Source: Diplonema papillatum (taxonomy: Eukaryota; Euglenozoa; Diplonemea; Diplonemida; Diplonemidae). From it: DNA of 64,000 nt. Shown here in pieces: positions 1-64,000 of this stretch. Location of the stretch: positions 124,001 through 188,000 of the forward strand of contig JAPJBO010000109.1 in assembly GCA_030068145.1 (NCBI GenBank), given 5' to 3'. The notes under the pieces were generated by a model. The model saw only the letters and a program-made list of their open reading frames with translations. It was not told the origin of the DNA and searched no databases. Position 1 is the stretch's first letter. Every line of letters starts with the position of its first letter. A program made the position numbers and the translations under genes.

Positions 1-200
1 CAGCTTCTTCAGCCGGCACTCGGCTCAAAACTTCTGTTTTTCATCTTGCGGCGTTAGCTGCGCGGGGTTTTCACCCCGTGCAACAGCTGAACGTCTTTAC
101 TCGGGCGGCGCGTCTCACTCGAGGATGTGACAACCTCGGTGCTGCATGAGCTTTGCCAGATTAGCTGTTCCAAACTGGCCGGCAGTCGCCGTCACTTTTC
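1..200 (+). repeat. Dispersed repeat family A, copy 1 (truncated by the window edge)
   Basis: This stretch matches 52370-52580 closely in the same orientation. Shared landmarks are the CGGCACTCGGCTCAA block, a GTGCAACAGCTGA block and a CTCRAGGATGTG block. The family also occurs at 12010-12310, where the second half is inverted. No coding frame is conserved between copies. The class of repeat is unknown. Confidence 0.7.
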
Positions 201-610
201 GAGCATAACGAGCGTCCGACCACTTTTTTCTGGATTTCCGGAGCGGTTTTGAGAGTTAGTTTCCCACGGGGGAATTGAATTTCTGATGACCCTTTTTGTG
301 GGCGGTTTGGGGTCCAGCTTGGGGGGAGTCCTTCTGAGGCCCTGGCTTTTTTTGTCGAAAAAAGATCGAAGATCTTAGAAGATTAATACTATTCCGACGA
401 GAACTCACACTTGTGCAAAGGTTATTACCCCGTCGCTCCCGAGAAAAACGCCGTAATTTTACCCCTCGCTTGTTGTTCGTGGCATACACACGAGAATCTC
501 TGCATGACCTCTCTACGTTTGTTACGCACCATCAATCTGGCATCACGCAGCAGCAAGGACGAGAGCAGCGAGTACGGAGCAGCGAGACGGGCGAGGAGGA
601 GAGTATTAGG
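201..610. other. Unassigned intergenic sequence
   Basis: No frame here shows a recognisable domain, and short frames on both strands look like chance. I see no tRNA-like boxes or tandem repeat. Confidence 0.4.
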
Positions 611-649
611 AACTATGGTTCGCTTGAGAGAGAGTTTTTTGGATGGAAA

Positions 650-832
650 TGATGTTGGGAGTTTCTGCTCTTCGTATTGTCTGACGAGAACTGCCTTGAA
701 GAAAGGAGGGAGACGTCTTTGTAACCGATATCACTAGTGCAAGGGAATGTCGAATGACTGCTCTAACCGGGGAAACGAGCTTGGGCGAGGTCACCTTCCA
801 TCCCATGTTCAGTGAAACTGTGAGACGGCAGG
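650..832 (-). repeat. Dispersed repeat family B, inverted copy of 30560-30750
   Basis: The plus strand here matches the reverse complement of 30560-30750 over about 180 bases. Shared blocks include CTGCTCTTCGTATTGTCTGA and GAGCTTGGGCGAGGTCACCT. The partner copy sits inside the element at 27238-31516, so this may be a fragment of a related element. Short frames are open in both copies, but their proteins are not conserved. Confidence 0.7.
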
Positions 833-985
833 CCAGACGCAATGCACACCTTTCTTTCGAACGACGGCTGCCTTCTGTCGCTTGCCGGCGAGTGCGTGCT
901 CGGCGAGCTGGAGATAGCAACCAAAGGAGCGGACGACGGCGGCCGCCCGTCGTCGAGCAGAGCTTCCTCTTCCAACGACGTGTTC

Positions 986-3900
986 AACTCATGCGGCTGT
1001 ATTGTAGTTTCAACATTTCAACATTTCTTCTACAGACATTCTTCTTTTGGACCACGCGCGTGAAAATAGGGAGCTTGTTTTGAACACGTTTGTTTGCAAA
1101 CTGATGCCTGTCCTACAAAGGAAGATCCAGTCCGGGAGTGGGAATGCGTGCACATGCATTGATTCCTGTCCTACAAGAATATCCAGTCTGAGAGTGGGAA
1201 TGCGTGCACATGCATTGATTCCTGTCCTACAAGAATATCCAGTCTGAGAGTGGGAATGCGTGCACATGCATTGATTCCTGTCCTACAAGAATATCCAGTC
1301 TGAGAGTGGGAATGCGTGCACATGCATTGATTCCTGTCCTAAAACAAGAATATCCAGTCTGGGAGTGGGAATGCGTGCACATGCATTGATTCCTGTCCTA
1401 CAAGAATATCCAGTCTGAGAGTGGGAATGCGTGCACATGCATTGATTCCTGTCCTAAAACAAGAATATCCAGTCTGGGAGTGGGAATGCGTGCACATGCA
1501 TTGATTCCTGTCCTACAAGAATATCCAGTCTGAGAGTGGGAATGCGTGCACATGCATTGATTCCTGTCCTACAAGAATATCCAGTCTGAGAGTGGGAATG
1601 CGTGCACATGCATTGATTCCTGTCCTAAAACAAGAATATCCAGTCTGGGAGTGGGAATGCGTGCACATGCATTGATTCCTGTCCTACAAGAATATCCAGT
1701 CTGAGAGTGGGAATGCGTGCACATGCATTGATTCCTGTCCTAAAACAAGAATATCCAGTCTGGGAGTGGGAATGCGTGCACATGCATTGATTCCTGTCCT
1801 ACAAGAATATCCAGTCTGAGAGTGGGAATGCGTGCACATGCATTGATTCCTGTCCTACAAGAATATCCAGTCTGAGAGTGGGAATGCGTGCACATGCATT
1901 GATTCCTGTCCTAAAACAAGAATATCCAGTCTGGGAGTGGGAATGCGTGCACATGCATTGATTCCTGTCCTACAAGAATATCCAGTCTGAGAGTGGGAAT
2001 GCGTGCACATGCATTGATTCCTGTCCTAAAACAAGAATATCCAGTCTGGGAGTGGGAATGCGTGCACATGCATTGATTCCTGTCCTACAAGAATATCCAG
2101 TCTGAGAGTGGGAATGCGTGCACATGCATTGATTCCTGTCCTACAAGAATATCCAGTCTGAGAGTGGGAATGCGTGCACATGCATTGATTCCTGTCCTAA
2201 AACAAGAATATCCAGTCTGGGAGTGGGAATGCGTGCACATGCATTGATTCCTGTCCTACAAGAATATCCAGTCTGAGAGTGGGAATGCGTGCACATGCAT
2301 TGATTCCTGTCCTAAAACAAGAATATCCAGTCTGGGAGTGGGAATGCGTGCACATGCATTGATTCCTGTCCTACAAGAATATCCAGTCTGAGAGTGGGAA
2401 TGCGTGCACATGCATTGATTCCTGTCCTACAAGAATATCCAGTCTGAGAGTGGGAATGCGTGCACATGCATTGATTCCTGTCCTAAAACAAGAATATCCA
2501 GTCTGGGAGTGGGAATGCGTGCACATGCATTGATTCCTGTCCTACAAGAATATCCAGTCTGGGAGTGGGAATGCGTGCACATGCATTGATTCCTGTCCTA
2601 CAAGAATATCCAGTCTGGGAGTGGGAATGCGTGCACATGCATTGATTCCTGTCCTACAAGAATATCCAGTCTGAGAGTGGGAATGCGTGCACATGCATTG
2701 ATTCCTGTCCTAAAACAAGAATATCCAGTCTGGGAGTGGGAATGCGTGCACATGCATTGATTCCTGTCCTACAAGAATATCCAGTCTGAGAGTGGGAATG
2801 CGTGCACATGCATTGATTCCTGTCCTACAAGAATATCCAGTCTGGGAGTGGGAATGCGTGCACATGCATTGATTCCTGTCCTACAAGAATATCCAGTCTG
2901 AGAGTGGGAATGCGTGCACATGCATTGATTCCTGTCCTACAAGAATATCCAGTCTGAGAGTGGGAATGCGTGCACATGCATTGATTCCTGTCCTACAAGA
3001 ATATCCAGTCTGAGAGTGGGAATGCGTGCACATGCATTGATTCCTGTCCTAAAACAAGAATATCCAGTCTGGGAGTGGGAATGCGTGCACATGCATTGAT
3101 TCCTGTCCTACAAGAATATCCAGTCTGAGAGTGGGAATGCGTGCACATGCATTGATTCCTGTCCTAAAACAAGAATATCCAGTCTGGGAGTGGGAATGCG
3201 TGCACATGCATTGATTCCTGTCCTACAAGAATATCCAGTCTGAGAGTGGGAATGCGTGCACATGCATTGATTCCTGTCCTAAAACAAGAATATCCAGTCT
3301 GGGAGTGGGAATGCGTGCACATGCATTGATTCCTGTCCTAAAACAAGAATATCCAGTCTGGGAGTGGGAATGCGTGCACATGCATTGATTCCTGTCCTAC
3401 AAGAATATCCAGTCTGGGAGTGGGAATGCGTGCACATGCATTGATTCCTGTCCTAAAACAAGAATATCCAGTCTGGGAGTGGGAATGCGTGCACATGCAT
3501 TGATTCCTGTCCTACAAGAATATCCAGTCTGAGAGTGGGAATGCGTGCACATGCATTGATTCCTGTCCTAAAACAAGAATATCCAGTCTGGGAGTGGGAA
3601 TGCGTGCACATGCATTGATTCCTGTCCTACAAGAATATCCAGTCTGAGAGTGGGAATGCGTGCACATGCATTGATTCCTGTCCTACAAGAATATCCAGTC
3701 TGAGAGTGGGAATGCGTGCACATGCATTGATTCCTGTCCTAAAACAAGAATATCCAGTCTGGGAGTGGGAATGCGTGCACATGCATTGATTCCTGTCCTA
3801 CAAGAATATCCAGTCTGAGAGTGGGAATGCGTGCACATGCATTGATTCCTGTCCTAAAACAAGAATATCCAGTCTGGGAGTGGGAATGCGTGCACATGCA

Positions 3901-4225
3901 TTGATTCCTGTCCTACAAGAATATCCAGTCTGAGAGTGGGAATGCGTGCACATGCATTGATTCCTGTCCTACAGGAATATCCAGTCTGAGAGTGGGAATG
4001 CGTGCACATGCATTGATTCCTGTCCTAAAACAAGAATATCCAGTCTGGGAGTGGGAATGCGTGCACATGCATTGATTCCTGTCCTAAAACAAGAATATCC
4101 AGTCTGGGAGTGGGAATGCGTACGCGCTCGTGCGGCTGCATTGGACATTTCTTCCGCAGACATTCTTCTTTTGGAACACGCGCGTGAAAAATGCGGTGCT
4201 TGTTTGTCCACGCGCGTCACGCACG
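986..4225 (+). repeat. 56/59-bp minisatellite with higher-order structure and flanking direct repeats
   Basis: The core from about 1112 to 4110 has roughly 53 tandem units. Unit A (about 56 bp) begins CTACAAGAATATCCAGTCTG; unit B (about 59 bp) begins CTAAAACAAGAATATCCAG. Both end in GCGTGCACATGCATTGATTC, which contains GTGCAC and TGCATG palindromes. The A and B units follow a recurring A-A-B-A-B order over much of the array. A roughly 100-bp segment with CAGACATTCTTCTTTTGG and ACGCGCGTGAAAA flanks the array on both sides (about 986-1090 and 4127-4225), so the array grew inside a duplicated segment. It may lie in the last intron of the partial gene at 4532-9552. Confidence 0.93.
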
Positions 4226-4349
4226 TTTTTGGAGAGTGGGAAGGCGCGCACATGGATAAATTCCTGTCCTAAACAAGAAGATTCAGTCCGGGAGTGGGAA
4301 GGCGTGCACGTGTATAAATTCCTGTCCTTAAACAAGCTGGGAGGAAAAT

Positions 4350-4512
4350 CTTAGTTTAATGTTAAGGCAGAGCACTGCCTCTCATGCATGGTTGATGCTT
4401 CTTCTTCGAGGAAGATGTTGTCTAGAAAAGGGATGCAAGGCAAAAAGGGCTCCTAAAGTGGGGATAAAATCTTAGTTTAATGTTTAGGTAGAGCACTGCT
4501 TCTCATGCAGGG
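4350..4512 (-). repeat. Intronic triple-hairpin repeat (family R1), two copies
   Basis: Two copies (about 4350-4420 and 4469-4512) of a short repeat lie just after the splice donor at 4531. Read on the minus strand, the full repeat has three self-complementary blocks in a row: TTCTTCGAAGAA, TTGATGCCAGCATCAA and AGGCAGTGCTCTGCCT, followed by AAACATTAAACTAAG. Other copies are at 8600-8650, 8718-8799, 12562-12642 and 12933-13004. Confidence 0.75.
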
Positions 4513-4531
4513 GAGGGGGGTGACGACGTAC

Positions 4532-7311
4532 CTGCGGCTCCGAGGAAGACCGGGCCGAGGCGACGTGCCCGCCTGGCGGCGGCGCGCAGCTCTTGATCTG
4601 GCCAGGGTCCGGCGTGAACGACCGGTTGTTGACCCTCACCTGCGGCGCGCGGACGCCGCGGGCGCCGGCCGCCACAATGCCCAGCTCGTCGGCCGGGATG
4701 ACCACGCCGTCGCGCAGGCGGACCGGCCTCGTCGTCCGCACCAAGCACCCGGCCGCATACCGCTGCTCGTCCCACACGTACCGAGGGCCGGCAAACCCGC
4801 CGCCTTCGATCGGAGGGTGCGGCGAAGGGACGCGCGTCGAAGCCCTGGGCGGCGACCGGCCGCCGTCTTCGTCGTCGTCGCCGGCGCGCTGCTGGACGCC
4901 CCAGGCGCGGCGGCGGTCGTGCCGCTGCTGGTCGAGGCTGCGCTTCCTCTCGATCAGAGCGCCGGCCTTTTCGAGCAAACCTTCCGCCCTCGCTCGGTAT
5001 TCGCCGCCGTCGTCGTCGTCGCCGCCGCGGCCGGGGTCCGAATACGACCGCTCGCGCCCGAAGGTGTTCGACGCACGCTCTTCGCCTCTGCCGACGCTGT
5101 CGTGCGCACCTCCCCCCCCCGCGTGTCGATACCGCGCGCCCAGCCCGCCGAGCGAAGCGGAACGCTCCGAGCTGCTGCCCCCCGGGGAACGGCTTTCCCG
5201 CGGCGGCGGCGGCTGCTGCTGCTGCTGCTGCTGCTGCGCGCGGGGAGAGGAGGGTTCCCTGCGCCTGGACGATCCGAGGTAGCCGCCGCCGGAGTAGGAG
5301 TGGAGGCGGTCGTGCTCCTCGTCGCTCGTTTCCGCCCGGTGGTGGGCGGGGAAGGAGCCCTGCCCGCCAGGCGGCGACGCCAGCCGCGGCCTCTCCTGCC
5401 GCTCGCGCGAAGCGGCAGCGCCGGTGCTGCCGCTGCTGCTGTTGCGGAGGCGGTCGTGCTCCTCGTCGCTCGTTTCCGCCCTGCGGGCCGAAAAGGGCGC
5501 GGCGTAGCCCCGCCCGCCGAGCGGCGACGACAGCCGCGGCCTCTCCTGCCGCTCGCGCGCAGCAGCAGCGCCGCTGGCGATCCTGCTGCCGTTGTAGTTG
5601 CTGCGGATGCTGTTGCTGCTGCTGATGTTCAAGCAGCGGTCGTCGTCCTCCTTCCCGCGCTCGTAGAACCGGCGGACCTCTTCGAGCTTGGCTTCGGCCG
5701 ACACGCGGGCCCGCTCCTCGTGCAGGAGGTGCTGCACGAGCATCTCGGTGAGCGCGTTCGTGATCGACGAGTCGCCCACCGGCGCCGCCGCCGCCTGCTT
5801 CCGCTGCCCCTCTATCCGATCCTGCCCGCCGCCCCCCGCAAGGCCGCTCGCCAGCAGCAGGATTTCAGACAGGTTCAGCGCCTGCTGCTGCTGCTGCTGC
5901 TGCTGCTGGTGTTGCTGCTGCTGCTGGTGCTGCTGCTGCTGGTGGTGAACCTGCTGGTGGTGGTCCCTGTAGACCCGCTCGCTGGAGTCCGATGGCCCGG
6001 GGATGACCTGGCCAGAAGAGCCGATGGACGCTAAGCTCTCGCGGTCGACGTCCTGGTGCGAAGCTTGCGCCGCCGCCGAGAAGCTGGGCATCGAGTTCGC
6101 GGCGCCGCCAACCTGCGAGCCGAGGAGCAACCGCAGCAGCAGGTCCGACTGTGCCCCCGGGTCCGGAACCCCCAGGAGAGACCAGACAGACGGGTCCTGC
6201 TGCTGCTGCTGCTGCGGCGTGTTGCCTCCGGGGATGAGGCTCCGGATTAAGTTGCCGCGCACCGACTCCTGCAGCCGCGTGAGCTCGAGGGACGAAGCAA
6301 ACGACCGCACCGCGTTTGTCGGCGAAGTTGAAGTCCCCGATGCCGAAGAGCCACCTGCAAGCCGGCCGCTGGAAGACCGGCCCGCAGTGCCTTCTAACTG
6401 CTCCGTGACGGTCTGCAGGGCCTCCTTGATCTCCTGCAGGGCTGACGCATCTCCGCCCTCCAGGTTGCCAAGGGCGCGCTGCGCCTTCAGCAGCTGCCCG
6501 CGCGCCGTGGCTACGGACACCTCGCTGTGCGCCGCGTCGCCAGCGCAAACGGTGCCCGGGGTGGCGGTGCTGGCTTGCGTCGTGCTCGTGACGCCGCCGT
6601 CGCTGGAGAGCGACGGCTCGCGGTGCGCGTCGAACTCGGAGGCGTCGAGGGGGTCCTTGCCCCTGTGGTGCAAGGACCCGCCCGCGGCTGAATACGGCGG
6701 GCTGCTGCCGACGCTCGCCGCCGGCGCGTGCCGGGGTTGGGCGGCGGCGGCCGCCGCCGCGACCGTGCTCAGCGTGCGGACGACGAAGTCCCGCTGGCCC
6801 CGGGTGGCCGTGGCACTCCGCTGGCCGGCGTACGGGCTCGATACTGCTTGTTTGGAGCATGCTTTCCGGGTGTCAGCCACGCCTCCGCACACAGTCGAAG
6901 GCGGGTAGGCTTCGACCAGCGACGAAAGGTCGTCTGAAACGGTCGAGTGCTGCTGCTGCTGCTGCTGCTGCTGCTCCTGCTGCCGGTTGGAGTCGCCGTC
7001 GGCGGGTTGCGCGTGCCTGAGGGCGTAGTGCGGGAACACCGGAGCGGCCCGGAGTGCCATGGCGTGGGTGTGCGGCTCGACGTGCGGGGCCGGGACCGCG
7101 TAGAGGAGGTGCTCGTACGCCTCGGCGCTGGCGAGCACACCCGATATCTTCCGGTGCGCGTCGCGAGCCAGCAGCCCGCGCGCGGCCAGTTCGTGCACGG
7201 GGTCCTTGCCACCCGGCTGGTGGTCGCCACGCTTCCGCGGCGACTTGCTTTGGATCAGGTGCGCCGTCTCCTGCAAGCTCTTCTTCAGCCGCACGTCGTC
7301 CGCGAAGAAAC
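4532..7311 (-). CDS. SH3-like, polyglutamine-rich protein, exon 2 (926 codons; the gene continues beyond)
   Basis: This long GC-rich exon continues the protein that starts at 9552. The acceptor is AAAAAACAG at 7312-7320 and the donor is GCAG/GTACGT at 4532/4531. It opens FFADDVRLKKSLQETAH in the phase left by exon 1 (one base carried over) and ends in phase 0. It encodes a helical, charged N-terminal part, several glutamine runs from CAG repeats (near 5212-5236, 5881-5945, 6199-6214 and 6948-6975), long Ser/Arg/Gly-rich low-complexity stretches, and a C-terminal SH3-like segment. That segment contains YVWDEQRYAAGCLVRTTRPV, then LRDGVVIPADELGIVAAGA and APQVRVNN. The glutamine runs and disorder suggest a scaffold or assembly protein, but function is unknown. 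Frames past the donor read into the R1 repeat and are not coding. The next exon was not found and may lie left of the window. Confidence 0.75.
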
Positions 7312-7499
7312 CTGTTTTTTGTGAGAATATCTTTAGGCACTTTTGGGTTCAACGTGTGATTCACTCATATATTATGTTTCATTGCCTTCATTTCGTTCGC
7401 AGGTACCTACAAGAAGCAGTCCTCCGCGAAGAAATCTGTGGTGAGAAGATTAGTGTCTGATAGTTAGGCACTTAGTAGTTGTGGTCACTCGTATATTTT

Positions 7500-7911
7500 A
7501 GCCTAGTGAGTCAGCCACGCCTCCGCACACAGTCGAAGACGGGTAGGCTTCGACCAGCTACGGAAGGTCGCTCTGAAACGGTCGAGTGCTGCTGCTGCTG
7601 CTGGTGCTGGTGCCGGTTGGAGTCGCCGTGGGTGCGGGAACACCGGAGCGGCCCGGAGTGCCATCGCGTGGGTGTGCGGCTCGACGTGCGGGGCCGGAAC
7701 CGCGTAGAGGAGGTGCTCGTACGCCTCGGCTCTGGCGAGCACACCCGATATCTTCCGGTGCGCGTCGCGAGCCAGCAGCCCGCGCGCGGCCAGTTCGTGC
7801 ACGGGGTCCTTGCCACCCGGCAGGTGGTCGCCACGCTTCCGCGGCGACTTGCTTTGGATCAGGTGCGCCGTCTCCTGCAAGCTCTTCTTCAGCCGCACGT
7901 CGTCCGCGAAG
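7500..7911 (-). pseudogene. Degenerate duplicate of the start of exon 2 (7311 side)
   Basis: This copy repeats the acceptor AAAAAACAG and the following FFADDVRLKKSLQETAH reading. It stays nearly identical to exon 2 for about 80 codons. A deletion in the glutamine-run region then shifts the frame, and the sequence stops after about 130 codons. The flanks are also duplicated: TTAGGCACTTTTGGG on one side and TAGTTAGGCACTTAGTAGTT on the other, with a third flank piece near 8035-8135. It sits in the intron between the two real exons. It could be a mutually exclusive exon, but the broken frame argues for a relic. Confidence 0.7.
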
Positions 7912-8149
7912 AAACCTGTTTTTTGTGAGGATATCTTTAGGCACTTTTGGGTTCAACGTGTGATCACTCATATATTATGTTTCATTGCCTTCATGTTCGC
8001 AGAGAAAACTAGGACAAGAAGCAGCAATACTATTGTCTGATAGTTAGGCACTTAGTAGTTGTGGTCACTCGTACATTTTAGCCTAGTGAATCAGCCACGC
8101 CTCCGCACACAGTCGAAGACGGGTAGGCTTCGTAACGGTCGAGTCTTCT

Positions 8150-8480
8150 TCGAAGACGGGTATATTGCAGGGAAGAGAGTGCATACAGCGCTGCCCTGGG
8201 GTCCTTCCTCTTGAGGCTGTTCGCGGAGCGGGAGCGATACTCGGCAGTGACCGGCTCCGCCGCGTGCTTCCGGGGCGACTTCGTCGTCGACGCCAGCTTC
8301 CGGTCGATCTTGCCGCCAGCCGGTGCACCGCCGCCGCCGCCGGCTGCGGCGACGGCGGCGGCGCAGCCTCCACCACCGCCGCCACCAACGCCCGGCCGCT
8401 GCATTTTCAGCCCACCCGGCTTCCCCGACGAGGCCGTGCGGACCCTAGCCAAGGAAAAGGGAGTGTAAAACGTCGGAAAT
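8150..8480 (-). pseudogene. Degenerate duplicate of the end of exon 1 (8826-9130)
   Basis: This copy encodes the same LASTTKSPRKHAAEPVTAEY segment as the 3' part of exon 1, with a longer glycine/alanine run. It starts after a good acceptor (CCCTTTTCCTTGGCTAG, ending about 8442). Its donor region has lost the TG of the real exon, so it reads CGCTGTATGC instead of CGCTGTGTATGC. Splicing it to exon 2 would therefore be out of phase. Confidence 0.65.
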
Positions 8481-8599
8481 AGGGTGTGATTTTTTTGTAA
8501 TAATAAGGAAGCCACCTAGTAGTAGTCGGCCTGGCTTCAGGAAAACTGGAAGGTATAAGCAGGAATGCGTCGGTTGGGACGGGAAGCCTTAGTTTGGCG

Positions 8600-8799
8600 T
8601 TTAGGCAGTACTTTCTCCCTCTCATGCACGTTTGCTTCGAAGACAGGACCTATTATGAGTGAGAGAGAGACGAGTTAGAAGCAGGAACCATCTCCTGGGG
8701 TATGATGTAGGGAAAAACTTAGTTTAATGTTTAGGCAGAACACTGCCTCTCATGCATGTTTGATTGCTAGCATCAAGTCTTCGTCGAAGAAAGTGTAAA
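8600..8799 (-). repeat. R1 triple-hairpin repeats inside the intron of the SH3-like gene
   Basis: A full copy at 8718-8799 lies within about 30-110 bases of the splice donor at 8825. A divergent copy is at about 8600-8650. The copy keeps the AGGCAG...CTGCCT type hairpin and the TTAAACTAAG tail. Its orientation relative to transcription is the same as in the other introns. Confidence 0.7.
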
Positions 8800-8825
8800 A
8801 GAAAATAGGGGAAGAGAGTGCATAC

Positions 8826-9552
8826 ACAGCGCTGCCCTGGGGTCCTTCCTCTTGAGGCTGTTCGCGGAGCGGGAGCGATACTCGGCAGTGACCGGCTCCG
8901 CCGCGTGCTTCCGGGGCGACTTCGTCGTCGACGCAAGCTTCCGGTCGATCTTGCCGGCCAGCCGGTGCACCGCCGCCGGTTGCGACGACGACGCGCTGCA
9001 GCCTCCACCACCACCGCCAGCAGCACCCGGCCGCTGCGGTTTCAACCCACCAGCCGGCTTCCCCGACGACGCCGTGCGGAGCCTCGCCGACGAGGGCGGC
9101 TGGCAGCCTTCGCCGCGGGTTTGCGTCGGCGCGGCGCGGGGCGTCTGCGGCCACGGCTTGTCGGTGGGACGCGCGTCGCGGCATTCTTCGACGAGGGGTT
9201 GGCCGGCGGCGGTGCCGTCTGAGGTCGTCGGGAGGTACTGTCCGGAGGGGAGCCGGAGCCAGTGGTCGGCGGCTGGCTGCGCCGTGAACACGGTGCCCTT
9301 CGGGGGCCCAGCGGCGCGGGTCCTGCTGGCCAAGGCTGGGGCGCCGCGCAAAGCGACGCCGGCGGCCGCGACGACTCGGTACGTGCCCGCCGGCCCCAGG
9401 CTCGCGTCCGCTGCCCCCCGTCGAGTGGGCACGCACAGCGCGGGCACCTTCCGGGCCACGGTGCTGGGGCTGCCGGAGCGCACCACGCGGGCCGTCCCGC
9501 TCTTGCTCCGCCATTGTGACGGGGCTGAGCATGGCTTATTACGCTGAGCCAT
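8826..9552 (-). CDS. SH3-like, polyglutamine-rich protein, exon 1 (N-terminal 242 codons)
   Basis: I place the start at the ATG at 9552, giving MAQRNKPCSAPSQWRSKSG. The frame is open further upstream, but that part lacks coding character. Residues about 48-110 look like a small beta-rich SH3-like domain (GTYRVVAAAGVALRGAP, then PPKGTVFTAQPAADHWLRL and SGQYLPTT). A proline/glycine-rich linker and the basic LASTTKSPRKHAAEPVTAEY segment follow. The donor is GCGCTGT/GTATGC at 8826/8825. It leaves one base, which combines with exon 2 to read AALC-FFADDV. A second overlapping frame (MLSPVTMAEQ) is a shadow. With exon 2 the known part of the protein is about 1168 residues. Confidence 0.7.
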
Positions 9553-9693
9553 GAAGTGGGAGGGGGGAGTGTGCGGAGAGTAGGGGGGTACCCCCCCTAC
9601 CCCTTCTTTCTTCCCCGCCTGTTCTATAGTGTGTTGCCGACAGTCAATGATGCACAGTCTGGTGCCTTTCAGATTTTTCATCTATATTCGGGT

Positions 9694-9968
9694 ACCAGGG
9701 AAAGCCTGCTACACGGGAGCCAATCTTCACGTGTTCGGCGGTACTGCAGAGCCACGGGCCTGCGGGTCAAGTGGCTACCGATTTCCCAAACTAAAGCATC
9801 AAGGCGTGGCGCACCTTGTGGCTTGGCGCTAGCGCTGAACACAAGCTCGTCGAGACGGTCAGCAGCAGGGCAGAGCGGACGGGGTTGCGGCACTGTGCTG
9901 CCTCCGACTCAAGCTTTGCAAGCTGTGGTTGACCGTCACCTTCCTGGACCAGGTGCGGCCTTTTTCTT
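9694..9968 (+). repeat. Dispersed repeat family C, copy 1
   Basis: About 275 bases are shared with 20331-20612 and 57583-57845, all on the plus strand. Each copy starts CAGGGAAAGCCTGCTACACG, carries ACGTGTTCGGCGGTACTGCA and CTCAAGCTTTGCAAGCTGTG, and ends in a CTT-rich tract. The unit size and pyrimidine tail resemble a SINE, but I see no RNA polymerase III boxes. Confidence 0.8.
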
Positions 9969-10849
9969 CTTCTTCATGCATATTCGCGCGCAAAGCGGCG
10001 GCGGCGACGAATCGGTACGTATAGCACTACTCCCAATGCGTCAAACTCCAACTGTCTGGCGAGCATCAGTTGTGGCGCCTACGGTTGCAACGCACGGTCG
10101 AGCTCTGTATATTGCTCACGTGCTGTGGTGAAGCAAACAGACTTCTTTTGCGCACCCCCGTCGGCTACGACGACAGCATGGCCTACCGCTGGCTACCATG
10201 GTTCATCAAAACGGGTGGAAGACTTCGGATTGCAAAGCTGGTTGCCACACGAGGTCATGCCACCGGAGGAGGTTAGACGGGCAACCAACGGGGCTAGATG
10301 CGGCGCCAAAGAAGAAGGCGGAACCGCCATCGGTTGGCGCTTGAGTGACACACTTCCGCACACACCGAGAGCTGGTGAAGGTGTCCGAGTGATCGCACAG
10401 ATCCCACAGCGGGTGTCGGTTCATGATCATTGACAGGACAGTGGGAGCAGAAGTGCGGCGTCCGATGATGAGCGCGCAACAATTCACCTGCCGAGGGCAC
10501 GACGTGCCGGCCACGGAAAATGGTTGTCGAGGTTTGCCACTGAGCATGAACGTCGAAGACAAATCGACACACTTCCCTGGATTCCTAGGGGGGTCGAAAC
10601 GCGCGAATCGAAGCGCAACACACACCAGCCGAAAAATCGCCCGGTTTCTCGGTCAGTTTCATGCAGCACCCTGCCAGCTCCTAGTTGTTAGGTGTATCAA
10701 CAATGCATTGTTAACGCCAAGTCGAAAACGCGGAGTGAGCATGACAGCTTCAACTGCCGACACGGTAGAGTGTCCATTCGAAGAGCAGTTCTCCCACTTT
10801 TTCTATCTGCAGAGTCAAATAGAGACAGCGTGAAGGGATGCCTTCCACT
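9969..10849. other. Unassigned sequence between two genes
   Basis: Several frames of 60-140 codons are open on both strands, but none shows a recognisable motif. The PPR gene ends at 10850 and the SH3-like gene starts at 9552. Promoter elements of the latter should lie here but are not identifiable by eye. Confidence 0.35.
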
Positions 10850-11215
10850 TCAGGTGAGGGAGTAACGCAGGTTTGCCCACGAGCTCATGTCGAGATGTTT
10901 GTCGGACCCTGGAATCCCTGAGTAGTAGCGAAGCATGGCATCGGATGGTCTCACGCGTGTAGACTTGAAGTGGTTGATGAGCCTGTTCGCACCCGGAAGG
11001 TCAGCGGAGAGGTTGTAGTACTGCATCGCCGACGTCCAAAAGGACGAGATCGAGTCCGCGCCGTGCAAGAAAGCCGCTCTCACAGTGCTTTCGACCAGCT
11101 GCCCAGTCTCGTTGAGCTCCGCACGGCTTACAGGGCACCTGCTTGCAGCAGCCGACGACAGCCTCGCAACACTAAGCCGCAGACAGCTACAGAGCATCTC
11201 CAGCGTCGCAGGCAC
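10850..11215 (-). CDS. PPR protein, exon 2 (C-terminal 121 codons)
   Basis: This exon begins after the acceptor CACACACACGCAG at 11216 and onward. It continues exon 1 in phase 0: exon 1 ends in AAELQ and this exon starts VPATLEMLC. It ends at a TAG at 10850. The part with LPGANRLINHFKSTRVRPSD has the helix-turn-helix spacing and the Gly/Arg-x-Pro turn of a PPR unit. Joined to exon 1 (13078-13881), the protein has 389 residues. The acceptor lies in a short CA/TG repeat. Confidence 0.7.
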   Translation of the reverse strand: MPATLEMLCSCLRLSVARLSSAAASRCPVSRAELNETGQLVESTVRAAFLHGADSISSFWTSAMQYYNLSADLPGANRLINHFKSTRVRPSDAMLRYYSGIPGSDKHLDMSSWANLRYSLT

Positions 11216-11297
11216 CTGCGTGTGTGTGTGTGTGTGTTGCAGACCCGTTTTAACGTGGTGCCTCCCTTTTCGAAAGTACGACCACGCTCATTTATGG

Positions 11298-11726
11298 CTA
11301 GGTAACGGCCGATGCACCCTCGGGCTGGGAGTGGGGGTCTCTGTTCGCTCTTCTGTTTGCATGGTGATTCGGGCAGCAGCTGGCTAATGCTTCGTTTGCT
11401 ACTACGCAATCGCCGCAGCGTCCTAGTCTGTGAGCTGTGCAAAAGTGCATCCGCGGCCTTAGACCATCCGATCCGTGATGATGCTGCTTGAGGCGACAGC
11501 AGGTCTCCGCCGGTAGGCGCTTTTTTACGCACTCCCTGCATCGCGGGTTCCTGTGATGCGAGCAAACCACTCCGGGGCGGGAGGTATTCACCGCGCCTTC
11601 TGGGGCCTCGAACGGGGGGGCTCCTTCGCACGGTTCCGTGCTTGAGCTTCTTCCTGCCGCTTCAGCCTTCGTCTTCCAATCCGGCTTTCCCTGCGTCCAC
11701 CCTGCCGGATAGGCCTCCTCTGGCAA
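11298..11726 (-). CDS. Cys/His-rich ORF nested in the PPR intron
   Basis: This 142-codon frame lies on the same strand as the host gene. It has two copies of a C-x2-H-x5-C-x2-C...CC...H module: CSHHRNPRCRECVKK with TCCRLKQHHH, and CTAHRLGRCGDCVV with SCCPNHH. The same double module occurs at 29092-29280 and, frameshifted, near 26400-26620. These are likely zinc-binding modules of an uncharacterised family. All three members lie inside introns of host genes, so they may be cargo of mobile elements rather than cellular genes. Confidence 0.5.
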   Translation of the reverse strand: MPEEAYPAGWTQGKPDWKTKAEAAGRSSSTEPCEGAPPFEAPEGAVNTSRPGVVCSHHRNPRCRECVKKRLPAETCCRLKQHHHGSDGLRPRMHFCTAHRLGRCGDCVVANEALASCCPNHHANRRANRDPHSQPEGASAVT

Positions 11727-11809
11727 AAAAGTTGCGGCCCATCCCAGGTGCGGAGGGAACGGGCTGTTTTCTTGTTGGTCTGGCCGATTTTCTCGTTTGT
11801 GTTCGCGTA

Positions 11810-11999
<190 letters not shown>

Positions 12000-12004
12000 G
12001 TTCA

Positions 12005-12312
12005 GGGCTTTGAGTGGGTAACGTCTGAAGCGAAGTATAGCCCACTTGTCACTTTCACCATTCGGCTTTGAGTTTCCGACACGCTGCTTTTGGGTCCTGT
12101 GCTCCTCTCCTAAGAGTGGGTGGGGCGGGATCCTTCGGGGAACGGATAGAGCTTGGGGGGCTGTCAGCTAGGTGGCGGGTGCTTGCACCAGGAGTTTGGA
12201 ACAGCTAGTCAGGCCAAGCTCATTGCACAGAGAGAGCTTGCCACATCCTCGGGTGAGATGTGCCGCCTGTGTAAAGACACTCAGCAGTTGCACGGGGCCA
12301 AAAACCCCGTGC
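12005..12312 (+). repeat. Dispersed repeat family A, copy 2
   Basis: The first half matches 52206-52370 (GAGTTTCCGACACGCTGCTT and TGGGGCGGGATCCTTCGGGG). After GCTGTCAGCT the sequence matches the 52430-52580 part in reverse orientation. One of the two copies has therefore undergone an internal inversion. Confidence 0.7.
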
Positions 12313-12561
12313 GAACCAAGAAAACCCCCAACTTTTTCCAGAGATCCAAAATGCCTCTTCTATTCAAGGTGCACGCAGGAAAAAAACGGTACGGTTGCGG
12401 GAATCCTTTCTGTCGGGTAGTGCGCAGCCACCTCCATCATTTTGCCTTCTTGCCTTTCCTCTGCCACCTCACATACTCTCTTCTTCGTCCCTATCCCTTG
12501 CGTACTCCTTTGTGCACTTCTTGGTCAACTGCGTGTCTTTTGCGACCGTTGAGGGGGGAGA

Positions 12562-13004
12562 AACTTAGTTTAATGTTAGGCAGGACACTGCCTCTCATGC
12601 ATGTTTGATGCTGGCACTGAGTCTTCTTCGAAGAAAGTGGAAAAAGGGTCGCAAGGGAGAAAATCGTAGTTTAACCACTTAAGGACGGAGGGGGGCAGGG
12701 TTAATTTGGGAAAAGGGGTGGCTCCATGGCGAATCTCAGGTATCCGTTGGAGCTCGGAGCAGGATTTCTGCCCGGGTGAAGGACGCATTTCAAAGATTCG
12801 TGTCGGATCGTTCCGATACAGCAAACAGCGACCACTTTCGACCATTATTTGGCCTCTCGCCAGCGAACGTGACACCCGCGAACTTTCGTGAGTTAACTAC
12901 CACTACAGTGGTAGTTCGTCCGGAAGTGGTTAATGTTTAGGCAGAGCACTGCCTCTCATGCATGGTTGATGCTGGCATCAAGTCTTCTTCGAGGAAGATG
13001 CTGT
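12562..13004 (-). repeat. R1 triple-hairpin repeats in the PPR intron, one split by a MITE
   Basis: Copy 1 is at 12562-12642. Copy 2 (12933-13004), about 75-145 bases after the donor at 13077, has the palindromes CTTCGAGGAAG, TTGATGCTGGCATCAA and AGGCAGAGCACTGCCT. Its TTAAACTAAG tail is interrupted at TTAA by the insertion at 12675-12929. Confidence 0.8.
12675..12929. mobile_element. piggyBac-like MITE, 255 bp, with TTAA target duplication
   Basis: TTAA occurs at 12671-12674 and again at 12930-12933. Between them the ends are inverted: CCACTTAAGGACG on the left and CCACTTCCGGACG on the right, read inward. The insertion splits an R1 repeat whose uninterrupted form (AGTTTAATGTTTAGGC) is present elsewhere in the window, so the empty site is known. 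An inner hairpin AACTACCACT/AGTGGTAGTT lies at 12894-12916. TTAA target duplication is characteristic of the piggyBac superfamily. There is no transposase, so the element is non-autonomous. Confidence 0.85.
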
Positions 13005-13077
13005 CTTGGAAAGGAATGCGAGATAGAAAGAGGTAAAAAGGGGAGGGTACGGCTCCCAAAGTGAGGGAGGGGCGCAC

Positions 13078-13881
13078 CTGCAACTCGGCGGCGATGGTCA
13101 AGAAGCGGAAGGCGTCGGCTACCGGTGTGGGGGCCGGCTGCCACGCCGGCTTCGCGACGTTGTTGAGGCACGTCGTGAACAGGACCGGGTCCCGCAGCAG
13201 CTTGCGGTCGCCCCTGCCCTCGGCGTAGCGCAGGATGGCCTCCACCGCTGCCACCGACGGCAGCCCCGACACGGCCGCGCTGTACGTGGCCGCCGTCGCC
13301 GGTAGCCCGCGTGCGTTGAGCTGCTCGATCAGCAGCACGGCTTCGTCGACGGCCGCAGCCGATGCCAGCCGCGTGTTGAACAACAGCGCCGAGGGCTCGA
13401 TCGACGAATCCCCCAGCACTTCCCTCCACACCCCAGCCACCGCAGCATCTCTCTCCGCCAGCGGCTGGGCGCGGTCGTGGGAGACGGCCCTGAGGACAGC
13501 GTTGTAGAACGTGGCGTCCAGCGCAAATCCCTGCCGCCGCGCCATGCTCTTGATCCGGAGGGCTTCCCCAGCGGACTCAGCCGACGGCAGGACGGCGGTC
13601 AGCGTCGCCAGGTCCGGACGCAGCCCGCGCTGCGCCATGTCGAACAGCAGCCGCTGCACCCACTCCCGGCGGGCCTTCTCCGCGAATACGCTGAGGATCG
13701 TGTTCGCGAGCCGGAGCGAGGCCGTCGGCGAGTCGCCGGCGCCGTCCCTTTGGTGGGTGCGCCACGCCTCCCATAACTCGCGGTACACCGTCGACAGCTC
13801 GCTGTACGGCACGCGGCTCCTCTTCGCCCGCGCATTGCGCACCATAGTCGCCACTCGACGTGCCAGCAGGTGGTCTGACAT
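13078..13881 (-). CDS. PPR protein, exon 1 (N-terminal 268 codons)
   Basis: The start ATG is at 13881. The first 23 residues (MSDHLLARRVATMVRNARAK) are rich in Arg and poor in acidic residues, as in an organelle-targeting leader. Several 35-residue PPR-type helix pairs follow, for example LLFDMAQRGLRPDLATLTAV, RRQGFALDATFYNAVLRAV, LLIEQLNARGLPATAATYS and the AEGRGDRKLLRDPVLFTTCL region. PPR proteins bind organellar RNA sequence-specifically, so a role in mitochondrial or plastid RNA metabolism is likely. The donor is TTGCAG/GTGCGC at 13078/13077, in phase 0. The leader and 5' flank are duplicated at about 37076-37240. Confidence 0.85.
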
Positions 13882-13956
13882 TGTGCGTCACATAGTTGGT
13901 TGCACGCCGACCCCTGACCCTCCCTGGATTGAAGACGTTGGTTTGCAGATATTGCC

Positions 13957-15240
13957 TCGAAAGAAAGTCTGTTGTGCATTGCTAGTTTACTTATCCCCTC
14001 CTGATAGAACGTGTTGTCACGGGACTGTAGAGAGAGAGAGAGAGACGAGTTGGAGTGCAGAGACCGTCTCTCCGAGGAGTTCCGGGTCGCCTCACTACAA
14101 CCACGCACTTCTCAGGCGGCTTAGGTCGGAAACCCCTCGAGCATCAGAGGAACAACAGACTCCGAGAGCGGTGAAACGCGCCACGGAGCAGCATCAACGG
14201 CAAGACGCTGCACGAGCTCCGGAAGATCAGTGGGGTTGTGGACCTGCTGCAGACGCTAGTGAGGCGCTCGGTCCCACGACGGCAGAGATACGTGGCCTAG
14301 GGTGCAATGAACGGAGATATGTGGCCCAGGAGGGTGCAATGAAAAGGCCACCTCCCATCACGTTCTGACGGCGGACGACGCAGCGCACCCTAAGTTGAAT
14401 TCGGCCGGAGGCGGATCTAAGGCCGGAGTTCGGGGGCAAAACACCCTCCCGAATACAGGTCCTGGACGCCTACCGAAGGGAAACCGCGCGAATCTAGACT
14501 GTTTCTTGTAGTAAGCGGTCGGTTTTCTGTATTAACGCAGTTGATTTCTTCAGGCAAGATTACTCTACCGGCAAAAGTTGTTTGGGTTAGTGCCCGTGTT
14601 TTTATTGTTCAGCCTTGGTGAACTCCCCAGCTCCTCTGGTGCATAGCAGCTCCCTTATGCGTCAGAGAGCCACGAGTATCGGAGCTACCCCACTGTTTCT
14701 GCGCCTGCTCGTCTTCCACGTATAACATGTGCCTTACGGAGAACGAGAGAACCCGAAACTGTGGGAGAACAAGAGAACCCGAAAAACTGTGGCTCACGAA
14801 GGGGAAGACAAACTGAATTTTCCACCTGCCACCGGACTTTTCTGCACTCTCGTTTGCTACTTTTCCGCACGAGGAGCAAAGGTGGTCCTGAAGACGTTTT
14901 CAGCTACGAGAAGTGAAGACCACAGCTGCAAAATGACAAGCAAAAGTAAGAACGTGTGCCATTAAGAGTAAGAACGTGCGTCATTTGCGTCTCATGGCAC
15001 ACTGTCTTTTATGTGTCATCTTGCAGTTGTGCCCTTCATTCCGCGGGACTCAAGGCGGTAACCGTTCTCATGCTTGAAATCCAGATGATGCCTTCTTCTG
15101 TTGGCTTGTGCCTCGAGTACGCCTCCACGAGCTGACGAAAGTTAGGAAGTCTTCGTATCTCACATCTTCGGCGTTCGAATTGGCTGAAGTAGATAACGAG
15201 AGCATGCATCGCCACATGGGTCCGAAAAAAGAGCAAGCGT
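13957..15240. other. Region upstream of the PPR gene, with duplicated promoter-side sequence
   Basis: The 13957-14010 part (AAGAAAGTCTGTTGTGC and a TCCCCWCCTGATAGA block) is repeated at 38455-38515. Other frames up to about 285 codons are open across the region but have no domain-like content. No further gene is supported. Confidence 0.4.
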
Positions 15241-15243
15241 AGT

Positions 15244-15326
15244 CGGAGGCATACCACAGAAGGGCGGCACCAACGGCATCCTCGCCAGCCCTCTGGACGT
15301 GGTCAAGACGCAGTTGCAGCTTTAGT
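15244..15326 (+). pseudogene. Mitochondrial-carrier-like exon fragment
   Basis: One frame reads GILASPLDVVKTQLQL and then stops. The P-L-D-V-V-K-T-x-L-Q sequence is the signature of mitochondrial carrier family repeats (P-x-[DE]-x-x-[KR]). An AG acceptor (ATACCACAG) lies just before it. No other part of a carrier is visible nearby, so I read it as a relic or a stray exon. The match is short. Confidence 0.35.
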
Positions 15327-15364
15327 GTGCCACTCGTGGCCTACGGCCCATACTAAGGTGAAAT

Positions 15365-16650
15365 GGTCAAAATTCCCTGCCAAAAGTGGGCCCACAAAAA
15401 TTTTCCAAAGTGTGGTATTTGGGGTATTTGGGGCAAAAAAAAAAATTTTTTTTTCTGACCGCCCACCGTGGTGACCACCTTAGAGTGTGACAGGTAGCGT
15501 CTCCCCCCTCCACAGTGAAAATAGCCTGAGGGGGGGGGGGGGGGTCAGCCGGCTGATGGATGGATGGATGGTTCTTAACAAGATGCCTGGGGGGGGGGGC
15601 AGTGCTGATACTAAGCCTGAGACCCAAAACGAAGTTGCTAACCCTGGGTACCCCCCCCCTACCCCCCCCTCCTGGTGCAACCCACTGTGGACCTACTGTG
15701 GGACCCACCTTAGCTAAATTCTCTAAGGTGAAATGGTGGAAAAAGTGGGTCAAAATTTTTTTTTCGAGTGCTTTTTTGGGAGGATTTGGGCCAAAAAAAA
15801 AATTTTTTTTTCTTGGTCGCTGCTGAGGAAACCACCTTAGAGCGGTCACCACCCTGCTGCTCACAGGCCCTGCAGGAGGGGGGGGGTGTTTAGGGGGGGG
15901 GGGGTACCCACCCACCCCTCGTTGCCGTCCGGCTGACAACGATGCCGAGTTTAGGGGCCTTAGCATCAGCACTGGGGGGGGGGGGCCAGCGCTCTTGTTA
16001 AGGATCAGCCACTTTGGCCGGATGGCCGGATAAACCAGACCCCCCCCCCCTCCCCCCCCCCTCTACAGTGCAGTTGCCTTGGAGGCTGGGTGGTCAAATT
16101 CTCTAAGGTGAAATGGTCAAAATTCCCTGCCAAAAGTGGGCCCACAAAAATTTTCCAAAGTGTGGTATTTGGGGTATTTGGGGCAAAAAAAAATTTTTTT
16201 TTTTCTGACCGCCCACCGTGGTGACCACCTTAGAGTGTGACAGGTAGCGTCTCCCCCCTCCACAGTGAAAATAGCCTGAGGGGGGGGGGGGGGGGGGGGG
16301 GGGGCAGCCGGCTGATGGATGGATGGATGGTTCTTAACAAGATGCCTGGGGGGGGCAGTGCTGATACTAAGCCTGAGACCCAAAACGAAGTTGCTAACCC
16401 TGGGTGGGGGTGGGTACCCCCCCCCCTCCTGGTGCAACCCACTGTGGACCTACTGTGGGACCCACCTTAGCTAAATTCTCGAAGGTGAAATGGTGGAAAA
16501 AGTGGGTCAAAAATTTTTTTTTTCGAGTGCTTTTTTGGGAGGATTTGGGCCAAAAAAAAAAATTTTTTTTTTTCTTGGTCGCTGCTGAGGAAACCACCTT
16601 CGAGCGGTCACCACCCTGCTGCACACAGGCCCTGCAGGAGGGGGGGGCAC
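15365..16650 (+). repeat. Tandemly duplicated G-homopolymer repeat, two ~500-bp copies
   Basis: Copies at 15365-15860 and about 16105-16640 share TTGGGGTATTTGGGGC, an A/T homopolymer junction, TGACCGCCCACCGTGGTGACC, a run of 15 or more G, and GGATGGATGGTTCTTAACAA. The copies differ mainly in homopolymer length. Parts recur near 31540-31700 and 32390-32540. Frames across it encode only Gly/Pro/Lys low complexity. Confidence 0.85.
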
Positions 16651-16652
16651 GG

Positions 16653-16830
16653 TGCACTAGTCAAGGGATTTTTTGACTTTGACTAGTGGTTTTACTAGTC
16701 AAAATTTTGACTAGTAAAATGACTAGTGCCACTAGTAAAAATGACTAGTGCACTAGTAAAAATGACTAGTGCACTAGTAAAAATGACTAGTGCACTAGTA
16801 AAAATGACTAGTGTCCCTGGTAAAAATGAC
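16653..16830 (+). repeat. Palindromic satellite ACTAGT array with CACGGTG end (element end, 'E3')
   Basis: The array starts CACGGTGCACTAGTCA and continues as copies of TGACTAGTGCACTAGTAAAA. The monomer is largely self-complementary. The start has the same seven-base end as the elements at 27238 and 33615. No inverted partner end was found to the right within several kilobases, so this looks like one end of a truncated element. It may once have included the zinc-finger ORF at 17284-17712. Confidence 0.7.
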
Positions 16831-17283
16831 CAGTGCCCCTGGTAAAAACCCCGGATTTGCTGGGAATTCCCCTTGGAAATGACAAGTTCATTCTTACACG
16901 GGGAAGTTCAGTTCTGTCGATTTGGCCACACTCAAATTCTGGTCTGCAGAGGTTCGGTTTGCAGCTATCGGTGCTTCTGTAGCACTCGTCATTGGTGATA
17001 ACCTGTTCGGGGCCTGAAGGTGCTAATAACTGGCGATGAGAGCCGAAAATAGTGGCTGCCATGAAGCTTTTGTGCTCCGCATCTTGCCACTGTCGCGGAC
17101 GAGAAACATCGTAGAAGAAGGGTGAACACGAGAGGCTGCTGCCAACAACAGTGAAGAAGGGGCCAACATGACCGTTTATTATGGTGATCGCGGACAAAGT
17201 CGGGATGTTGAGTACAAGAAACAGAACGAGACATCAGTGACAGTGCCAACTGCTGCACTACATCTGCATTCTAGAAATTAGGA

Positions 17284-17712
17284 CTAACCTCCACCCAAGT
17301 GGGTATCGCGCATATGAAAATCCCTACTGCGGGAATCTGCGAACCTTTGCATGCATAGTGGGCAGGTTTTCTTGTCGAGCTTCTCAGCATGAATGTACAA
17401 CAGGTGCTGGCTCAGCCCGCCCGTACGAACTGTTTTATTGCACGCTGGGCATCGCGTTGTGCATTCACAAGTGAATGCGGGGCGGTGGTTCGCATCGTAG
17501 TGAGCAAAAAGGCCGTAGATTCGAGCCTGGGGGGGGAACGTTGTATGGTCTAGCTTGGAGAAAATTGGAAAGGTTGTAAAAGGTTGGGGGTCACCGTCGG
17601 TTTGTGATTTGATTTTTACTTTGTGAGGCGGGAGGGGGTTTTCCTTTTGTGCCGTCAGAGCAGGGTCTGGCAGAATCTTTTTTAACCGGCCTGTTTTGTC
17701 ATTTAATGTCAA
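17284..17712 (-). CDS. C2H2 zinc-finger protein with an 'HYDxxHRP' lead-in
   Basis: This 142-codon intact frame starts at the ATG at 17712. After a basic, proline-rich N-terminus, residues about 66-78 read IYGLFAHYDANHRP. Two C-x2-C-x12-H-x4-H fingers follow: one from CPACNKTVRTGGLSQHLLYI plus H, the other from CPLCMQRFADSRSRDFHMRD plus TH. Broken relatives with the same lead-in lie at 21413-21628 and 33831-34080, each inside a palindrome-ended element. It is probably an element-encoded DNA-binding protein. Its own element end is at 16653. A cellular transcription factor is the alternative. Confidence 0.6.
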   Translation of the reverse strand: MTLNDKTGRLKKILPDPALTAQKENPLPPHKVKIKSQTDGDPQPFTTFPIFSKLDHTTFPPQARIYGLFAHYDANHRPAFTCECTTRCPACNKTVRTGGLSQHLLYIHAEKLDKKTCPLCMQRFADSRSRDFHMRDTHLGGG

Positions 17713-17719
17713 CTTGAGA

Positions 17720-19200
17720 ATACTTTTTTTTTAGTGGAAGAACCCTTTTTTTAACCATGCATGATAAGCGCCAGCTTGAAAGGAAATGCTCGACGATGCT
17801 GCCTGACAAAAAGAACAGAAGGGATCCCAAGTGCTGTAACTACCGAACCACGTGTTGAACAGACGTGAGGTCATGCGGGTCTACCCCTACACGACAAATA
17901 ACACGAACACAACAGGTCAAAGTCCGGAGTGAGAAAACAACACACGGTGGTGTATGCGAAGAACAAATCAGATTGTGTTTGTACTGTTTTTTTGCCTCGA
18001 CCTCCCTTCCATTCGGAGTCGAAGCAGCGACCGTCGAGTATTTTTGAGCAGGCCGAGTTTGGGCCCTCTCTTCAGGTTGTTCTTCTTCTTTTTCACCTGG
18101 TAATGTCTTGGGTGACAGGGTGCATGGTCCCGGGCGGTTTTGGAAGTTTTTCCTGACTTTCGCACAGGACAAAATCTGTGACAAAAGGCCTGTTTGCCAC
18201 CCATTTGGGGTCTGTAAGTCTCCGGAATGGCTTGGCAACTTCTCATCTGCAAGGACAAGGCATCAACAGCATGATTTCAAGAGAAAGTGCATTCTAGTCT
18301 GCATCCTGGAAGTCGTCATCGTCCAGGCATTTGTACACATTGCTGGGATGCGCACTATGTTGAATTGTCAGTCGCTTTTGTTTGACTGTGGCTGGTTTCT
18401 GTGAGTACACAGGTGCAGATGCCAGTCTCCTTCATCACAGGCCAAACTACACAACTCAAACCTAGAAAAAAAGTGCATGTGTAGTGAGCGGTTGTGTGAT
18501 GGAGCGAGAGGCCCTGTATCACAGTATATTATTAGTCGGTTAATATTAATCTTAGCGTCTTATACGACAAACAAAAATCCTTGTATGAAAGTCAGTGCTC
18601 CCGCTGAGGAAAAACCCGGAGGAATTCCTCAAAAAAAAAAGAAGTGCTGAAAATGCCCCGGAGGAAATCGTGAAGCGTAGGAGTGAACCGGTGTGTAACT
18701 AGTACTGGTCATGAAGTCTTTGCAGCATCTTTCTATCCTAGTGGCTGCAAAAACATCCGCGCCTGGGTAAAGATGTGGCTGATGGTACGAGCATCTTGTC
18801 ACATTTGGCGTCAAAACTGACTGAGTCCAACACAAAACTGTGCTATCCTCATGCTTATCAGTGACAACATGCCAGTTCCCGGGATCTTCGTACCGCCTCT
18901 GACACGAAAAGCCTCCAATTTCTTTCCGCGCCGCCGGCGCAGGTATTTATCTCATTATTTGCTCGTTTTGTTCACTGGCAAAGGATTCATATCAAATTTG
19001 TAAGATGTGCTGATGACTAGCAGGAGTGTAGTGATGGGATCTCGCTTATGAGAATTCCTAGTGCTCCAGCACCTTTGGGCTGACGCACTGCAGTGGCATC
19101 TACTACGATCTACGCTGCACGAACAGCATGAAAATGCTGGCCTTTTCTTCCTCCGGCATATCGGAGGTTAGCGGCGGTGGGATCCATCCTAGAAGCTGGA
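17720..19200. other. Unassigned sequence with one shared repeat
   Basis: The block at 18045-18115 (GGCCGAGTTTGGGCCCT and TTCTTCTTTTTCACCTGGTA) recurs at 26128-26172. No frame shows a recognisable domain. Confidence 0.35.
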
Positions 19201-19212
19201 GTCGAGTTTAAA

Positions 19213-19958
19213 GTACGTGCGCTCGGCTAAAGGCCGGCGCGGGGGCAGTTAAAGTTCGGGAAACAGCAAAGCTCGGGCGAAGCTAAGTTCGGGCGATGCT
19301 AAGTTTGGGTGATGCAAATTTCTGGTGAACCAAAGTTCAGTTCAGGCGAAGCAAAGTTCGGGCGCAGCTGAGTTCGGGCGAAGCAAAGTTCCAGTGAACC
19401 AAAGTTCGGGCGAAGCTAAATTCTGGTGAAGCAAAGCAAAGCTTGGGTTCTGGTGATGCTAACTCGGGCGGAGCTGAGTTCGGCGTGTGGTAGCAAGGTT
19501 AGCCTGTGATGGCAAGTTCGGCGCCAGTACCCGGGGGGAGACCCTAAGGTCTGGTGAAGCAAAGCAAAGTGCGGGCGAAGCAATTCGGGTTCTGGTGACG
19601 CTGAGTAACAGTGAGTTCGGCGTGTGGTAGCGAGTTTAGCGCCAGTACCCGGGGGGGAGACCCCCCGACTCCGTTTCCCGTGGTGCCCAAATACCGCGAG
19701 ATACTGAGAAACCGAAACCCAACAAACCTCGAAAACAATCTTCGACCGGAAAAGTGTGAGGGGCGGGGTTCGAACCCGGGCCGACCGGCCTGAAGGCCGG
19801 CGCCCGCTCACTCTGCCACCCCTGTGCATTTTGCCAGAAGGAAAAAAAGCTTGCTCTGCACTATAATCTAGTCCAAAAACAATACAGTTTCATAATTGCA
19901 AGAAAAGCCGGGTTGGCTCGAATAGAGGCTATTCACATTGCATGTTCATAGGACCTCC
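19213..19958 (-). mobile_element. tRNA-headed minisatellite element, copy 1
   Basis: On the minus strand the order is: a conserved 5' block (AGGTCCTATGAACATGCAAT and AATAGCCTCTATTCGAGCCA), a tRNA-like unit (19747-19826), a short array of AAGTTCGGGCGAAGC-type units (19250-19560), and a 3' block (GCCGAGCGCACGTAC). The same order occurs at 50488-52180. The shared head, body and tail mark one repeated element, SINE-like in having a tRNA-like head. Confidence 0.7.
19747..19826 (-). tRNA. tRNA-like sequence (probable SINE head, not a functional tRNA)
   Basis: The minus strand has an A-box-like TGGCAGAGTGAGC and a perfect B box GGTTCGAACCC. An anticodon-type stem is formed by GCCGG and CCGGT. The anticodon loop can only be 6 or 8 bases, and the acceptor stem pairs only partly, so I do not call a functional tRNA or an amino acid. 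It could still drive RNA polymerase III transcription of the element. Confidence 0.5.
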
Positions 19959-20330
19959 CAGCCCCAGTTACAACCAACGTGTATATCCACACCATATCCG
20001 CTTTTTCGAGACTGACCTCACCGTGGGAGCACTGACAGACACTGCTAAAAAAAGCGCGACACCGCGACAGCACCAAAAGAAACCTCCTCAGGCCTTCCTC
20101 CGGCATTTCAGAGGTAAGCGGGAGCACTGATGAAAATATTGTTTGTGCGATTTGACCTGGACGCGTTCAGCTTAAACCGGTAGTATGCTCACTAAGGAGG
20201 TGGTTACTGGTTATCGCAAACAATGTTGCGTTTTCAAAACCCGGGTCCAGGGTTGCGGATTACACAGACACCGCTGCGAGTGAGAGATTTTGTTGTGTTT
20301 CCGGCGATTTTTTTCCCCTGCAGTTTATTA

Positions 20331-20612
20331 AGGTTCCAGGGAAAGCCTGCTACACGGGAGCCAAGCTTCACGTGTTCGGCGGTACTGCAGAGCAACGGGC
20401 CTACGGGTCAAGTGGCTACCGATTTCCCAAACTAAAGCATCAAGGCGTGGCGCACCTTGGGGCTTGGCGCTAGCGCTGAACACCAGCTCGTCGAGACGGT
20501 CAACCACAGGGCAGAGTGGAAGGGCTGTAGCTCTGTGCTGCCTCCGACTCAAGCTTTGCAAGCTGTGGTTGACCGTCACGTTCCTGGACCAGGAGCGGCT
20601 TTTTTTCTTTTT
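20331..20612 (+). repeat. Dispersed repeat family C, copy 2
   Basis: This copy is very similar to 9694-9968, with the same start (CAGGGAAAGCCTGCTACACG) and the same pyrimidine-rich end. It differs from copy 1 by scattered substitutions. Confidence 0.8.
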
Positions 20613-20859
20613 TTCTTTTCTTCTTCTCTCCCCTGCAGTATTAGTAAACACGGCGGCTAAGAAAGCGACATATGGGTAGGATTCCGCGCCTACCTGCTTA
20701 GCTACTCGCGCGTCTCTGAAGATCCGAGTGTAAGCGTCGGCCCGGTTGTTTTTTTACTCCACGCAGTGGTTTCCCGCTTACCCCCCCCCCAGGGGTGGCC
20801 CTAAGCGGCCAGATTGCGGAGTCGTTGGCAGAATCTGACCTGACCCACCCCCCCCCCTA

Positions 20860-22470
20860 CACCACGTACTTGTCATGCGTATGACAAGTACGTTGTACTT
20901 GTCATATGACAAGTACAATGACAAGTACAATCCATGACAAGTAGGTACTTGTCATATGACAAGTACATACTTGTCATATGACAAGTAAGTACTTGTCATA
21001 TGACAAGTACATACTTGTCATATGACAAGTACCTACTTGTCATATGACAGGTTTTGTGAAGGAATTACTCTAGTCTCGCATACAATTGGCTGAGAAAAGT
21101 ATGGTATATAACCCAATACTCGCAAAAAGTATTGATTCAAGCGACAACTGACCGATCAAGCTCTGTGGCAGAAGAAACAAAGACGGAAAGCTCTCCCAGT
21201 CCCTGCACCTAGGTCCCAAAGGGGTTTGTGCGAGATCTGCGGTGCAAATGGAAGAAAGGAATTGCGTGTCTACAGGCAAGCTTTTATCAAGGGCTAGTTC
21301 ACCCGAGGATCCCATAAAGATAGTGGCACCACGAAACGAGGAAAGAACGGAAGATGTGTTTCCGTTCCCTTCGAGAACAAAAGGTTGGAGGCACAGAGGA
21401 CAGGTTTTCTTATCAGCTTCTTTGGATGCACATACAGTAAGTGTTGCCTAAAGCCAAGTGTCCCGACATGCTTTTGCAGAACGGGCAGTTCTGCTTGACT
21501 CGCGTGTATGGAGGCCGATGGTAGGCGTCATATTGTGCATACAAACCCCTGATGCTGGAAAAGCCATTCTTTCGGCACATGCAACAAAAGACTGCTTCCT
21601 CGGTACTGTCCTCTGCTTCAGCAAACACGCCACGGTGTGTCCCTGTTTCCCTACAAACACACGCCTTCAGATCGCCCCCTCGTCTTGCGGGCTACCAAAA
21701 TACTTCTGGCCCCACCCTGTCTTTTTGCCGCTGTGCTCACTAAAGCCCACGTTGCGAAGTCGAGTCCAACTTTTGGGTGGCCTGGTCGTTAGCACGAGCA
21801 ATACACTTACACAAGTGTATTGCGTCGTTCGTCAGAACTTCTGGAACTGGTGGAATAGGCGGCGGACGGAGAGGTTTCAGTTGAAAATCAACATGTTTGG
21901 TCTGGAGTTCGAAGGATAGCATGTCGCGTCGAATGTTTGTCGGGAAGTGTGGGATGCCCATCGCTTCCCATGTCGCGGACTTCTTGTTCTCGTTTTTGTC
22001 TTGTCCAGGTGTGCGGGTTTGCGCTTATGGTGAGGGGCGTGTGGTTGTTGCCTGCAAGCAGGGTTTGGTTGGCCGGACACGGCAGTTGATCTGTCTGTGT
22101 CCAATTCCTTTCTTCCATTTCGCACCGCAGAACATAGCCATCTCGCGCAAACTCCTTTGGGACCCAGGTGCAGGGACTGGGAGAGCTTTCCGTCTTTGTT
22201 TCTTCTGTCACAGAGCTTGATCCGTCAGTTGTCGCTCGAATTAATACCGTTTGCGAGTATTGGGTTGTATACCATACTTTTCTCAGCCAATTGTATGCGA
22301 GAGTAGAGTAATTCCTTCACAAAACTTGTCATATGACGAGTAAGTACTTGTCATATGACAAGTAAATACTTGTCATATGACAAGTATGTACTTGTCATAT
22401 GACAAGTACATGCTTGTCATAGTACTTGTCATAATATGACAAGTACATGTACTTGTCATATTAAAGTGGA
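20860..22470. mobile_element. Palindrome-ended transposon-like element 'E2'
   Basis: Both ends carry arrays of ACTTGTCATATGACAAGT, a near-perfect palindrome (20868-21052 and 22325-22460). Inside them the next 200 or more bases are inverted copies of each other (21061-21262 and 22098-22320; for example CAATTGGCTGAGAAAAGTAT facing ATACTTTTCTCAGCCAATTG). The unique middle holds a broken zinc-finger gene. The left tip reads CACCACGTACTTGTCA, which partly matches the CACGGTG ends of related elements. A clear target duplication is not visible. Confidence 0.8.
21413..21660 (-). pseudogene. Frameshifted C2H2 zinc-finger relic inside E2
   Basis: One frame reads IRGLYAQYDAYHRPPYTR and CPFCKSMSGHLALG. 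Shifted frames then supply RQHLLYVHPKKL and DKKTCPLCLQPF. Together they match the order of motifs in the intact ORF at 17284-17712, so the gene was alike but is now broken by at least two frameshifts. Confidence 0.6.
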
Positions 22471-22950
22471 TGTCATGTTGAAGTGGATGTTGCTGGTAGC
22501 ATTGAAGCTACTCTTGAAACAATGGAACAGGACGAGTTTGCACTAAGATACAGAGTGCGGCACCGCCATGCAATGTGATCAAGTGACCTGACTCTCCTGG
22601 GATAACTGATTCAACGACGCTATGACTCTGTCCTTCATGAGCACTTGCTGCGCGCCTTCGAGCCGGGTGGCCTGGAGCATCTTTGCTTAAGTATTTCCTA
22701 CAAAGCAGGTGCTCTGACAGCTCATACAACAGAAGAAAAGGGGAAGTAAAGTTTTCGTTGACCGCACTCACCAGAACACACATCCTTTGACCATTCAGCC
22801 GTGGGTACGACAATCGTTGGCGTCTCCGTTGGCACGGCGGGAAGTAGATGACAGCGCGGCTGTTAAATTGTCAAGCAGGAGGGAGGAAAGGAAGGAAGGT
22901 AGTACTTTTAGTAATACTTGATGAAAGTGTTGTCTCAAGGTCCCGCGTTG
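22471..22950. other. 3' flank of the astacin-PLAT gene, unassigned
   Basis: This is the sequence downstream of the stop codon of the astacin-PLAT gene at 22951. A minus-strand frame (22508-22813) is open but shows no domain. A poly(A) signal is not obvious. The block TTTCCTACAAAGCAGGTGC near 22695 also occurs near 24988 in intron 2. Confidence 0.35.
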
Positions 22951-24260
22951 CTACGACACGGTCCGCGTGTAAGTGCCCTCCTCGATCCACGTGTTGAAGG
23001 TGGCGCGTTTGCTGTTGACTGTAATGTAGCTCAGGTCCCAATCCGACCCGGCATACTTCCCGTCGCTCCTCACCTGCAGGCTCACGATGTTGCCGACGTC
23101 GCGGTTACTGAAGGTGAGACGATCCGTGTCGCCGTTCTCGAAGGCGTCTCCCGACAGCAGCGGGTTGAGTTTGACGGCGTTCGTCGTGCTCCGGTCGCCG
23201 ATGATGGTCAGCCAGATGTTGGAGTCGGTGCCGGCGCCACTCCGCGTGCCAGTCTTCACCACGACGTCGTACGTCTTCCAATCGCAACTTCCGAGCACGG
23301 CCTGCGTGTACGTGCCCTCCTCGATCCACCTGCGGAAGCAGACGAGGTCGTTGTTGACTTGAATGGAGTCCAGGTCCCAATCGGACCCGGCATACAAGCC
23401 GTCGCTCTCCACCGTCAGGCTCACGATGTTGCCGACGTCGCGGTTGCTGAAGGTGAGACGATCCGTGTCGCCGTTCTCGAAGACGTTTCCCGACAGCAGT
23501 TGGTTGAGTTCGACGGCGTTGGTCGTGCTCTTGTCGCCGATGATGGTCAGCCGGATGTTGGAGTCGGTGCCGGCGCCACTCAGCGTGCCGGTCTTCACCA
23601 CGACGTCGTACGTCTTCAGTACGCAACTTCCGGCCACGGCCTGCGTGTACGTGCCCTCCTCGATCCACCTGAGGAAGCAGGCGCGCACTGAGTTGACTTC
23701 GATGTAGTCCAAGTACCAAGCCGGCGCGGCATACATGCCGTCGCTCTTCACTTTCAGGCTTGAGATGGTGCCGACGTCGCGGCCGTCGAAAGAGATAACG
23801 TCCGTGTCGCCGTTCTCGAAGGCGTTTCCCGACAGCCGCGGGTTGAGTAAAACAGCGCGGGTCTCCCCCTGCGAGCCGACGACGGTCAGCCAGATGTTCG
23901 AGTCGGTGCCGGCGCCGCTCAGCGTGCCGGTCTTCACCGTGGCGGAGTACCTCTTACTCTTGGTGAAGCCGGCGAAGAACTGTAAGGAGTCCGACACCAG
24001 CCAGCGGTCGAACACCGCGATTCGGTCCCCGATCATGAGATACTCAGCGTACCAGTCGTTCCCATTCAACAGGCTGATGCTCGCGCTTTGGATGGTTTCA
24101 GGTGGCGCCTTCGATAAGACGACCACGGTCGTGATGTCGCCTGTGCCAGGCGAGTCCAGGAGCGCATCACCCCCTCCTGCGCCGTACAGGACGATGGCAA
24201 CCTTGCCGTTAGTCCCCGCGTTGCTCATGTGTCCGGTCTTCACATCGACGTTCGTAGGCG
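22951..24260 (-). CDS. Astacin-PLAT protein, exon 3: four PLAT/LH2 domains and the stop
   Basis: This exon encodes 436 codons including the TAG at 22951. It starts after the acceptor CATCACCCTCAG. Four consecutive PLAT (lipoxygenase-homology 2) domains are visible. Each opens with VKTG-x-x-SGAGTDSN or a close variant (VKTGHMSNAGTNGK, VKTGTLSGAGTDSN, VKTGTLSGAGTDSN, VKTGTRSGAGTDSN). Domains 2-4 each contain DVG-x-I-x-SL-x-V-x-SDG-x-Y and end near RWIEEGTYTQAV-type sequence. They are so alike that recent internal duplication is likely. PLAT domains bind membranes, lipids or proteins and would anchor or target the attached protease. The entry phase (two bases) matches exon 2. Confidence 0.9.
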
Positions 24261-24830
24261 CTGAGGGTGATGCACGGTACTTGCAATGTATCTGAGCAGA
24301 CCTCGTTCGTTAACGCTGGGGGTGATGCAAGGTACTCGTATCTCTACAATGTATCTGAGCAGACCTCGTTCGTAAACGCTGGGGGTGATGCAAGGTATTC
24401 GTATCTCTACAATGTCTGAGCAGACCTCGTTCGTAAACGCTGGGGGTGATGCAAGGTACTCGTATCTCTACAATGTATCTGAGCAGACGTCGTTCGTAAA
24501 CGCTGAGGGTGATGCAAGGTACTCGTATCTACAATGTAGCTGAGCAGACCTCGTTCGTAAACGCTGAGGGTGATGCAAGGTACTCGTATCTCTACAATGT
24601 ATCTGAGCAGACCTCGTTTGTAAACGCTGAGGGTGATGCAAGGTACTCGTATCTCTGCAATGTAGCTGAGCAGACCTCGTTCATAAACGCTGGGGGTGAT
24701 GCAAGGTACTCGTATCTCTACAATGTATCTGAGCAGACCTCGTTCGTAAACGCTGAGGGTGATACAAGGTACTCGTATCTCTAGTGTGTCTGAGCAGACC
24801 CGGTTTGTAAGCGGAGGATAATGCAAAATA
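24261..24830 (-). repeat. 63-bp minisatellite built from the intron-2 splice acceptor
   Basis: About nine units of roughly 55-63 bp each contain CTTGCATCACCCTCAG, the same sequence that forms the functional acceptor at 24261-24275. In each unit it is followed by CGTTTACGAACGAGG, which resembles the first exon bases CGCCTACGAACGTCG. The whole intron-exon junction has therefore been tandemly copied back into the intron, giving many decoy acceptors upstream of the used one. Confidence 0.85.
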
Positions 24831-25108
24831 CTCGAGGGACTGCCTTTTGCTCATTTCGAAGGAGGCTAGAGGGGGAGAAAACAATACAACTACAAAGTGG
24901 GTCTTTTTGTTGAACGCCTACGCCCGCCACTAAACCCAGATTTACTTACATTTACCTCCTTTGATCTATCGCAACTGGCAGTCTCCTCAAGCATTTCCTA
25001 CGAAGCAGGTGCCTATACAACAAAGGTATCTCGTCTCTCTCCCCTCCGACCTTTGCTTTCTCATCCTTGCTCGTGATCCCTTTCTAGAGGCTTGGGACAA
25101 GAACACAC

Positions 25109-25744
25109 CTGGTACAATTTTGACGGTCGTGCTGCACGTCGTGCTAATCGACGCATTCGTGGCGGCGGTGAAAGTGGCGGCCACGGTGTAAACCTTGTCC
25201 ATGTCGAGGAAAGAAGGTTGGAACAACACCCTTCTGGAAGAGCTGTCGTCCATCACGGTGCCCGGAGGAAACGTCGTGGAAGACTCTGGTGTCGTGGTAA
25301 GAGAGTAATCGACGTACACAGACTGACCGGCCGTCCACTCAACATTGAACTGGCACAGGTATTCCTGGTACGGGTCGACCTCATTCGCCTCAAGCTCGTC
25401 TTTGTTAGTCATGCACACAGGGGCTGCAAACACGGCAGAGCATCCGTTGTACATGAAGTCAAGCGTAGCGATGTCACCCGCCGACAAACCGCTTCGCTGT
25501 CCGATGGGCTGCGGGGATATGATAGCCTGTTCCCCGTTGGTGCTGAAGTCATAGTTGCCGTAATGCATGAGGCTCCCGTAATCATACTTGCCCAGGTCGC
25601 GGTCGGACGCATCCATCTTGGCAAAATTGTGCCTAAAGGCGGGGGCGACGTTGTTTTCGCGGACGGTGACAAACTCGTCTCTGTCGAACCTCACCTGCTC
25701 GTGCTTAACGCCAAGGCTGTGATAGATTTCGTGCACCACGATAC
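25109..25744 (-). CDS. Astacin-PLAT protein, exon 2: catalytic half of the protease
   Basis: Acceptor CCACACAG and donor ACCAG/GTGTGT bound 636 bases. The exon starts with two bases that complete the split glycine codon of exon 1. It reads IVVHEIYHSLGVKHEQ, the astacin zinc site HExxHxxGxxHEQ, then VRFDRDEF. The Met-turn motif SLMHYGNYDFS follows about 50 residues later. Both are diagnostic of peptidase family M12A. A linker domain with a few cysteines (APVCMTNKDELEANE to CSTTVKIVP) leads into the PLAT domains. Frames past the donor belong to intron 2. Confidence 0.92.
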
Positions 25745-25999
25745 CTGTGTGGAGTTGATCCGCATTCCATTCAGTTGGCCAACATCGAGAGACTCATCGT
25801 TTTTCCAAGATCCGCATCACTACCGGTGGGTCCGCTCCGTGGGCGGCATTTTTGGCATACCCAAACCCTACACTGGTGAAAATCGGCTGTTTTTGCGATG
25901 TCTGCCGGTAAAGTAATATGTGTCGTCTGCCGAAGCAGCCGGAGACAGCAGGCGCAGGGGGCAGGTCTTGCTTTACTTTTCTCTTCATCATGTCATCAT

Positions 26000-26175
26000 G
26001 GAGACCCCCGGCAACCCGACTGTCCAATCACGGTCGAGAAAGCTGTGCGCCTATTGTGATGTGGTGGTTGACCAGGCCCCCACGAAGCCTTATACACAAC
26101 ACGGCTACAACACGAGGATGCAGCAGGCCGAGTTTGGGCCCTGTTCTTCTTCTTTTTCACCTGGTATGTCTTGAG
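26000..26175 (+). CDS. Small ORF with a Cys-x2-Cys motif, uncertain
   Basis: An ATG at about 26000 opens METPGNPTVQSRSRKLCAYC, then DVVVDQAPTKPYTQHGY. The CAYC and the downstream His could be part of a zinc finger. The end of the frame overlaps the shared repeat with GGCCGAGTTTGGGCCCT. It lies in intron 1 of the astacin gene on the opposite strand. I do not recognise it, and it may be a fragment. Confidence 0.25.
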
Positions 26176-26394
26176 TTAGGGATCTCCATGTGAAGCACGG
26201 ACATGGAAACTGTGACAGTGACGTGATCTTCAGTTTGGTGTTGGTTCGCTCATTGCTCAGGCTTACATTTTTGGAACACATTGCAATGTCTCGCGCAGCC
26301 TGCTTAGGTGCATTCAGCAATCAGGCCATTGGCTGCTAAGCACCCCCCCGACCGGTCGATTTGCCACGGGCTGCACCCGCCGAAATTGAAGCTG

Positions 26395-27086
26395 GAAGGG
26401 TGCTGCTCCAACCACCACGAGGACGGGGACGGGCTTGCGGTGAAGATGTGCACGAAGCATCATCGCATGACAGCGTGCTATACGTGCACGTCGGTGACGG
26501 CGTGCTACAAAAACTCGCGTGCCGACGTGCGATACGTGCATGCGGTACGAGGACGTGCTGTGCCGCAGGCTGCGGTGCCGCAGGCCCAGGCAGTGCTGCA
26601 AGCGGGCACCACGGAGCACGGCCAGCGGTAAAGCGAGGGCGGGCGAGCGCGTGCGCCTCGAAGGTGCCGGAGCCGAAGCCGCGGCCACAGGGCCCACAAC
26701 CAACGGATCGGACGCCGCCACCGAACGGTGAACGTGCAAAAGGGACGGACAGCGCCTGCTTGCAGCGGAAGCGCGGACGCGACGAAGAGCAAGCAGGTGG
26801 GAGCGCTCGCAAGAAGCCGACGCCGCAGCAGCCGCCTCTGAACGAGAAGCGCACCCCAAAACAGGACAGCCCACAAGCCGAGCCGAAGCCGAGCCGCGAA
26901 GACGAGCAGGCTAAGGAGTCGAGATCTCGGCCGCGGAAACAACCTGCGAGGGAGAAAAGGAAGTGCGCCGAATCATCTGATTCCTCGTCATCAAACTGCA
27001 CATCGGACGTGAAGCGCGCACCGGAGACAAACAGTACGCGGGGCAAGAAGCGACCGAAGCAAGACACGACGCGTGCAAAGAGGTAG
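26395..27086 (+). pseudogene. Frameshifted Cys/His-rich and basic-tail gene
   Basis: Three overlapping plus-strand frames each give part of one protein. The first reads CCSNHHEDGDGLAVKMCTKH and ACYTCTSVTACYKN. The second gives MPTCDTCMRYEDVL and QCCKRAP. The third is a long basic, disordered tail ending in RGKKRPKQDTTRAKR. The first two match the C-x2-H...C-x2-C...CC module order of the ORF at 28507-29535. Two frameshifts make it a probable pseudogene; unusual splicing is the alternative. Confidence 0.5.
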
Positions 27087-28361
27087 TCTGTAGCCGGCTT
27101 CGACACAGATTGTTGCTGCATAACAAGTTCAAACTATAGTTACTAGTAGTTACTAGTCAATAGTAGTAGAGTGGTCCAGCAGCGGCTGCAAAAACTTGCC
27201 GCGACACTTGTCAAAGTAAAGAGAATGAAACTGTCTACACGGTGGACCGGTCATGGTCATGACCGCATGTTTGACCGGTCAGTTTTTGACCGGTCAGCTG
27301 AGAAAGTTATGCGGTCATTGACCGCACCCTTGCGGTCAATGACCGCAACATTGCGGTCAATGACCGCAATGTTGCGGTCATTGAACGCATCCTGTGGTAA
27401 GCCACAAGGATTCCTGCCTTTTTGGGTTGAAAATCACCCGGTCTCGGTCTCTCTCTTTTCTGGTAAACGTGCTTCTGCGTTTCGGGGGTCAGAAACGCTG
27501 GTTGGAGAAAAGGTATGTTGGGTGTCACCTACAGGCCTTTTTTGTGGGATTTCTGAGGTCACAATCACACGGTGTGCTCCAGCACCGGGTGAACTGTGCA
27601 GTCCATTTTGCGGGTGTCACACCTGCACCTGTGTAAAGTTTAGATGGCTTCGAAGTTGTAGACGTTGGAGTGCCGCGGTCTTGACCAGGACTCGTCTGGC
27701 CGCTCGCGCTCCGATCTGTGCCAAGCAGTCGGGGCGCGAGCGGAGGCACCAAATTTATGGCCTCATACGTCAAGAACCTTGTGCGCCCTGGACGCCCGCA
27801 TACTCGAGGTTCTAAGCAGCGCCAGAAACTCGCCCAGAATCTGCGGAGCAGCGCCGTGGTCATGGACGGCATCGAAGATCGTCCTGAACTCCTTCACGCC
27901 CGGCGGCTTCGCCCGCCGTGGGTCCGGCGACTCCTCCTGAGGACAGCCATCATCCTACTCACGCTCTTTCATTGAGCGGGTCGTCGAGGACACACGCCGC
28001 CGCTTTGTTCTCCGCCAGCACGGACGCCATGATGTTTAGGGGCACCCCATAGGCCCATTGTCGCCCATCAGCAACAGGCGACCACCGCCACCGTAGGGCC
28101 CGACGCCCATGCCTCGACACTTGGGCCTGTAGTCCGTGGCTCTCGGAGCAGGGAGCCCCGGGGCTGGTCGGTGCCCGGGGCTCAGCCCCGGAGCGCTCCA
28201 GGAGCCCGACAGGGACGGGCATAGAACACACTTTCTACTGTTTTCCAGGTAGATCCGTTCCCAGCCGCGAGCGAGGCGACTCCTCGACTCGTCTGTGGGA
28301 GAGCGGCAGAAGAGGATAAAGGCCTCCCAGAGCTTGTATATCCCAGCACCTTTCTTTCTTC

Positions 28362-28520
28362 CAGTTCACTTTGGTCGTCAACGCAAACCCGTCAACGCTC
28401 CGAATCTTCATCGACGGGTGAAGATCAGAGCCAAAGGGGACAACTTTATCGGTCTCAGGGGTGAACACCGACGACCCCCTGCAGATGGCGCAGTACATGG
28501 CGCAGCTTGGGTGCGGCGGC
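28362..28520 (+). other. Possible small exons upstream of the Cys/His-rich ORF
   Basis: A strong plus-strand acceptor (CTTTCTTTCTTCCAG) precedes a frame reading FTLVVNANPSTLRIFIDG, then a donor-like GTGAAG. A second AG (CGGTCTCAG) precedes NTDDPLQMAQYMAQLG. These look protein-like and could be 5' exons of the gene at 28507-29535. The minus strand is also open here, so the call is weak. Confidence 0.25.
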
Positions 28521-29535
28521 CATCACTCGGACGGTGTTAGCGAGTTTTCAGATTTTTCTGGACTCGGTGCCGTCGCCGCCAAAGAACCTGGCAGACCAGA
28601 TCACTGCCTGGGGAGCTTGGCCGACGGCCGCCGCCCAGGCTTTGATGTGGGCAAGGGGCGGTACGGACTCGTTGCCGCTCCTCTATCCGCATCGTGCTGC
28701 GGCACCTCGATGGGATCTCGGGCCCGAACTTCCTGCTTTTCCCGGGCCACGAGTACCAACAACTGCTCGGGACCTGAAGTCCTATTTCTTCCAATTCCCA
28801 GTAGGACGGCCGACGCCGGGGAGCCCAACGGGCTACGAGATGAGGCCAATTTTCCGCGGCGGCGAGGAGACGATGGGAGTCTTGGAGACGCAGCTGAAGG
28901 CGAGCGGTGAGGCGTGGGGGATGGACCTTTTCCCGACGCACGGAAGAGAGAGGGCGGAGCGTGCAGCGAGATGGACGGCCTTCGACGACACCACGGAGAA
29001 GAAGAAGGGCAAGAAGTCGGCCGTCGTCGGAGGAGACCCGTGGCTCGTACCGGAAGGGATTCCCGGACACGAAAAGTGGGGTGAGCGGAAAATGTGTGCC
29101 GAGCACCGGATGACGCAGTGCACCACATGTAAGACGACAACGGAATGCTGTCGCAACCATCACCACCGATGTCTCGACCATGAGATGCCGACGTGCGACA
29201 GCTGCAAGAAACACGCCGACCTGGGGAGTAGGAGACGCGGGCACTGCTGCAGGGAAGGGCACCACCGGGCGGCCGTGGCGAGAGGAGAAGAATCAACGAC
29301 GAAGAAGAGGAAGGCGGAGCCGGAGGGCCCCGCGTCAGCGCCGAGACAGGCGAAGCGTGAGAACGTGGTGCTCGTTCTGCCGGAAGCAGCGGAAGGCGAG
29401 CGAGGACCCGCAACATCGACATCGACTTCAGCAGCGAAGGTCGGGAAGACGGCGCTTTCTTCGGGCTTCGGACCAGGAGACCCGACGGGGGCGTGGCTCT
29501 GTATTGGTGGCGCCTGGGCAGGTCGTTTTCTATGA
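28507..29535 (+). CDS. Cys/His-rich protein encoded in element E4
   Basis: This open frame has 342 codons. The first 190 residues are of uncertain reality, because other frames here also look protein-like. From about residue 196 comes a clear double module: CAEHRMTQCTTCKTTTECC with RNHHH, then CLDHEMPTCDSCKKH and GHCCREGHH. The spacing of Cys and His suggests zinc binding. A basic, nuclear-localisation-like stretch (KKRKAEPEG) and a Thr/Ser/Ala-rich tail follow. Related modules occur at 11298-11726 and 26395-27086. The family is unknown to me; mobile-element cargo is the likeliest role. Confidence 0.5.
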   Translation: MGAAAITRTVLASFQIFLDSVPSPPKNLADQITAWGAWPTAAAQALMWARGGTDSLPLLYPHRAAAPRWDLGPELPAFPGPRVPTTARDLKSYFFQFPVGRPTPGSPTGYEMRPIFRGGEETMGVLETQLKASGEAWGMDLFPTHGRERAERAARWTAFDDTTEKKKGKKSAVVGGDPWLVPEGIPGHEKWGERKMCAEHRMTQCTTCKTTTECCRNHHHRCLDHEMPTCDSCKKHADLGSRRRGHCCREGHHRAAVARGEESTTKKRKAEPEGPASAPRQAKRENVVLVLPEAAEGERGPATSTSTSAAKVGKTALSSGFGPGDPTGAWLCIGGAWAGRFL

Positions 29536-29702
29536 TTGCGCAGGACTCTGATTTTGTCATCACGGAGCTTGCCGGGGACGACAGGATAGTCTGGTACGAA
29601 GACTGGGCCCTCGTCGGTGCCTGTCCGGACGCGCTTCGCGCTGTGCGCAACCGGGTCCTGCAGCGTGCCCGTATGGTGCGCATGATGGTCAAGGACGAGT
29701 AG
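29520..29702 (+). CDS. Possible C-terminal continuation of the Cys/His-rich gene
   Basis: In a shifted frame just after the previous ORF, a frame reads DSDFVITELAGDDRIVWYED and then PDALRAVRNRVLQRARMVRM before a stop. The composition is that of a folded protein. Either a frameshift or a small intron separates it from the ORF ending at 29535. No domain is recognised. Confidence 0.3.
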   Translation, partial: RSFSMIAQDSDFVITELAGDDRIVWYEDWALVGACPDALRAVRNRVLQRARMVRMMVKDE

Positions 29703-30221
29703 TCTGTCCTCGAGCAAGGACGAGAAGTCTGTCCTCGAGCCCAGCTCGACGCCGGTTGTCCTGGGAGTCGAGTTTGACTTCGCAGCGAAGAGGTACCGGC
29801 TATAGCAAGGGTGGGTGCAGAAGCCGCACCTCCTCTTTTGCTCTGTCGATTTGACGCAAATGACTCTGCGCGGCGTCTGGAAGTCGTCGAGACCGCCATT
29901 TGAGCGCGGATGGTGACCCTGGCGCACCAGGTCCTGACCGGTTCCCTGGGCTGGGAGTCGCTAGTCCGCGTGAGGGACGATATCGTTCCGTTCCTGCGGG
30001 GGTGAGCCGGCGTCTATCGGACAACCGGTGGGTCGGCTTCGACTCGAAGCTGCACCCTCGTGGAGGCGTGGTCCGATGCCAGCACGCAGGGACGGGCGGG
30101 ACTGGTGGGCTCTCACAGTTGCACACAGGGAGTTGATGCACCACGAAAGTCGAAAAGAGATTTGGGATAGCATGCAAGAATCTGTAGCGATAATCTGCAT
30201 CGCCGGTTCGCACGTGATGTG

Positions 30222-30479
30222 TCACGCTTTCGCCTCTTTAGCCCCCTCGGGCGATGGCCGCGCTTCGATGGGCGTTCTACGCCGTTTTGTTGTCGGCTCC
30301 GACGCAGAGTTCGTCCGCTTCTTCGCTCGCGTGAGTGCCGTCTTCTTGACCCTCGCCGCTGGCTTTAATGTTGATGTTGCGGGTCTCTGATGTTGTTTGT
30401 CTTCTGCTGCTTCAGGTAGCATTCCGGGTGTGCTCTTTGTCGCTTTGACGATACGTGGCGAGCAACGTTTTTCCCTCAT
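30222..30479 (-). pseudogene. Basic-tail relic related to 56101-56463
   Basis: This minus-strand frame is rich in Lys, Arg, Thr and Ala (KKTALTRAKKRTNSASEP, TTKRRRTPIEARPSPEGAKE). The flanking sequence (GATAATCTGCATCGCC and TCGCACGTGATRTGTCA) is shared with 56050-56130. It also resembles the basic tail of the Cys/His-rich gene. Only the C-terminal part seems present. Confidence 0.4.
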
Positions 30480-31190
30480 GTGGAAACCGAGTCAGTAATC
30501 GGTTCCCTCAACCCGCTGACCATGATTGGCGCTGATGCTCGATTCGATTGTACTTACGGTGAGGCAGTTTCTCACTGGCGTTGTGGTGGATGGAAGGTGA
30601 CCTCGCCCAAGCTCGTTTCCCGGGTTAAGGCAGTCACTCAACATTCCCTTGCGCTAGTGATATCAGTTACAAAGACGTGTTCTTACTTTTCCCTTTCTTC
30701 TGGGCAGTTCTCGTCAGACAATACGAAGAGCAGAAATTCCATGGCGATGTGGGCCCCGTAGAGATGTCCCGCAGCACATCTTCTTTGCCGAGCTGACGAC
30801 AGCAAAGTTTGCGACTCCGCTGTCGACAAGTAGAATCTTTGTCGACAACTTGCCTTTGTTTGTGCGCTCGCAGCCTTTGTTCGCACTTTCTCTCGTTGAA
30901 GAGATATTGTGCTATTTGCAAAGGCTGCCTTCCTGTTGAAATCATCTGTTCTCATAGTAGTGGACGCCACACTAATTTTTGTGTACGCCGGACACAACTG
31001 TTTGCGAGACTGGAGGCACTCGTTGCATCGAAGAGTTTGCAAAGGTCGACAGTCAACCTTGGGTTTTACATCGTCTGTTACGATGGAAAGGTGCGTGGCG
31101 TCCCGTGTCTTTCTTCGCACGGGCTCACCGTCGCATCGTTTGAGAGAACTACACAACCAGGCTCGTTGCCAATCAAAACACTGTCAGCTG

Positions 31191-31243
31191 CCCGTGAAAG
31201 TGTCTCACTCCTCTGCGAGGTCGGTCTGAGACGCTTTCACGGG
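31191..31243. other. Strong hairpin near the right end of E4
   Basis: CCCGTGAAAGTGTCTCA and TGAGACGCTTTCACGGG pair over 17 bases with one wobble or mismatch and a 19-base loop. In the plus-strand direction it is followed by TAAAAAGGG. It could be a structured RNA end or a recombination site; its function is not shown. Confidence 0.6.
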
Positions 31244-31516
31244 TAAAAAGGGTGAGCCACTTACACGGGGGGTACGTATAGTTGTTAAGTGCGTACTTCG
31301 AGAATTAGGCCTTGCATGGGTTCACTTTGCTGCCTATTTTACCTTGCAAACTGTCATAAGTACCGGTTATTGACCGCAACCTTGCGGTCAATGACCGCAT
31401 GGGTGCGGTCAATGACCAGTACCCTACCGGTCAATGACCGCAAGGTACCGGTCAACATTATTGCGGTCAGCGTGGTGCGGTCATTGACCGCACCAGCCCT
31501 TGACCGGTCCACCGTG

Positions 31517-32560
31517 TACATATGAGTCGATGCCAAAAGGGGGGGGGGGGGGGGCAGTGCTGACACTACCCTGAGAGCTCCCAACGACTTTGCAAGGGAC
31601 CCCCCCCCCAGGGGTGGCCCTAAGCGGCCAGATTGCGGAGTCGTTGGCAGAATCTGACCTGACCCCCCACCCCCCCCCAGGGTGCGCACTAAGGGACGTT
31701 GCCCCCGTTGCACGTTGCACCCCCCTTTGGGGGGGGAAAATGTTTCTTGGGTTTGAAGAGCGCGTGGTGCTTGCACCACTGAGGCGGGGGGGGGGGTCGT
31801 TTTGGGGGCTGTTTTTGGGGTGTTTCCCAGACCCCCCGGTGCCGAGTGGGTACTCCGTTTCCTCCAGATGAATCCGTTCTCCTCGTTTTCGAAATCGAAA
31901 CCCACTTTTGCGGAAAAAATGGTCAATCCCCACCAAAATGTTTTCCTGCACTTTTTTGGCAGGGAAATGTACTTAGCAACTTTTGAGCAAAGTCAGTTTC
32001 CCCGAAAACCAAGATTCCTGCAGTGCACTCAAAAATCAGCCAAAATCTGGAAAATTGGCCCAAAAAGTGAAAATTCGAGCAAATTTGGCCGATGTACCAT
32101 GTGCTTTCCCCAAAATGCCAATACCCCCCAAAAGCTGTTTTTCAGGCAAATCCGCTGGGAAACGTACATAGAGAGTTTCGAAACAACGGCACCAAGAAAA
32201 CCACGAAAGGGCAGATTTTCCCGGTTTCAGCCTGTGTTTTGCACGTCAAATTTCAGGCCTCACAGACGAACCGAGGACGGAGTGGAAAGATCCATCGCGA
32301 AAGAGCGCGTTTAAGGGGGTCCCCGGAAAAAAGGGTGGGGGGTCCCCGGCCACCAGGTGCACCGAACAGGACCCCCCCCCCCCCCTTCCAAATTTAGCAG
32401 ACGTTGACATTGCCCGTTGCACCCCCCAATCGCCCCCCCCCCCCCCCCAGTGCTGATGCTAAGGCCCCTAAACTCGGCATCGTTGTCAGCCGGACGGCAA
32501 CGAGGGGTGGGTGGGTACCCCCCCCCCCCCCCCCAAAGATGGTATAATACAAGGGTCAAA
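31517..32560. repeat. Homopolymer-rich composite repeat
   Basis: Runs of 10-18 G or C alternate with shared blocks such as AGGGGTGGCCCTAAGCGGCC and TTGGCAGAATCTGACCTGAC, which also occur at 20790-20850. Frames through it are proline- or glycine-rich and not credible. It lies between elements E4 and E1 in the astacin intron. Confidence 0.65.
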
Positions 32561-32564
32561 TAAT

Positions 32565-33560
32565 TAAATACAAATTCAATAATAAAATACAATAAAATAC
32601 AATTAAATACAATTAAATACAGAATAAAATACAGACCCTGTAGGCTACAGTGCAGCTGCCTTGTGGTTGATGTTTTTGACATGTCTTTGTGTGTGTGACT
32701 CTAAATGATCCCTGATTCTCGACTACATCTACGACTTTTTCCTTGGCTTCAGCCTGCTTTTCCTCGCGCTTCTTAGTTTCCTCGGCAGCTTTGTTTTTCC
32801 GGTCGATATCGGCAACTAACTCGTCAAGACCTGCCCATATTTGTGGTGGCGTGGACTCTCGCCAAGAAGGCGCTTTTCACCCCATGAAGCTGAACACCCT
32901 CTCTGCGTCACGGAATTCTGAATTCGTGCACCCAGTGTCACACTTCGGAGTCCACGTTCACTTATGTGGGGAGTTGTAGAGTACGGGAGGAACCGGAAAT
33001 CTCCGGAAAGATGGTACCCGCATTCCAACTCGTCTCGGGAAAGGTCAGTCGACGACCTTATGCAGGTGGGTGGACTTGCGTTATCTCTCTGTCCCAGTCG
33101 CCATAGCGACGTTATCCTCGCCCAGCATCATCCTGCAACCCTGCTTTCAGGATGGCCATCGTGCCTCTCATTTTGGTTATCAACCTTACTCCTCGCTCGA
33201 ATTGCCGTCTTCGACCTTCACTGCCCCTGGTCCTGGTGGTTAGGAGTACTTTCGTGACAACCTCTTCGTGCCACCTCTCTTCGTCACTGGTACCTTATCT
33301 TGCACCTCTGCCTGCCGCGGAGTGCACGTCTCTGTCTTCGATGATGGCGAGTCCTTACGCCGCAAAGGAAATACCCCGAAACTCCCCGAATTTCTCTGAA
33401 ATTTCCCGATATTTTCGTCTGGACGAGGTGGATACAGGCAAAATAAAGACATGTCAACTACAGGCAAATGGGATTCCAAATACAGACTTGTATTAAATAC
33501 AAATTCTCCAGAATAAAATACAATAAAATACAATAAAATACAACGAATAAAATACAAGTG
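32565..33560. repeat. Region bounded by AATAAAATAC arrays, with a charged coiled-coil ORF fragment
   Basis: AT-rich arrays of AATAAAATACAATAAAATAC lie at 32565-32632 and 33480-33560, in the same orientation. Between them a minus-strand frame (about 32880-32640) reads WAGLDELVADIDRKNKAAEE and then TKKREEKQAEAKEK, a typical coiled coil. It then runs out through the left array. The arrays may be ends of another element type. I do not recognise the protein. Confidence 0.4.
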
Positions 33561-33614
33561 TATTTTATTATTGCCATCCTTGCCCCCCCCCCCCCCCCCC
33601 CTCCTGCAGGGCCT

Positions 33615-35318
33615 CACGGTGGACTTACAGGGGTTCCTGTATGCTGTACAGCATACAGGAATTCTGTATGCTCCTAGCATACAGCCTGTATGCTACAGCA
33701 TACAGCTGTAAGCTGTAACGTTCAAGTTCTAGTAGATTCCAGTGAGTAGCGACCGGAAACTTGGAAAAAAGAAAAGGGGAAAGCGCACCGATATTTGTGA
33801 GCAAAACATTCGAAAGCAATACCCTGTTCAGGTCTTTCACTGCGCGTTGTGCACTTCACGGACGTGCTTGTCGCGGGCTGTTTGCGATGGTAACCTTTCA
33901 AAACACAACGGGCAGCAGTTCGGGGTGAGCTCTCCCTTGTGGTTGGAGAAGTAATGCTGTGATAAGCCGCGCACTGCGATTGAGCTACAGCAGATTTTGC
34001 ACTTTCCTTTGCAGAGAGGACAAGGCTTGTTGCTATTCTCACGGTGTTTCTGGTCGTAGTGCGCGTAGAGGGATTTCAGATCCGGAAAAGAGCATCTGCA
34101 GATGAGACCCTCTCGACGGTCGCTGCCACAACCTTTTCCACTTCTTCCGTAAGCGGCACGTACACCAACACGACACCGTTCTTGTTGACGACCTTTGGCG
34201 GTGCGTTCGGGCTCACTCGGAACTTCAGGGGGACGTTCACGGTGACTGGAAACGTCCCAGATCCGATGTCGGCGTCCCCGCCCACATCTCTTACAATGCT
34301 CAGGGACACCTTGTGCCCTGTCCTGCTTGGGGCCTCATCGCTTACGGAGCCCAACCCCGTCTCCAAGATGGTGACGTAGCCGGTGCCGACCTTCCCTCGT
34401 CGAACTTGCAGGGGGTACTTCTTCTTTGCTTCCGCGCCGGGGGCAATTTGCTGTACCGCCCCGCGGTAGATATCAGCGACGTTGGTTTCGAGGGTATAGC
34501 CCGGCAGAAGGGTCTTTTCGAGGACAGCGGCATGTGCTTTGTAGCCGGCTGCTCGCTTGTCAACCCTTGTACGCACGCAGATACCGTGGTACACGGTTTC
34601 GTTCGCCCCCCTCACTTTGTAAATCGAGGGAAGGTCATCCCCCCTTCCCGCATCTCCTTCACCTCGGTTGCCTTCATCTCGACGGGTTTCCACTTGCCGG
34701 TGACCGCTTTCTGCAGGGCACCGTCCTTGTTGCTGCTGTTGGCTCCAGCAACCATCTTCTCGATGGTGCTCCTGAGAGCCGGCATCCGGATTTCACCTTC
34801 CGGGTCTTCTCTCAGGAACAGTGCCACAAAGGCATTGATGGCGTCGTTCCTCGGCACTTTGGGCGAGGAAGACTGCTCTTCTCTTTTGCGCTTCCCCGCT
34901 TTAGCTTCTGGTGTCTGCTGCTTCGCTGACATTGCTTGTCTTTTTTCTTTTTCTTTTTGACTCTTACTATTTTAGAGTTTATCACAATGAGCTGAAGCAG
35001 TGATGGATGGCAGATTGGTAAGCACGCAAGTGAATGTAAATAGTAGCGTACGTAGATGGCCAGTAAACGACAGGTTTTCGTAAACTAAGCAGGGTGCCAC
35101 TTACACGCCAATACACGGCCCAGCGCTGCCCTAGTGCCATCTCTGGCGCGCGCAAGCCGCCACACCACCGCTAAACACAGGAATCTGCTATGCCACAGCA
35201 TACAGCTGTATGCTTGTAGCATACAGCTGTATACTACAGCATACAGGCTGTATGCTGTAGCATACAGGTAGTTTAGCATACAGCCACAGCATACAGGGAC
35301 CCCTGTAAGTCCACCGTG
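33615..35318. mobile_element. Palindrome-ended transposon-like element 'E1', 1.70 kb
   Basis: The left end reads CACGGTGGACTTACAGGGGT and the right end is its inverse. The next blocks are arrays of the palindrome CTGTATGCTRCAGCATACAG (33635-33710 and 35185-35305). The single gene inside reads on the minus strand with two frameshifts. No clear target duplication is visible (CT on the left, CA on the right). It lies in intron 1 of the astacin gene. Confidence 0.85.
33831..34932 (-). pseudogene. Element E1 gene: basic N-terminus, unknown middle, C2H2 fingers (two frameshifts)
   Basis: Three consecutive frames make up one product. Frame 1 (34932-34612) starts MSAKQQTPEAKAGKRKREEQ, with a nuclear-localisation-like signal and an alpha-helical part (DAINAFVALFLREDPEGEI). 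Frame 2 (34693-34076) continues with VRGANETVYHGICVRTRVDK and about 180 residues of beta-rich sequence of unknown fold. Frame 3 (about 34083-33831) carries SLYAHYDQKHRENSNK and two fingers, including CPLCFERLPSQTARDKHVRE plus VH, then a stop. The fingers match 17284-17712. The frameshifts make this copy defective unless unusual decoding occurs. The middle domain is a candidate catalytic or DNA-binding domain of the element. Confidence 0.6.
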
Positions 35319-35912
35319 CACCCCTGGGGGGGGGGGGGGGGGTTTGGCGGAAAAATCCCCGCATAGTTCACCAGGGTCTGACGAGTACTGAGGCCCCATA
35401 CCCTTCCTAAAACATCATTCTGCGTTCAAATACGCCCTCAGAAGCCTCCGGAGAGCCTTCTATGATGTCCCAAATGCGATTTTGTGGGTTTCTAGGGGGT
35501 CCCCCCGTCTGCTGGCCGTAAACCGCCAAGAAGACACATATGCAACCTGATGCTGGGTCGCTCCTCGGAGCAAAATCTCGGCCTAAACACACGTTTTCGG
35601 CGTTCTCTATCATTCTCCAGGTGCATTCGACCCTCGGACTTCATAAATTATCTCGCTTACAGGTGTTCCGGGGTGTGCAAAAACAAGGCGAATGGACCCT
35701 ACAGACCGTACCACGCCCTGCCTGTCTATACAGGCTTTGGGGTCGAATTGCGCCGCCTTGGCGCCATGTGCACCGTTTTGGTCTCGTTTGTGCTGCTTTG
35801 GGATCCACTAAGAACTCTGGTCTGATTTGCGGGACGCTTTGCTCGGTTTTGGCGCCCTTGTGGAAAGGGGAGGTAGACGATATCTTTGGACCCTAGTAGA
35901 AAAGGGACGGGA
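35319..35912. other. Start of the 10.2-kb astacin intron, unassigned
   Basis: This sequence lies just downstream of the donor at 35918 (minus strand). Frames on both strands are short and without motifs. A run of 17 G/C bases adjoins the right end of E1. Confidence 0.35.
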
Positions 35913-35918
35913 GTATAC

Positions 35919-36378
35919 CTCGAGTGCATCCACTGGCCAAGTAGATCGAACTGATATATCCGCTGTAGCCCACGGGAGAGCTGCACTCTGACGCGTGTGA
36001 GATGAAAACGATGAACGGTTCCTCGCACGTGGCGGGGCTGGCGCACTTGCTCATTCTGATGCACGTCTTTTCTTCCAAGTGGGCCACCGCCCACGAAATT
36101 CTAGCGTCGTCGTTGGAAAGGTATGGTGCTGGAGCCGCGGCATTGGTGTAGTCGGTGGCGATGGCATAACGCACCTTACCTTCAGGCCACAAACGGGCTT
36201 TCCCCAAGTTTGGCGAGGCCCCAAGGGGGTCTGACTGCCTGTGGAAGTCTTCTACAGGAACCTGAATATCCCCCACGAGTACATACGGTGGCCCATGAGG
36301 GCCTTCCGTGTTCAACTTCTCATTCGCTAGGCACGCACCTACCAGCGTCGCCGCCAGCAACCCGTGGGGCAGCACCAT
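35919..36378 (-). CDS. Astacin-PLAT protein, exon 1: signal peptide and N-terminal half of the protease
   Basis: The ATG at 36378 opens a signal peptide, MVLPHGLLAATLVGACLA, so the protein is secreted or membrane-targeted. A short propeptide-like segment and the N-terminal astacin subdomain follow: LWPEGKVRYAIATDY, ISWAVAHLEEKTCIRMSKC, then CSSPVGYSGYISSIYLASGC. These match the W-P-x-G-x-V-x-Y, T-C-I and C-S-x-V-G motifs of family M12A. The donor is CTCGAG/GTATAC at 35919/35918. It leaves one base of the Gly codon, which exon 2 completes to read CTRG-IVVHEIYH. The full joined protein is 801 residues over three exons. Confidence 0.85.
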
Positions 36379-36557
36379 ACTTCTTATGTACTTTTGTTGC
36401 GTTCTCCTTTTCTTTCTGACCTGACGCAGGGTTTCTATTCTATAGGGTTCCGAATTTCTGATGTCTTGAGGGGGTTGTTGAGCAGGATTGAAACATCGGG
36501 CACATGTGCACTGAGCACCTGACAGTTGTTGCGCAGGATTGAAACATCGGGCATGCG

Positions 36558-36752
36558 TCATATTGTGTGTGTGTGTAAAAACAAATCGCCCATTCTCGCC
36601 CGCAATGCCAATGCATCGTCAAGGCTTGCATCCGGCTCTGTAATCCCTTTTTGTATTCGCCAGTCAGGCGGGTCACCTTGTGGCTTTTCAATGTCCGGGT
36701 TGCTTGCCATCTCCCTGAGCTCTTCAGCTGTTCCATACTTCTTTGGTTCATT
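36558..36752 (-). CDS. Unrecognised coding-like fragment
   Basis: This frame reads YGTAEELREMASNPDIEKP, then DPPDWRIQKGITEPDASLDD and ALALRARMGDLF. It has convincing protein composition but no upstream in-frame ATG before a stop. It is either an exon of an unknown gene or a relic. It lies just 5' of the astacin start on the same strand. The repeat GCAGGATTGAAACATCGGGC occurs twice right after it (36484-36550). Confidence 0.3.
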   Translation of the reverse strand, partial: NEPKKYGTAEELREMASNPDIEKPQGDPPDWRIQKGITEPDASLDDALALRARMGDLFLHTHTI

Positions 36753-37075
36753 TTAGGCTTTGAAACACCGAAGCCGCTGGGTAATAGACGTCGATGACGC
36801 CAACGCGACGGATATCAAGCCCACATCCCGCTTTGCCACGTGTCGGAGTATCTCCATGCGGTCGACCGGGAGTGCGGCTCCACGCGGGACTTTCGGTGCG
36901 GCTTTTACAGCATCGAGATACCGCCACCTTCACGGGCACTGTTTTCGTTTGAGGACAGAGCGGGCCGCTGGTGGCAGTTGACGAGGCTGCCAATGGGTCA
37001 TTCTTGTACTCGAGCTGATGTACACTTGGGCCTCCACGGCGGCTGGACACCCGGAGTACACCAAAAGCGAGCGCG

Positions 37076-37240
37076 CGGCTCCTCTTCGCCCTCACGTTGC
37101 GCGGCATAGTCGCCACTCGACGTGCCAGCAGGTGGTCTGGCATTGTGTGGCACTAAGTTGGTTGCCCGTCAACCCCCGACTTGCCTGGATTGAAGACGTT
37201 GGTACACAGATATTTTCCGAGTCTAGAGGTTGGTAAATTG
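37076..37240 (-). pseudogene. Duplicated leader and 5' flank of the PPR gene
   Basis: The reading MPDHLLARRVATMPRNVRAK differs from the PPR leader at 13881 by only a few residues. The upstream flank (CCAACGTCTTCAATCCAGG) is also shared. Downstream the frame diverges at once into unrelated sequence (to 36748). The copy therefore carries the putative targeting leader alone. A third leader piece (NVRAKRSRALA) is at about 39905-39960, and a piece of the PPR body is at about 38590-38690. Confidence 0.65.
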
Positions 37241-37388
37241 AAATACTCAATTTAGCTCTCTAGCGAGCTATCCCACTTTTCTGGGGCAGGCCGTGGGGGT
37301 ACCCCCACCCCGGACATTTCTCTACCGTTTTTTTTTTGGTACTTTTGAGAATTCAAAATTCGTCGAAAATTTTTCTCGCGGCGGACAA

Positions 37389-37463
37389 CGGCGTGGCACA
37401 GTCGTCAGTTGACGACGTTCCTTACCTACGGGTGGGAGGTTCGGTTCCCGCCGGTGGACTTTT
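37389..37463 (+). tRNA. tRNA-like sequence with B-box and T run (probable SINE head)
   Basis: The plus strand has an A-box-like TGGCACAGTCGTC and, about 35 bases on, GGTTCGGTTCCCGCC, one base off the B-box consensus. A T run (CTTTTTTCC) follows as a possible RNA polymerase III terminator. A stable cloverleaf is not evident. It is followed within 150 bases by a GTTCGGG minisatellite, as in the other two tRNA-headed elements. Confidence 0.4.
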
Positions 37464-37599
37464 TTCCGGGTCTGCACTCAGCATCAAAGGTTCACCAGGG
37501 CGGTCCGGAGGGGCCCTCCCCCCTGGATAAGGGCCTCCAACTTGCAATCATCAAGGTTTTCCGGGGGGGGGGGGTCCGGGGTACGCGCCCCGAACTTGC

Positions 37600-38410
37600 T
37601 ATGATCCCAACCGAACTTGCCATCAGGGTTCAACGGGTTCGGGTTTTCACAAACGCCGAACTGGACAAAAAGGTTCGGGTTTGCACCAACGCCGGACCTG
37701 GGCAAAAGGTGCGGATTTGCACCAACGCCAGGCTGAGCAAAACAATTCGGGTTGGACAAACCGGACCGGCAAGAAGCTTCGGGTTTGCACAACGCCCGAC
37801 TGGGCAAACGGTTCGGGTTTGCACAAACGCCGAACTGGACAAAAAGGTTCGGGTTTGCACCAACGCCGGCCCTGGGCAAAAGGTGCGGATTTGCACCAAC
37901 GCCAGGCTGAGCAAAACAATTCGGGTTGGACAAACCGGACCGGCAAGAAGCTTCGGGTTTGCACAACGCCCGACTGGGCAAACGGTTCGGGTTGCACAAA
38001 CGCTGGACTGGACAAAAAGGTTCGGGTTTGCACAAACGCCGAACTGGACAAAAAGGTTCGGGTTTGCACCAACGCCGGCCCTGGGCAAAAGGTGCGGATT
38101 TGCACCAACGCCAGGCTGAGCAAAACAATTCGGGTTGGACAAACCGGACCGGCAAGAAGCTTCGGGTTTGCACAACGCCCGACTGGACAAACGGTTCGGG
38201 TTGCACGAACGCTGGACTGGACAAAAAGGTTCGGGTTTGCACAAACGCCGAACTGGACAAAAAGGTTCGGGTTTCCACAAACGCCGGCCTGGGCAAAAAG
38301 GTTCGGGTTTCCACAAACGCCGGCCTGGACAAAAAGGTTCGGGTTTGCACAAACGCCGGACTGGGCAAAAAGGTTCGGGTTTGCGCAAACGCCGGACTGA
38401 GCAAAGGGTT
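37600..38410 (+). repeat. GTTCGGGTTTGCACAAACGCC minisatellite with ~190-205-bp higher-order repeat
   Basis: The basic unit of about 36-38 bp (GGTTCGGGTTTGCACAAACG, then CCGAACTGGACAAAAA) contains complementary GTTTGCAC/AAACGC and GTTCGG/CCGAAC blocks. Three longer units of about 190-205 bp starting near 37670, 37850 and 38055 share an internal AACAATTCGGGTTGGACAAA variant. Several frames are open on both strands across the array. That is a property of the repeat, not evidence of a protein. Confidence 0.9.
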
Positions 38411-38579
38411 ACCTCTAGACTCGCTAAGGGTGGTCCTAACACCCATGTACTTGACTCGTAAGAAAGTCTGTTGTGCGTTGCTTACTTTACCAATCCCCAC
38501 CTGATAGACCGGAGTGCTAGACGGCGACACGAAGGAGTTCCTGGAAGTGGAGGTGTTCCGGCTTATTCACGTAAATGAT

Positions 38580-38700
38580 AGAACACAAAGCATTGCCGGG
38601 CCTTCTCCGCGAAGAATCTGAGGATCGTATTCGCGAGCCGGAGCGAGGCCGTCGGCGAGCGGCCGGCGCCTTTGTTGGGCGCGTTCGATTCGGAGTTCGT
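38580..38700 (-). pseudogene. Fragment of the PPR gene body
   Basis: The minus strand encodes GRSPTASLRLANTILRFFAE plus KAR. This matches the DSPTASLRLANTILSVFAE segment of the PPR protein (exon 1, around 13700). Flanks at 38455-38515 also match the PPR 5' region. It is a scrambled, incomplete duplicate. Confidence 0.6.
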
Positions 38701-38741
38701 GAAGAAGGCATTCCTATCCGAGCTGAACTGGTTGCAGGGCG

Positions 38742-39478
38742 GGGCCCGTGCCGTGTTTGAACAAGGGTGCGACTCCGCAAATGCTAAGGCAGTTAGGCCA
38801 TGTCGTCCTGTCTACGAAGCCCATGCCGTGCTCCTCCCGTACATTCCCCCAAGCCTCACACAAGTGCGCCACAGTTTCCCTCTCGTCATTGTTGCAATAC
38901 GGGCAAGTCGCATTTTGCCCCGTCCTGCCGTGTCGTTGCCACGGCTCCTGCTAGTATGGACCGTAACATACCCTGCTGGTATCCCGTTACACCACTATTG
39001 GCTGTTTCGAGGAGATGTCGAGCTACGCTCCATCCACCCCGTGCTCACACCCTCTTAGGTCTTCCCTTCTTGTTGTTCTCATGGTTCTCATCTGTCGGCG
39101 CCGTAGCGCCTGGCGCAAGTCGTGCAGCATGATTGCCGTCTGCTTCTCGCTTGCATTGCTCGCGTGGAACACGACCTGCTGTCCTATCTCACTGGTGTAC
39201 CCGATGACCTCGGGGCCCATTCCGCCTCGGATTCGTATGTACGCCGGGGCAGTAACTGGGTCCAGCCGGTGCCCGTGGTGTAGCACCTGCATCACCATAG
39301 TGTTGGACGTTCTGTTGTCTAACTGCATGATGGATATGCCGTAGTACATTTTGGCGCACGCGATCATTGACGCCAGCGTTTCACGTGCCGTCATTTTCTT
39401 AACTCGTTGTAAGTTTGCAATTGCTCCTTCTCTAGCTGGCGTCCATGTCCCAACGCGTGAACCATGACCCCCAGACAA
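38742..39478 (-). mobile_element. Possible non-LTR retroelement remnant (C-terminal zinc motif)
   Basis: One frame near 38930-38840 reads CPYCNNDERETVAHLCEAW, matching the C-x2-C...H-x3-5-C motif found after the reverse-transcriptase or RNase H region in many non-LTR elements. The upstream frame 39478-39023 (MTARETLASMIACAKMYYG and on) is open but unrecognised. No reverse-transcriptase catalytic motif is visible, so the assignment is tentative. Confidence 0.35.
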
Positions 39479-39554
39479 TCAAAGCTATCCGTCCGCCGCG
39501 GGGGGTCTTGTGAGACGACCACATTAGCGTCTCCCTGCCAGCTCGTGATTTCCA

Positions 39555-40079
39555 CTATTGGCTGGCGCAACGTCGTTCCAAACGAGTGGATCGTCTGTAG
39601 GTGATTCGCTTCTCTGCGTCATCTACGTACGATCGCGGACAGCCTTCTTGCGCCACGTGCCTCATCCACACGCTTGTTGACGAGTGTTGGAACTTGCTAG
39701 CAAGCCGCGAGTCGCTGACAGCTTGGCTCCCACGTCCTGTGTACGCCCTAGACAGCAATGCGAGCTCGTGCCTGTGCAACGTGAGCAGGTAGCTCTCTGC
39801 TTGTTGCGGTAGCTCCTTCAAACTCATCGCTCCCGTTAGAGCCTCTTGTGCATCTCTGGCGAACACTTCTAAGTCACTCTTTTCTTCCTGGTTTAGCTTG
39901 AGTACGTCAACAGCGAGCGCGCGGCTCCTCTTCGCCCTCACGTTGCGCAGCACAGTCGCAGTCATGAACCGAGAGTCAGTCAGGGCGGGCGTAGCTCGTG
40001 CGTTGCAGCTTCCGGACAGCAACGATTCGACTCCCTCTTCGTGAAGACGCTGAGTATCGTGTTCGCAGTCCATCGCCAC
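39555..40079 (-). CDS. Unrecognised ORF carrying a PPR-leader piece
   Basis: This 174-codon frame includes RNVRAKRSRALAVDVLKLN (the leader-like piece) and then a helical region, EEKSDLEVFARDAQEALTGA and AESYLLTLHRHELALLSRAY. It may belong with the retroelement-like fragment next to it. It may instead be a leader-plus-new-body fusion. No domain is recognised. Confidence 0.3.
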   Translation of the reverse strand: MAMDCEHDTQRLHEEGVESLLSGSCNARATPALTDSRFMTATVLRNVRAKRSRALAVDVLKLNQEEKSDLEVFARDAQEALTGAMSLKELPQQAESYLLTLHRHELALLSRAYTGRGSQAVSDSRLASKFQHSSTSVWMRHVAQEGCPRSYVDDAEKRITYRRSTRLERRCASQ

Positions 40080-40314
40080 AAATCCTCTGCTTGCTAACCT
40101 CGGAACGTTCGTGGTGTATCGGAGGAAGGGGAAGAAACCGGCTGATCGGGCCCTTCTACTAGTGCCGCCCGTGCGTGCCGAACAGCAGCCGTTGCGCGCC
40201 TGGCCTTTTGCGCGAAGGACTAGCTAGTCATACACGGACCCGGTGATGTTAACTTCTTGTGTTGTAAGGTGCAGCGAAAGGAAGGGGAAAAAGCGTCTGC
40301 GGAGGTGTTGTCAC

Positions 40315-40363
40315 TTTCAGCCACCCGAAGCAACACGGAAGTGTTGCTTTTGGGTGGGCTGAA
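40315..40363. other. Long perfect-type hairpin
   Basis: TTCAGCCACCCGAAGCAACAC pairs with GTGTTGCTTTTGGGTGGGCTGAA around a GGAA loop, with about 20 pairs, one bulge and one mismatch. It lies in otherwise unassigned DNA. It could be a structured RNA or a small foldback repeat. Confidence 0.65.
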
Positions 40364-41094
40364 ACGGCGCCGGGGAGAAAGTCTTAGTAGCCGGGGAGGA
40401 GAATGCAAGATCGTGCTTGGAATGGCTAAGTTGCCCAACGCCACACCGATCCTAGCTGGACGCATGAGGCGGACCATCATCAGCCAGGCGGAGGCGGGGA
40501 TGGCTGAAAAGAGAAAAGTTTGATGTGAGTTTTTCTGGACCCAGAGCGAGCGCACAATCTAGGCTGCAAAACGAAAGCATTACTTTAATTCTCCTTCAAT
40601 GCGGCTGCCTTCCGGAGCAGTAGGCGCTGCCCCGATCGCGCCATTCGCGCGGTACCATGGGATTGTCCCAATGGCTTCTATCCCAATGGTCCCTTGCCAG
40701 CAGAGAAGAGCTGTGGGGGGATGCGGACTGGAACGGTCTCCCGTCTTTACGCTGAGGCCACACGCGCGGAAGCGCAGCTGGCGAAACAACGATCTTCTTC
40801 AAGAGCTCCTCGTTCCACCACACCTTGAACCGCCGCGAACTTCAGTAGACCAAACCCATGCGGCACCGCAAGAAGTACTCCATAGCGACGGCGATCGCCT
40901 TCCAGGACTATCCCTTCCAGACCGCACCCCCTCTCCCGGGCTGAACGAGCGGCGAATGGGCGTACTACCCTGAGTCTCCGGGCTACTACCCTGAGTCACC
41001 GGGCTGGCGATCGTCTCATCTCGGTCTCTTCCCTTCACCCGGGGGGCGCGAAAGAAAAAGAAAAAAAAAACTATACTGCGGCGGACCTCTGTCG

Positions 41095-41340
41095 GCGGTT
41101 CGCTGGGAGAGTGCGAAGCACGTCTGGCAGGGCAGTCACAACGAAGCAGAGCGCAGTCCCTCTTCCAAAGCAGTCACGCCGAAGCGGCCCACATCCAATG
41201 GGTATACAGAGAGTGCCAAGCAGTGTCCTCGTCCAAAGCAGTCACTCACAGTCAATGAGTATGCAGAGAGTGCCAAGCGGTGTCTCTCTTCCAAAGCAGT
41301 CACGCGAAGCGGCTCACAGTCAATGGTTATTCAGTTAGAG
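41095..41340 (+). repeat. Dispersed repeat family D (TCTTCCAAAGCAGTCA units)
   Basis: Three imperfect units of CTCTTCCAAAGCAGTCA with TCAATGGGTATWCAGAGAGT spacing. The same family occurs at 54130-54330 and, inverted, at 62200-62560. Confidence 0.7.
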
Positions 41341-41801
41341 TGAGATCATCAGATGATGGCAGTTTCTCAGGCTGATGCCGTGGCTCAGAATATCCACGAC
41401 GGTGTTCTTTCTCAGGAAAGGTCAGCGCGGTAGCGGTGACCACGAGAACACATACAGGTGGGTAGGGAAAGGCCCTGGGATTGCAAAGGCATGACTAATC
41501 CATACCCTTTGACGTGTTTTGATGTGTTCTCTCTCTCTCTCTCTCTCGTCTCTCTCTTTCGGGAACGGTCAGTGCAGTAGTCGATGACTAAGAAAGCACG
41601 CATGCAGAAGAGGCCCTGGGACCGCTAAGATGCGACTAGTAGTTTTGATGTGCTCGCTCTTTCTCTCATACACTCGGAAATGATGAGCACGTTCTCGGAA
41701 CAGGTCAGCGCGGTAATGACGGCTACCGGCGCGAATCATATTGCAGTGCCAACACGGGGGTGCTGGCGTGCAGCGATAGGCAGCTGCGGTGCCGTCGGCA
41801 C

Positions 41802-42530
41802 GTTGGAAGCGAGAAAGTGGCCGATGAGCTGTTTTTTCGAGAACGAGACGCCAGTCCGGTCGAGGTCAATAAATCGCACGCTGCGGTTGATTTTCAACGC
41901 CGCAATCAGCTCCAACGCACCTACGTCGGTCACAGCGTTATCGCAAAGCGAGATCTGAGTGAGATACGGGGTGGTAAGCGCGGCAAAGCTTTCTGGTGTG
42001 TGACAGGCCTGGTCACAACAGAGTCAGAACGGCAGAAAGGCATGTGGCAAGGCCTTCACACTGGTCCGGTGCGTGACACCTGGGTGATCGAGGGACACAC
42101 ACTATTCGATGGGATGTCTTCTATGAGCTCCTGTTAGACTGCGGTCGCGGGTCCGCGGCCAGACCCGATATAGTCAATAGGCATTGCACTTGTAGTTGTT
42201 GTTCACAGTTCGGAGTCAACAGGAAGGACCAGACGAGCCTGGGGCAGGGGCAGGCTGAGGTTTGGGTTGACAATTGCTCATCCTCAATCAACCGCAGCTG
42301 AATCGAGGGCCGCAGGTGTGCAGAACTGAGTGTGATTGCAGGACCGTCTTCGTTTTGTACTCGCACGAAAAACAGAAGAGTGGTTCACACCGCAGTAATG
42401 CTTCGGTTAGCTCGCAGGACTTGTCCCAACTCTTGCACGGACACGTCCGTTATGTTCGTGTTATCGAGCCGAAGCGAGAGTAGCTGTTTGTGCTTGACGT
42501 TGTTAACGACGGAACGAGCAAAGGTACGAG
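41802..42530 (-). CDS. Leucine-rich-repeat (ribonuclease-inhibitor type) gene, at least two exons
   Basis: The exon at about 42530-42391 reads LLSLRLDNTNITDVSVQELG, then QVLRANRSITA, and ends at the donor ACTGCG/GTGTGA. The exon at 41992-41802 begins after CACACACCAG and reads LTQISLCDNAVTDVGALELI, AALKINRSVRFIDLDRTGVS, ending near a donor AAC/GTGCCG. The L-x-x-L-x-L-x-x-N-x-I-T-D pattern, with about 28 residues per unit, is the RI-type LRR. The middle part (around 42366-42230) may hold another exon (PSIQLRLIEDEQLS). The gene start and end are not resolved. It could be a pseudogene, since surrounding sequence is degenerate. Confidence 0.5.
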
Positions 42531-42904
42531 TGGGCGGGCGGGGAAATCCCGCAGGGTACGTTACTCCCGCTGTCGGGAGCACAAACTTAAAGGGTCTAAT
42601 CAACTATTCCCTGCAGTGCTTGAGAACAATCCATTTTTGTTGCAAGCTTAGGCCCAGCACTAAACCCAGATATACTTCTGTTCTGTTTCGTGTGAGCTTG
42701 AGATTTTGCTACGGGCGGCATCCTCGAGTATTCTCTTCACAGCATAAAAAACAGACGCGCTTAGGTTTGTGTTGTGCCGGTTGATCTTCCTCAGTTGTAT
42801 TCACCCTGTTTCATTTCATGTGTAGAATTCTGATCAACCATTGAAACACGCTGTAGCCTTCACAATACAATGCAGGACAAACCCAACCCGCACGACTGCC
42901 CGTA

Positions 42905-45900
42905 CTAGAGAGATTGAACGAGAATGCATACATCGCTGACCCCTCCGAGAGATCGCAGGACCTCGCAGCATTTTTCGTCGCCCAGGCAGACGTCGGTTGC
43001 GGACAAGCAGCGGTACTCGAGAGGGGCGGACGAAGATGCGGATTTGCCGTCCCTCGTGGCCAGAGAGAGCAGGGCCGACGTGCTCCGATACGCGGGGTAC
43101 GTCGGCGCCGAGGCGCGGTTGCGCTTCAACGGAGGCAGCCCCGCCGTCGGGGCCCGGCACGCGCGAGGCGTCGACGCGTGCTTCGTCGCCGGGAACGCAC
43201 AGCGACCGCTCGCTTCGTCCTTGACCAGCTTTTCCCGGGGAAAGCTCGAAAAGCGGCGCAAGCTTTCGTTCTCTCTCCCGACGCTGACTTCCAATGGGCT
43301 GCCCATGGGCGGCGGCGCCGTCCGCTGCACGTTGACTGCATCCGCGTTCGATCCCGAGCGGGACACACTCTCTTCGTCAAGCGTCTCCCCAAGCCGAGGG
43401 AGCGCGCGCGAAGTGCTGTGCCTGCTCGGAAACTCCGCGGGTGACTGCTTTTTTCGAGAAGGCAGGGCTGCCGGCAACGAGTGCTGGCGTTCGGGTCCGT
43501 TAGCCCGCAAGGGGGGGTAGGTGCTGAAATCCGACGCGGGGTGTTCTGGAGTTGACGGTTGCCGCTGCGTGCTGGCAGACGATGCAACCATTTTGTCAAC
43601 CCCGCGGGCACTCTTTTTCCCGTGGCGAACAACTTTCCGCAGACGGACACGCAGCTCACGGCGCTCCGACAACTGCGAAGCGAGCAGTTTTTCCCTGCCC
43701 CTGAACTCGTCTTTGCAGAAGGAGACCACCCGGCGCGCCGCGTCCACCACGAGCCACGCCTTCCGCTGCTTTCGTCGAACGCTCGCCTCCTCCACCCACA
43801 ACGACCGGAACCCGTCCACAGCCCCGGTTTCGATGCCTCGCCTCCTCAGCACTTCCGCTCGGTTGAACCAGTCTAGCGCCGGCCCCTCCGCCCTCTGCTC
43901 GCCTCCCAAGGGCACCTCCGTTGGCTCCGGTTCTTCCACCTTCCCTTCGTCGTCGCTTCCACGTGGTTCCGTGGGGAAGCACCGCAGCCCGAGCAGTTGC
44001 CCGCCTTCTTGAAACCGGCGGGCGCAGGCCCGGCGCCCGTCGTTGGCTTCCCAGCCGATTTGGCTCCGCAGCGCGGCTTCGCTTTTCTCGACGCGAGCGA
44101 GTTGCAAGGAGCGCAGCCGCCGCTTCGCCCGCCGCACCTCGCGCGCCGACTCGACGTGGGGCAGCGCGCCGCGGAAGAACCGCTGCACCCGGTACGCCGA
44201 GCGGGCCCTCCGGTCCCGCCACCGCCGGAAAAACAGCTGCACTCGGCTCGCGGCCGCCACGCGCTGGGCGTCTGCGACGCGTGCCGAGGCGCTGCAACGC
44301 CTGCGCGAGGCTTCGTCCCGCGCCCGCGCGCGCCTCCAAGCGCACTGGATGCCGAGGGCGGCGGCGCCTGCTTCGCCTGCGGTGGCACACAGCTCCCGGC
44401 GGCAGGTGAACCCGCGACCCACGCGCAGGACAACCCGGGCTGCGTGGGCTCGGGCGGCTTCCTCCGCCGCGAGCTGCCGTTTGATCGTGCGCACGCGATT
44501 TTTTGCCAGACACGTCCTCCACTTCGCTTGAACGATGAGGGTCGCGCCGGGGATCCTGTCGCGGTGGAGCTTTTCCGCGTAGGCGACGCGTCTCTCGGCG
44601 AGTCTGCTCGCGGCCCAGAGCCTGCGGGCTTGCCGCTGCAGCACCTCCGCCGCCTGCACGGCGCGCACCCGCAGCTCCCGCAGGGTGTCCCTCGCCGCGG
44701 CCCCCCGAAGGACAGCCTGCACGCGCTTCGCGGCGGAGACGCTGCGCTGTTCAAACGCGTCGAACCGCGTTCGGGCCCGCTCACGCCGCTTTCCCCGGGC
44801 GGTAGCCCGCCCCTGGCGGCCGCGGACGACGCGCTGGATGGTCGCGGCGGCGTGGTGCCGGATCACCGCGGAGCACCAGCCCCGGTGCTCTTCGCGCCTG
44901 CGCCGGAGGCGCGCCCTCGCCGCCGCGCACCGCACCAGGCACTGCACGACGCGCGCGGCGCAGTCCTGCCGCCGGCGGACGACGCCCGCCCGGCACAACT
45001 TCGCCCGAGCCGCCGCTTGGACGAGGCCGACGGTCCGCAGCGCGTGCCGGCGTTTCGACAGCGCCAAGCCCCGCGACGCGGCTTGCCTGAGGAACAGGGC
45101 GAGCACCGCCACCGCCGTTTCTCGGCGAGCGTGGTGCCGGAGCCCGAGGCCGCGCCTCTCCCGGTAGGCGCGGACCGTCGACGCCAGCGCGCCGGCGGCG
45201 CCGGCGCGCTGGTTTACGCGGAGCAGCACGTTTCGCCCCCTGACGGCCTGGCGCTCAGCCTTCGCCGCTCTGCGCGCGAGGCAGTCGCGATGCCACATGG
45301 CGATGCGGCGGGCTGCGCGGTCGTACCGCTGGGCGGCGAGGCGGGCCCTCAACGCCTTCCGGGTGGCGAGGGAGGTGACAACGGACACTGCGTGCCGTGC
45401 GGCGCACCACCGGGAGAGCACACTCCCCGCTTCCACGCGTTTGCAAGCTATAGCCGCGGCCAGCGCTGCGTAGGCGGTGCACGAGACGTGGCACAGCATA
45501 AGTTTTCGAGCGGCCAGCGAGCGGCGCGCGTGCCAGCCGGCGACCACGCGCGCCAGCATGCCGCGGGCGAACCGTCTTTCCTGCTGGAACTGCAGCTCCT
45601 CTAGGGCACCGTCTTCTGCCCGGCACGTGCTGGCGCTGACCTTCAAAGAAACCTGCCGCGCCGCAGCCGCACGCGCGTAGCGGGAAGCCATAATGCGGGT
45701 AACAAGTTTCCCGCGCCAGGCCCTCCACGTCTTCTCGATCACAATGGCGGCGACAGATGCACGGTACTGAGTCTTCACCACGTGCGCGAGGGTTTGAATG
45801 TTCGTGCGAACAGCGCCCTCCTCAAGCTGCACAACGTTCCTCTCACCCGCCTCTCGCCGGGCCACGGACGCTTGCATCGCCAACCACGCAGACACCCTCT

Positions 45901-48900
45901 CTCTGTCCTGGAGGATGCTGTGCTCGACCATCTCCGCGACGATCACTCCGTGAATGACCAGATATTTTTCTTCCGTCTCAACCATGCCGATGATCATGCG
46001 CCCGAGGCCACGCATGCCTGTCGTCCAAAGGTCCTGCCTCGCTAAGTTTTCTTCGTAAGAAACTTGCTGTTTAGCCGGTTTCTCTGAGCGTTCCCGCACA
46101 CGAAGCTCGCAGTCGTCGACTTCAAAAACTGCCTGAACGGTTTGCCTTCCTTGAGCCTGCCCCGTGAAAATGCGTTCCCGCGCGTCTTTTTGCCTCGTGA
46201 TAAACGCAGCATGAACGTGCCGTTCGCGCGACACAGCAATGTACACCCTGCAGTCAACTTCCAATTTTTCCCTCTCCCTCGTTTCCCACTCTGACAGCCC
46301 GTCGACGAGACGCCGCCATGTTTTGGCCCGCGCGTCCTGCACAGAACGCGCTGATGCTCGCTCGCGGCCATCGACGTGCGCTACAACTTCCAGCTCAACA
46401 CCCAGCCGGCGCACGGCCTCCGCGGAAGTGATGGCGGCAAGACAAAACAAATGCCGCTCCGCAATTGCTCGCTGCGCACCCTGCTGCTTCCTGAGGATGT
46501 CCCTCTGCACGGCGTGGAGGGCCGCTCGGAACTGGCGCTGGAGGGCGCGCAAAGCCGGCGCGTGCACCGCCGCAGCGAGCTCGTCCCTGGCGTCGGCCTC
46601 TTGCTGCAGGAAAGTCCTGCTCGCCGCAGCAAAAGACGCGGCGGCGAGGCTCCGAAGTGCTGGCAAAGCGATTGCTTCGCGGAAGGTTTCGTCTTCAGAG
46701 CGCTCGGCTTGCCGCCTCGCAGACTCCTGCTGCGCGAGCACTTGAGCAGTCAGCAGGCGGAGTTGGAGGCCGGCGCAGGCATCTTGCTGTGACACCGCCG
46801 CCTCGGCGAGCGATTCTGCTTCATCGATCTCGACCGACCGCCGCAGGATCCCTTCGAACAGAAGCATCCTGTCTCGCGAATGTTGGAACGCGACGCCAGC
46901 ACGCGCTTCTCCCTCCCCATCCCGAAGCAGTGAGCGGCATCGAGCCTCGGTTCCGCTCAACGCTGCAGCACGCGACGCATCCCCTGCGCAACGAACCGAC
47001 GAACGTTCTGCCGCCTCATCTTCTTCCATGTCCAGTCGGGCCGATTCCTCACAGCCGACCGTGCGTTCGATGTATTTCCCGAGGTTGAAAGCAAGCATGT
47101 CTGCGGCTTCCAGCCGTCCTATGGCCACGCGGCTGTCCTCTTCACCTCGCTCCAGGTGTCCCCTGGCCTCCACTTCTTCACCCGTGACGTCCATATCCGC
47201 CTGCTGCGCCATGGTCCGCGCAAAGGCTCGAACCATGGCCTCGAACGCCTTTTCCGCCTCGTCCCCTATGCGGGCAACACCGGCCAGCGCGCCGTGGGCG
47301 ACACTCGCTAGGCGCCCCTCTATGACAATTGCCTTTGCCCTGTATTTCTGTTCTGCCAGCAGCAAGTCCCATGCTGCCCTCTCGTCCGAAAGTACCCTCC
47401 TCTCAAAGCTTTCGGCGTCTTCTTCCAACTCACGGACTGCGATGGCAAATGCTGCGTCAGAAAACGTGCAGTTCAACGACACACTCCGATGGTGCGCGAG
47501 CGCCGACCATCGGGCCCTGCCTTCGTCTTCGGCAGTGATGAGCCGCCTGGTTGCTTCTGCCGTGGAGATGGCGCGTTGTTGGATGAAGAAGACGCGTTCT
47601 GTGCACTCGTCCGCCAGCTTCCGGAAGCTCGCTTCCTCGTCCGCTCGCAGGCTCTTCGTCGCGATGTCGAGGATGCCGTCGAAGCCTTCGGTGCGGGCTC
47701 GCAAAAAGATCGAAAGCCACGCCTTGTGCTCGCCGCGGGCGATCGGCGCGCTTTCGCTGTCGACATCCGGCGCCCAGGACGCCAGGTCAGCGGCCGTCCC
47801 CCGGGCACGCTCTTCTCCGAGCTGCAAGAGGTACAGCCCTCGGTTCCGCTCGAGGTCCAGGTCGACCCGCTCCAGCTCGGCGTCGACGACCTCGTGCCGG
47901 GCCTCCACCGCCTTCAGGTAGAAGTCGCGGTACCGCAGGCGGATCTTCGCGTGCGTCTGCCGCAGGCGCCGCTCCCGGTCTTCGATGCTCCGAGCCGCGG
48001 CGGCGTGCTCGGCGGGTTCGAAGTGCGCGGCGGCGACGTCGGCCTTCTCGCGAGCGGCCTCCGCGAGGTCTTCGGAGAACTCGTCTTCGAGCCGAGTCAT
48101 GCGGACCCGGTGCGCGTCCGCTTCTCGTTCGGCATCCAGCGCCTGGCGGCGGAGGATCTGCCGCTTTTGCTCGAGGTGTCGCCTTTCGAGCTCGGCTTCT
48201 TCGCGCCCCCGAATCCGGGCCAGGTGCTTCTCGGTCGCCGCGAGCCCCCGGACACCCTTCCGGAGCCCCTTCAGCAGGTTCTCCTTCTCCGCGAACGCCT
48301 GCTGCGCCAGCCCCTCCCGCCCCTGGGCTTCCAAGTCCGACAGCCTCAGAGCGGCGGCGGCCACCTCGCTCCGGCGGCGAGAGTGCTTAACACGCCTCGT
48401 CCGCCATCCCCGCCACGTCTTCTGCACCGTGACCGCGGCACGGACTTCTTCGCTGCCCCCCAGGCGACCCAACGCGTCCAGGTCCGCCGCCTCGACGAGG
48501 CTGCGCTCCCGCCGGTCACGCAGCACCGCGCTGTCGAGCAACTGCTTCGGGGGAGCCCACGCTTTGAGCTCTTCGAAGGTCAGCTGCACTTCGTGGGGCG
48601 CCGCCGCGTAGAGCAGGTGCGCGAGCGAAGCGAGCAGGAGGGCCACCCTCCGGTTTGCAGGGTGCGCGCACGTGAGCGAGTGGGTGTCGAGCAGACGCGC
48701 CAGGGCCTGCACGGGCAGGTGGTCGCCGACGATCAGTCGGGCCACCTTCGTGTGGTACGCCAGGCGCCGCAGGACGAGCAGCGTCGCTTCGAAGACGGCA
48801 CGGTCCCCGCTGGCCAGCAGCGCCGGGTCGCGCAGCAGCGCAACGCAGCGCCCGGCCAGCCGGGACGTGCCGACTTCGCCCAGCAGAGCGTAGCACGGAG

Positions 48901-50233
48901 GGGGTCCCCCGCGGGCCGCGGCGACGCCGACGAGGTGCGGGCACACGCCGGCCAGCGCAGCCACCACCACGCACGCCGGCTGCGACGCTTCCACCACGAG
49001 CTGCGTCCACGCCTCGAACAGCTGGTCCCCGCAGAAGAGCTCGGCGGCCAGCTTCGCCCCCTGCCGCGACGCGTGCTCAAACAGGCCCTGCAGAGCCTCG
49101 AACACCCGCGCCACGATCGCCAGGAGCCGCCCGTTCGCGGTTTGGAGGGAACCCCCGGCGCGGGATTCCCTCGCCCCGGTCTGGCTGGAGGGAGTCACGC
49201 TCAGTCCGGCGTCGCCGTGCACCCGCGCCGTGCCCTGTTGGCTGCTGCGGAGCTCGGCTTTTTCGCCTTCGGGTAGCCTTTGCCCCTGCATCGTGCCCTG
49301 TTGGCCACGATACAACTCAGTTCTTTCGCTTTCGGACAGCCTTTGCCATGCTTCACCGTGACCCAGCGCCGTGACCTGCTGGCTATGATGCAGCTCAGCT
49401 TTTTCGCTTTCGGGCAGTCTTCGCCCTATTTCACCGTGTACGGGTGTGTCGTCCCGTTGTAAGCGGTGCGACTCTGTTTCACCGATCTCCTCGTGTGGGC
49501 CAGCCTGAGGATGCTCGGCTTTGCCAAGGCCCGCCGCGAGCAGCTCGGGCACGAGCGGCGCCGCGTCCGTGTGCAGCCGCAGCAGCGCGTGCACGACCGG
49601 CTTCTGCGCCAGCGCGCGCTCGAGCCGGGGCAGCAGTGCGGACGACCCGGCCGGCGGCGTCGCCGCATGCAGGCACACGAGGCTGAACGCCTCGTGCGTC
49701 GCCCACCTGCCTTCGGCGCGCGTCGCGCCGGCACGCCCCCCCTGGCCCTGCCCCTCCCCGCCGCAGCCCGCCCGCGGCAAAGGCGCCGGGGGGGAAAAAA
49801 GCCCCGAAGCACCCCCCGGGCCCTGGGGAAAAAGCCCCGAAGCACCCGCCGGGCCCTCGGCGAAAAAGCTCGCCTCCGCCATGCTCTGCTCCCCCCAGTC
49901 AGCCCCCCTCCCCAGGCCCTGGGCGCCGACGCCGGGGGAAACCGGGCGGGATGAGGTGCCTGACCCCGCGTCCTTTTTGCCGGGGGCGTGAGGATCCCCA
50001 CCGGGGGGGTCGCGGACGGTCCAATCCCCGGACCATTCGGTGTCTCGCCCGCTTAGGCTGTTCCGCGGGCCGAGCCCAGCGTGGCCGCAGGCGGCGGCCA
50101 GGCTGGACAGGACGCGGTCCGCCAAGCCAGCCCGCGCGGAAAACCGCCGCCGGCAGTCGTCGAGCGAGAGGAAGTGCGCCAGCGTCAGGCACACCCCGGC
50201 CATCACTTGGTCGGCCGCTGCGATCGATGGCGC
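42905..50233 (-). CDS. Giant armadillo-like/IQ-motif protein, exon 2 (2442 codons)
   Basis: This exon starts after the acceptor CATACACAG and continues exon 1 in phase 0 (APSIAAADQVMAGVCL). The first 600 residues are alpha-helical, armadillo/HEAT-like, with an inserted repeat (HGEIGRRLPESEKAELHHSQ and three variants, at about 49220-49450). From about residue 560 an IQ motif (AVTVQKTWRGWRTRR) opens a very long charged coiled coil. About a dozen further IQ-type motifs follow around residues 1470-2010, for example AATIQRVVRGRQGRATARG, AAKRVQAVLRGAAARD and ALGIQCAWRRARARDE. The last 350 residues are Ser/Pro-rich and disordered. IQ motifs bind calmodulin or centrin, so a cytoskeletal or centriole/axoneme scaffold is likely. 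GTATGC just before the stop at 42905 resembles local donors, so a further exon is possible. Confidence 0.85.
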   Translation of the reverse strand, partial: APSIAAADQVMAGVCLTLAHFLSLDDCRRRFSARAGLADRVLSSLAAACGHAGLGPRNSLSGRDTEWSGDWTVRDPPGGDPHAPGKKDAGSGTSSRPVSPGVGAQGLGRGADWGEQSMAEASFFAEGPAGASGLFPQGPGGASGLFSPPAPLPRAGCGGEGQGQGGRAGATRAEGRWATHEAFSLVCLHAATPPAGSSALLPRLERALAQKPVVHALLRLHTDAAPLVPELLAAGLGKAEHPQAGPHEEIGETESHRLQRDDTPVHGEIGRRLPESEKAELHHSQQVTALGHGEAWQRLSESERTELYRGQQGTMQGQRLPEGEKAELRSSQQGTARVHGDAGLSVTPSSQTGARESRAGGSLQTANGRLLAIVARVFEALQGLFEHASRQGAKLAAELFCGDQLFEAWTQLVVEASQPACVVVAALAGVCPHLVGVAAARGGPPPCYALLGEVGTSRLAGRCVALLRDPALLASGDRAVFEATLLVLRRLAYHTKVARLIVGDHLPVQALARLLDTHSLTCAHPANRRVALLLASLAHLLYAAAPHEVQLTFEELKAWAPPKQLLDSAVLRDRRERSLVEAADLDALGRLGGSEEVRAAVTVQKTWRGWRTRRVKHSRRRSEVAAAALRLSDLEAQGREGLAQQAFAEKENLLKGLRKGVRGLAATEKHLARIRGREEAELERRHLEQKRQILRRQALDAEREADAHRVRMTRLEDEFSEDLAEAAREKADVAAAHFEPAEHAAAARSIEDRERRLRQTHAKIRLRYRDFYLKAVEARHEVVDAELERVDLDLERNRGLYLLQLGEERARGTAADLASWAPDVDSESAPIARGEHKAWLSIFLRARTEGFDGILDIATKSLRADEEASFRKLADECTERVFFIQQRAISTAEATRRLITAEDEGRARWSALAHHRSVSLNCTFSDAAFAIAVRELEEDAESFERRVLSDERAAWDLLLAEQKYRAKAIVIEGRLASVAHGALAGVARIGDEAEKAFEAMVRAFARTMAQQADMDVTGEEVEARGHLERGEEDSRVAIGRLEAADMLAFNLGKYIERTVGCEESARLDMEEDEAAERSSVRCAGDASRAAALSGTEARCRSLLRDGEGEARAGVAFQHSRDRMLLFEGILRRSVEIDEAESLAEAAVSQQDACAGLQLRLLTAQVLAQQESARRQAERSEDETFREAIALPALRSLAAASFAAASRTFLQQEADARDELAAAVHAPALRALQRQFRAALHAVQRDILRKQQGAQRAIAERHLFCLAAITSAEAVRRLGVELEVVAHVDGRERASARSVQDARAKTWRRLVDGLSEWETREREKLEVDCRVYIAVSRERHVHAAFITRQKDARERIFTGQAQGRQTVQAVFEVDDCELRVRERSEKPAKQQVSYEENLARQDLWTTGMRGLGRMIIGMVETEEKYLVIHGVIVAEMVEHSILQDRERVSAWLAMQASVARREAGERNVVQLEEGAVRTNIQTLAHVVKTQYRASVAAIVIEKTWRAWRGKLVTRIMASRYARAAAARQVSLKVSASTCRAEDGALEELQFQQERRFARGMLARVVAGWHARRSLAARKLMLCHVSCTAYAALAAAIACKRVEAGSVLSRWCAARHAVSVVTSLATRKALRARLAAQRYDRAARRIAMWHRDCLARRAAKAERQAVRGRNVLLRVNQRAGAAGALASTVRAYRERRGLGLRHHARRETAVAVLALFLRQAASRGLALSKRRHALRTVGLVQAAARAKLCRAGVVRRRQDCAARVVQCLVRCAAARARLRRRREEHRGWCSAVIRHHAAATIQRVVRGRQGRATARGKRRERARTRFDAFEQRSVSAAKRVQAVLRGAAARDTLRELRVRAVQAAEVLQRQARRLWAASRLAERRVAYAEKLHRDRIPGATLIVQAKWRTCLAKNRVRTIKRQLAAEEAARAHAARVVLRVGRGFTCRRELCATAGEAGAAALGIQCAWRRARARDEASRRRCSASARVADAQRVAAASRVQLFFRRWRDRRARSAYRVQRFFRGALPHVESAREVRRAKRRLRSLQLARVEKSEAALRSQIGWEANDGRRACARRFQEGGQLLGLRCFPTEPRGSDDEGKVEEPEPTEVPLGGEQRAEGPALDWFNRAEVLRRRGIETGAVDGFRSLWVEEASVRRKQRKAWLVVDAARRVVSFCKDEFRGREKLLASQLSERRELRVRLRKVVRHGKKSARGVDKMVASSASTQRQPSTPEHPASDFSTYPPLRANGPERQHSLPAALPSRKKQSPAEFPSRHSTSRALPRLGETLDEESVSRSGSNADAVNVQRTAPPPMGSPLEVSVGRENESLRRFSSFPREKLVKDEASGRCAFPATKHASTPRACRAPTAGLPPLKRNRASAPTYPAYRSTSALLSLATRDGKSASSSAPLEYRCLSATDVCLGDEKCCEVLRSLGGVSDVCILVQSL

Positions 50234-50487
50234 CTGTGTATGTTTGTGCGTTTGAGTTCAGGGCTTTTTTGCGGCATTTTGCATACGAAGATTGCTCCGT
50301 TCGTTTTTGGTTGGGTAGGGGCACACTACCACGGCCATAGCTCGCCAATTTTGAGAATTTTCGAATTTTGACATCACAACTGGACTCGGGAAAACGCGCA
50401 ATACACACCGCGGTGGCCAACAGCAGGCGGAAAACCTACCGATCACCGCAAGACGCGCACTAGGCCGAACTTTACAAACAAGCAAAG

Positions 50488-52180
50488 TACGTGCGCTCGG
50501 CTAAGGCCGGCGCGTGGCGAGACTGGAGGCAGCAGTTAAAGTTCGGGGAACAGCAAAGTTCGGGCGAAGCTAAGTTCGGGCAATGCTAAGTTCTGGTGAA
50601 GCAAAGTTCGGGTGAAGCTAAGTTCGGGCGAAACAAAGTTCGGGCGAAGCAAAGTTCGGGCGAAGCTAAGTTCGGGTGAGCAAAGTTCTGGTGAAGCAAA
50701 GTTCGGGCGAAGGTGAAGCTAAGTTCGGGCGAAACAAAGTCCGGGCGAAGCTAAGTTCTGGGTGAAGCAAAGCTTCGGACGTTCTGGTGAAGCTAAGATC
50801 GGGCGAAACAAAGTTCGGCGAAGCTAAGTTCGGGTGAAGCAAAGTTCGGGTGAAGCTAAGTTCTGGGTGAAGCAAAGTTCGGACGTTCTGGTGAAGCTAA
50901 GATCGGGCGAAACAAAGTTCGGCGAAGCTAAGTTCGGGTGAAGCAAAGTTCGGGTGAAGCTAAGTTCTGGTGAAGCAAAGTTCGGGCGAAGCTAAGTTCG
51001 GGTGAAGCAAAGTTCTGGTGAAGCTAAGTTCGGGCGAAACAAAGTTCGGGCGAAACAAAGTTCGGGCGAAGCAAAGTTCTGGGCGAAGCTAAGTTCGGAT
51101 GAAGCAAAGTTCTGGTGAAGCAAAGTTCGGGCGAAACAAAGTTCTGGGGGAAGCTAAGTTCTGGTGAAGCAAAGTTCGGGCGAAGCTAAGTTCGGGTGAA
51201 GCAAAGTTCTGGTGAAGCTAAGTTCGGGCGAAACAAAGTTCGGGCGAAACAAAGTTCGGGCGAAGCAAAGTTCTGGGCGAAGCTAAGTTCGGATGAAGCA
51301 AAGTTCTGGTGAAGCAAAGTTCGGGCGAAACAAAGTTCTGGGGGAAGCTAAGTTCTGGTGAAGCAAAGTTCGGGTCAAGCTAAGTTCGGGCGAAACAAAG
51401 TCCGGGCGAAGCTAAGTTCTGGGGGAAGCAAAGTTCGGATGAAGCAAAGTTCTGGTGAAGCAAAGTTCGGGCGAAACAAAGTTCTGGGGGAAGCAAAGTT
51501 CGGGCGAAGCAAAGTTCGGGCGAAGCTAAGTTCTGGTGAAGCAAAGTTCGGGCGAAGCAAAGTTCGGGTCAAGCTAAGTTCGGGCGAAACAAAGTCCGGG
51601 CGAAGCTAAGTTCTGGGGGAAGCAAAGTTCGGGTGAAGCAAAGTTCTGGTGAAGCTAAGATCGGGCGAAACAAAGTTCGGGCGAAGCTAAGTTCGGGTGA
51701 AGCTAAGTTCGGGTGAAGCAAAGTTCGGGCGAAGCTAAGTTCTGGTGAAGCAAAGTTCGGGCGAAGCAAAGTTCTGGGGGAAGCAAAGTTCGGGTGAAGC
51801 AAAGTTCTGGTGAAGCTAAGATCGGGCAAAACAAAGTTCGGGCGAAGCTAAGTTCGGGTGAAGCTAAGTTCGGGCGAAGCAAAGTTCGGGCGAAGTTCGG
51901 GTGAAGCAAAGTTCTGGTGAACATTGCATGTTCATAGGACCTCCAGTCTCGAAAAATTCTCAAAAACTTCAAACCGAAAAAAACACTTCGCGCGGGGATC
52001 GAACCGCGGACCTGTGGGTCCGGAGACCGTCGCACTGTTGAAGTGGACCATACAGGCATGAAATCCGAAAAACGGAAAAAGCCAGCTCCGCGCTATTATC
52101 TAGTACAAAACAGTACAGTAAGTAAAAGTGGGGTTGGCTCGAATAGAGGCTATTCACATTGCATGTTCATAGGACCTCCA
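50488..52180 (-). mobile_element. tRNA-headed minisatellite element, copy 2
   Basis: The minus-strand order matches 19213-19958: conserved 5' block (52149-52180, GAGGTCCTATGAACATGCAA), tRNA-like unit, an expanded array of AAAGTTCGGGCGAAGC-type 15-17-bp units (50530-51920, about 85 units) and the tail GCCGAGCGCACGTAC. The 5' block is present on both sides of the tRNA-like unit (51924-51955 and 52149-52180), as if the head had been inserted or duplicated. The array is over four times longer than in copy 1. Confidence 0.75.
51983..52062 (-). tRNA. tRNA-like sequence (probable SINE head)
   Basis: The minus strand has a perfect T arm (CGCGG-TTCGATC-CCGCG) with B box GGTTCGATCCC. Candidate acceptor strands CACTTCA and CGAAGTG pair in six of seven positions. 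The D and anticodon arms are too short for a normal tRNA. It is therefore a degenerate tRNA or a tRNA-derived promoter. Confidence 0.45.
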
Positions 52181-52204
52181 GTCTCGAAAAATGAACGAAA
52201 GGCA

Positions 52205-52580
52205 CCGATCTGAGTGGGTAGCGTCTGAATCGATTTATAGCCCACCTGTCGCTTTCACCAGTCGGCTTTGAGTTTCCGACAGGCTGCTTTTGGGTCCTGT
52301 GACTCCTCTCCGAAGGGTGGGTGGGGCGGGATCCTTCGGGGGACGGATAGAGCGTGGGAGGCTGTCAGCTTCTCCATCCGGCACTCGGCTCAATACTTTT
52401 GGTTTCATCTTGTGGTGTTCGCTGCACAGGGGTCGCCCCCGTGCAACAGCTGAGTGTTTTCACACAGGCGGCACATCTCACCCGAGGATGTGGCAAGCTC
52501 TCTCTGTGCAGTGAGCTTGGCTTGATGCTAGCTGTTCCATGACGGGGTGCAAGCACCCGTCATGGTCGGCAGTCACTACC
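52205..52580 (+). repeat. Dispersed repeat family A, copy 3 (longest)
   Basis: The first half matches 12005-12170 and the second half matches 1-200, so this copy contains the whole family unit. A hairpin CATGACGGGTGCTTGCACCC-type sequence lies near 52540-52565. Confidence 0.75.
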
Positions 52581-53066
52581 TGGGTCACAGTTTTGAGTCC
52601 TGTTCCGAGACTCGCCCGCACGGGGAAGTGGCGAGAATCACTCGCCAAGCATTCTGCAATGCTGACGACCGCTACCCCTATGTATGCGCGTGCTGGGTAA
52701 CCCCTGAGAGGAGTCTACAAAGCGCTCAGGTTACTGCGATGCAACTGCCGGCTGCTCGTGGTGGTTGCGACGTACACGGTTTGTACGTGTGCGCTGAAGC
52801 TGAAAGTGAACCAGTCCACTCCTATTTCCTGGAAGTGCATCGAATTTCCTGCTGCTGTCTATCACAGTCTGTCCACAATGGTTTATTATTTTGCTTTTAG
52901 TTGTCGACAACATTATTTACTTTCAGCGTCTTTTCATGCCTTTAAGTGACGGTATTTTTGGTTTTCTTTCTTCACCATGGTTTTTCTGGACTTTATGGTG
53001 CCATAGAGTTGTCGTACTCTCTCTATGCCGCCCACGTCATGTTCATAAAAGGAACACCACACATAC

Positions 53067-53681
53067 CAGCGCGAGGTTGCAGAGTCGCTCGAAGGCGCCT
53101 TGCCTGACGGCTGTTCTGATGACGGCTTGCCGGATCGTCGGGACCGTCGGAGTAGCAAAGGGGACGTACGGCGCGTCCCCCTGTTGCGGACGGGCCGCGT
53201 GGGGGGCGGGGCAGTGGTCTACGAGGCAGGCGCGGAGGAGTCCTGCCGCCTGGCGCACGATGCCTTTGTGCGGCTCCTGCAGGGCTGCCGCGACCAGCGA
53301 GCCTTCGTCGACGATTGCCCGCTGGAAGGCGGCGAGCGACGGGTCGGCGGCCGCGGCGCCGGTTTCGCCGGGCTCGCAGGCGAAGCGGAGGAAGGCCAGG
53401 AGCAGCTCCTTCAGCACGGGCGACGGGTGCCCGCGCAGCGGCGCCAGCAGCGCTTCGAGCACTGAAGGCGCGTCGGCGCACCGCGCGCGCAGGCAAGCCG
53501 CGACGGCGGCAGCCTGTTCGTCGCAGCCGGCGGCGACTCCTCCTTCGCGTACAGCCCGCTCGGAACCCGACGGCTCGGCTTCGAAGGCCTCCTGCAGGGC
53601 GTCGTACAACTCGTCGCCCGTCGCCGGCAAGCCGTTGGCGCACTCTTCCAGCCGGGCCACCACCCGCTCTGCTCGCGACAT
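53067..53681 (-). CDS. Giant armadillo-like/IQ protein, exon 1 (N-terminal 205 codons)
   Basis: I place the start at the ATG at 53681 (MSRAERVVARLEECANGLPA), because this block is the part conserved in the exon copies. The frame is open further up to 53786, but that part is a repeat. The exon is helical and armadillo-like: LEALLAPLRGHPSPVLKELL, RQAAGLLRACLVDHCPAP, TIRQAVIRTAVRQGAFERLC. The donor is GCGCTG/GTATGT at 53067/53066, in phase 0 with exon 2, and the intron is about 2.8 kb. Joined, the protein is about 2647 residues. The duplicated relics of this exon upstream show repeated local copying. Confidence 0.8.
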
Positions 53682-53744
53682 GCGTAGTACCACCAGTTCC
53701 TCACATTCAGCACACGGAGTGAAGACTTTCCCCCACGCACCCGC

Positions 53745-53895
53745 CCTTAGAGACCTTAGCACTTGGTGTTTTCGAAAGAATTCCACGGCGTTTTTCGAGG
53801 TTTAAAGGTTTCGGTGTTATATGACCATTGAGGCTGAGAGTAAGGTAGTCAAAGGGATGTAGGCACAGAGTAACTGTGGTAGCCGAGTTTGTGAT
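53745..53895 (+). repeat. Single copy of the 120-bp unit next to exon 1
   Basis: The unit CACTTGGTGTTTTCGAAAGA...GTTATATGACCATTGAGG lies immediately 5' of exon 1 on the minus strand. It is the single-copy form of the tandem array at 54580-55200. Confidence 0.85.
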
Positions 53896-53898
53896 TCA

Positions 53899-54020
53899 TG
53901 GAACCCGACGGCTCGGCTTCGAAGGCCTCCTGCAGGGCGTCGTACAACTCGTCGCCCGTCGCTGGCAAGTCGTTGGCGCACTCTTCCAGCCGGGCCACCA
54001 CCCGCTCTGCTCGCGACATG
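53899..54020 (-). pseudogene. Exon-1 relic, copy 2
   Basis: This copy encodes MSRAERVVARLEECANDLPA through EAFEAEPSGS, nearly identical to the start of exon 1, and then breaks off into the 120-bp unit. Its upstream junction is TGCAG/GTACTACGC, a possible splice acceptor, in contrast to the other copies. Confidence 0.7.
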
Positions 54021-54032
54021 CGTAGTACCTGC

Positions 54033-54560
54033 ACTTGTTTGCGGTGCGATAGTATGCGGTGCATTTGAGGGTCCAAACGGATTGCCGCAACGGTACCCCG
54101 TCTTGAACTCGCCCCCATCACAGCTTTTGACTGCCCAGTAAGTCAGGTAGAACTGAGCGGATCTCTGTCGGCGTTTCGCTAGAGAGTGGTGCTAAGCATG
54201 TCTCTTGCGGAGCACAGTCCCTCTTCCAAAGCAGTCGAAGCGGATCACAGTCAATGTCATGGGTATTCAGAGAGTGCAAAGCATGTCTCTTGTAGGGCGG
54301 GGGGCGAAATTCGGGAAGCGTTGACAATGTGTTCAATTGTTTGTATTTGTAATTAGTGCTGCTGCTGCTGCTGCTGCTAGCGTTCCACTGTCAACACGCA
54401 GGGTTCCGATGGATGACGCCGCGCACACGTGGAGCTTCGAAATTGGACTAGCGTTGGTGGTCGCCAGCAGCTTCCTGCTCGGCTGCTACTTGTTCTTGAC
54501 CTGAAGCGTTTGCGGCACAACGCCTACTTCGACGCGCTGTGTTGGTTAGTTCGAGGACCA
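54033..54560 (-). repeat. Left arm of a large inverted duplication (partner 61967-62672)
   Basis: From the TTCGGG-like centre to the CTG-repeat (54357-54378) and GGTTCCGATGGATGACGCCG, the arm is an inverted match to 61967-62672. The right arm has one extra internal unit (about 62290-62440). The arms enclose about 7.4 kb that includes the 120-bp and 25/30-bp arrays. Confidence 0.85.
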
Positions 54561-54579
54561 GTTTCCCCCACGCACCCGC

Positions 54580-55200
54580 CCTGAGAGACCTTGGCACTTG
54601 GTGTTTTCGAAAGAATTCCACGGCGTTTTTCGAGGGTTAAAGGTTTCGGTGTTATATGACCATTGAGGCCGAGAGTAAGGTAGTCAAAGGGATGCAGGCA
54701 CAGTGAGAGACCTTGGCACTTGGTGTTTTCGAAAGAATTCCACGGCGTTTTTTGAGGGTTAAAGGTTTCGGTGTTATATGACCATTGAGGCCGAGAGTAA
54801 GGTAGTCAAAGGGATGCAGGCACAGTGAGAGACCTTGGCACTTGGTGTTTTCGAAAGAATTCCACGGCGTTTTTTGAGGGTTAAAGGTTTCGGTGTTATA
54901 TGACCATTGAGGCCGAGAGTAAGGTAGTCAAAGGGATGCAGGCACAGTGAGAGACCTTGGCACTTGGTGTTTTCGAAAGAATTCCACGGCGTTTTTTGAG
55001 CGGTTAAAGGTTTCGGTGTTATATGACCATTGAGGCCGAGAGTAAGGTAGTCAAAGGGATGCAGGCACAGTGAGAGACCTTGGCACTTGGTGTTTTCGAA
55101 AGAATTCCACGGCGTTTTTCGAGGGTTAAAGGTTTCGGTGTTATATGACCATTGAGGCTGAGAGTAAGGTAGTCAAAGGGATGTAGGCACAGTGTAACTG
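54580..55200 (+). repeat. 120-bp tandem repeat, five units
   Basis: Five almost identical units each contain GAGAGACCTTGGCACTTGGT, CGAAAGAATTCCACGGCG and GTCAAAGGGATGCAGGCACA. A diverged unit adjoins exon 1 (53745-53895). The array is sandwiched between exon-1 relics, so it arose together with the exon duplications. Confidence 0.93.
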
Positions 55201-55220
55201 TGGTAGCCGAGTTTGTGATT

Positions 55221-55345
55221 CATGGAACCCGACGGCTCGGCTTCGAAGGCCTCCTGCAGGGCGTCGTACAACTCGTCGCCCGTCGCCGGCAAGCCGTTGG
55301 CGCACTCTTCCAGCCGGGCCACCACCCGCTCTGCTCGCGACATGC
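55221..55345 (-). pseudogene. Exon-1 relic, copy 3
   Basis: This copy encodes MSRAERVVARLEECANGLPA to AEPSGS, like copy 2 and followed by the same non-coding junction. Its upstream flank (CTCCGTGTGCTGAATGTGA) matches that of the real exon 1. Confidence 0.75.
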
Positions 55346-55649
55346 GTAGTACCACCAGTTCTTCACATTCAGCACACGGAGTGAAGACTTTCCCCCACGC
55401 ACCCACCCTTAGAGACCTTAGTACTTGGTGTTGTAAAGATTTCCCCCTCCATCGTCATCAATGTCCTCCGTCTGCCACTTTTCCACGGAAAGCCTCGGCC
55501 AATGCCAGCCCATTTCCAGCGCTTTTTTGAGGCTTGAACGCGTTCGTCGGGTTCGCAGGCTGGGCCAGTCCACCCTATTCCCGGAATTGCATGCCTATCA
55601 CAGTCTATCAGGAGTCTATCACAAGCATAGTCTATCATCTTATCACAGT

Positions 55650-55925
55650 CTATCATCGACTCACGCAGGCGAAGCGGAGGAGGCCCAACAGAAAGCAGCT
55701 CCTTCAACACGGGTGCCAGCGCTTCGAGCACTGAAGGCGCCTCGGCGCACCGCGCGCGCAGGCAAGCCGCGACGGCGGCAGCCTGTTCGTCGCAGCCGGC
55801 GACTCCTCCTTCGCCTTCAGCCCGCTCGGAACCCGACGGCTCGGCTTCGAAGGCCTCCTGCAGGGCGTCGTACAACTCGTCGCCCATCGCCGGTGCGCAG
55901 TACACCCCTTCTTCACAGTCAGCAC
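55650..55925 (-). pseudogene. Exon-1 relic, copy 4, extended and deleted
   Basis: This copy covers more of exon 1 (GDELYDALQEAFEAEPSGSE through SVLEALAPVLKELL) but has lost the first 17 codons and an internal stretch. It diverges after LKELLSV. The downstream frame is not conserved. Confidence 0.7.
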
Positions 55926-56049
55926 ACACGGAGTTAGGACTTTCCCGCGCGGCCGCCCGAGACCCCTAGCACTTAGTGCTTTCATTGGGTTCCCCTCATC
56001 GTCATGAATTGAACCGGTCCATCCCCTCTTGATAGACCGTGATAGTTTG

Positions 56050-56463
56050 GGTTAGAATGCAAAGAATCTGTGGCGATAATCTGCATCGCCGACGGCGCGG
56101 TTATCTCTTCGCACGTGATATGTCATGCTTTCGCCTCTTAAGCTCGTCTTGATCGTCGCGATCAGGCGCGCGTTTGGTGCAGCGCTTCCCCTTCGGTTGC
56201 TCGTCCAGGTGCATCGGTTGCGCGTCGCTGGTTGCTTCCTTACGGCGGCGCTTGGGCGATGACCGTGTCGTCTGCCGCGGTGTTGCCGAGGTTGATCGTC
56301 GCTTCTTCGTCTTCGCTCTCGAGATTGGGGTTCGCTCCTCGTCCTCAGCACCGTGATAGACCGAAGAATACAGCACCGGGCAATTCGATGCAGCTCTACG
56401 GACTAGAGATGGACCTGATGGACCGTGGTGGACCGTGATGCAGTGATAAACAGCGGCAGGCAC
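56050..56463 (-). pseudogene. Basic-tail relic related to 30222-30479
   Basis: The minus-strand frame is Lys/Arg-rich (SRAKTKKRRSTSATPRQTTR and HLDEQPKGKRCTKRAPDRDD). It ends in DISRAKR, similar to the DTTRAKR end of the Cys/His-rich relic at 26395-27086. Flanking sequence is shared with 30160-30230. It is probably the tail of the same element-encoded family. Confidence 0.45.
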
Positions 56464-56661
56464 TTCGATGCTGCTTCAAGAGATAGGGACGGACCGGCTC
56501 CTCTCGTGTCACTGCACAAAGTCAGGCTAGAGTCAAACTCAACAGGGTCTTCTTTCCCCGCTGACAGTTTCAAGTCCGTTCCCTTGACTGCTGTTTCGCC
56601 AGATAGTAGGTAGGGACAGAAGGAATCTCATTGGTCCATTCATGCGCGTCTTTAATTAGAA

Positions 56662-56721
<60 letters not shown>

Positions 56722-57580
56722 ACCTGATCTCTCAGCGTTGACATTCAGTCATAAATGTCCCACGCCCCGACCCTGCATCCGCTGGGCGGAAGTGCGGTGT
56801 CGGTGGTAGAGTGCGTCGGTATCCATCATCAGTTGGGTAAGCACCGTCGTCCAACCAATGAACATGGACGCCAGCAGGTTTGCCGCAAAGGGAGCGAAGT
56901 TGTGCTTCAAATGAACAGTGTGTACGTTCCGGTCAGCCGTCCCAGGTAGGCGATGTACCGGTTCTTGTTGTTGATGAGTTCGTAGCAGCGCTGGATCTTC
57001 TGGTCATTGCACTTGACCAGGACAACCTGCACTCTTCAAGCTTCCGTACCTTCTGCTGCGCGAAAGGAGGAAGAAAAAGAGCGAGGAGAGAGTGTGACGC
57101 TCGCTTCTCAGGGCAGGAGGCCAGTCGCGTGTGTCACGTTGGGGGAGAAATACGCATTGGGTGCTGTAACGTGCGGGTGCCATGAAGACGGGCAAGCACT
57201 ATCATACAAATAAGCATTGAGTTCTGTAAAGTGCACGTGCCATGCAAGCATGGCGAGCACTACCGCCTGACCGATGTGGGCAGGACGCTTCGGCACGCGG
57301 GAAGGCAGGGCGGCGTCGAGTCGAGCGAAAGAAGGCAATAATTGCAAGGCAGTCGCAACCGAATCTTGATCCGAGTATGTTTTTTTGAGCCGTTGCAGGG
57401 TTGCAGGGCGACCCGCAAGGATTGTTAGTATTTGTTCTACGGTAGGCACAGCCGGCATTTTTTTTTTTTGTGCGTACGTGTTTTGAGTGATTTAACACAG
57501 CACGCTGCCATCCGACACTTTTCGATAGACAAGCAAGCTTGTTACCGTACAAAAAAAAGGCACTTTTCTTGTTTTGCGTA
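56464..57580. other. Unassigned sequence
   Basis: Frames up to about 116 codons are open on both strands, without motifs. A short repeated piece, CATGCAAGCATGGCGAGCAC versus CATGAAGACGGGCAAGCACT, lies at 57180-57262 with a shared GTAACGTGCGGGTGC/GTAAAGTGCACGTGC context. No gene is supported. Confidence 0.35.
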
Positions 57581-57582
57581 TG

Positions 57583-57845
57583 AGAGGTATCAGGGAAAGC
57601 CTGCTACACGGAAGCCAAGCTTCACGTGTTCGGCGGTACTGCAGAGCCACGGGCCTACGGGTCAGTGGCTACCGATTTCCCAAACTAAATGGCGCATCTT
57701 GGGGCTCGGCGCTCGCGCTGAACACAAGCTCATCGAGACGGCCAGCCGCAGGCAGAGTGGACGGGGTTGTTGCTCTGTGCTGCCACCGACTCAAGCTTTG
57801 CAAGCTGTGGTTGCCCGTCACGTTCCTGGACCCGGAGCGGACTTC
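57583..57845 (+). repeat. Dispersed repeat family C, copy 3
   Basis: This is the same unit as 9694-9968 and 20331-20612, with small deletions. The orientation is again plus. Confidence 0.8.
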
Positions 57846-58016
57846 TTCTTCTCTCCACCGCGTACGGCCGCCACCCGGACACCTCTTTTTTCCGAGCGAT
57901 CTACCAGATCTCATGAGGTAGAAACATTCCCCTCGTCTGTTTCACAGCCGGTACTGAGCTAGTCCATCGTCCCTGATGGACCGTTATACCGCCAGTTTGA
58001 AGGTAGAATGCAGAAT

Positions 58017-60482
58017 ATCTGTAGTAGATGGCCTGCACTAGTTCTGTAGTAGATGGCCTGCACGAGTTCTGTAGTAGATGGCCTGCACTAGTTCTGTAGT
58101 AGATGGCCTGCACTAGTTCTGTAGTAGATGGCCTGGCCTGCACTAGTTCTGTAGTAGATGGCCTGCACTAGTTCTGTAGTAGATGGCCTGCACTAGTTCT
58201 GTAGTAGATGGCCTGGCCTGCACTAGTTCTGTAGTAGATGGCCTGCACTAGTTCTGTAGTAGATGGCCTGGCCTGCACTAGTTCTGTAGTAGATGGCCTG
58301 CACTAGTTCTGTAGTAGATGGCCTGCACTAGTTCTGTAGTAGATGGCCTGGCCTGCACTAGTTCTGTAGTAGATGGCCTGCACTAGTTCTGTAGTAGATG
58401 GCCTGGCCTGCACTAGTTCTGTAGTAGATGGCCTGCACTAGTTCTGTAGTAGATGGCCTGGCCTGCACTAGTTCTGTAGTAGATGGCCTGCACTAGTTCT
58501 GTAGTAGATGGCCTGCACTAGTTCTGTAGTAGATGGCCTGGCCTGCACTAGTTCTGTAGTAGATGGCCTGCACTAGTTCTGTAGTAGATGGCCTGCACTA
58601 GTTCTGTAGTAGATGGCCTGGCCTGCACTAGTTCTGTAGTAGATGGCCTGCACTAGTTCTGTAGTAGATGGCCTGGCCTGCACTAGTTCTGTAGTAGATG
58701 GCCTGCACTAGTTCTGTAGTAGATGGCCTGCACTAGTTCTGTAGTAGATGGCCTGGCCTGCACTAGTTCTGTAGTAGATGGCCTGCACTAGTTCTGTAGT
58801 AGATGGCCTGGCCTGCACTAGTTCTGTAGTAGATGGCCTGCACTAGTTCTGTAGTAGATGGCCTGCACTAGTTCTGTAGTAGATGGCCTGCACTAGTTCT
58901 GTAGTAGATGGCCTGGCCTGCACTAGTTCTGTAGTAGATGGCCTGCACTAGTTCTGTAGTAGATGGCCTGGCCTGCACTAGTTCTGTAGTAGATGGCCTG
59001 CACTAGTTCTGTAGTAGATGGCCTGGCCTGCACTAGTTCTGTAGTAGATGGCCTGCACTAGTTCTGTAGTAGATGGCCTGGCCTGCACTAGTTCTGTAGT
59101 AGATGGCCTGCACGAGTTCTGTAGTAGATGGCTTGGCCTGCACTAGTTCTGTAGTAGATGGCCTGCACTAGTTCTGTAGTAGATGGCCTGCACTAGTTCT
59201 GTAGTAGATGGCCTGCACTAGTTCTGTAGTAGATGGCCTGCACTAGTTCTGTAGTAGATGGCCTGGCCTGCACTAGTTCTGTAGTAGATGGCCTGCACTA
59301 GTTCTGTAGTAGATGGCCTGGCCTGCACTAGTTCTGTAGTAGATGGCCTGCACTAGTTCTGTAGTAGATGGCCTGGCCTGCACTAGTTCTGTAGTAGATG
59401 GCCTGCACTAGTTCTGTAGTAGATGGCCTGGCCTGCACTAGTTCTGTAGTAGATGGCCTGCACTAGTTCTGTAGTAGATGGCCTGGCCTGCACTAGTTCT
59501 GTAGTAGATGGCCTGCACTAGTTCTGTAGTAGATGGCCTGCACTAGTTCTGTAGTAGATGGCCTGGCCTGCACTAGTTCTGTAGTAGATGGCCTGCACTA
59601 GTTCTGTAGTAGATGGCCTGGCCTGCACTAGTTCTGTAGTAGATGGCCTGCACTAGTTCTGTAGTAGATGGCCTGCACTAGTTCTGTAGTAGATGGCCTG
59701 GCCTGCACTAGTTCTGTAGTAGATGGCCTGCACTAGTTCTGTAGTAGATGGCCTGCACTAGTTCTGTAGTAGATGGCCTGCACTAGTTCTGTAGTAGATG
59801 GCCTGCACTAGTTCTGTAGTAGATGGCCTGGCCTGCACTAGTTCTGTAGTAGATGGCCTGCACTAGTTCTGTAGTAGATGGCCTGGCCTGCACTAGTTCT
59901 GTAGTAGATGGCCTGCACTAGTTCTGTAGTAGATGGCCTGGCCTGCACTAGTTCTGTAGTAGATGGCCTGCACTAGTTCTGTAGTAGATGGCCTGGCCTG
60001 CACTAGTTCTGTAGTAGATGGCCTGCACTAGTTCTGTAGTAGATGGCCTGCACTAGTTCTGTAGTAGATGGCCTGCACTAGTTCTGTAGTAGATGGCCTG
60101 CACTAGTTCTGTAGTAGATGGCCTGGCCTGCACTAGTTCTGTAGTAGATGGCCTGCACTAGTTCTGTAGTAGATGGCCTGGCCTGCACTAGTTCTGTAGT
60201 AGATGGCCTGCACTAGTTCTGTAGTAGATGGCCTGGCCTGCACTAGTTCTGTAGTAGATGGCCTGCACTAGTTCTGTAGTAGATGGCCTGGCCTGCACTA
60301 GTTCTGTAGTAGATGGCCTGCACGAGTTCTGTAGTAGATGGCTTGGCCTGCACTAGTTCTGTAGTAGATGGCCTGCACTAGTTCTGTAGTAGATGGCCTG
60401 CACTAGTTCTGTAGTAGATGGCCTGCACTAGTTCTGTAGTAGATGGCCTGGCCTGCACTAGTTCTGTAGATGGCCTGCACTA
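58017..60482 (+). repeat. 25/30-bp minisatellite, about 2.5 kb
   Basis: The unit CTGTAGTAGATGGCCTGCAC plus TAGTT (25 bp) alternates with a 30-bp form that has an extra GGCCT. About 92 units are present, nearly identical. A rare variant pair (CACGAGTTCTG followed by GATGGCTTGGCC) appears at about 59111 and again at about 60323. Those copies are about 1.2 kb apart, which points to a large internal duplication. The flank (GTAGAATGCAGAATATCTGT) resembles the sequence next to the basic-tail relics (ATGCAAGAATCTGTAGCGAT at 30172). Confidence 0.96.
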
Positions 60483-60844
60483 GTCAATTGAGGGGTGCAA
60501 GGCGACTGCAGCACCAGACCATACTCCGTAGCGCCAAGAGATAGGGGATGCACCCTTAGACAGTGCGACCGCAGATCCAGGGGGTTGGACCGGCTCAGGT
60601 GAAAGTGGAGCCCAGCCTCAGAAAAGCTGGTGTTAAAGAGGGTGTGCGCTAGGCATAGGCACACCCGAAAAAGCGGGTGTGATTTTCCTTTGAGGAAAAA
60701 AAAAAACGCGTGTAAATGGACACCCGCTCTTTTAACTCCAGCCAGTGCGCGGTGCCCTTCACTTGCGTCCCTGTGCCAGTGCAGGACCCCCTCGGCAGGG
60801 TTGATGCCTTGGTTCAGGATGAATGGATGGCTTTGCAACGCTTC

Positions 60845-62070
60845 AGGTCAGAACAAGTAGCAGTCCAGCAGAAAAGCTACCGGTAACCCAGAGCAAAGCT
60901 CCATGCAAGCGCCAAATCGCCAAGGTTGATGCCTGGTTAGGGAAATCGGTGGCAGCTTGACTCGTAGGATCGTCGCTTGCAGAAGCCGCTCGAACAAACG
61001 AAGATGCTTTCAGGTCAAGAAGAACAAGTAGCAGTCCAGCAGAATAGCTACCGGCAACCCGAGCAAGCTCCATGCAAGCGCCAAATCGCCAAGGTTGATG
61101 CCTTGGTGTTAGGGAAATCGGTGGCAGCTTGACTCGTAGGATCGTCGCTTGCAGAAGCCGCTCGAACAAACGAAGATGCTTCACGTCAAGAAGAACAAGT
61201 GGCAGTCCAACAGAAAGCTACCGGCAACCTCGAGCAAAGGAGCAATGCACCACGTGTGAGCATCATCCATTAGCTACCGCGTAATCGGGCTTGTTCGGCC
61301 ATGTTTAGGGTATTCGCTTGATACGTAGGCCCGTGGCTTTGCAGAAGCAGCTCGAACAAACGAAGACGCTTCAAGTTGAGAAGAGCAAGGAGCACCCCAG
61401 CAGGAAGTTACGAACTCAAAGCTCGACTTGTGCGCGGCGGCATTCGTTTGCAATTGCGTATTCGGGCTTGTTAGCCATGGTTAGGTTATCGGTGGCCGCT
61501 TGATACGTAGGCCCGTGGATTTTCAGCAGCCCGAACAAACAAACGAAGACGCTTCAGGTTAGGTACAGCAAGTAGCAGCCCAGCAGGAAGCTACGAGCTC
61601 AAAGCTCGACGTGTGCGCGGCGGCATCCATTTGCAACTGCACGCCGGTTCGGGAGACCGGCGGTAACCGCTTGACCCGTAGGCCAGCAGGCAGCGTTGCA
61701 GAAGCACCTTCAACTAACGAACACAGCAGGTCGCCGGTGGCGAAGTGGGCGTTGTGTCGCCAACGCTTCAGGTCATGAACAAGTAGCAGCCCAGCAGGAA
61801 GCTGCTGGCGACCACGAGCGCTTGTGCCAATTTCGAAGCTCCACGTCTGCGCGGTGTCATCCATTTGCGACCGCATATGCATGCGTCCAGGGTTGCTGCC
61901 TCGCTTCGGGAGACCGGCGCGGTAACCGCTTGACCCGTAGGCCAGCAGGCAGCTTTGCAGAAGCACCTCGAACTAACCAACACAGCGCGTCGAAGTAGGC
62001 GTTGTGCCGCAAACGCTTCAGGTCAAGAACAAGTAGCAGCCGAGCAGGAAGCTGCTGGCGACCACCAACG
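60845..62070 (+). repeat. 165-215-bp tandem repeat, about seven diverged units
   Basis: Each unit has CTTCAGGTCAAGAACAAGTA-type sequence, CAGCAGGAAGCT, GGCGCG or ATCGGTGGCAGCTTGA, a CGTAGG block and a CGAACAAACGAAGA-type block. Units near 60845 and 61010 are the most similar; later ones diverge. The last unit is shared with the inverted arm at 54440-54560. Confidence 0.85.
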
Positions 62071-62672
62071 CTAGTCCAATTTCGAAGCTCCACGTGTGCG
62101 CGGCGTCATCCATCGGAACCCTGCGTGTTGACAGTGGAACGCTAGCAGCAGCAGCAGCAGCAGCAGCAGCCTCTAATTAAAAATACAAACAATTGAACAC
62201 ATTGTCTACGCTTCCCGAATTTCGCCCCCCGCCCTACAAGAGACATGCTTTGCACTCTCTGAATACCCATGACATTGACTGTGATCCGCTTTGACTGCTT
62301 TGGAAGAGGGACTGTGCTCGGTTTCGTGCTGTCTGAATACCCACTGACTGTGATCCGCTTCGACTGCTTTGGAAGAGGGACTATGCACGGCTTCGTGCTG
62401 GCTGCCCTACAAGAGACATCCTTTGCACTCTCTGAATACCCATGACATTGACTGTGATCCGCTTCGACTGCTTTGGAAGAGGGACTGTGCTCCGCAAGAG
62501 ACATGCTTAGCACCACTCTCTAGCGAAACGCCGACAGAGATCCGCTCAGTTCTACCTGACTTACTGGGCAGTCAAAAGCTGTGATGGGGGCGAGTTCAAG
62601 ACGGGGTACCGTTGCGGCAATCCGTTTGGACCCTCAAATGCACCGCATACTATCGCACCGCAAACAAGTGCA
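61967..62672 (+). repeat. Right arm of the large inverted duplication (partner 54033-54560)
   Basis: This arm is the reverse complement of 54033-54560 plus one more repeat-D unit (TCCGCTTTGACTGCTTTGGA and TCCGCTTCGACTGCTTTGGA). It includes a CAG repeat at 62143-62169 (CTG on the other arm) of slightly different length. Confidence 0.85.
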
Positions 62673-62706
62673 CCGCCCGAATACGTTGCGGGCGACGCCT
62701 AGGCAT

Positions 62707-62880
62707 AGTGGTCAAACGATTCGCACTATCGCATATTATCGTTTTTGGGGCTTCGGCGCCAATTGTCGTCGCATTTTCATTCGCATTATCGCACGCCTTA
62801 AAAACTTAAACCCTGGGCAAATACTGGACTATCGCATGCCGATTATATGCGATAATTATTATGGCATGCGAATCGTTTGA
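62707..62880. mobile_element. Small palindromic MITE-like element
   Basis: CAAACGATTCGC at the left faces GCGAATCGTTTG at the right as inverted ends. Inside are many ATCGCAT/ATGCGAT and GGCATGCGA/TCGCATGCC complementary blocks, so the whole is foldable. There is no ORF, and a target duplication is not clear. It lies just beyond the right arm of the inverted duplication. Confidence 0.6.
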
Positions 62881-63299
62881 TCCCAGGGCACGAATAAAAA
62901 CTACCGCTCATGCAGAGCAACTGTGTCTCGTGGAGACGCTTGCGCCTGCACCAAAATGAGCTTTTCGTGAGCACACGCACATTTTATTCCGTAGTGACTT
63001 GCAACTGGCGGCCTCTACGAGTATTTTCCGGCAGTTCCGGTGTGGATACAAAGAAAAAGGTCAGTGCGCATACATCGATGCTCGCTTCACTTCCCTCGTC
63101 GGTCGTTCTTCGCACACGCCCACGAGAAGTTCGCGCATGGTATGCGCCACCTTCTTCGAGTTGTGGCCTACAAGCTCCCATTCTTCTGTCGCGTCAACGC
63201 CGGCCTGCGAGAGAGCATGAGGGTTTGGCAGGATTTTCCAGCGTCATAATAGACAAGAACGTGCACAGGGTTCAGAGAGAGGTGTCCGGGGTGGGGACA

Positions 63300-63440
63300 T
63301 CTCCGGGGACAACTCGAAACGATGAAATTCAAGTGTCTCCCTCAAGGTTTGAAGGGACATCTCGGATGTCAAAATCGAGGTGTCTCCTTGGTGGGGACAA
63401 CTCGAAACGATGAAATTCAAGTGTCTCCCTCAAAGCTTGA
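63300..63440 (+). repeat. Short direct repeat
   Basis: GGACAACTCGAAACGATGAA and ATTCAAGTGTCTCCCTCAA occur twice, about 95 bases apart (63307 and 63399). They lie in non-coding sequence. Confidence 0.8.
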
Positions 63441-63923
63441 AGGTTTCCAGGGTGGACATCTCCGGAAGGTATCGAAGCTGAGGGTGTATAGGTTGGTGAA
63501 GCTTCGAGATTCTGTTGGAATTTTGTGAAGCTTGTGTGTTTCCTGCACACGAGGTGTGACGCTACCGTACCGTTCAGCCGGGGGCGGTGCCCCCCGGACC
63601 CCCCCTCTCTTTTGGAAACATGGATTTACAAAGATCTTTGCATTTTTCCACATGTTTTTCAAAATTAACTACTTCTTTTTTACATCTTTGTGTAAAAAAG
63701 AAAGTTGAAGTATGGCTTAAGGAGATCTTGAATTTTTGTTCGAGAGGAAAAACACGAAGACTTTTTCCGGAAGGTTTTATTATCCTGCCACAAACAGGTA
63801 ACCACCCGTACACACCTCTTTTTCCCTTTTCCTGTGGTTTGCGACGTCTTTTTTTCTTGACCCGCAGGTCAGAAACATTTTTTGAAGTAAAAGATTAAAG
63901 TCCGCTTGAAAAAATCAAAAATC

Positions 63924-64000
63924 ATGCCGCCGAAAATGAGACCGGCCGACGAAGAGAATCTGCAGGAGAGGGAGAGAAAAGCTGCCGAGAAAGAGAAGGA
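63924..64000 (+). CDS. Start of a charged ORF, cut by the window end
   Basis: An ATG at 63924 opens MPPKMRPADEENLQERERKA, then AEKEKE, a strongly charged, coiled-coil-like N-terminus. It is preceded by an AT-rich leader. The only plus-strand start of this kind in the window, it may belong to a mobile element or to the next gene. Only about 25 codons are visible. Confidence 0.4.
   Translation, partial: MPPKMRPADEENLQERERKAAEKEK

Follow-up and report, generated by a model that had tools for sequence, protein, structure and literature searches.

Four features of the 64,000-nucleotide stretch of Diplonema papillatum DNA analysed here (the window) are, with very little room for doubt, copies of one mobile clan of cut-and-paste DNA transposons. 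The overall explanation, a clan with CAC..GTG tips, palindrome arrays and an ORF1 + ORF2 gene pair, is one that we consider probable. A complete element measures about 4.3–4.5 kb with ORF1 preceding ORF2, and the clan was split into eight subfamilies (a, b, c, d, g, T, K and y) with differing palindrome units. In the window lie a truncated end, two elements with internal deletions and one element with cargo, as follows.

16648..17525, minus strand: 3' part of a truncated subfamily a element (tip, array, last ORF2 codons); 880 bp match L020 at 98.75%, with no homology beyond.
16648..16850, no strand: tip CACGGTG and half-site CACTAGT, then an ACTAGT array of 21-bp period; 72 of 203 bases in palindromes of at least 12 (shuffle mean 0.8, maximum 16), best lag 21.
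17284..17523, minus strand: C-terminal zinc fingers of subfamily a ORF2 (HYDANHRP...), in the listed ORF 17284–17712; 68% identical to residues 582–656 of subfamily b ORF2.
20860..22461, minus strand: subfamily g element, internally deleted and decayed; left tip CACCACGTACTTGTCATGCG at 20860–20879, right tip lost; 76–98% matches to L056 and L054.
20896..21049, no strand: g left array of ACTTGTCATATGACAAGT, 22-bp period (TRF); 122 of 194 bases palindromic in 20860–21053, shuffle mean 2.8.
21476..21937, minus strand: decayed C-terminal part of subfamily g ORF2; 30–33% to ORF2 of b, c and d (tblastn).
22324..22462, no strand: g right array, palindrome ACTTGTCATATGACAAGT (TRF 22324–22421); 96 of 140 bases palindromic in 22323–22462, shuffle mean 2.2.
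27238..31516, plus strand: non-autonomous subfamily K element, K ends around unrelated cargo; 19-bp tips 95% complementary, TA/TA flanks.
27310..27393, no strand: left K array of TGCGGTCAATGACCGCA, 21-bp period (TRF, palindrome scan).
28507..29535, plus strand: K cargo ORF containing a stretch rich in Cys and His (CAEHRMTQCTTC...); K copy L059 has a related ORF.
31360..31494, no strand: right K array (TRF, palindrome scan).
33615..35318, minus strand: subfamily T deletion derivative lacking nt 1216–3751 of the 4,292-bp L011; 98.8% and 96.9% to L011 on either side of the gap.
33840..34106, minus strand: last 89 residues (fingers) of subfamily T ORF2; 100% to residues 529–617 of the L011 ORF2 frame.
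34109..34971, minus strand: subfamily T ORF1 in two frames; 98.3% and 95.0% to L011 ORF1.

The sequence-only reading had placed CACGGTG at 27238/31516, 33615/35318 and 16653; this is exact at 27238/31516 and 33615/35318 (inverted CACGGTGGAC), but the end given as 16653 really starts at 16648. The related tip that it assigned to a fourth element is CACCACG at 20860, although the right end there is degenerate, with the array reaching to ~22461. No second tip was found for the 16648 element, and its homology to L020 stops at 17525. A HYDxxHRP motif with a finger, said to be carried by three of the four, does lie on the minus strand in three: the 16648 element has HYDANHRP, the 33615 element HYDQKHRE and the g element a decayed QYDAYHRP, read in L054, which is 98% identical to the window copy. 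At least 150 matches to the finger sequence of subfamily a lie in the genome, with 150 of 617 candidates scored.

Tips were read for a, b, c, d, g, T, K and y and are in each case inverted CAC..GTG sequences (CACGGTG, CACGACG or CACCACG). When the genome was searched for such tips with inverted partners and flanking duplications, as had been suggested earlier, both were recovered. Five tip patterns occur 66, 483, 496, 171 and 267 times genome-wide, against 27, 0, 0, 0 and 2 for their respective reversed controls; the excess is less clear for CACGGTGGACNNAC (66 vs 27), and the other four, among them the tips of subfamilies a (CACGGTGCACTAGTCA, 496), g (171, at ≤1 mismatch) and K (267), lie far above their controls. 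Within the window, CACSRYGNAC has 15 matches, six of which are the named tips, and none of 100 shuffles reaches 15 (shuffle mean 4.8).

A 2-bp target duplication flanks 39 of the 46 inverted tip pairs examined (37/44 in the main set and 2/2 in branch y; chance 1 in 16), the main set becoming 36/43 if L017 is, as is probable, a duplicate of L011. The duplicated dinucleotide in the 37 pairs is TA in 18, CA in nine, TG in four and one of six others once each. Seven of the 46 pairs lack the duplication, including the window T copy (33615..35318), and a 3-bp match was seen at only one of 44 pairs, inside a poly-C tract. Empty sites align ungapped after removal of 2 bp at eight insertions (L010, L015, L070/71, L072/73, L082/83, L090/91, L096/97 and L106); L011/L017, L012, L056, L084/85, L105 and L050, being short, weaker or poly-C, were left out of this count. 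The arrays on their own resemble satellites, but unrelated satellites without mobile boundaries are ruled out, for practical purposes completely, by the duplications, the empty sites and the near-identical dispersed copies.

Both ORFs are open in copies of T, b, c, d, K and y, and the full-length copy with a transposase that the earlier reading had proposed to look for was found in the form of ~4.3–4.5-kb copies with a transposase-like ORF2. Two subfamily d copies at different sites have identical ORF2 DNA (1890/1890), as do two subfamily b copies (1971/1971), the latter possibly duplicated segments. Short copies with clan ends are also present, the MITE-sized ones spanning 182–326 bp. Scans of IMG/VR and GTDB contigs for relatives confirmed 0/33 and 0/18 pattern matches and so give no hint of a viral or prokaryotic origin.

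The arrays consist of a 17–22-bp palindrome repeated at ~21–22-bp spacing inside the element ends. Perfect palindromes of at least 12 were scanned in 14 end regions (eight from the window, six from related loci) and four control stretches, with 200 shuffles. Palindromic bases exceed the shuffle mean in 12 of the 14 ends and every shuffle in 11; the 5' end of L011, with 18, stays below its shuffle maximum of 26. The scan counted even-length palindromes only, which explains the score of 0 at both ends of the 27238 element; the main monomer there, TGCGGTCAATGACCGCA, is odd-centred, with TGACCGGTCA near the left tip. Three control stretches contain 0 palindromic bases and the fourth 12 (shuffle maximum 16). 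A lag of 21 or 22 bp ranks best or second best in 13/14 ends and in 0/4 controls. These results bear out the description of tips running into palindrome arrays. To call the palindrome of each subfamily private overstates the case: the units differ across all eight, but a CTWGT core is common to five of them. In the deepest branches, T, K and y, proteins and palindromes both differ.

The 27238–31516 element carries cargo, and members of its family at other loci do bear a transposase gene. Its sister copy L059 is 92–95% like it, and L059 matches the transposase-bearing K copy L107 at 88% over the first 320 bp, the interiors being unlike. At least two transposase-bearing K copies were found (86 of 441 candidates scored) vs 267 K tips; their existence rules out a reading of K as a separate element type that lacks a transposase. 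The cargo ORF gave a single Pfam match, at E 0.43, below the cut-off. As a check of prediction, y elements were located on C73 and C160 via transposase matches, and these end in CACGGTG tips with palindromes at 22-bp spacing, encode both ORFs and are flanked by TA on each side. For L110, a relative of the y elements, a single CACCGTG end was seen.

ORF2 has a DDE-transposase-like layout in its body and C2H2 fingers at its C-terminus, and it is very probably the transposase of the clan. The motifs GDH, C, LHD, H-x3-H and SDE..E..N occur in order in 12/12 aligned ORF2-type proteins, and D1 in 11/12, the exception, P0005, starting after D1. A C(2)C motif is limited to the x/y branch (RCAVC in L110, HRCATC in the L111 ORF), and 11 of the 12 aligned proteins keep the second C only. 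The ORF2 tree was built with a 30% column filter, which removed the surplus columns of an overlong P0003 row. Neither the ORF2 core nor ORF1 has a Pfam match at its cut-off, and NCBIfam gave only matches below cut-off, the best being L110 ORF2 to IglI (E 0.0011, 18.9 bits vs 100). Outside the fingers, no known transposase family was matched at cut-off in the libraries searched. PDB searches with ORF2 profiles returned 31 and 50 matches, all C-terminal from residue 510, the finger region, and hhalign of ORF2 against one RAG1 core gave a probability of 1.8. When the ORF2 profile was compared with a Transib/RAG block, 128 of 200 shuffles scored as well and the reversed block scored higher; a repeat with two divergent members, a shorter block and softer gap settings left 10 of 300 shuffles as good, with the register right, which is not a clean test since the settings changed too. 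With single ORF2 proteins, 25, 38, 54 and 90 of 100 shuffles were as good. Given no library match outside the fingers, weak profile support and C(2)C in one branch only, membership of EnSpm or Transib is unproven.

The palindrome reader would, by a slight preference, be ORF1 rather than the fingers. ORF1 adjoins ORF2. It diverges faster and, with TnpA of CACTA elements as the model, would be the likelier binder. ORF1 matches on C412, C12, C1439 and C53 lie ~3 kb upstream of the ORF2 fingers on the same strand. No conclusion is drawn from the ORF1 tree, whose branches are long and weakly supported, and the ORF1 profile found one receptor in PDB at E 0.12. Under the proposed mechanism, ORF2 as a DDE transposase would recognise the tip, cut and insert with a 2-bp stagger, while ORF1 dimers would sit on the palindromes, one for every two helical turns, and may fold each end into a transposition complex, as is thought for TnpA on CACTA subterminal repeats. 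The deletion derivatives, the MITEs and the cargo-carrying K elements would be mobilised in trans.

An alternative, which we regard as possible though less likely, is that the C-terminal fingers read the palindromes and co-evolve with them, leaving ORF1 to regulation, end folding or host interaction. The fingers are the sole recognised DNA-binding domain in ORF1 and ORF2, and copies of b, c, d, T, g and y show finger motifs, as does the C286 copy of a; zf-Di19 is matched by L050 (28 bits vs a cut-off of 27.5), and L051 (24), L049 (25.9) and L011 (18 bits) fall below with motifs visible. Against this, finger similarity does not track the half-sites, which were set by eye and compared across four subfamilies, a weak test: CACTTGT is common to b and d although their fingers are only 57% identical, and c and d have fingers 72% identical and half-sites that differ at 3/7 positions. 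Rates of change are also similar in the fingers and the catalytic part (c–d 72 v 71%, b–d 57 v 60%), the relative P0008 ends before the fingers, and L026, the one a-type copy that was read for this, has a changed Cys in finger 1. The separate finger protein of the sequence-only reading is the C-terminal part of the transposase-like ORF2, and its idea of finger–palindrome co-evolution found no support and is weakened. It is far less probable that the palindromes act as single-stranded hairpins or cruciforms, in foldback or HUH-type movement, and not as duplex protein sites: extrusion is conceivable for perfect palindromes and for long inverted repeats, but double-strand cut-and-paste agrees with the 2-bp duplications and with inverted tips at the termini, the regular 21–22-bp phasing fits duplex binding, and no HUH/Y1 family is among the Pfam matches.

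We tentatively propose, at somewhat less than even confidence, a separate eukaryotic DDE transposon superfamily near the Transib/CACTA split, in which the finger-tailed transposase would read a heptamer-like tip, the faster-evolving second protein would read an array phased at two helical turns, and the eight subfamilies would form a series of matched protein/DNA pairs. Diplonemids are among the most diverse marine protists, and a large, apparently recently active transposon clan is hereby added to them. A single genome offers hundreds of tips and eight palindrome subfamilies, the majority having a matched pair of ORF1 and ORF2, so that an old CACTA question, the joint change of helper protein and subterminal repeats, becomes directly testable. 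Rooting of the CACTA and RAG lineages may benefit from the x/y branch, in which C(2)C occurs together with an E block like that of Transib. The MITE-sized copies could bear on the origin of diplonemid noncanonical introns, for which MITE-like transposons are suggested in the available part of a published report (PMC12621601).

As to known systems, the available text of the D. papillatum genome paper lists DNA transposons 'including' TATE, MULE and Helitron, with repeats at 52% of the assembly; none of those names fits the clan, of which that text makes no mention (PMC10161547). Closer in organisation is CACTA/EnSpm, and the earlier comparison was apt in this respect. Like maize En/Spm, Antirrhinum Tam1 and soybean Tgmt*, the clan has CAC-type inverted tips, and its subterminal repeats vary from family to family and are capable of forming palindromes; in the portion of the soybean study available, Tgmt* repeats are family-specific and able to form palindromes, and joint diversification with TNPA-like binders is already raised (PMC2613891). 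A transposase with a second protein, here a putative repeat binder, and deletion derivatives presumably moved in trans are further likenesses. That these are ordinary CACTA/EnSpm elements of the plant and fungal tnp2 family is nevertheless unlikely, since tnp2 (PF02992) was unmatched at E≤10 for four ORF2 proteins and at E≤1 for five more (HMMER filters drop most matches above ~0.1) and the duplications are 2 bp rather than the 3 bp of plant members. The clan also differs in that two separate, consecutive ORFs fit within 4.3–4.5 kb, where CACTA/EnSpm elements splice one long gene alternatively, and in having palindromes that span the whole monomer at 21–22-bp phase and C2H2 fingers on the transposase.

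Transib/RAG membership is more improbable still. The tips resemble the CAC..G type of the RSS heptamer and the Transib tip, the D-D-C-LH-H..H-E..N order is that of Transib, ProtoRAG and RAG1, with spacing similar to human RAG1, C(2)C is present in L110 and the L111 ORF, and the x/y E block SDEAEEAEN resembles SEEASEARN of HzTransib. Yet profile support is weak, pairwise similarity is not significant, no nonamer-like second element was seen, and Transib makes 5-bp target duplications, not 2-bp ones. A layout of the CACTA/Transib (CMCT) type is, by contrast, reasonably likely. Unlike the CMCT clade, the clan has C(2)C in the x/y branch only and no detectable sequence match, the Transib/RAG block alone having been compared, and palindrome arrays and a finger tail go unmentioned for CMCT elements in the accessible part of their description (PMC12730594). 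As set out there, the clade (ESTA, Plavaka, Lanisha and others) has CA..TG termini, 2–5 bp duplications and a D-D-E core with H(3-4)H, and the clan shares its CA..TG termini, a duplication within that range and, in 12/12 proteins, H-x3-H (PMC12730594).

The four elements of the window (16648, subfamily a; 20860, g; 27238-31516, K; 33615-35318, T) belong to a single transposon clan in the 271 Mb, 2910-contig D. papillatum assembly, where the window covers positions 124001-188000 of contig 109. Their tips lie where a sequence-only reading had placed them, except that one put at 16653 is really at 16648. The two ends of the 27238-31516 element pair over 19 bp with 95% complementarity, and those of the 33615-35318 element over 32 bp with 97%. 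Fourteen element ends, taken from the window and from related loci, were scanned for palindromes against dinucleotide shuffles: 12 carry more palindromic bases than the shuffle mean, and 11 more than any of 200 shuffles; the 5' end of the T element L011 falls below its own shuffle maximum, and both ends of the 27238 element come out at zero, since their palindrome is odd-centred and the scan was blind to odd centres. A 12-base palindrome is also present in one of four control stretches. A 21- or 22-bp array lag ranks first or second in 13 of the 14 ends versus none of the four controls.

Tips and array units of the eight subfamilies, with stop-to-stop frame lengths, in codons, of the first gene (ORF1) and the second, transposase-like gene (ORF2).
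a: tip CACGGTG-CACTAGT; array CACTAGT-AARAATG-ACTAGTG
b: tip CACGGTG-CAGTAGT; array CACTTGT-AAATTTT-ACWAGTG; ORF1 342, ORF2 657
c: tip CACGACG-CACTAGT; array GCTAGT-TATATA-ACTAGC; ORF1 349, ORF2 661
d: tip CACGACG-CACTTGT; array CACTTGT-TATATA-ACAAGTG; ORF1 345, ORF2 630
g: tip CACCACG-TACTTGT; array TACTTGT-CATATG-ACAAGTA; ORF1 290, ORF2 a broken gene
T: tip CACGGTG-GACTTAC; array CTGTATG-CTRCAG-CATACAG; ORF1 325, ORF2 617 (both in L011)
K: tip CACGGTG-GACCGGTCA; array TGCGGTCA-A-TGACCGCA; ORF1 383, ORF2 495
y: tip CACGGTG-AGGTCCAGC; array CGGGTGTG-N-CACACCCG; ORF1 429, ORF2 663

The motif CTWGT is common to five of the eight subfamilies. At L047 2050-2130 a different palindrome array (ATTCTCGCATGCGAGAAT) adjoins a truncated copy of type a and may mark one more subfamily.

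Counted on both strands of the genome with the reversed pattern as control, the tips recur 66 versus 27 times (CACGGTGGACNNAC), 483 versus 0 (CACGACGCACTWGTYA), 496 versus 0 (CACGGTGCACTAGTCA) and, with up to one mismatch, 171 versus 0 (CACCACGTACTTGTCATGCG) and 267 versus 2 (CACGGTGGACCGGTCA, subfamily K). By eye, the first 100 of these 267 K tips include 19 inverted pairs spaced 4.1-4.4 kb apart. Among 44 elements or tip pairs, picked for an inverted partner at a plausible distance, 37 have the same dinucleotide on both flanks, where chance would give 1 in 16 (T 7/10; c/d pairs 10/10; K 12/13; a-MITEs 3/4; g and g-MITE 2/2; d 1/2; c 1/1, in poly-C; window K 1/1; window T 0/1); only the poly-C case has a 3-bp match. 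For eight insertions the joined flanks, less 2 bp, match intact sites elsewhere without gaps, and the empty site of the T copy L010 lies in the window itself (16038-16105, 98.5% over 68 bp); six further matches that were short, weaker or in poly-C were left out of this count.

Window 15400-16500 and 31600-32500 are repeats with long poly-C/poly-G tracts, and copies of the former are insertion sites of several clan elements. A T element (L012) and a g element (L056) occupy the identical dinucleotide of one short repeat (TTTTGGCATCGTACCATA) on different contigs, with another T copy (L018) a few bases beyond that point. K elements also nest: one adjoins a g-type palindrome array at L107 5525, and another follows an x/y-type element at L110 5159-5174, the two separated by TA alone.

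A search with the K transposase found a further group, y, on contigs C73, C80, C160, C1382 and C2247. In the two of the five that were fetched, C73 and C160, the structure is as the transposon model predicts, a relative with one CACCGTG end (L110) having been seen beforehand: the elements start with CACGGTG and end with CACCGTG, their palindromes are 22 bp apart and TA flanks both sides. The C73 element has frames for both ORF1 and ORF2, and the C160 element is identical to it over the 4,281 bp compared.

The copies look young, since they are identical or nearly so. The ORF2 DNA of two d copies at different sites is identical (1890/1890), as is that of two b copies (1971/1971), and of eight further distinct T copies, six (L009, L010, L012, L013, L016, L018) match L011 at 98.7-99.8% in long aligned pieces; L014 and L015 share with it no piece longer than 498 bp, the identity being 96-97%. 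L017 is probably a duplicate of L011, as the near flanks are the same.

In L011 (4,292 bp) the ORF1 frame is followed by that of ORF2, and what had been read as a separate finger protein proves to be the last residues of ORF2. The genome holds at least 150 matches to the fingers, with 150 of 617 candidates scored, and at least 104 to ORF1, with 121 of 213 scored. The window T copy equals the L011 element minus nt 1216-3751, and the K ends of the 27238-31516 element, like those of the related L055 and L059, enclose other sequence. L107, on C187, is a K copy with both genes, fetched without its left end; its ORF2 has at least one more close match, on C828 (96%; 86 of 441 candidates scored). Transposase-bearing K copies are few and passengers many.

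Other features of the window were also seen.
11298-11726 (-), 26308-26631 (+), 28507-29535 (+): three ORFs with a Cys/His-rich stretch (C..H....C..C) in common, the last being cargo of the K element; a Pfam scan of 28507-29535 and of 26361-27086, which overlaps the second, gave no match at cut-off
19251-19829, 50538-51895: AAAGTTCGGGCGAAGC-unit repeat, with a tRNA-like GGTTCGAACCC block after it in some places, also at L049, L053, L054 and L057, inside or beside several clan transposons; by eye, possibly a tRNA-derived SINE
24987-25739 (-), with a HEIYHSLGVKHE motif, and 35893-36561 (-): astacin-like metalloprotease pieces, by eye
42905-50206 (-): frame of 2433 codons with the look of a host gene; IQ-like motifs, recognised by eye, are numerous
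56638-56759 (-): eukaryotic 28S rRNA fragment (Rfam, 107.7 bits); about 3600 scattered 28S pieces are reported for this genome in the part of PMC10161547 available

The available parts of the literature on CACTA and subterminal palindromes, diplonemid or protist transposons, Transib/RAG1/CMC and Lanisha (including PMC10161547, PMC12730594, PMC2613891 and PMC12621601) hold no description of these elements; supplements and Repbase were outside this scope, and the elements may already have a database entry or an unpublished one.

ORF2 matches no Pfam or NCBIfam transposase family at cut-off; IglI (E 0.0011, 18.9 bits against a cut-off of 100) and similar hits below cut-off were taken as chance. 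With the best 8000 candidates scored per search, a database of 5.8 billion proteins holds at least ten other relatives (P0001-P0008, P0011, P0012). Six of the ten entered the ORF2 tree and five fall, with mostly weak support, inside its a-b-c-d-g part; if they belong to other hosts, the clan predates the D. papillatum genome or crossed between hosts. All 12 aligned proteins carry GDH, C, P-x-LHD, H-S-x2-H and SDE-x2-E-x2-N in that order, preceded in 11 by D(G/A/D)Y (P0005 begins after that point), and in L110 the second D is followed by the second C at 21 residues and by the E at 208. The landmarks GTGYD, CTLC, ALH, FHKTLAH and GNE of human RAG1 stand in the same order as in L110 ORF2, and SEEASEARN of HzTransib is near the SDEAEEAEN E block of the x/y branch, which also has C-x2-C. 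Earlier tests of ORF2 against Transib/RAG were null and single ORF2 proteins gave no stand-out score against the Transib/RAG block; in a later profile test, with L110 and L107 added, the block shorter and gaps softer too, 10 of 300 column shuffles did as well, which lends the likeness weak statistical support. From its layout, and because it sits in an element proven to be mobile, we call ORF2 a putative DDE-type transposase and, the statistics being weak, claim no membership of CMCT (the clade of CACTA, Transib and kin).

The tree, rooted at its midpoint, supports {c,d} (98/99) and {a,b} (81/80), and the remaining forks weakly (1 of 11 starred). The tip sequence seems to go with the transposase: CACGACG is common to c and d, CACGGTGCA to a and b, and CACGGTGGAC to the outliers T and K. 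The fingers had been proposed to bind the palindrome and co-evolve with it, which the comparison did not bear out: common half-sites do not track finger similarity in the four subfamilies compared, a number too small to test covariation properly, and the fingers and the catalytic part diverge at about the same rate (identities for c-d 72 v 71%, for b-d 57 v 60%, for b-c 61 v 63%). Nor does half-site sharing track ORF1 similarity, since b and d, which have a half-site in common, are 38% identical in ORF1. The fastest divergence is that of ORF1 (identities of 47% for c-d, 38% for b-d, 35% for b-c and 19-23% for T against the others). The ORF2 fingers may instead read the tips. In the TnpA/TnpD pair of CACTA elements, according to the part of PMC2613891 available, conservation is seen in the transposase but not in the protein that binds the repeats; because ORF1, like that repeat-binding protein, is the less conserved, we infer that it is a better candidate than the fingers for reading the palindrome.
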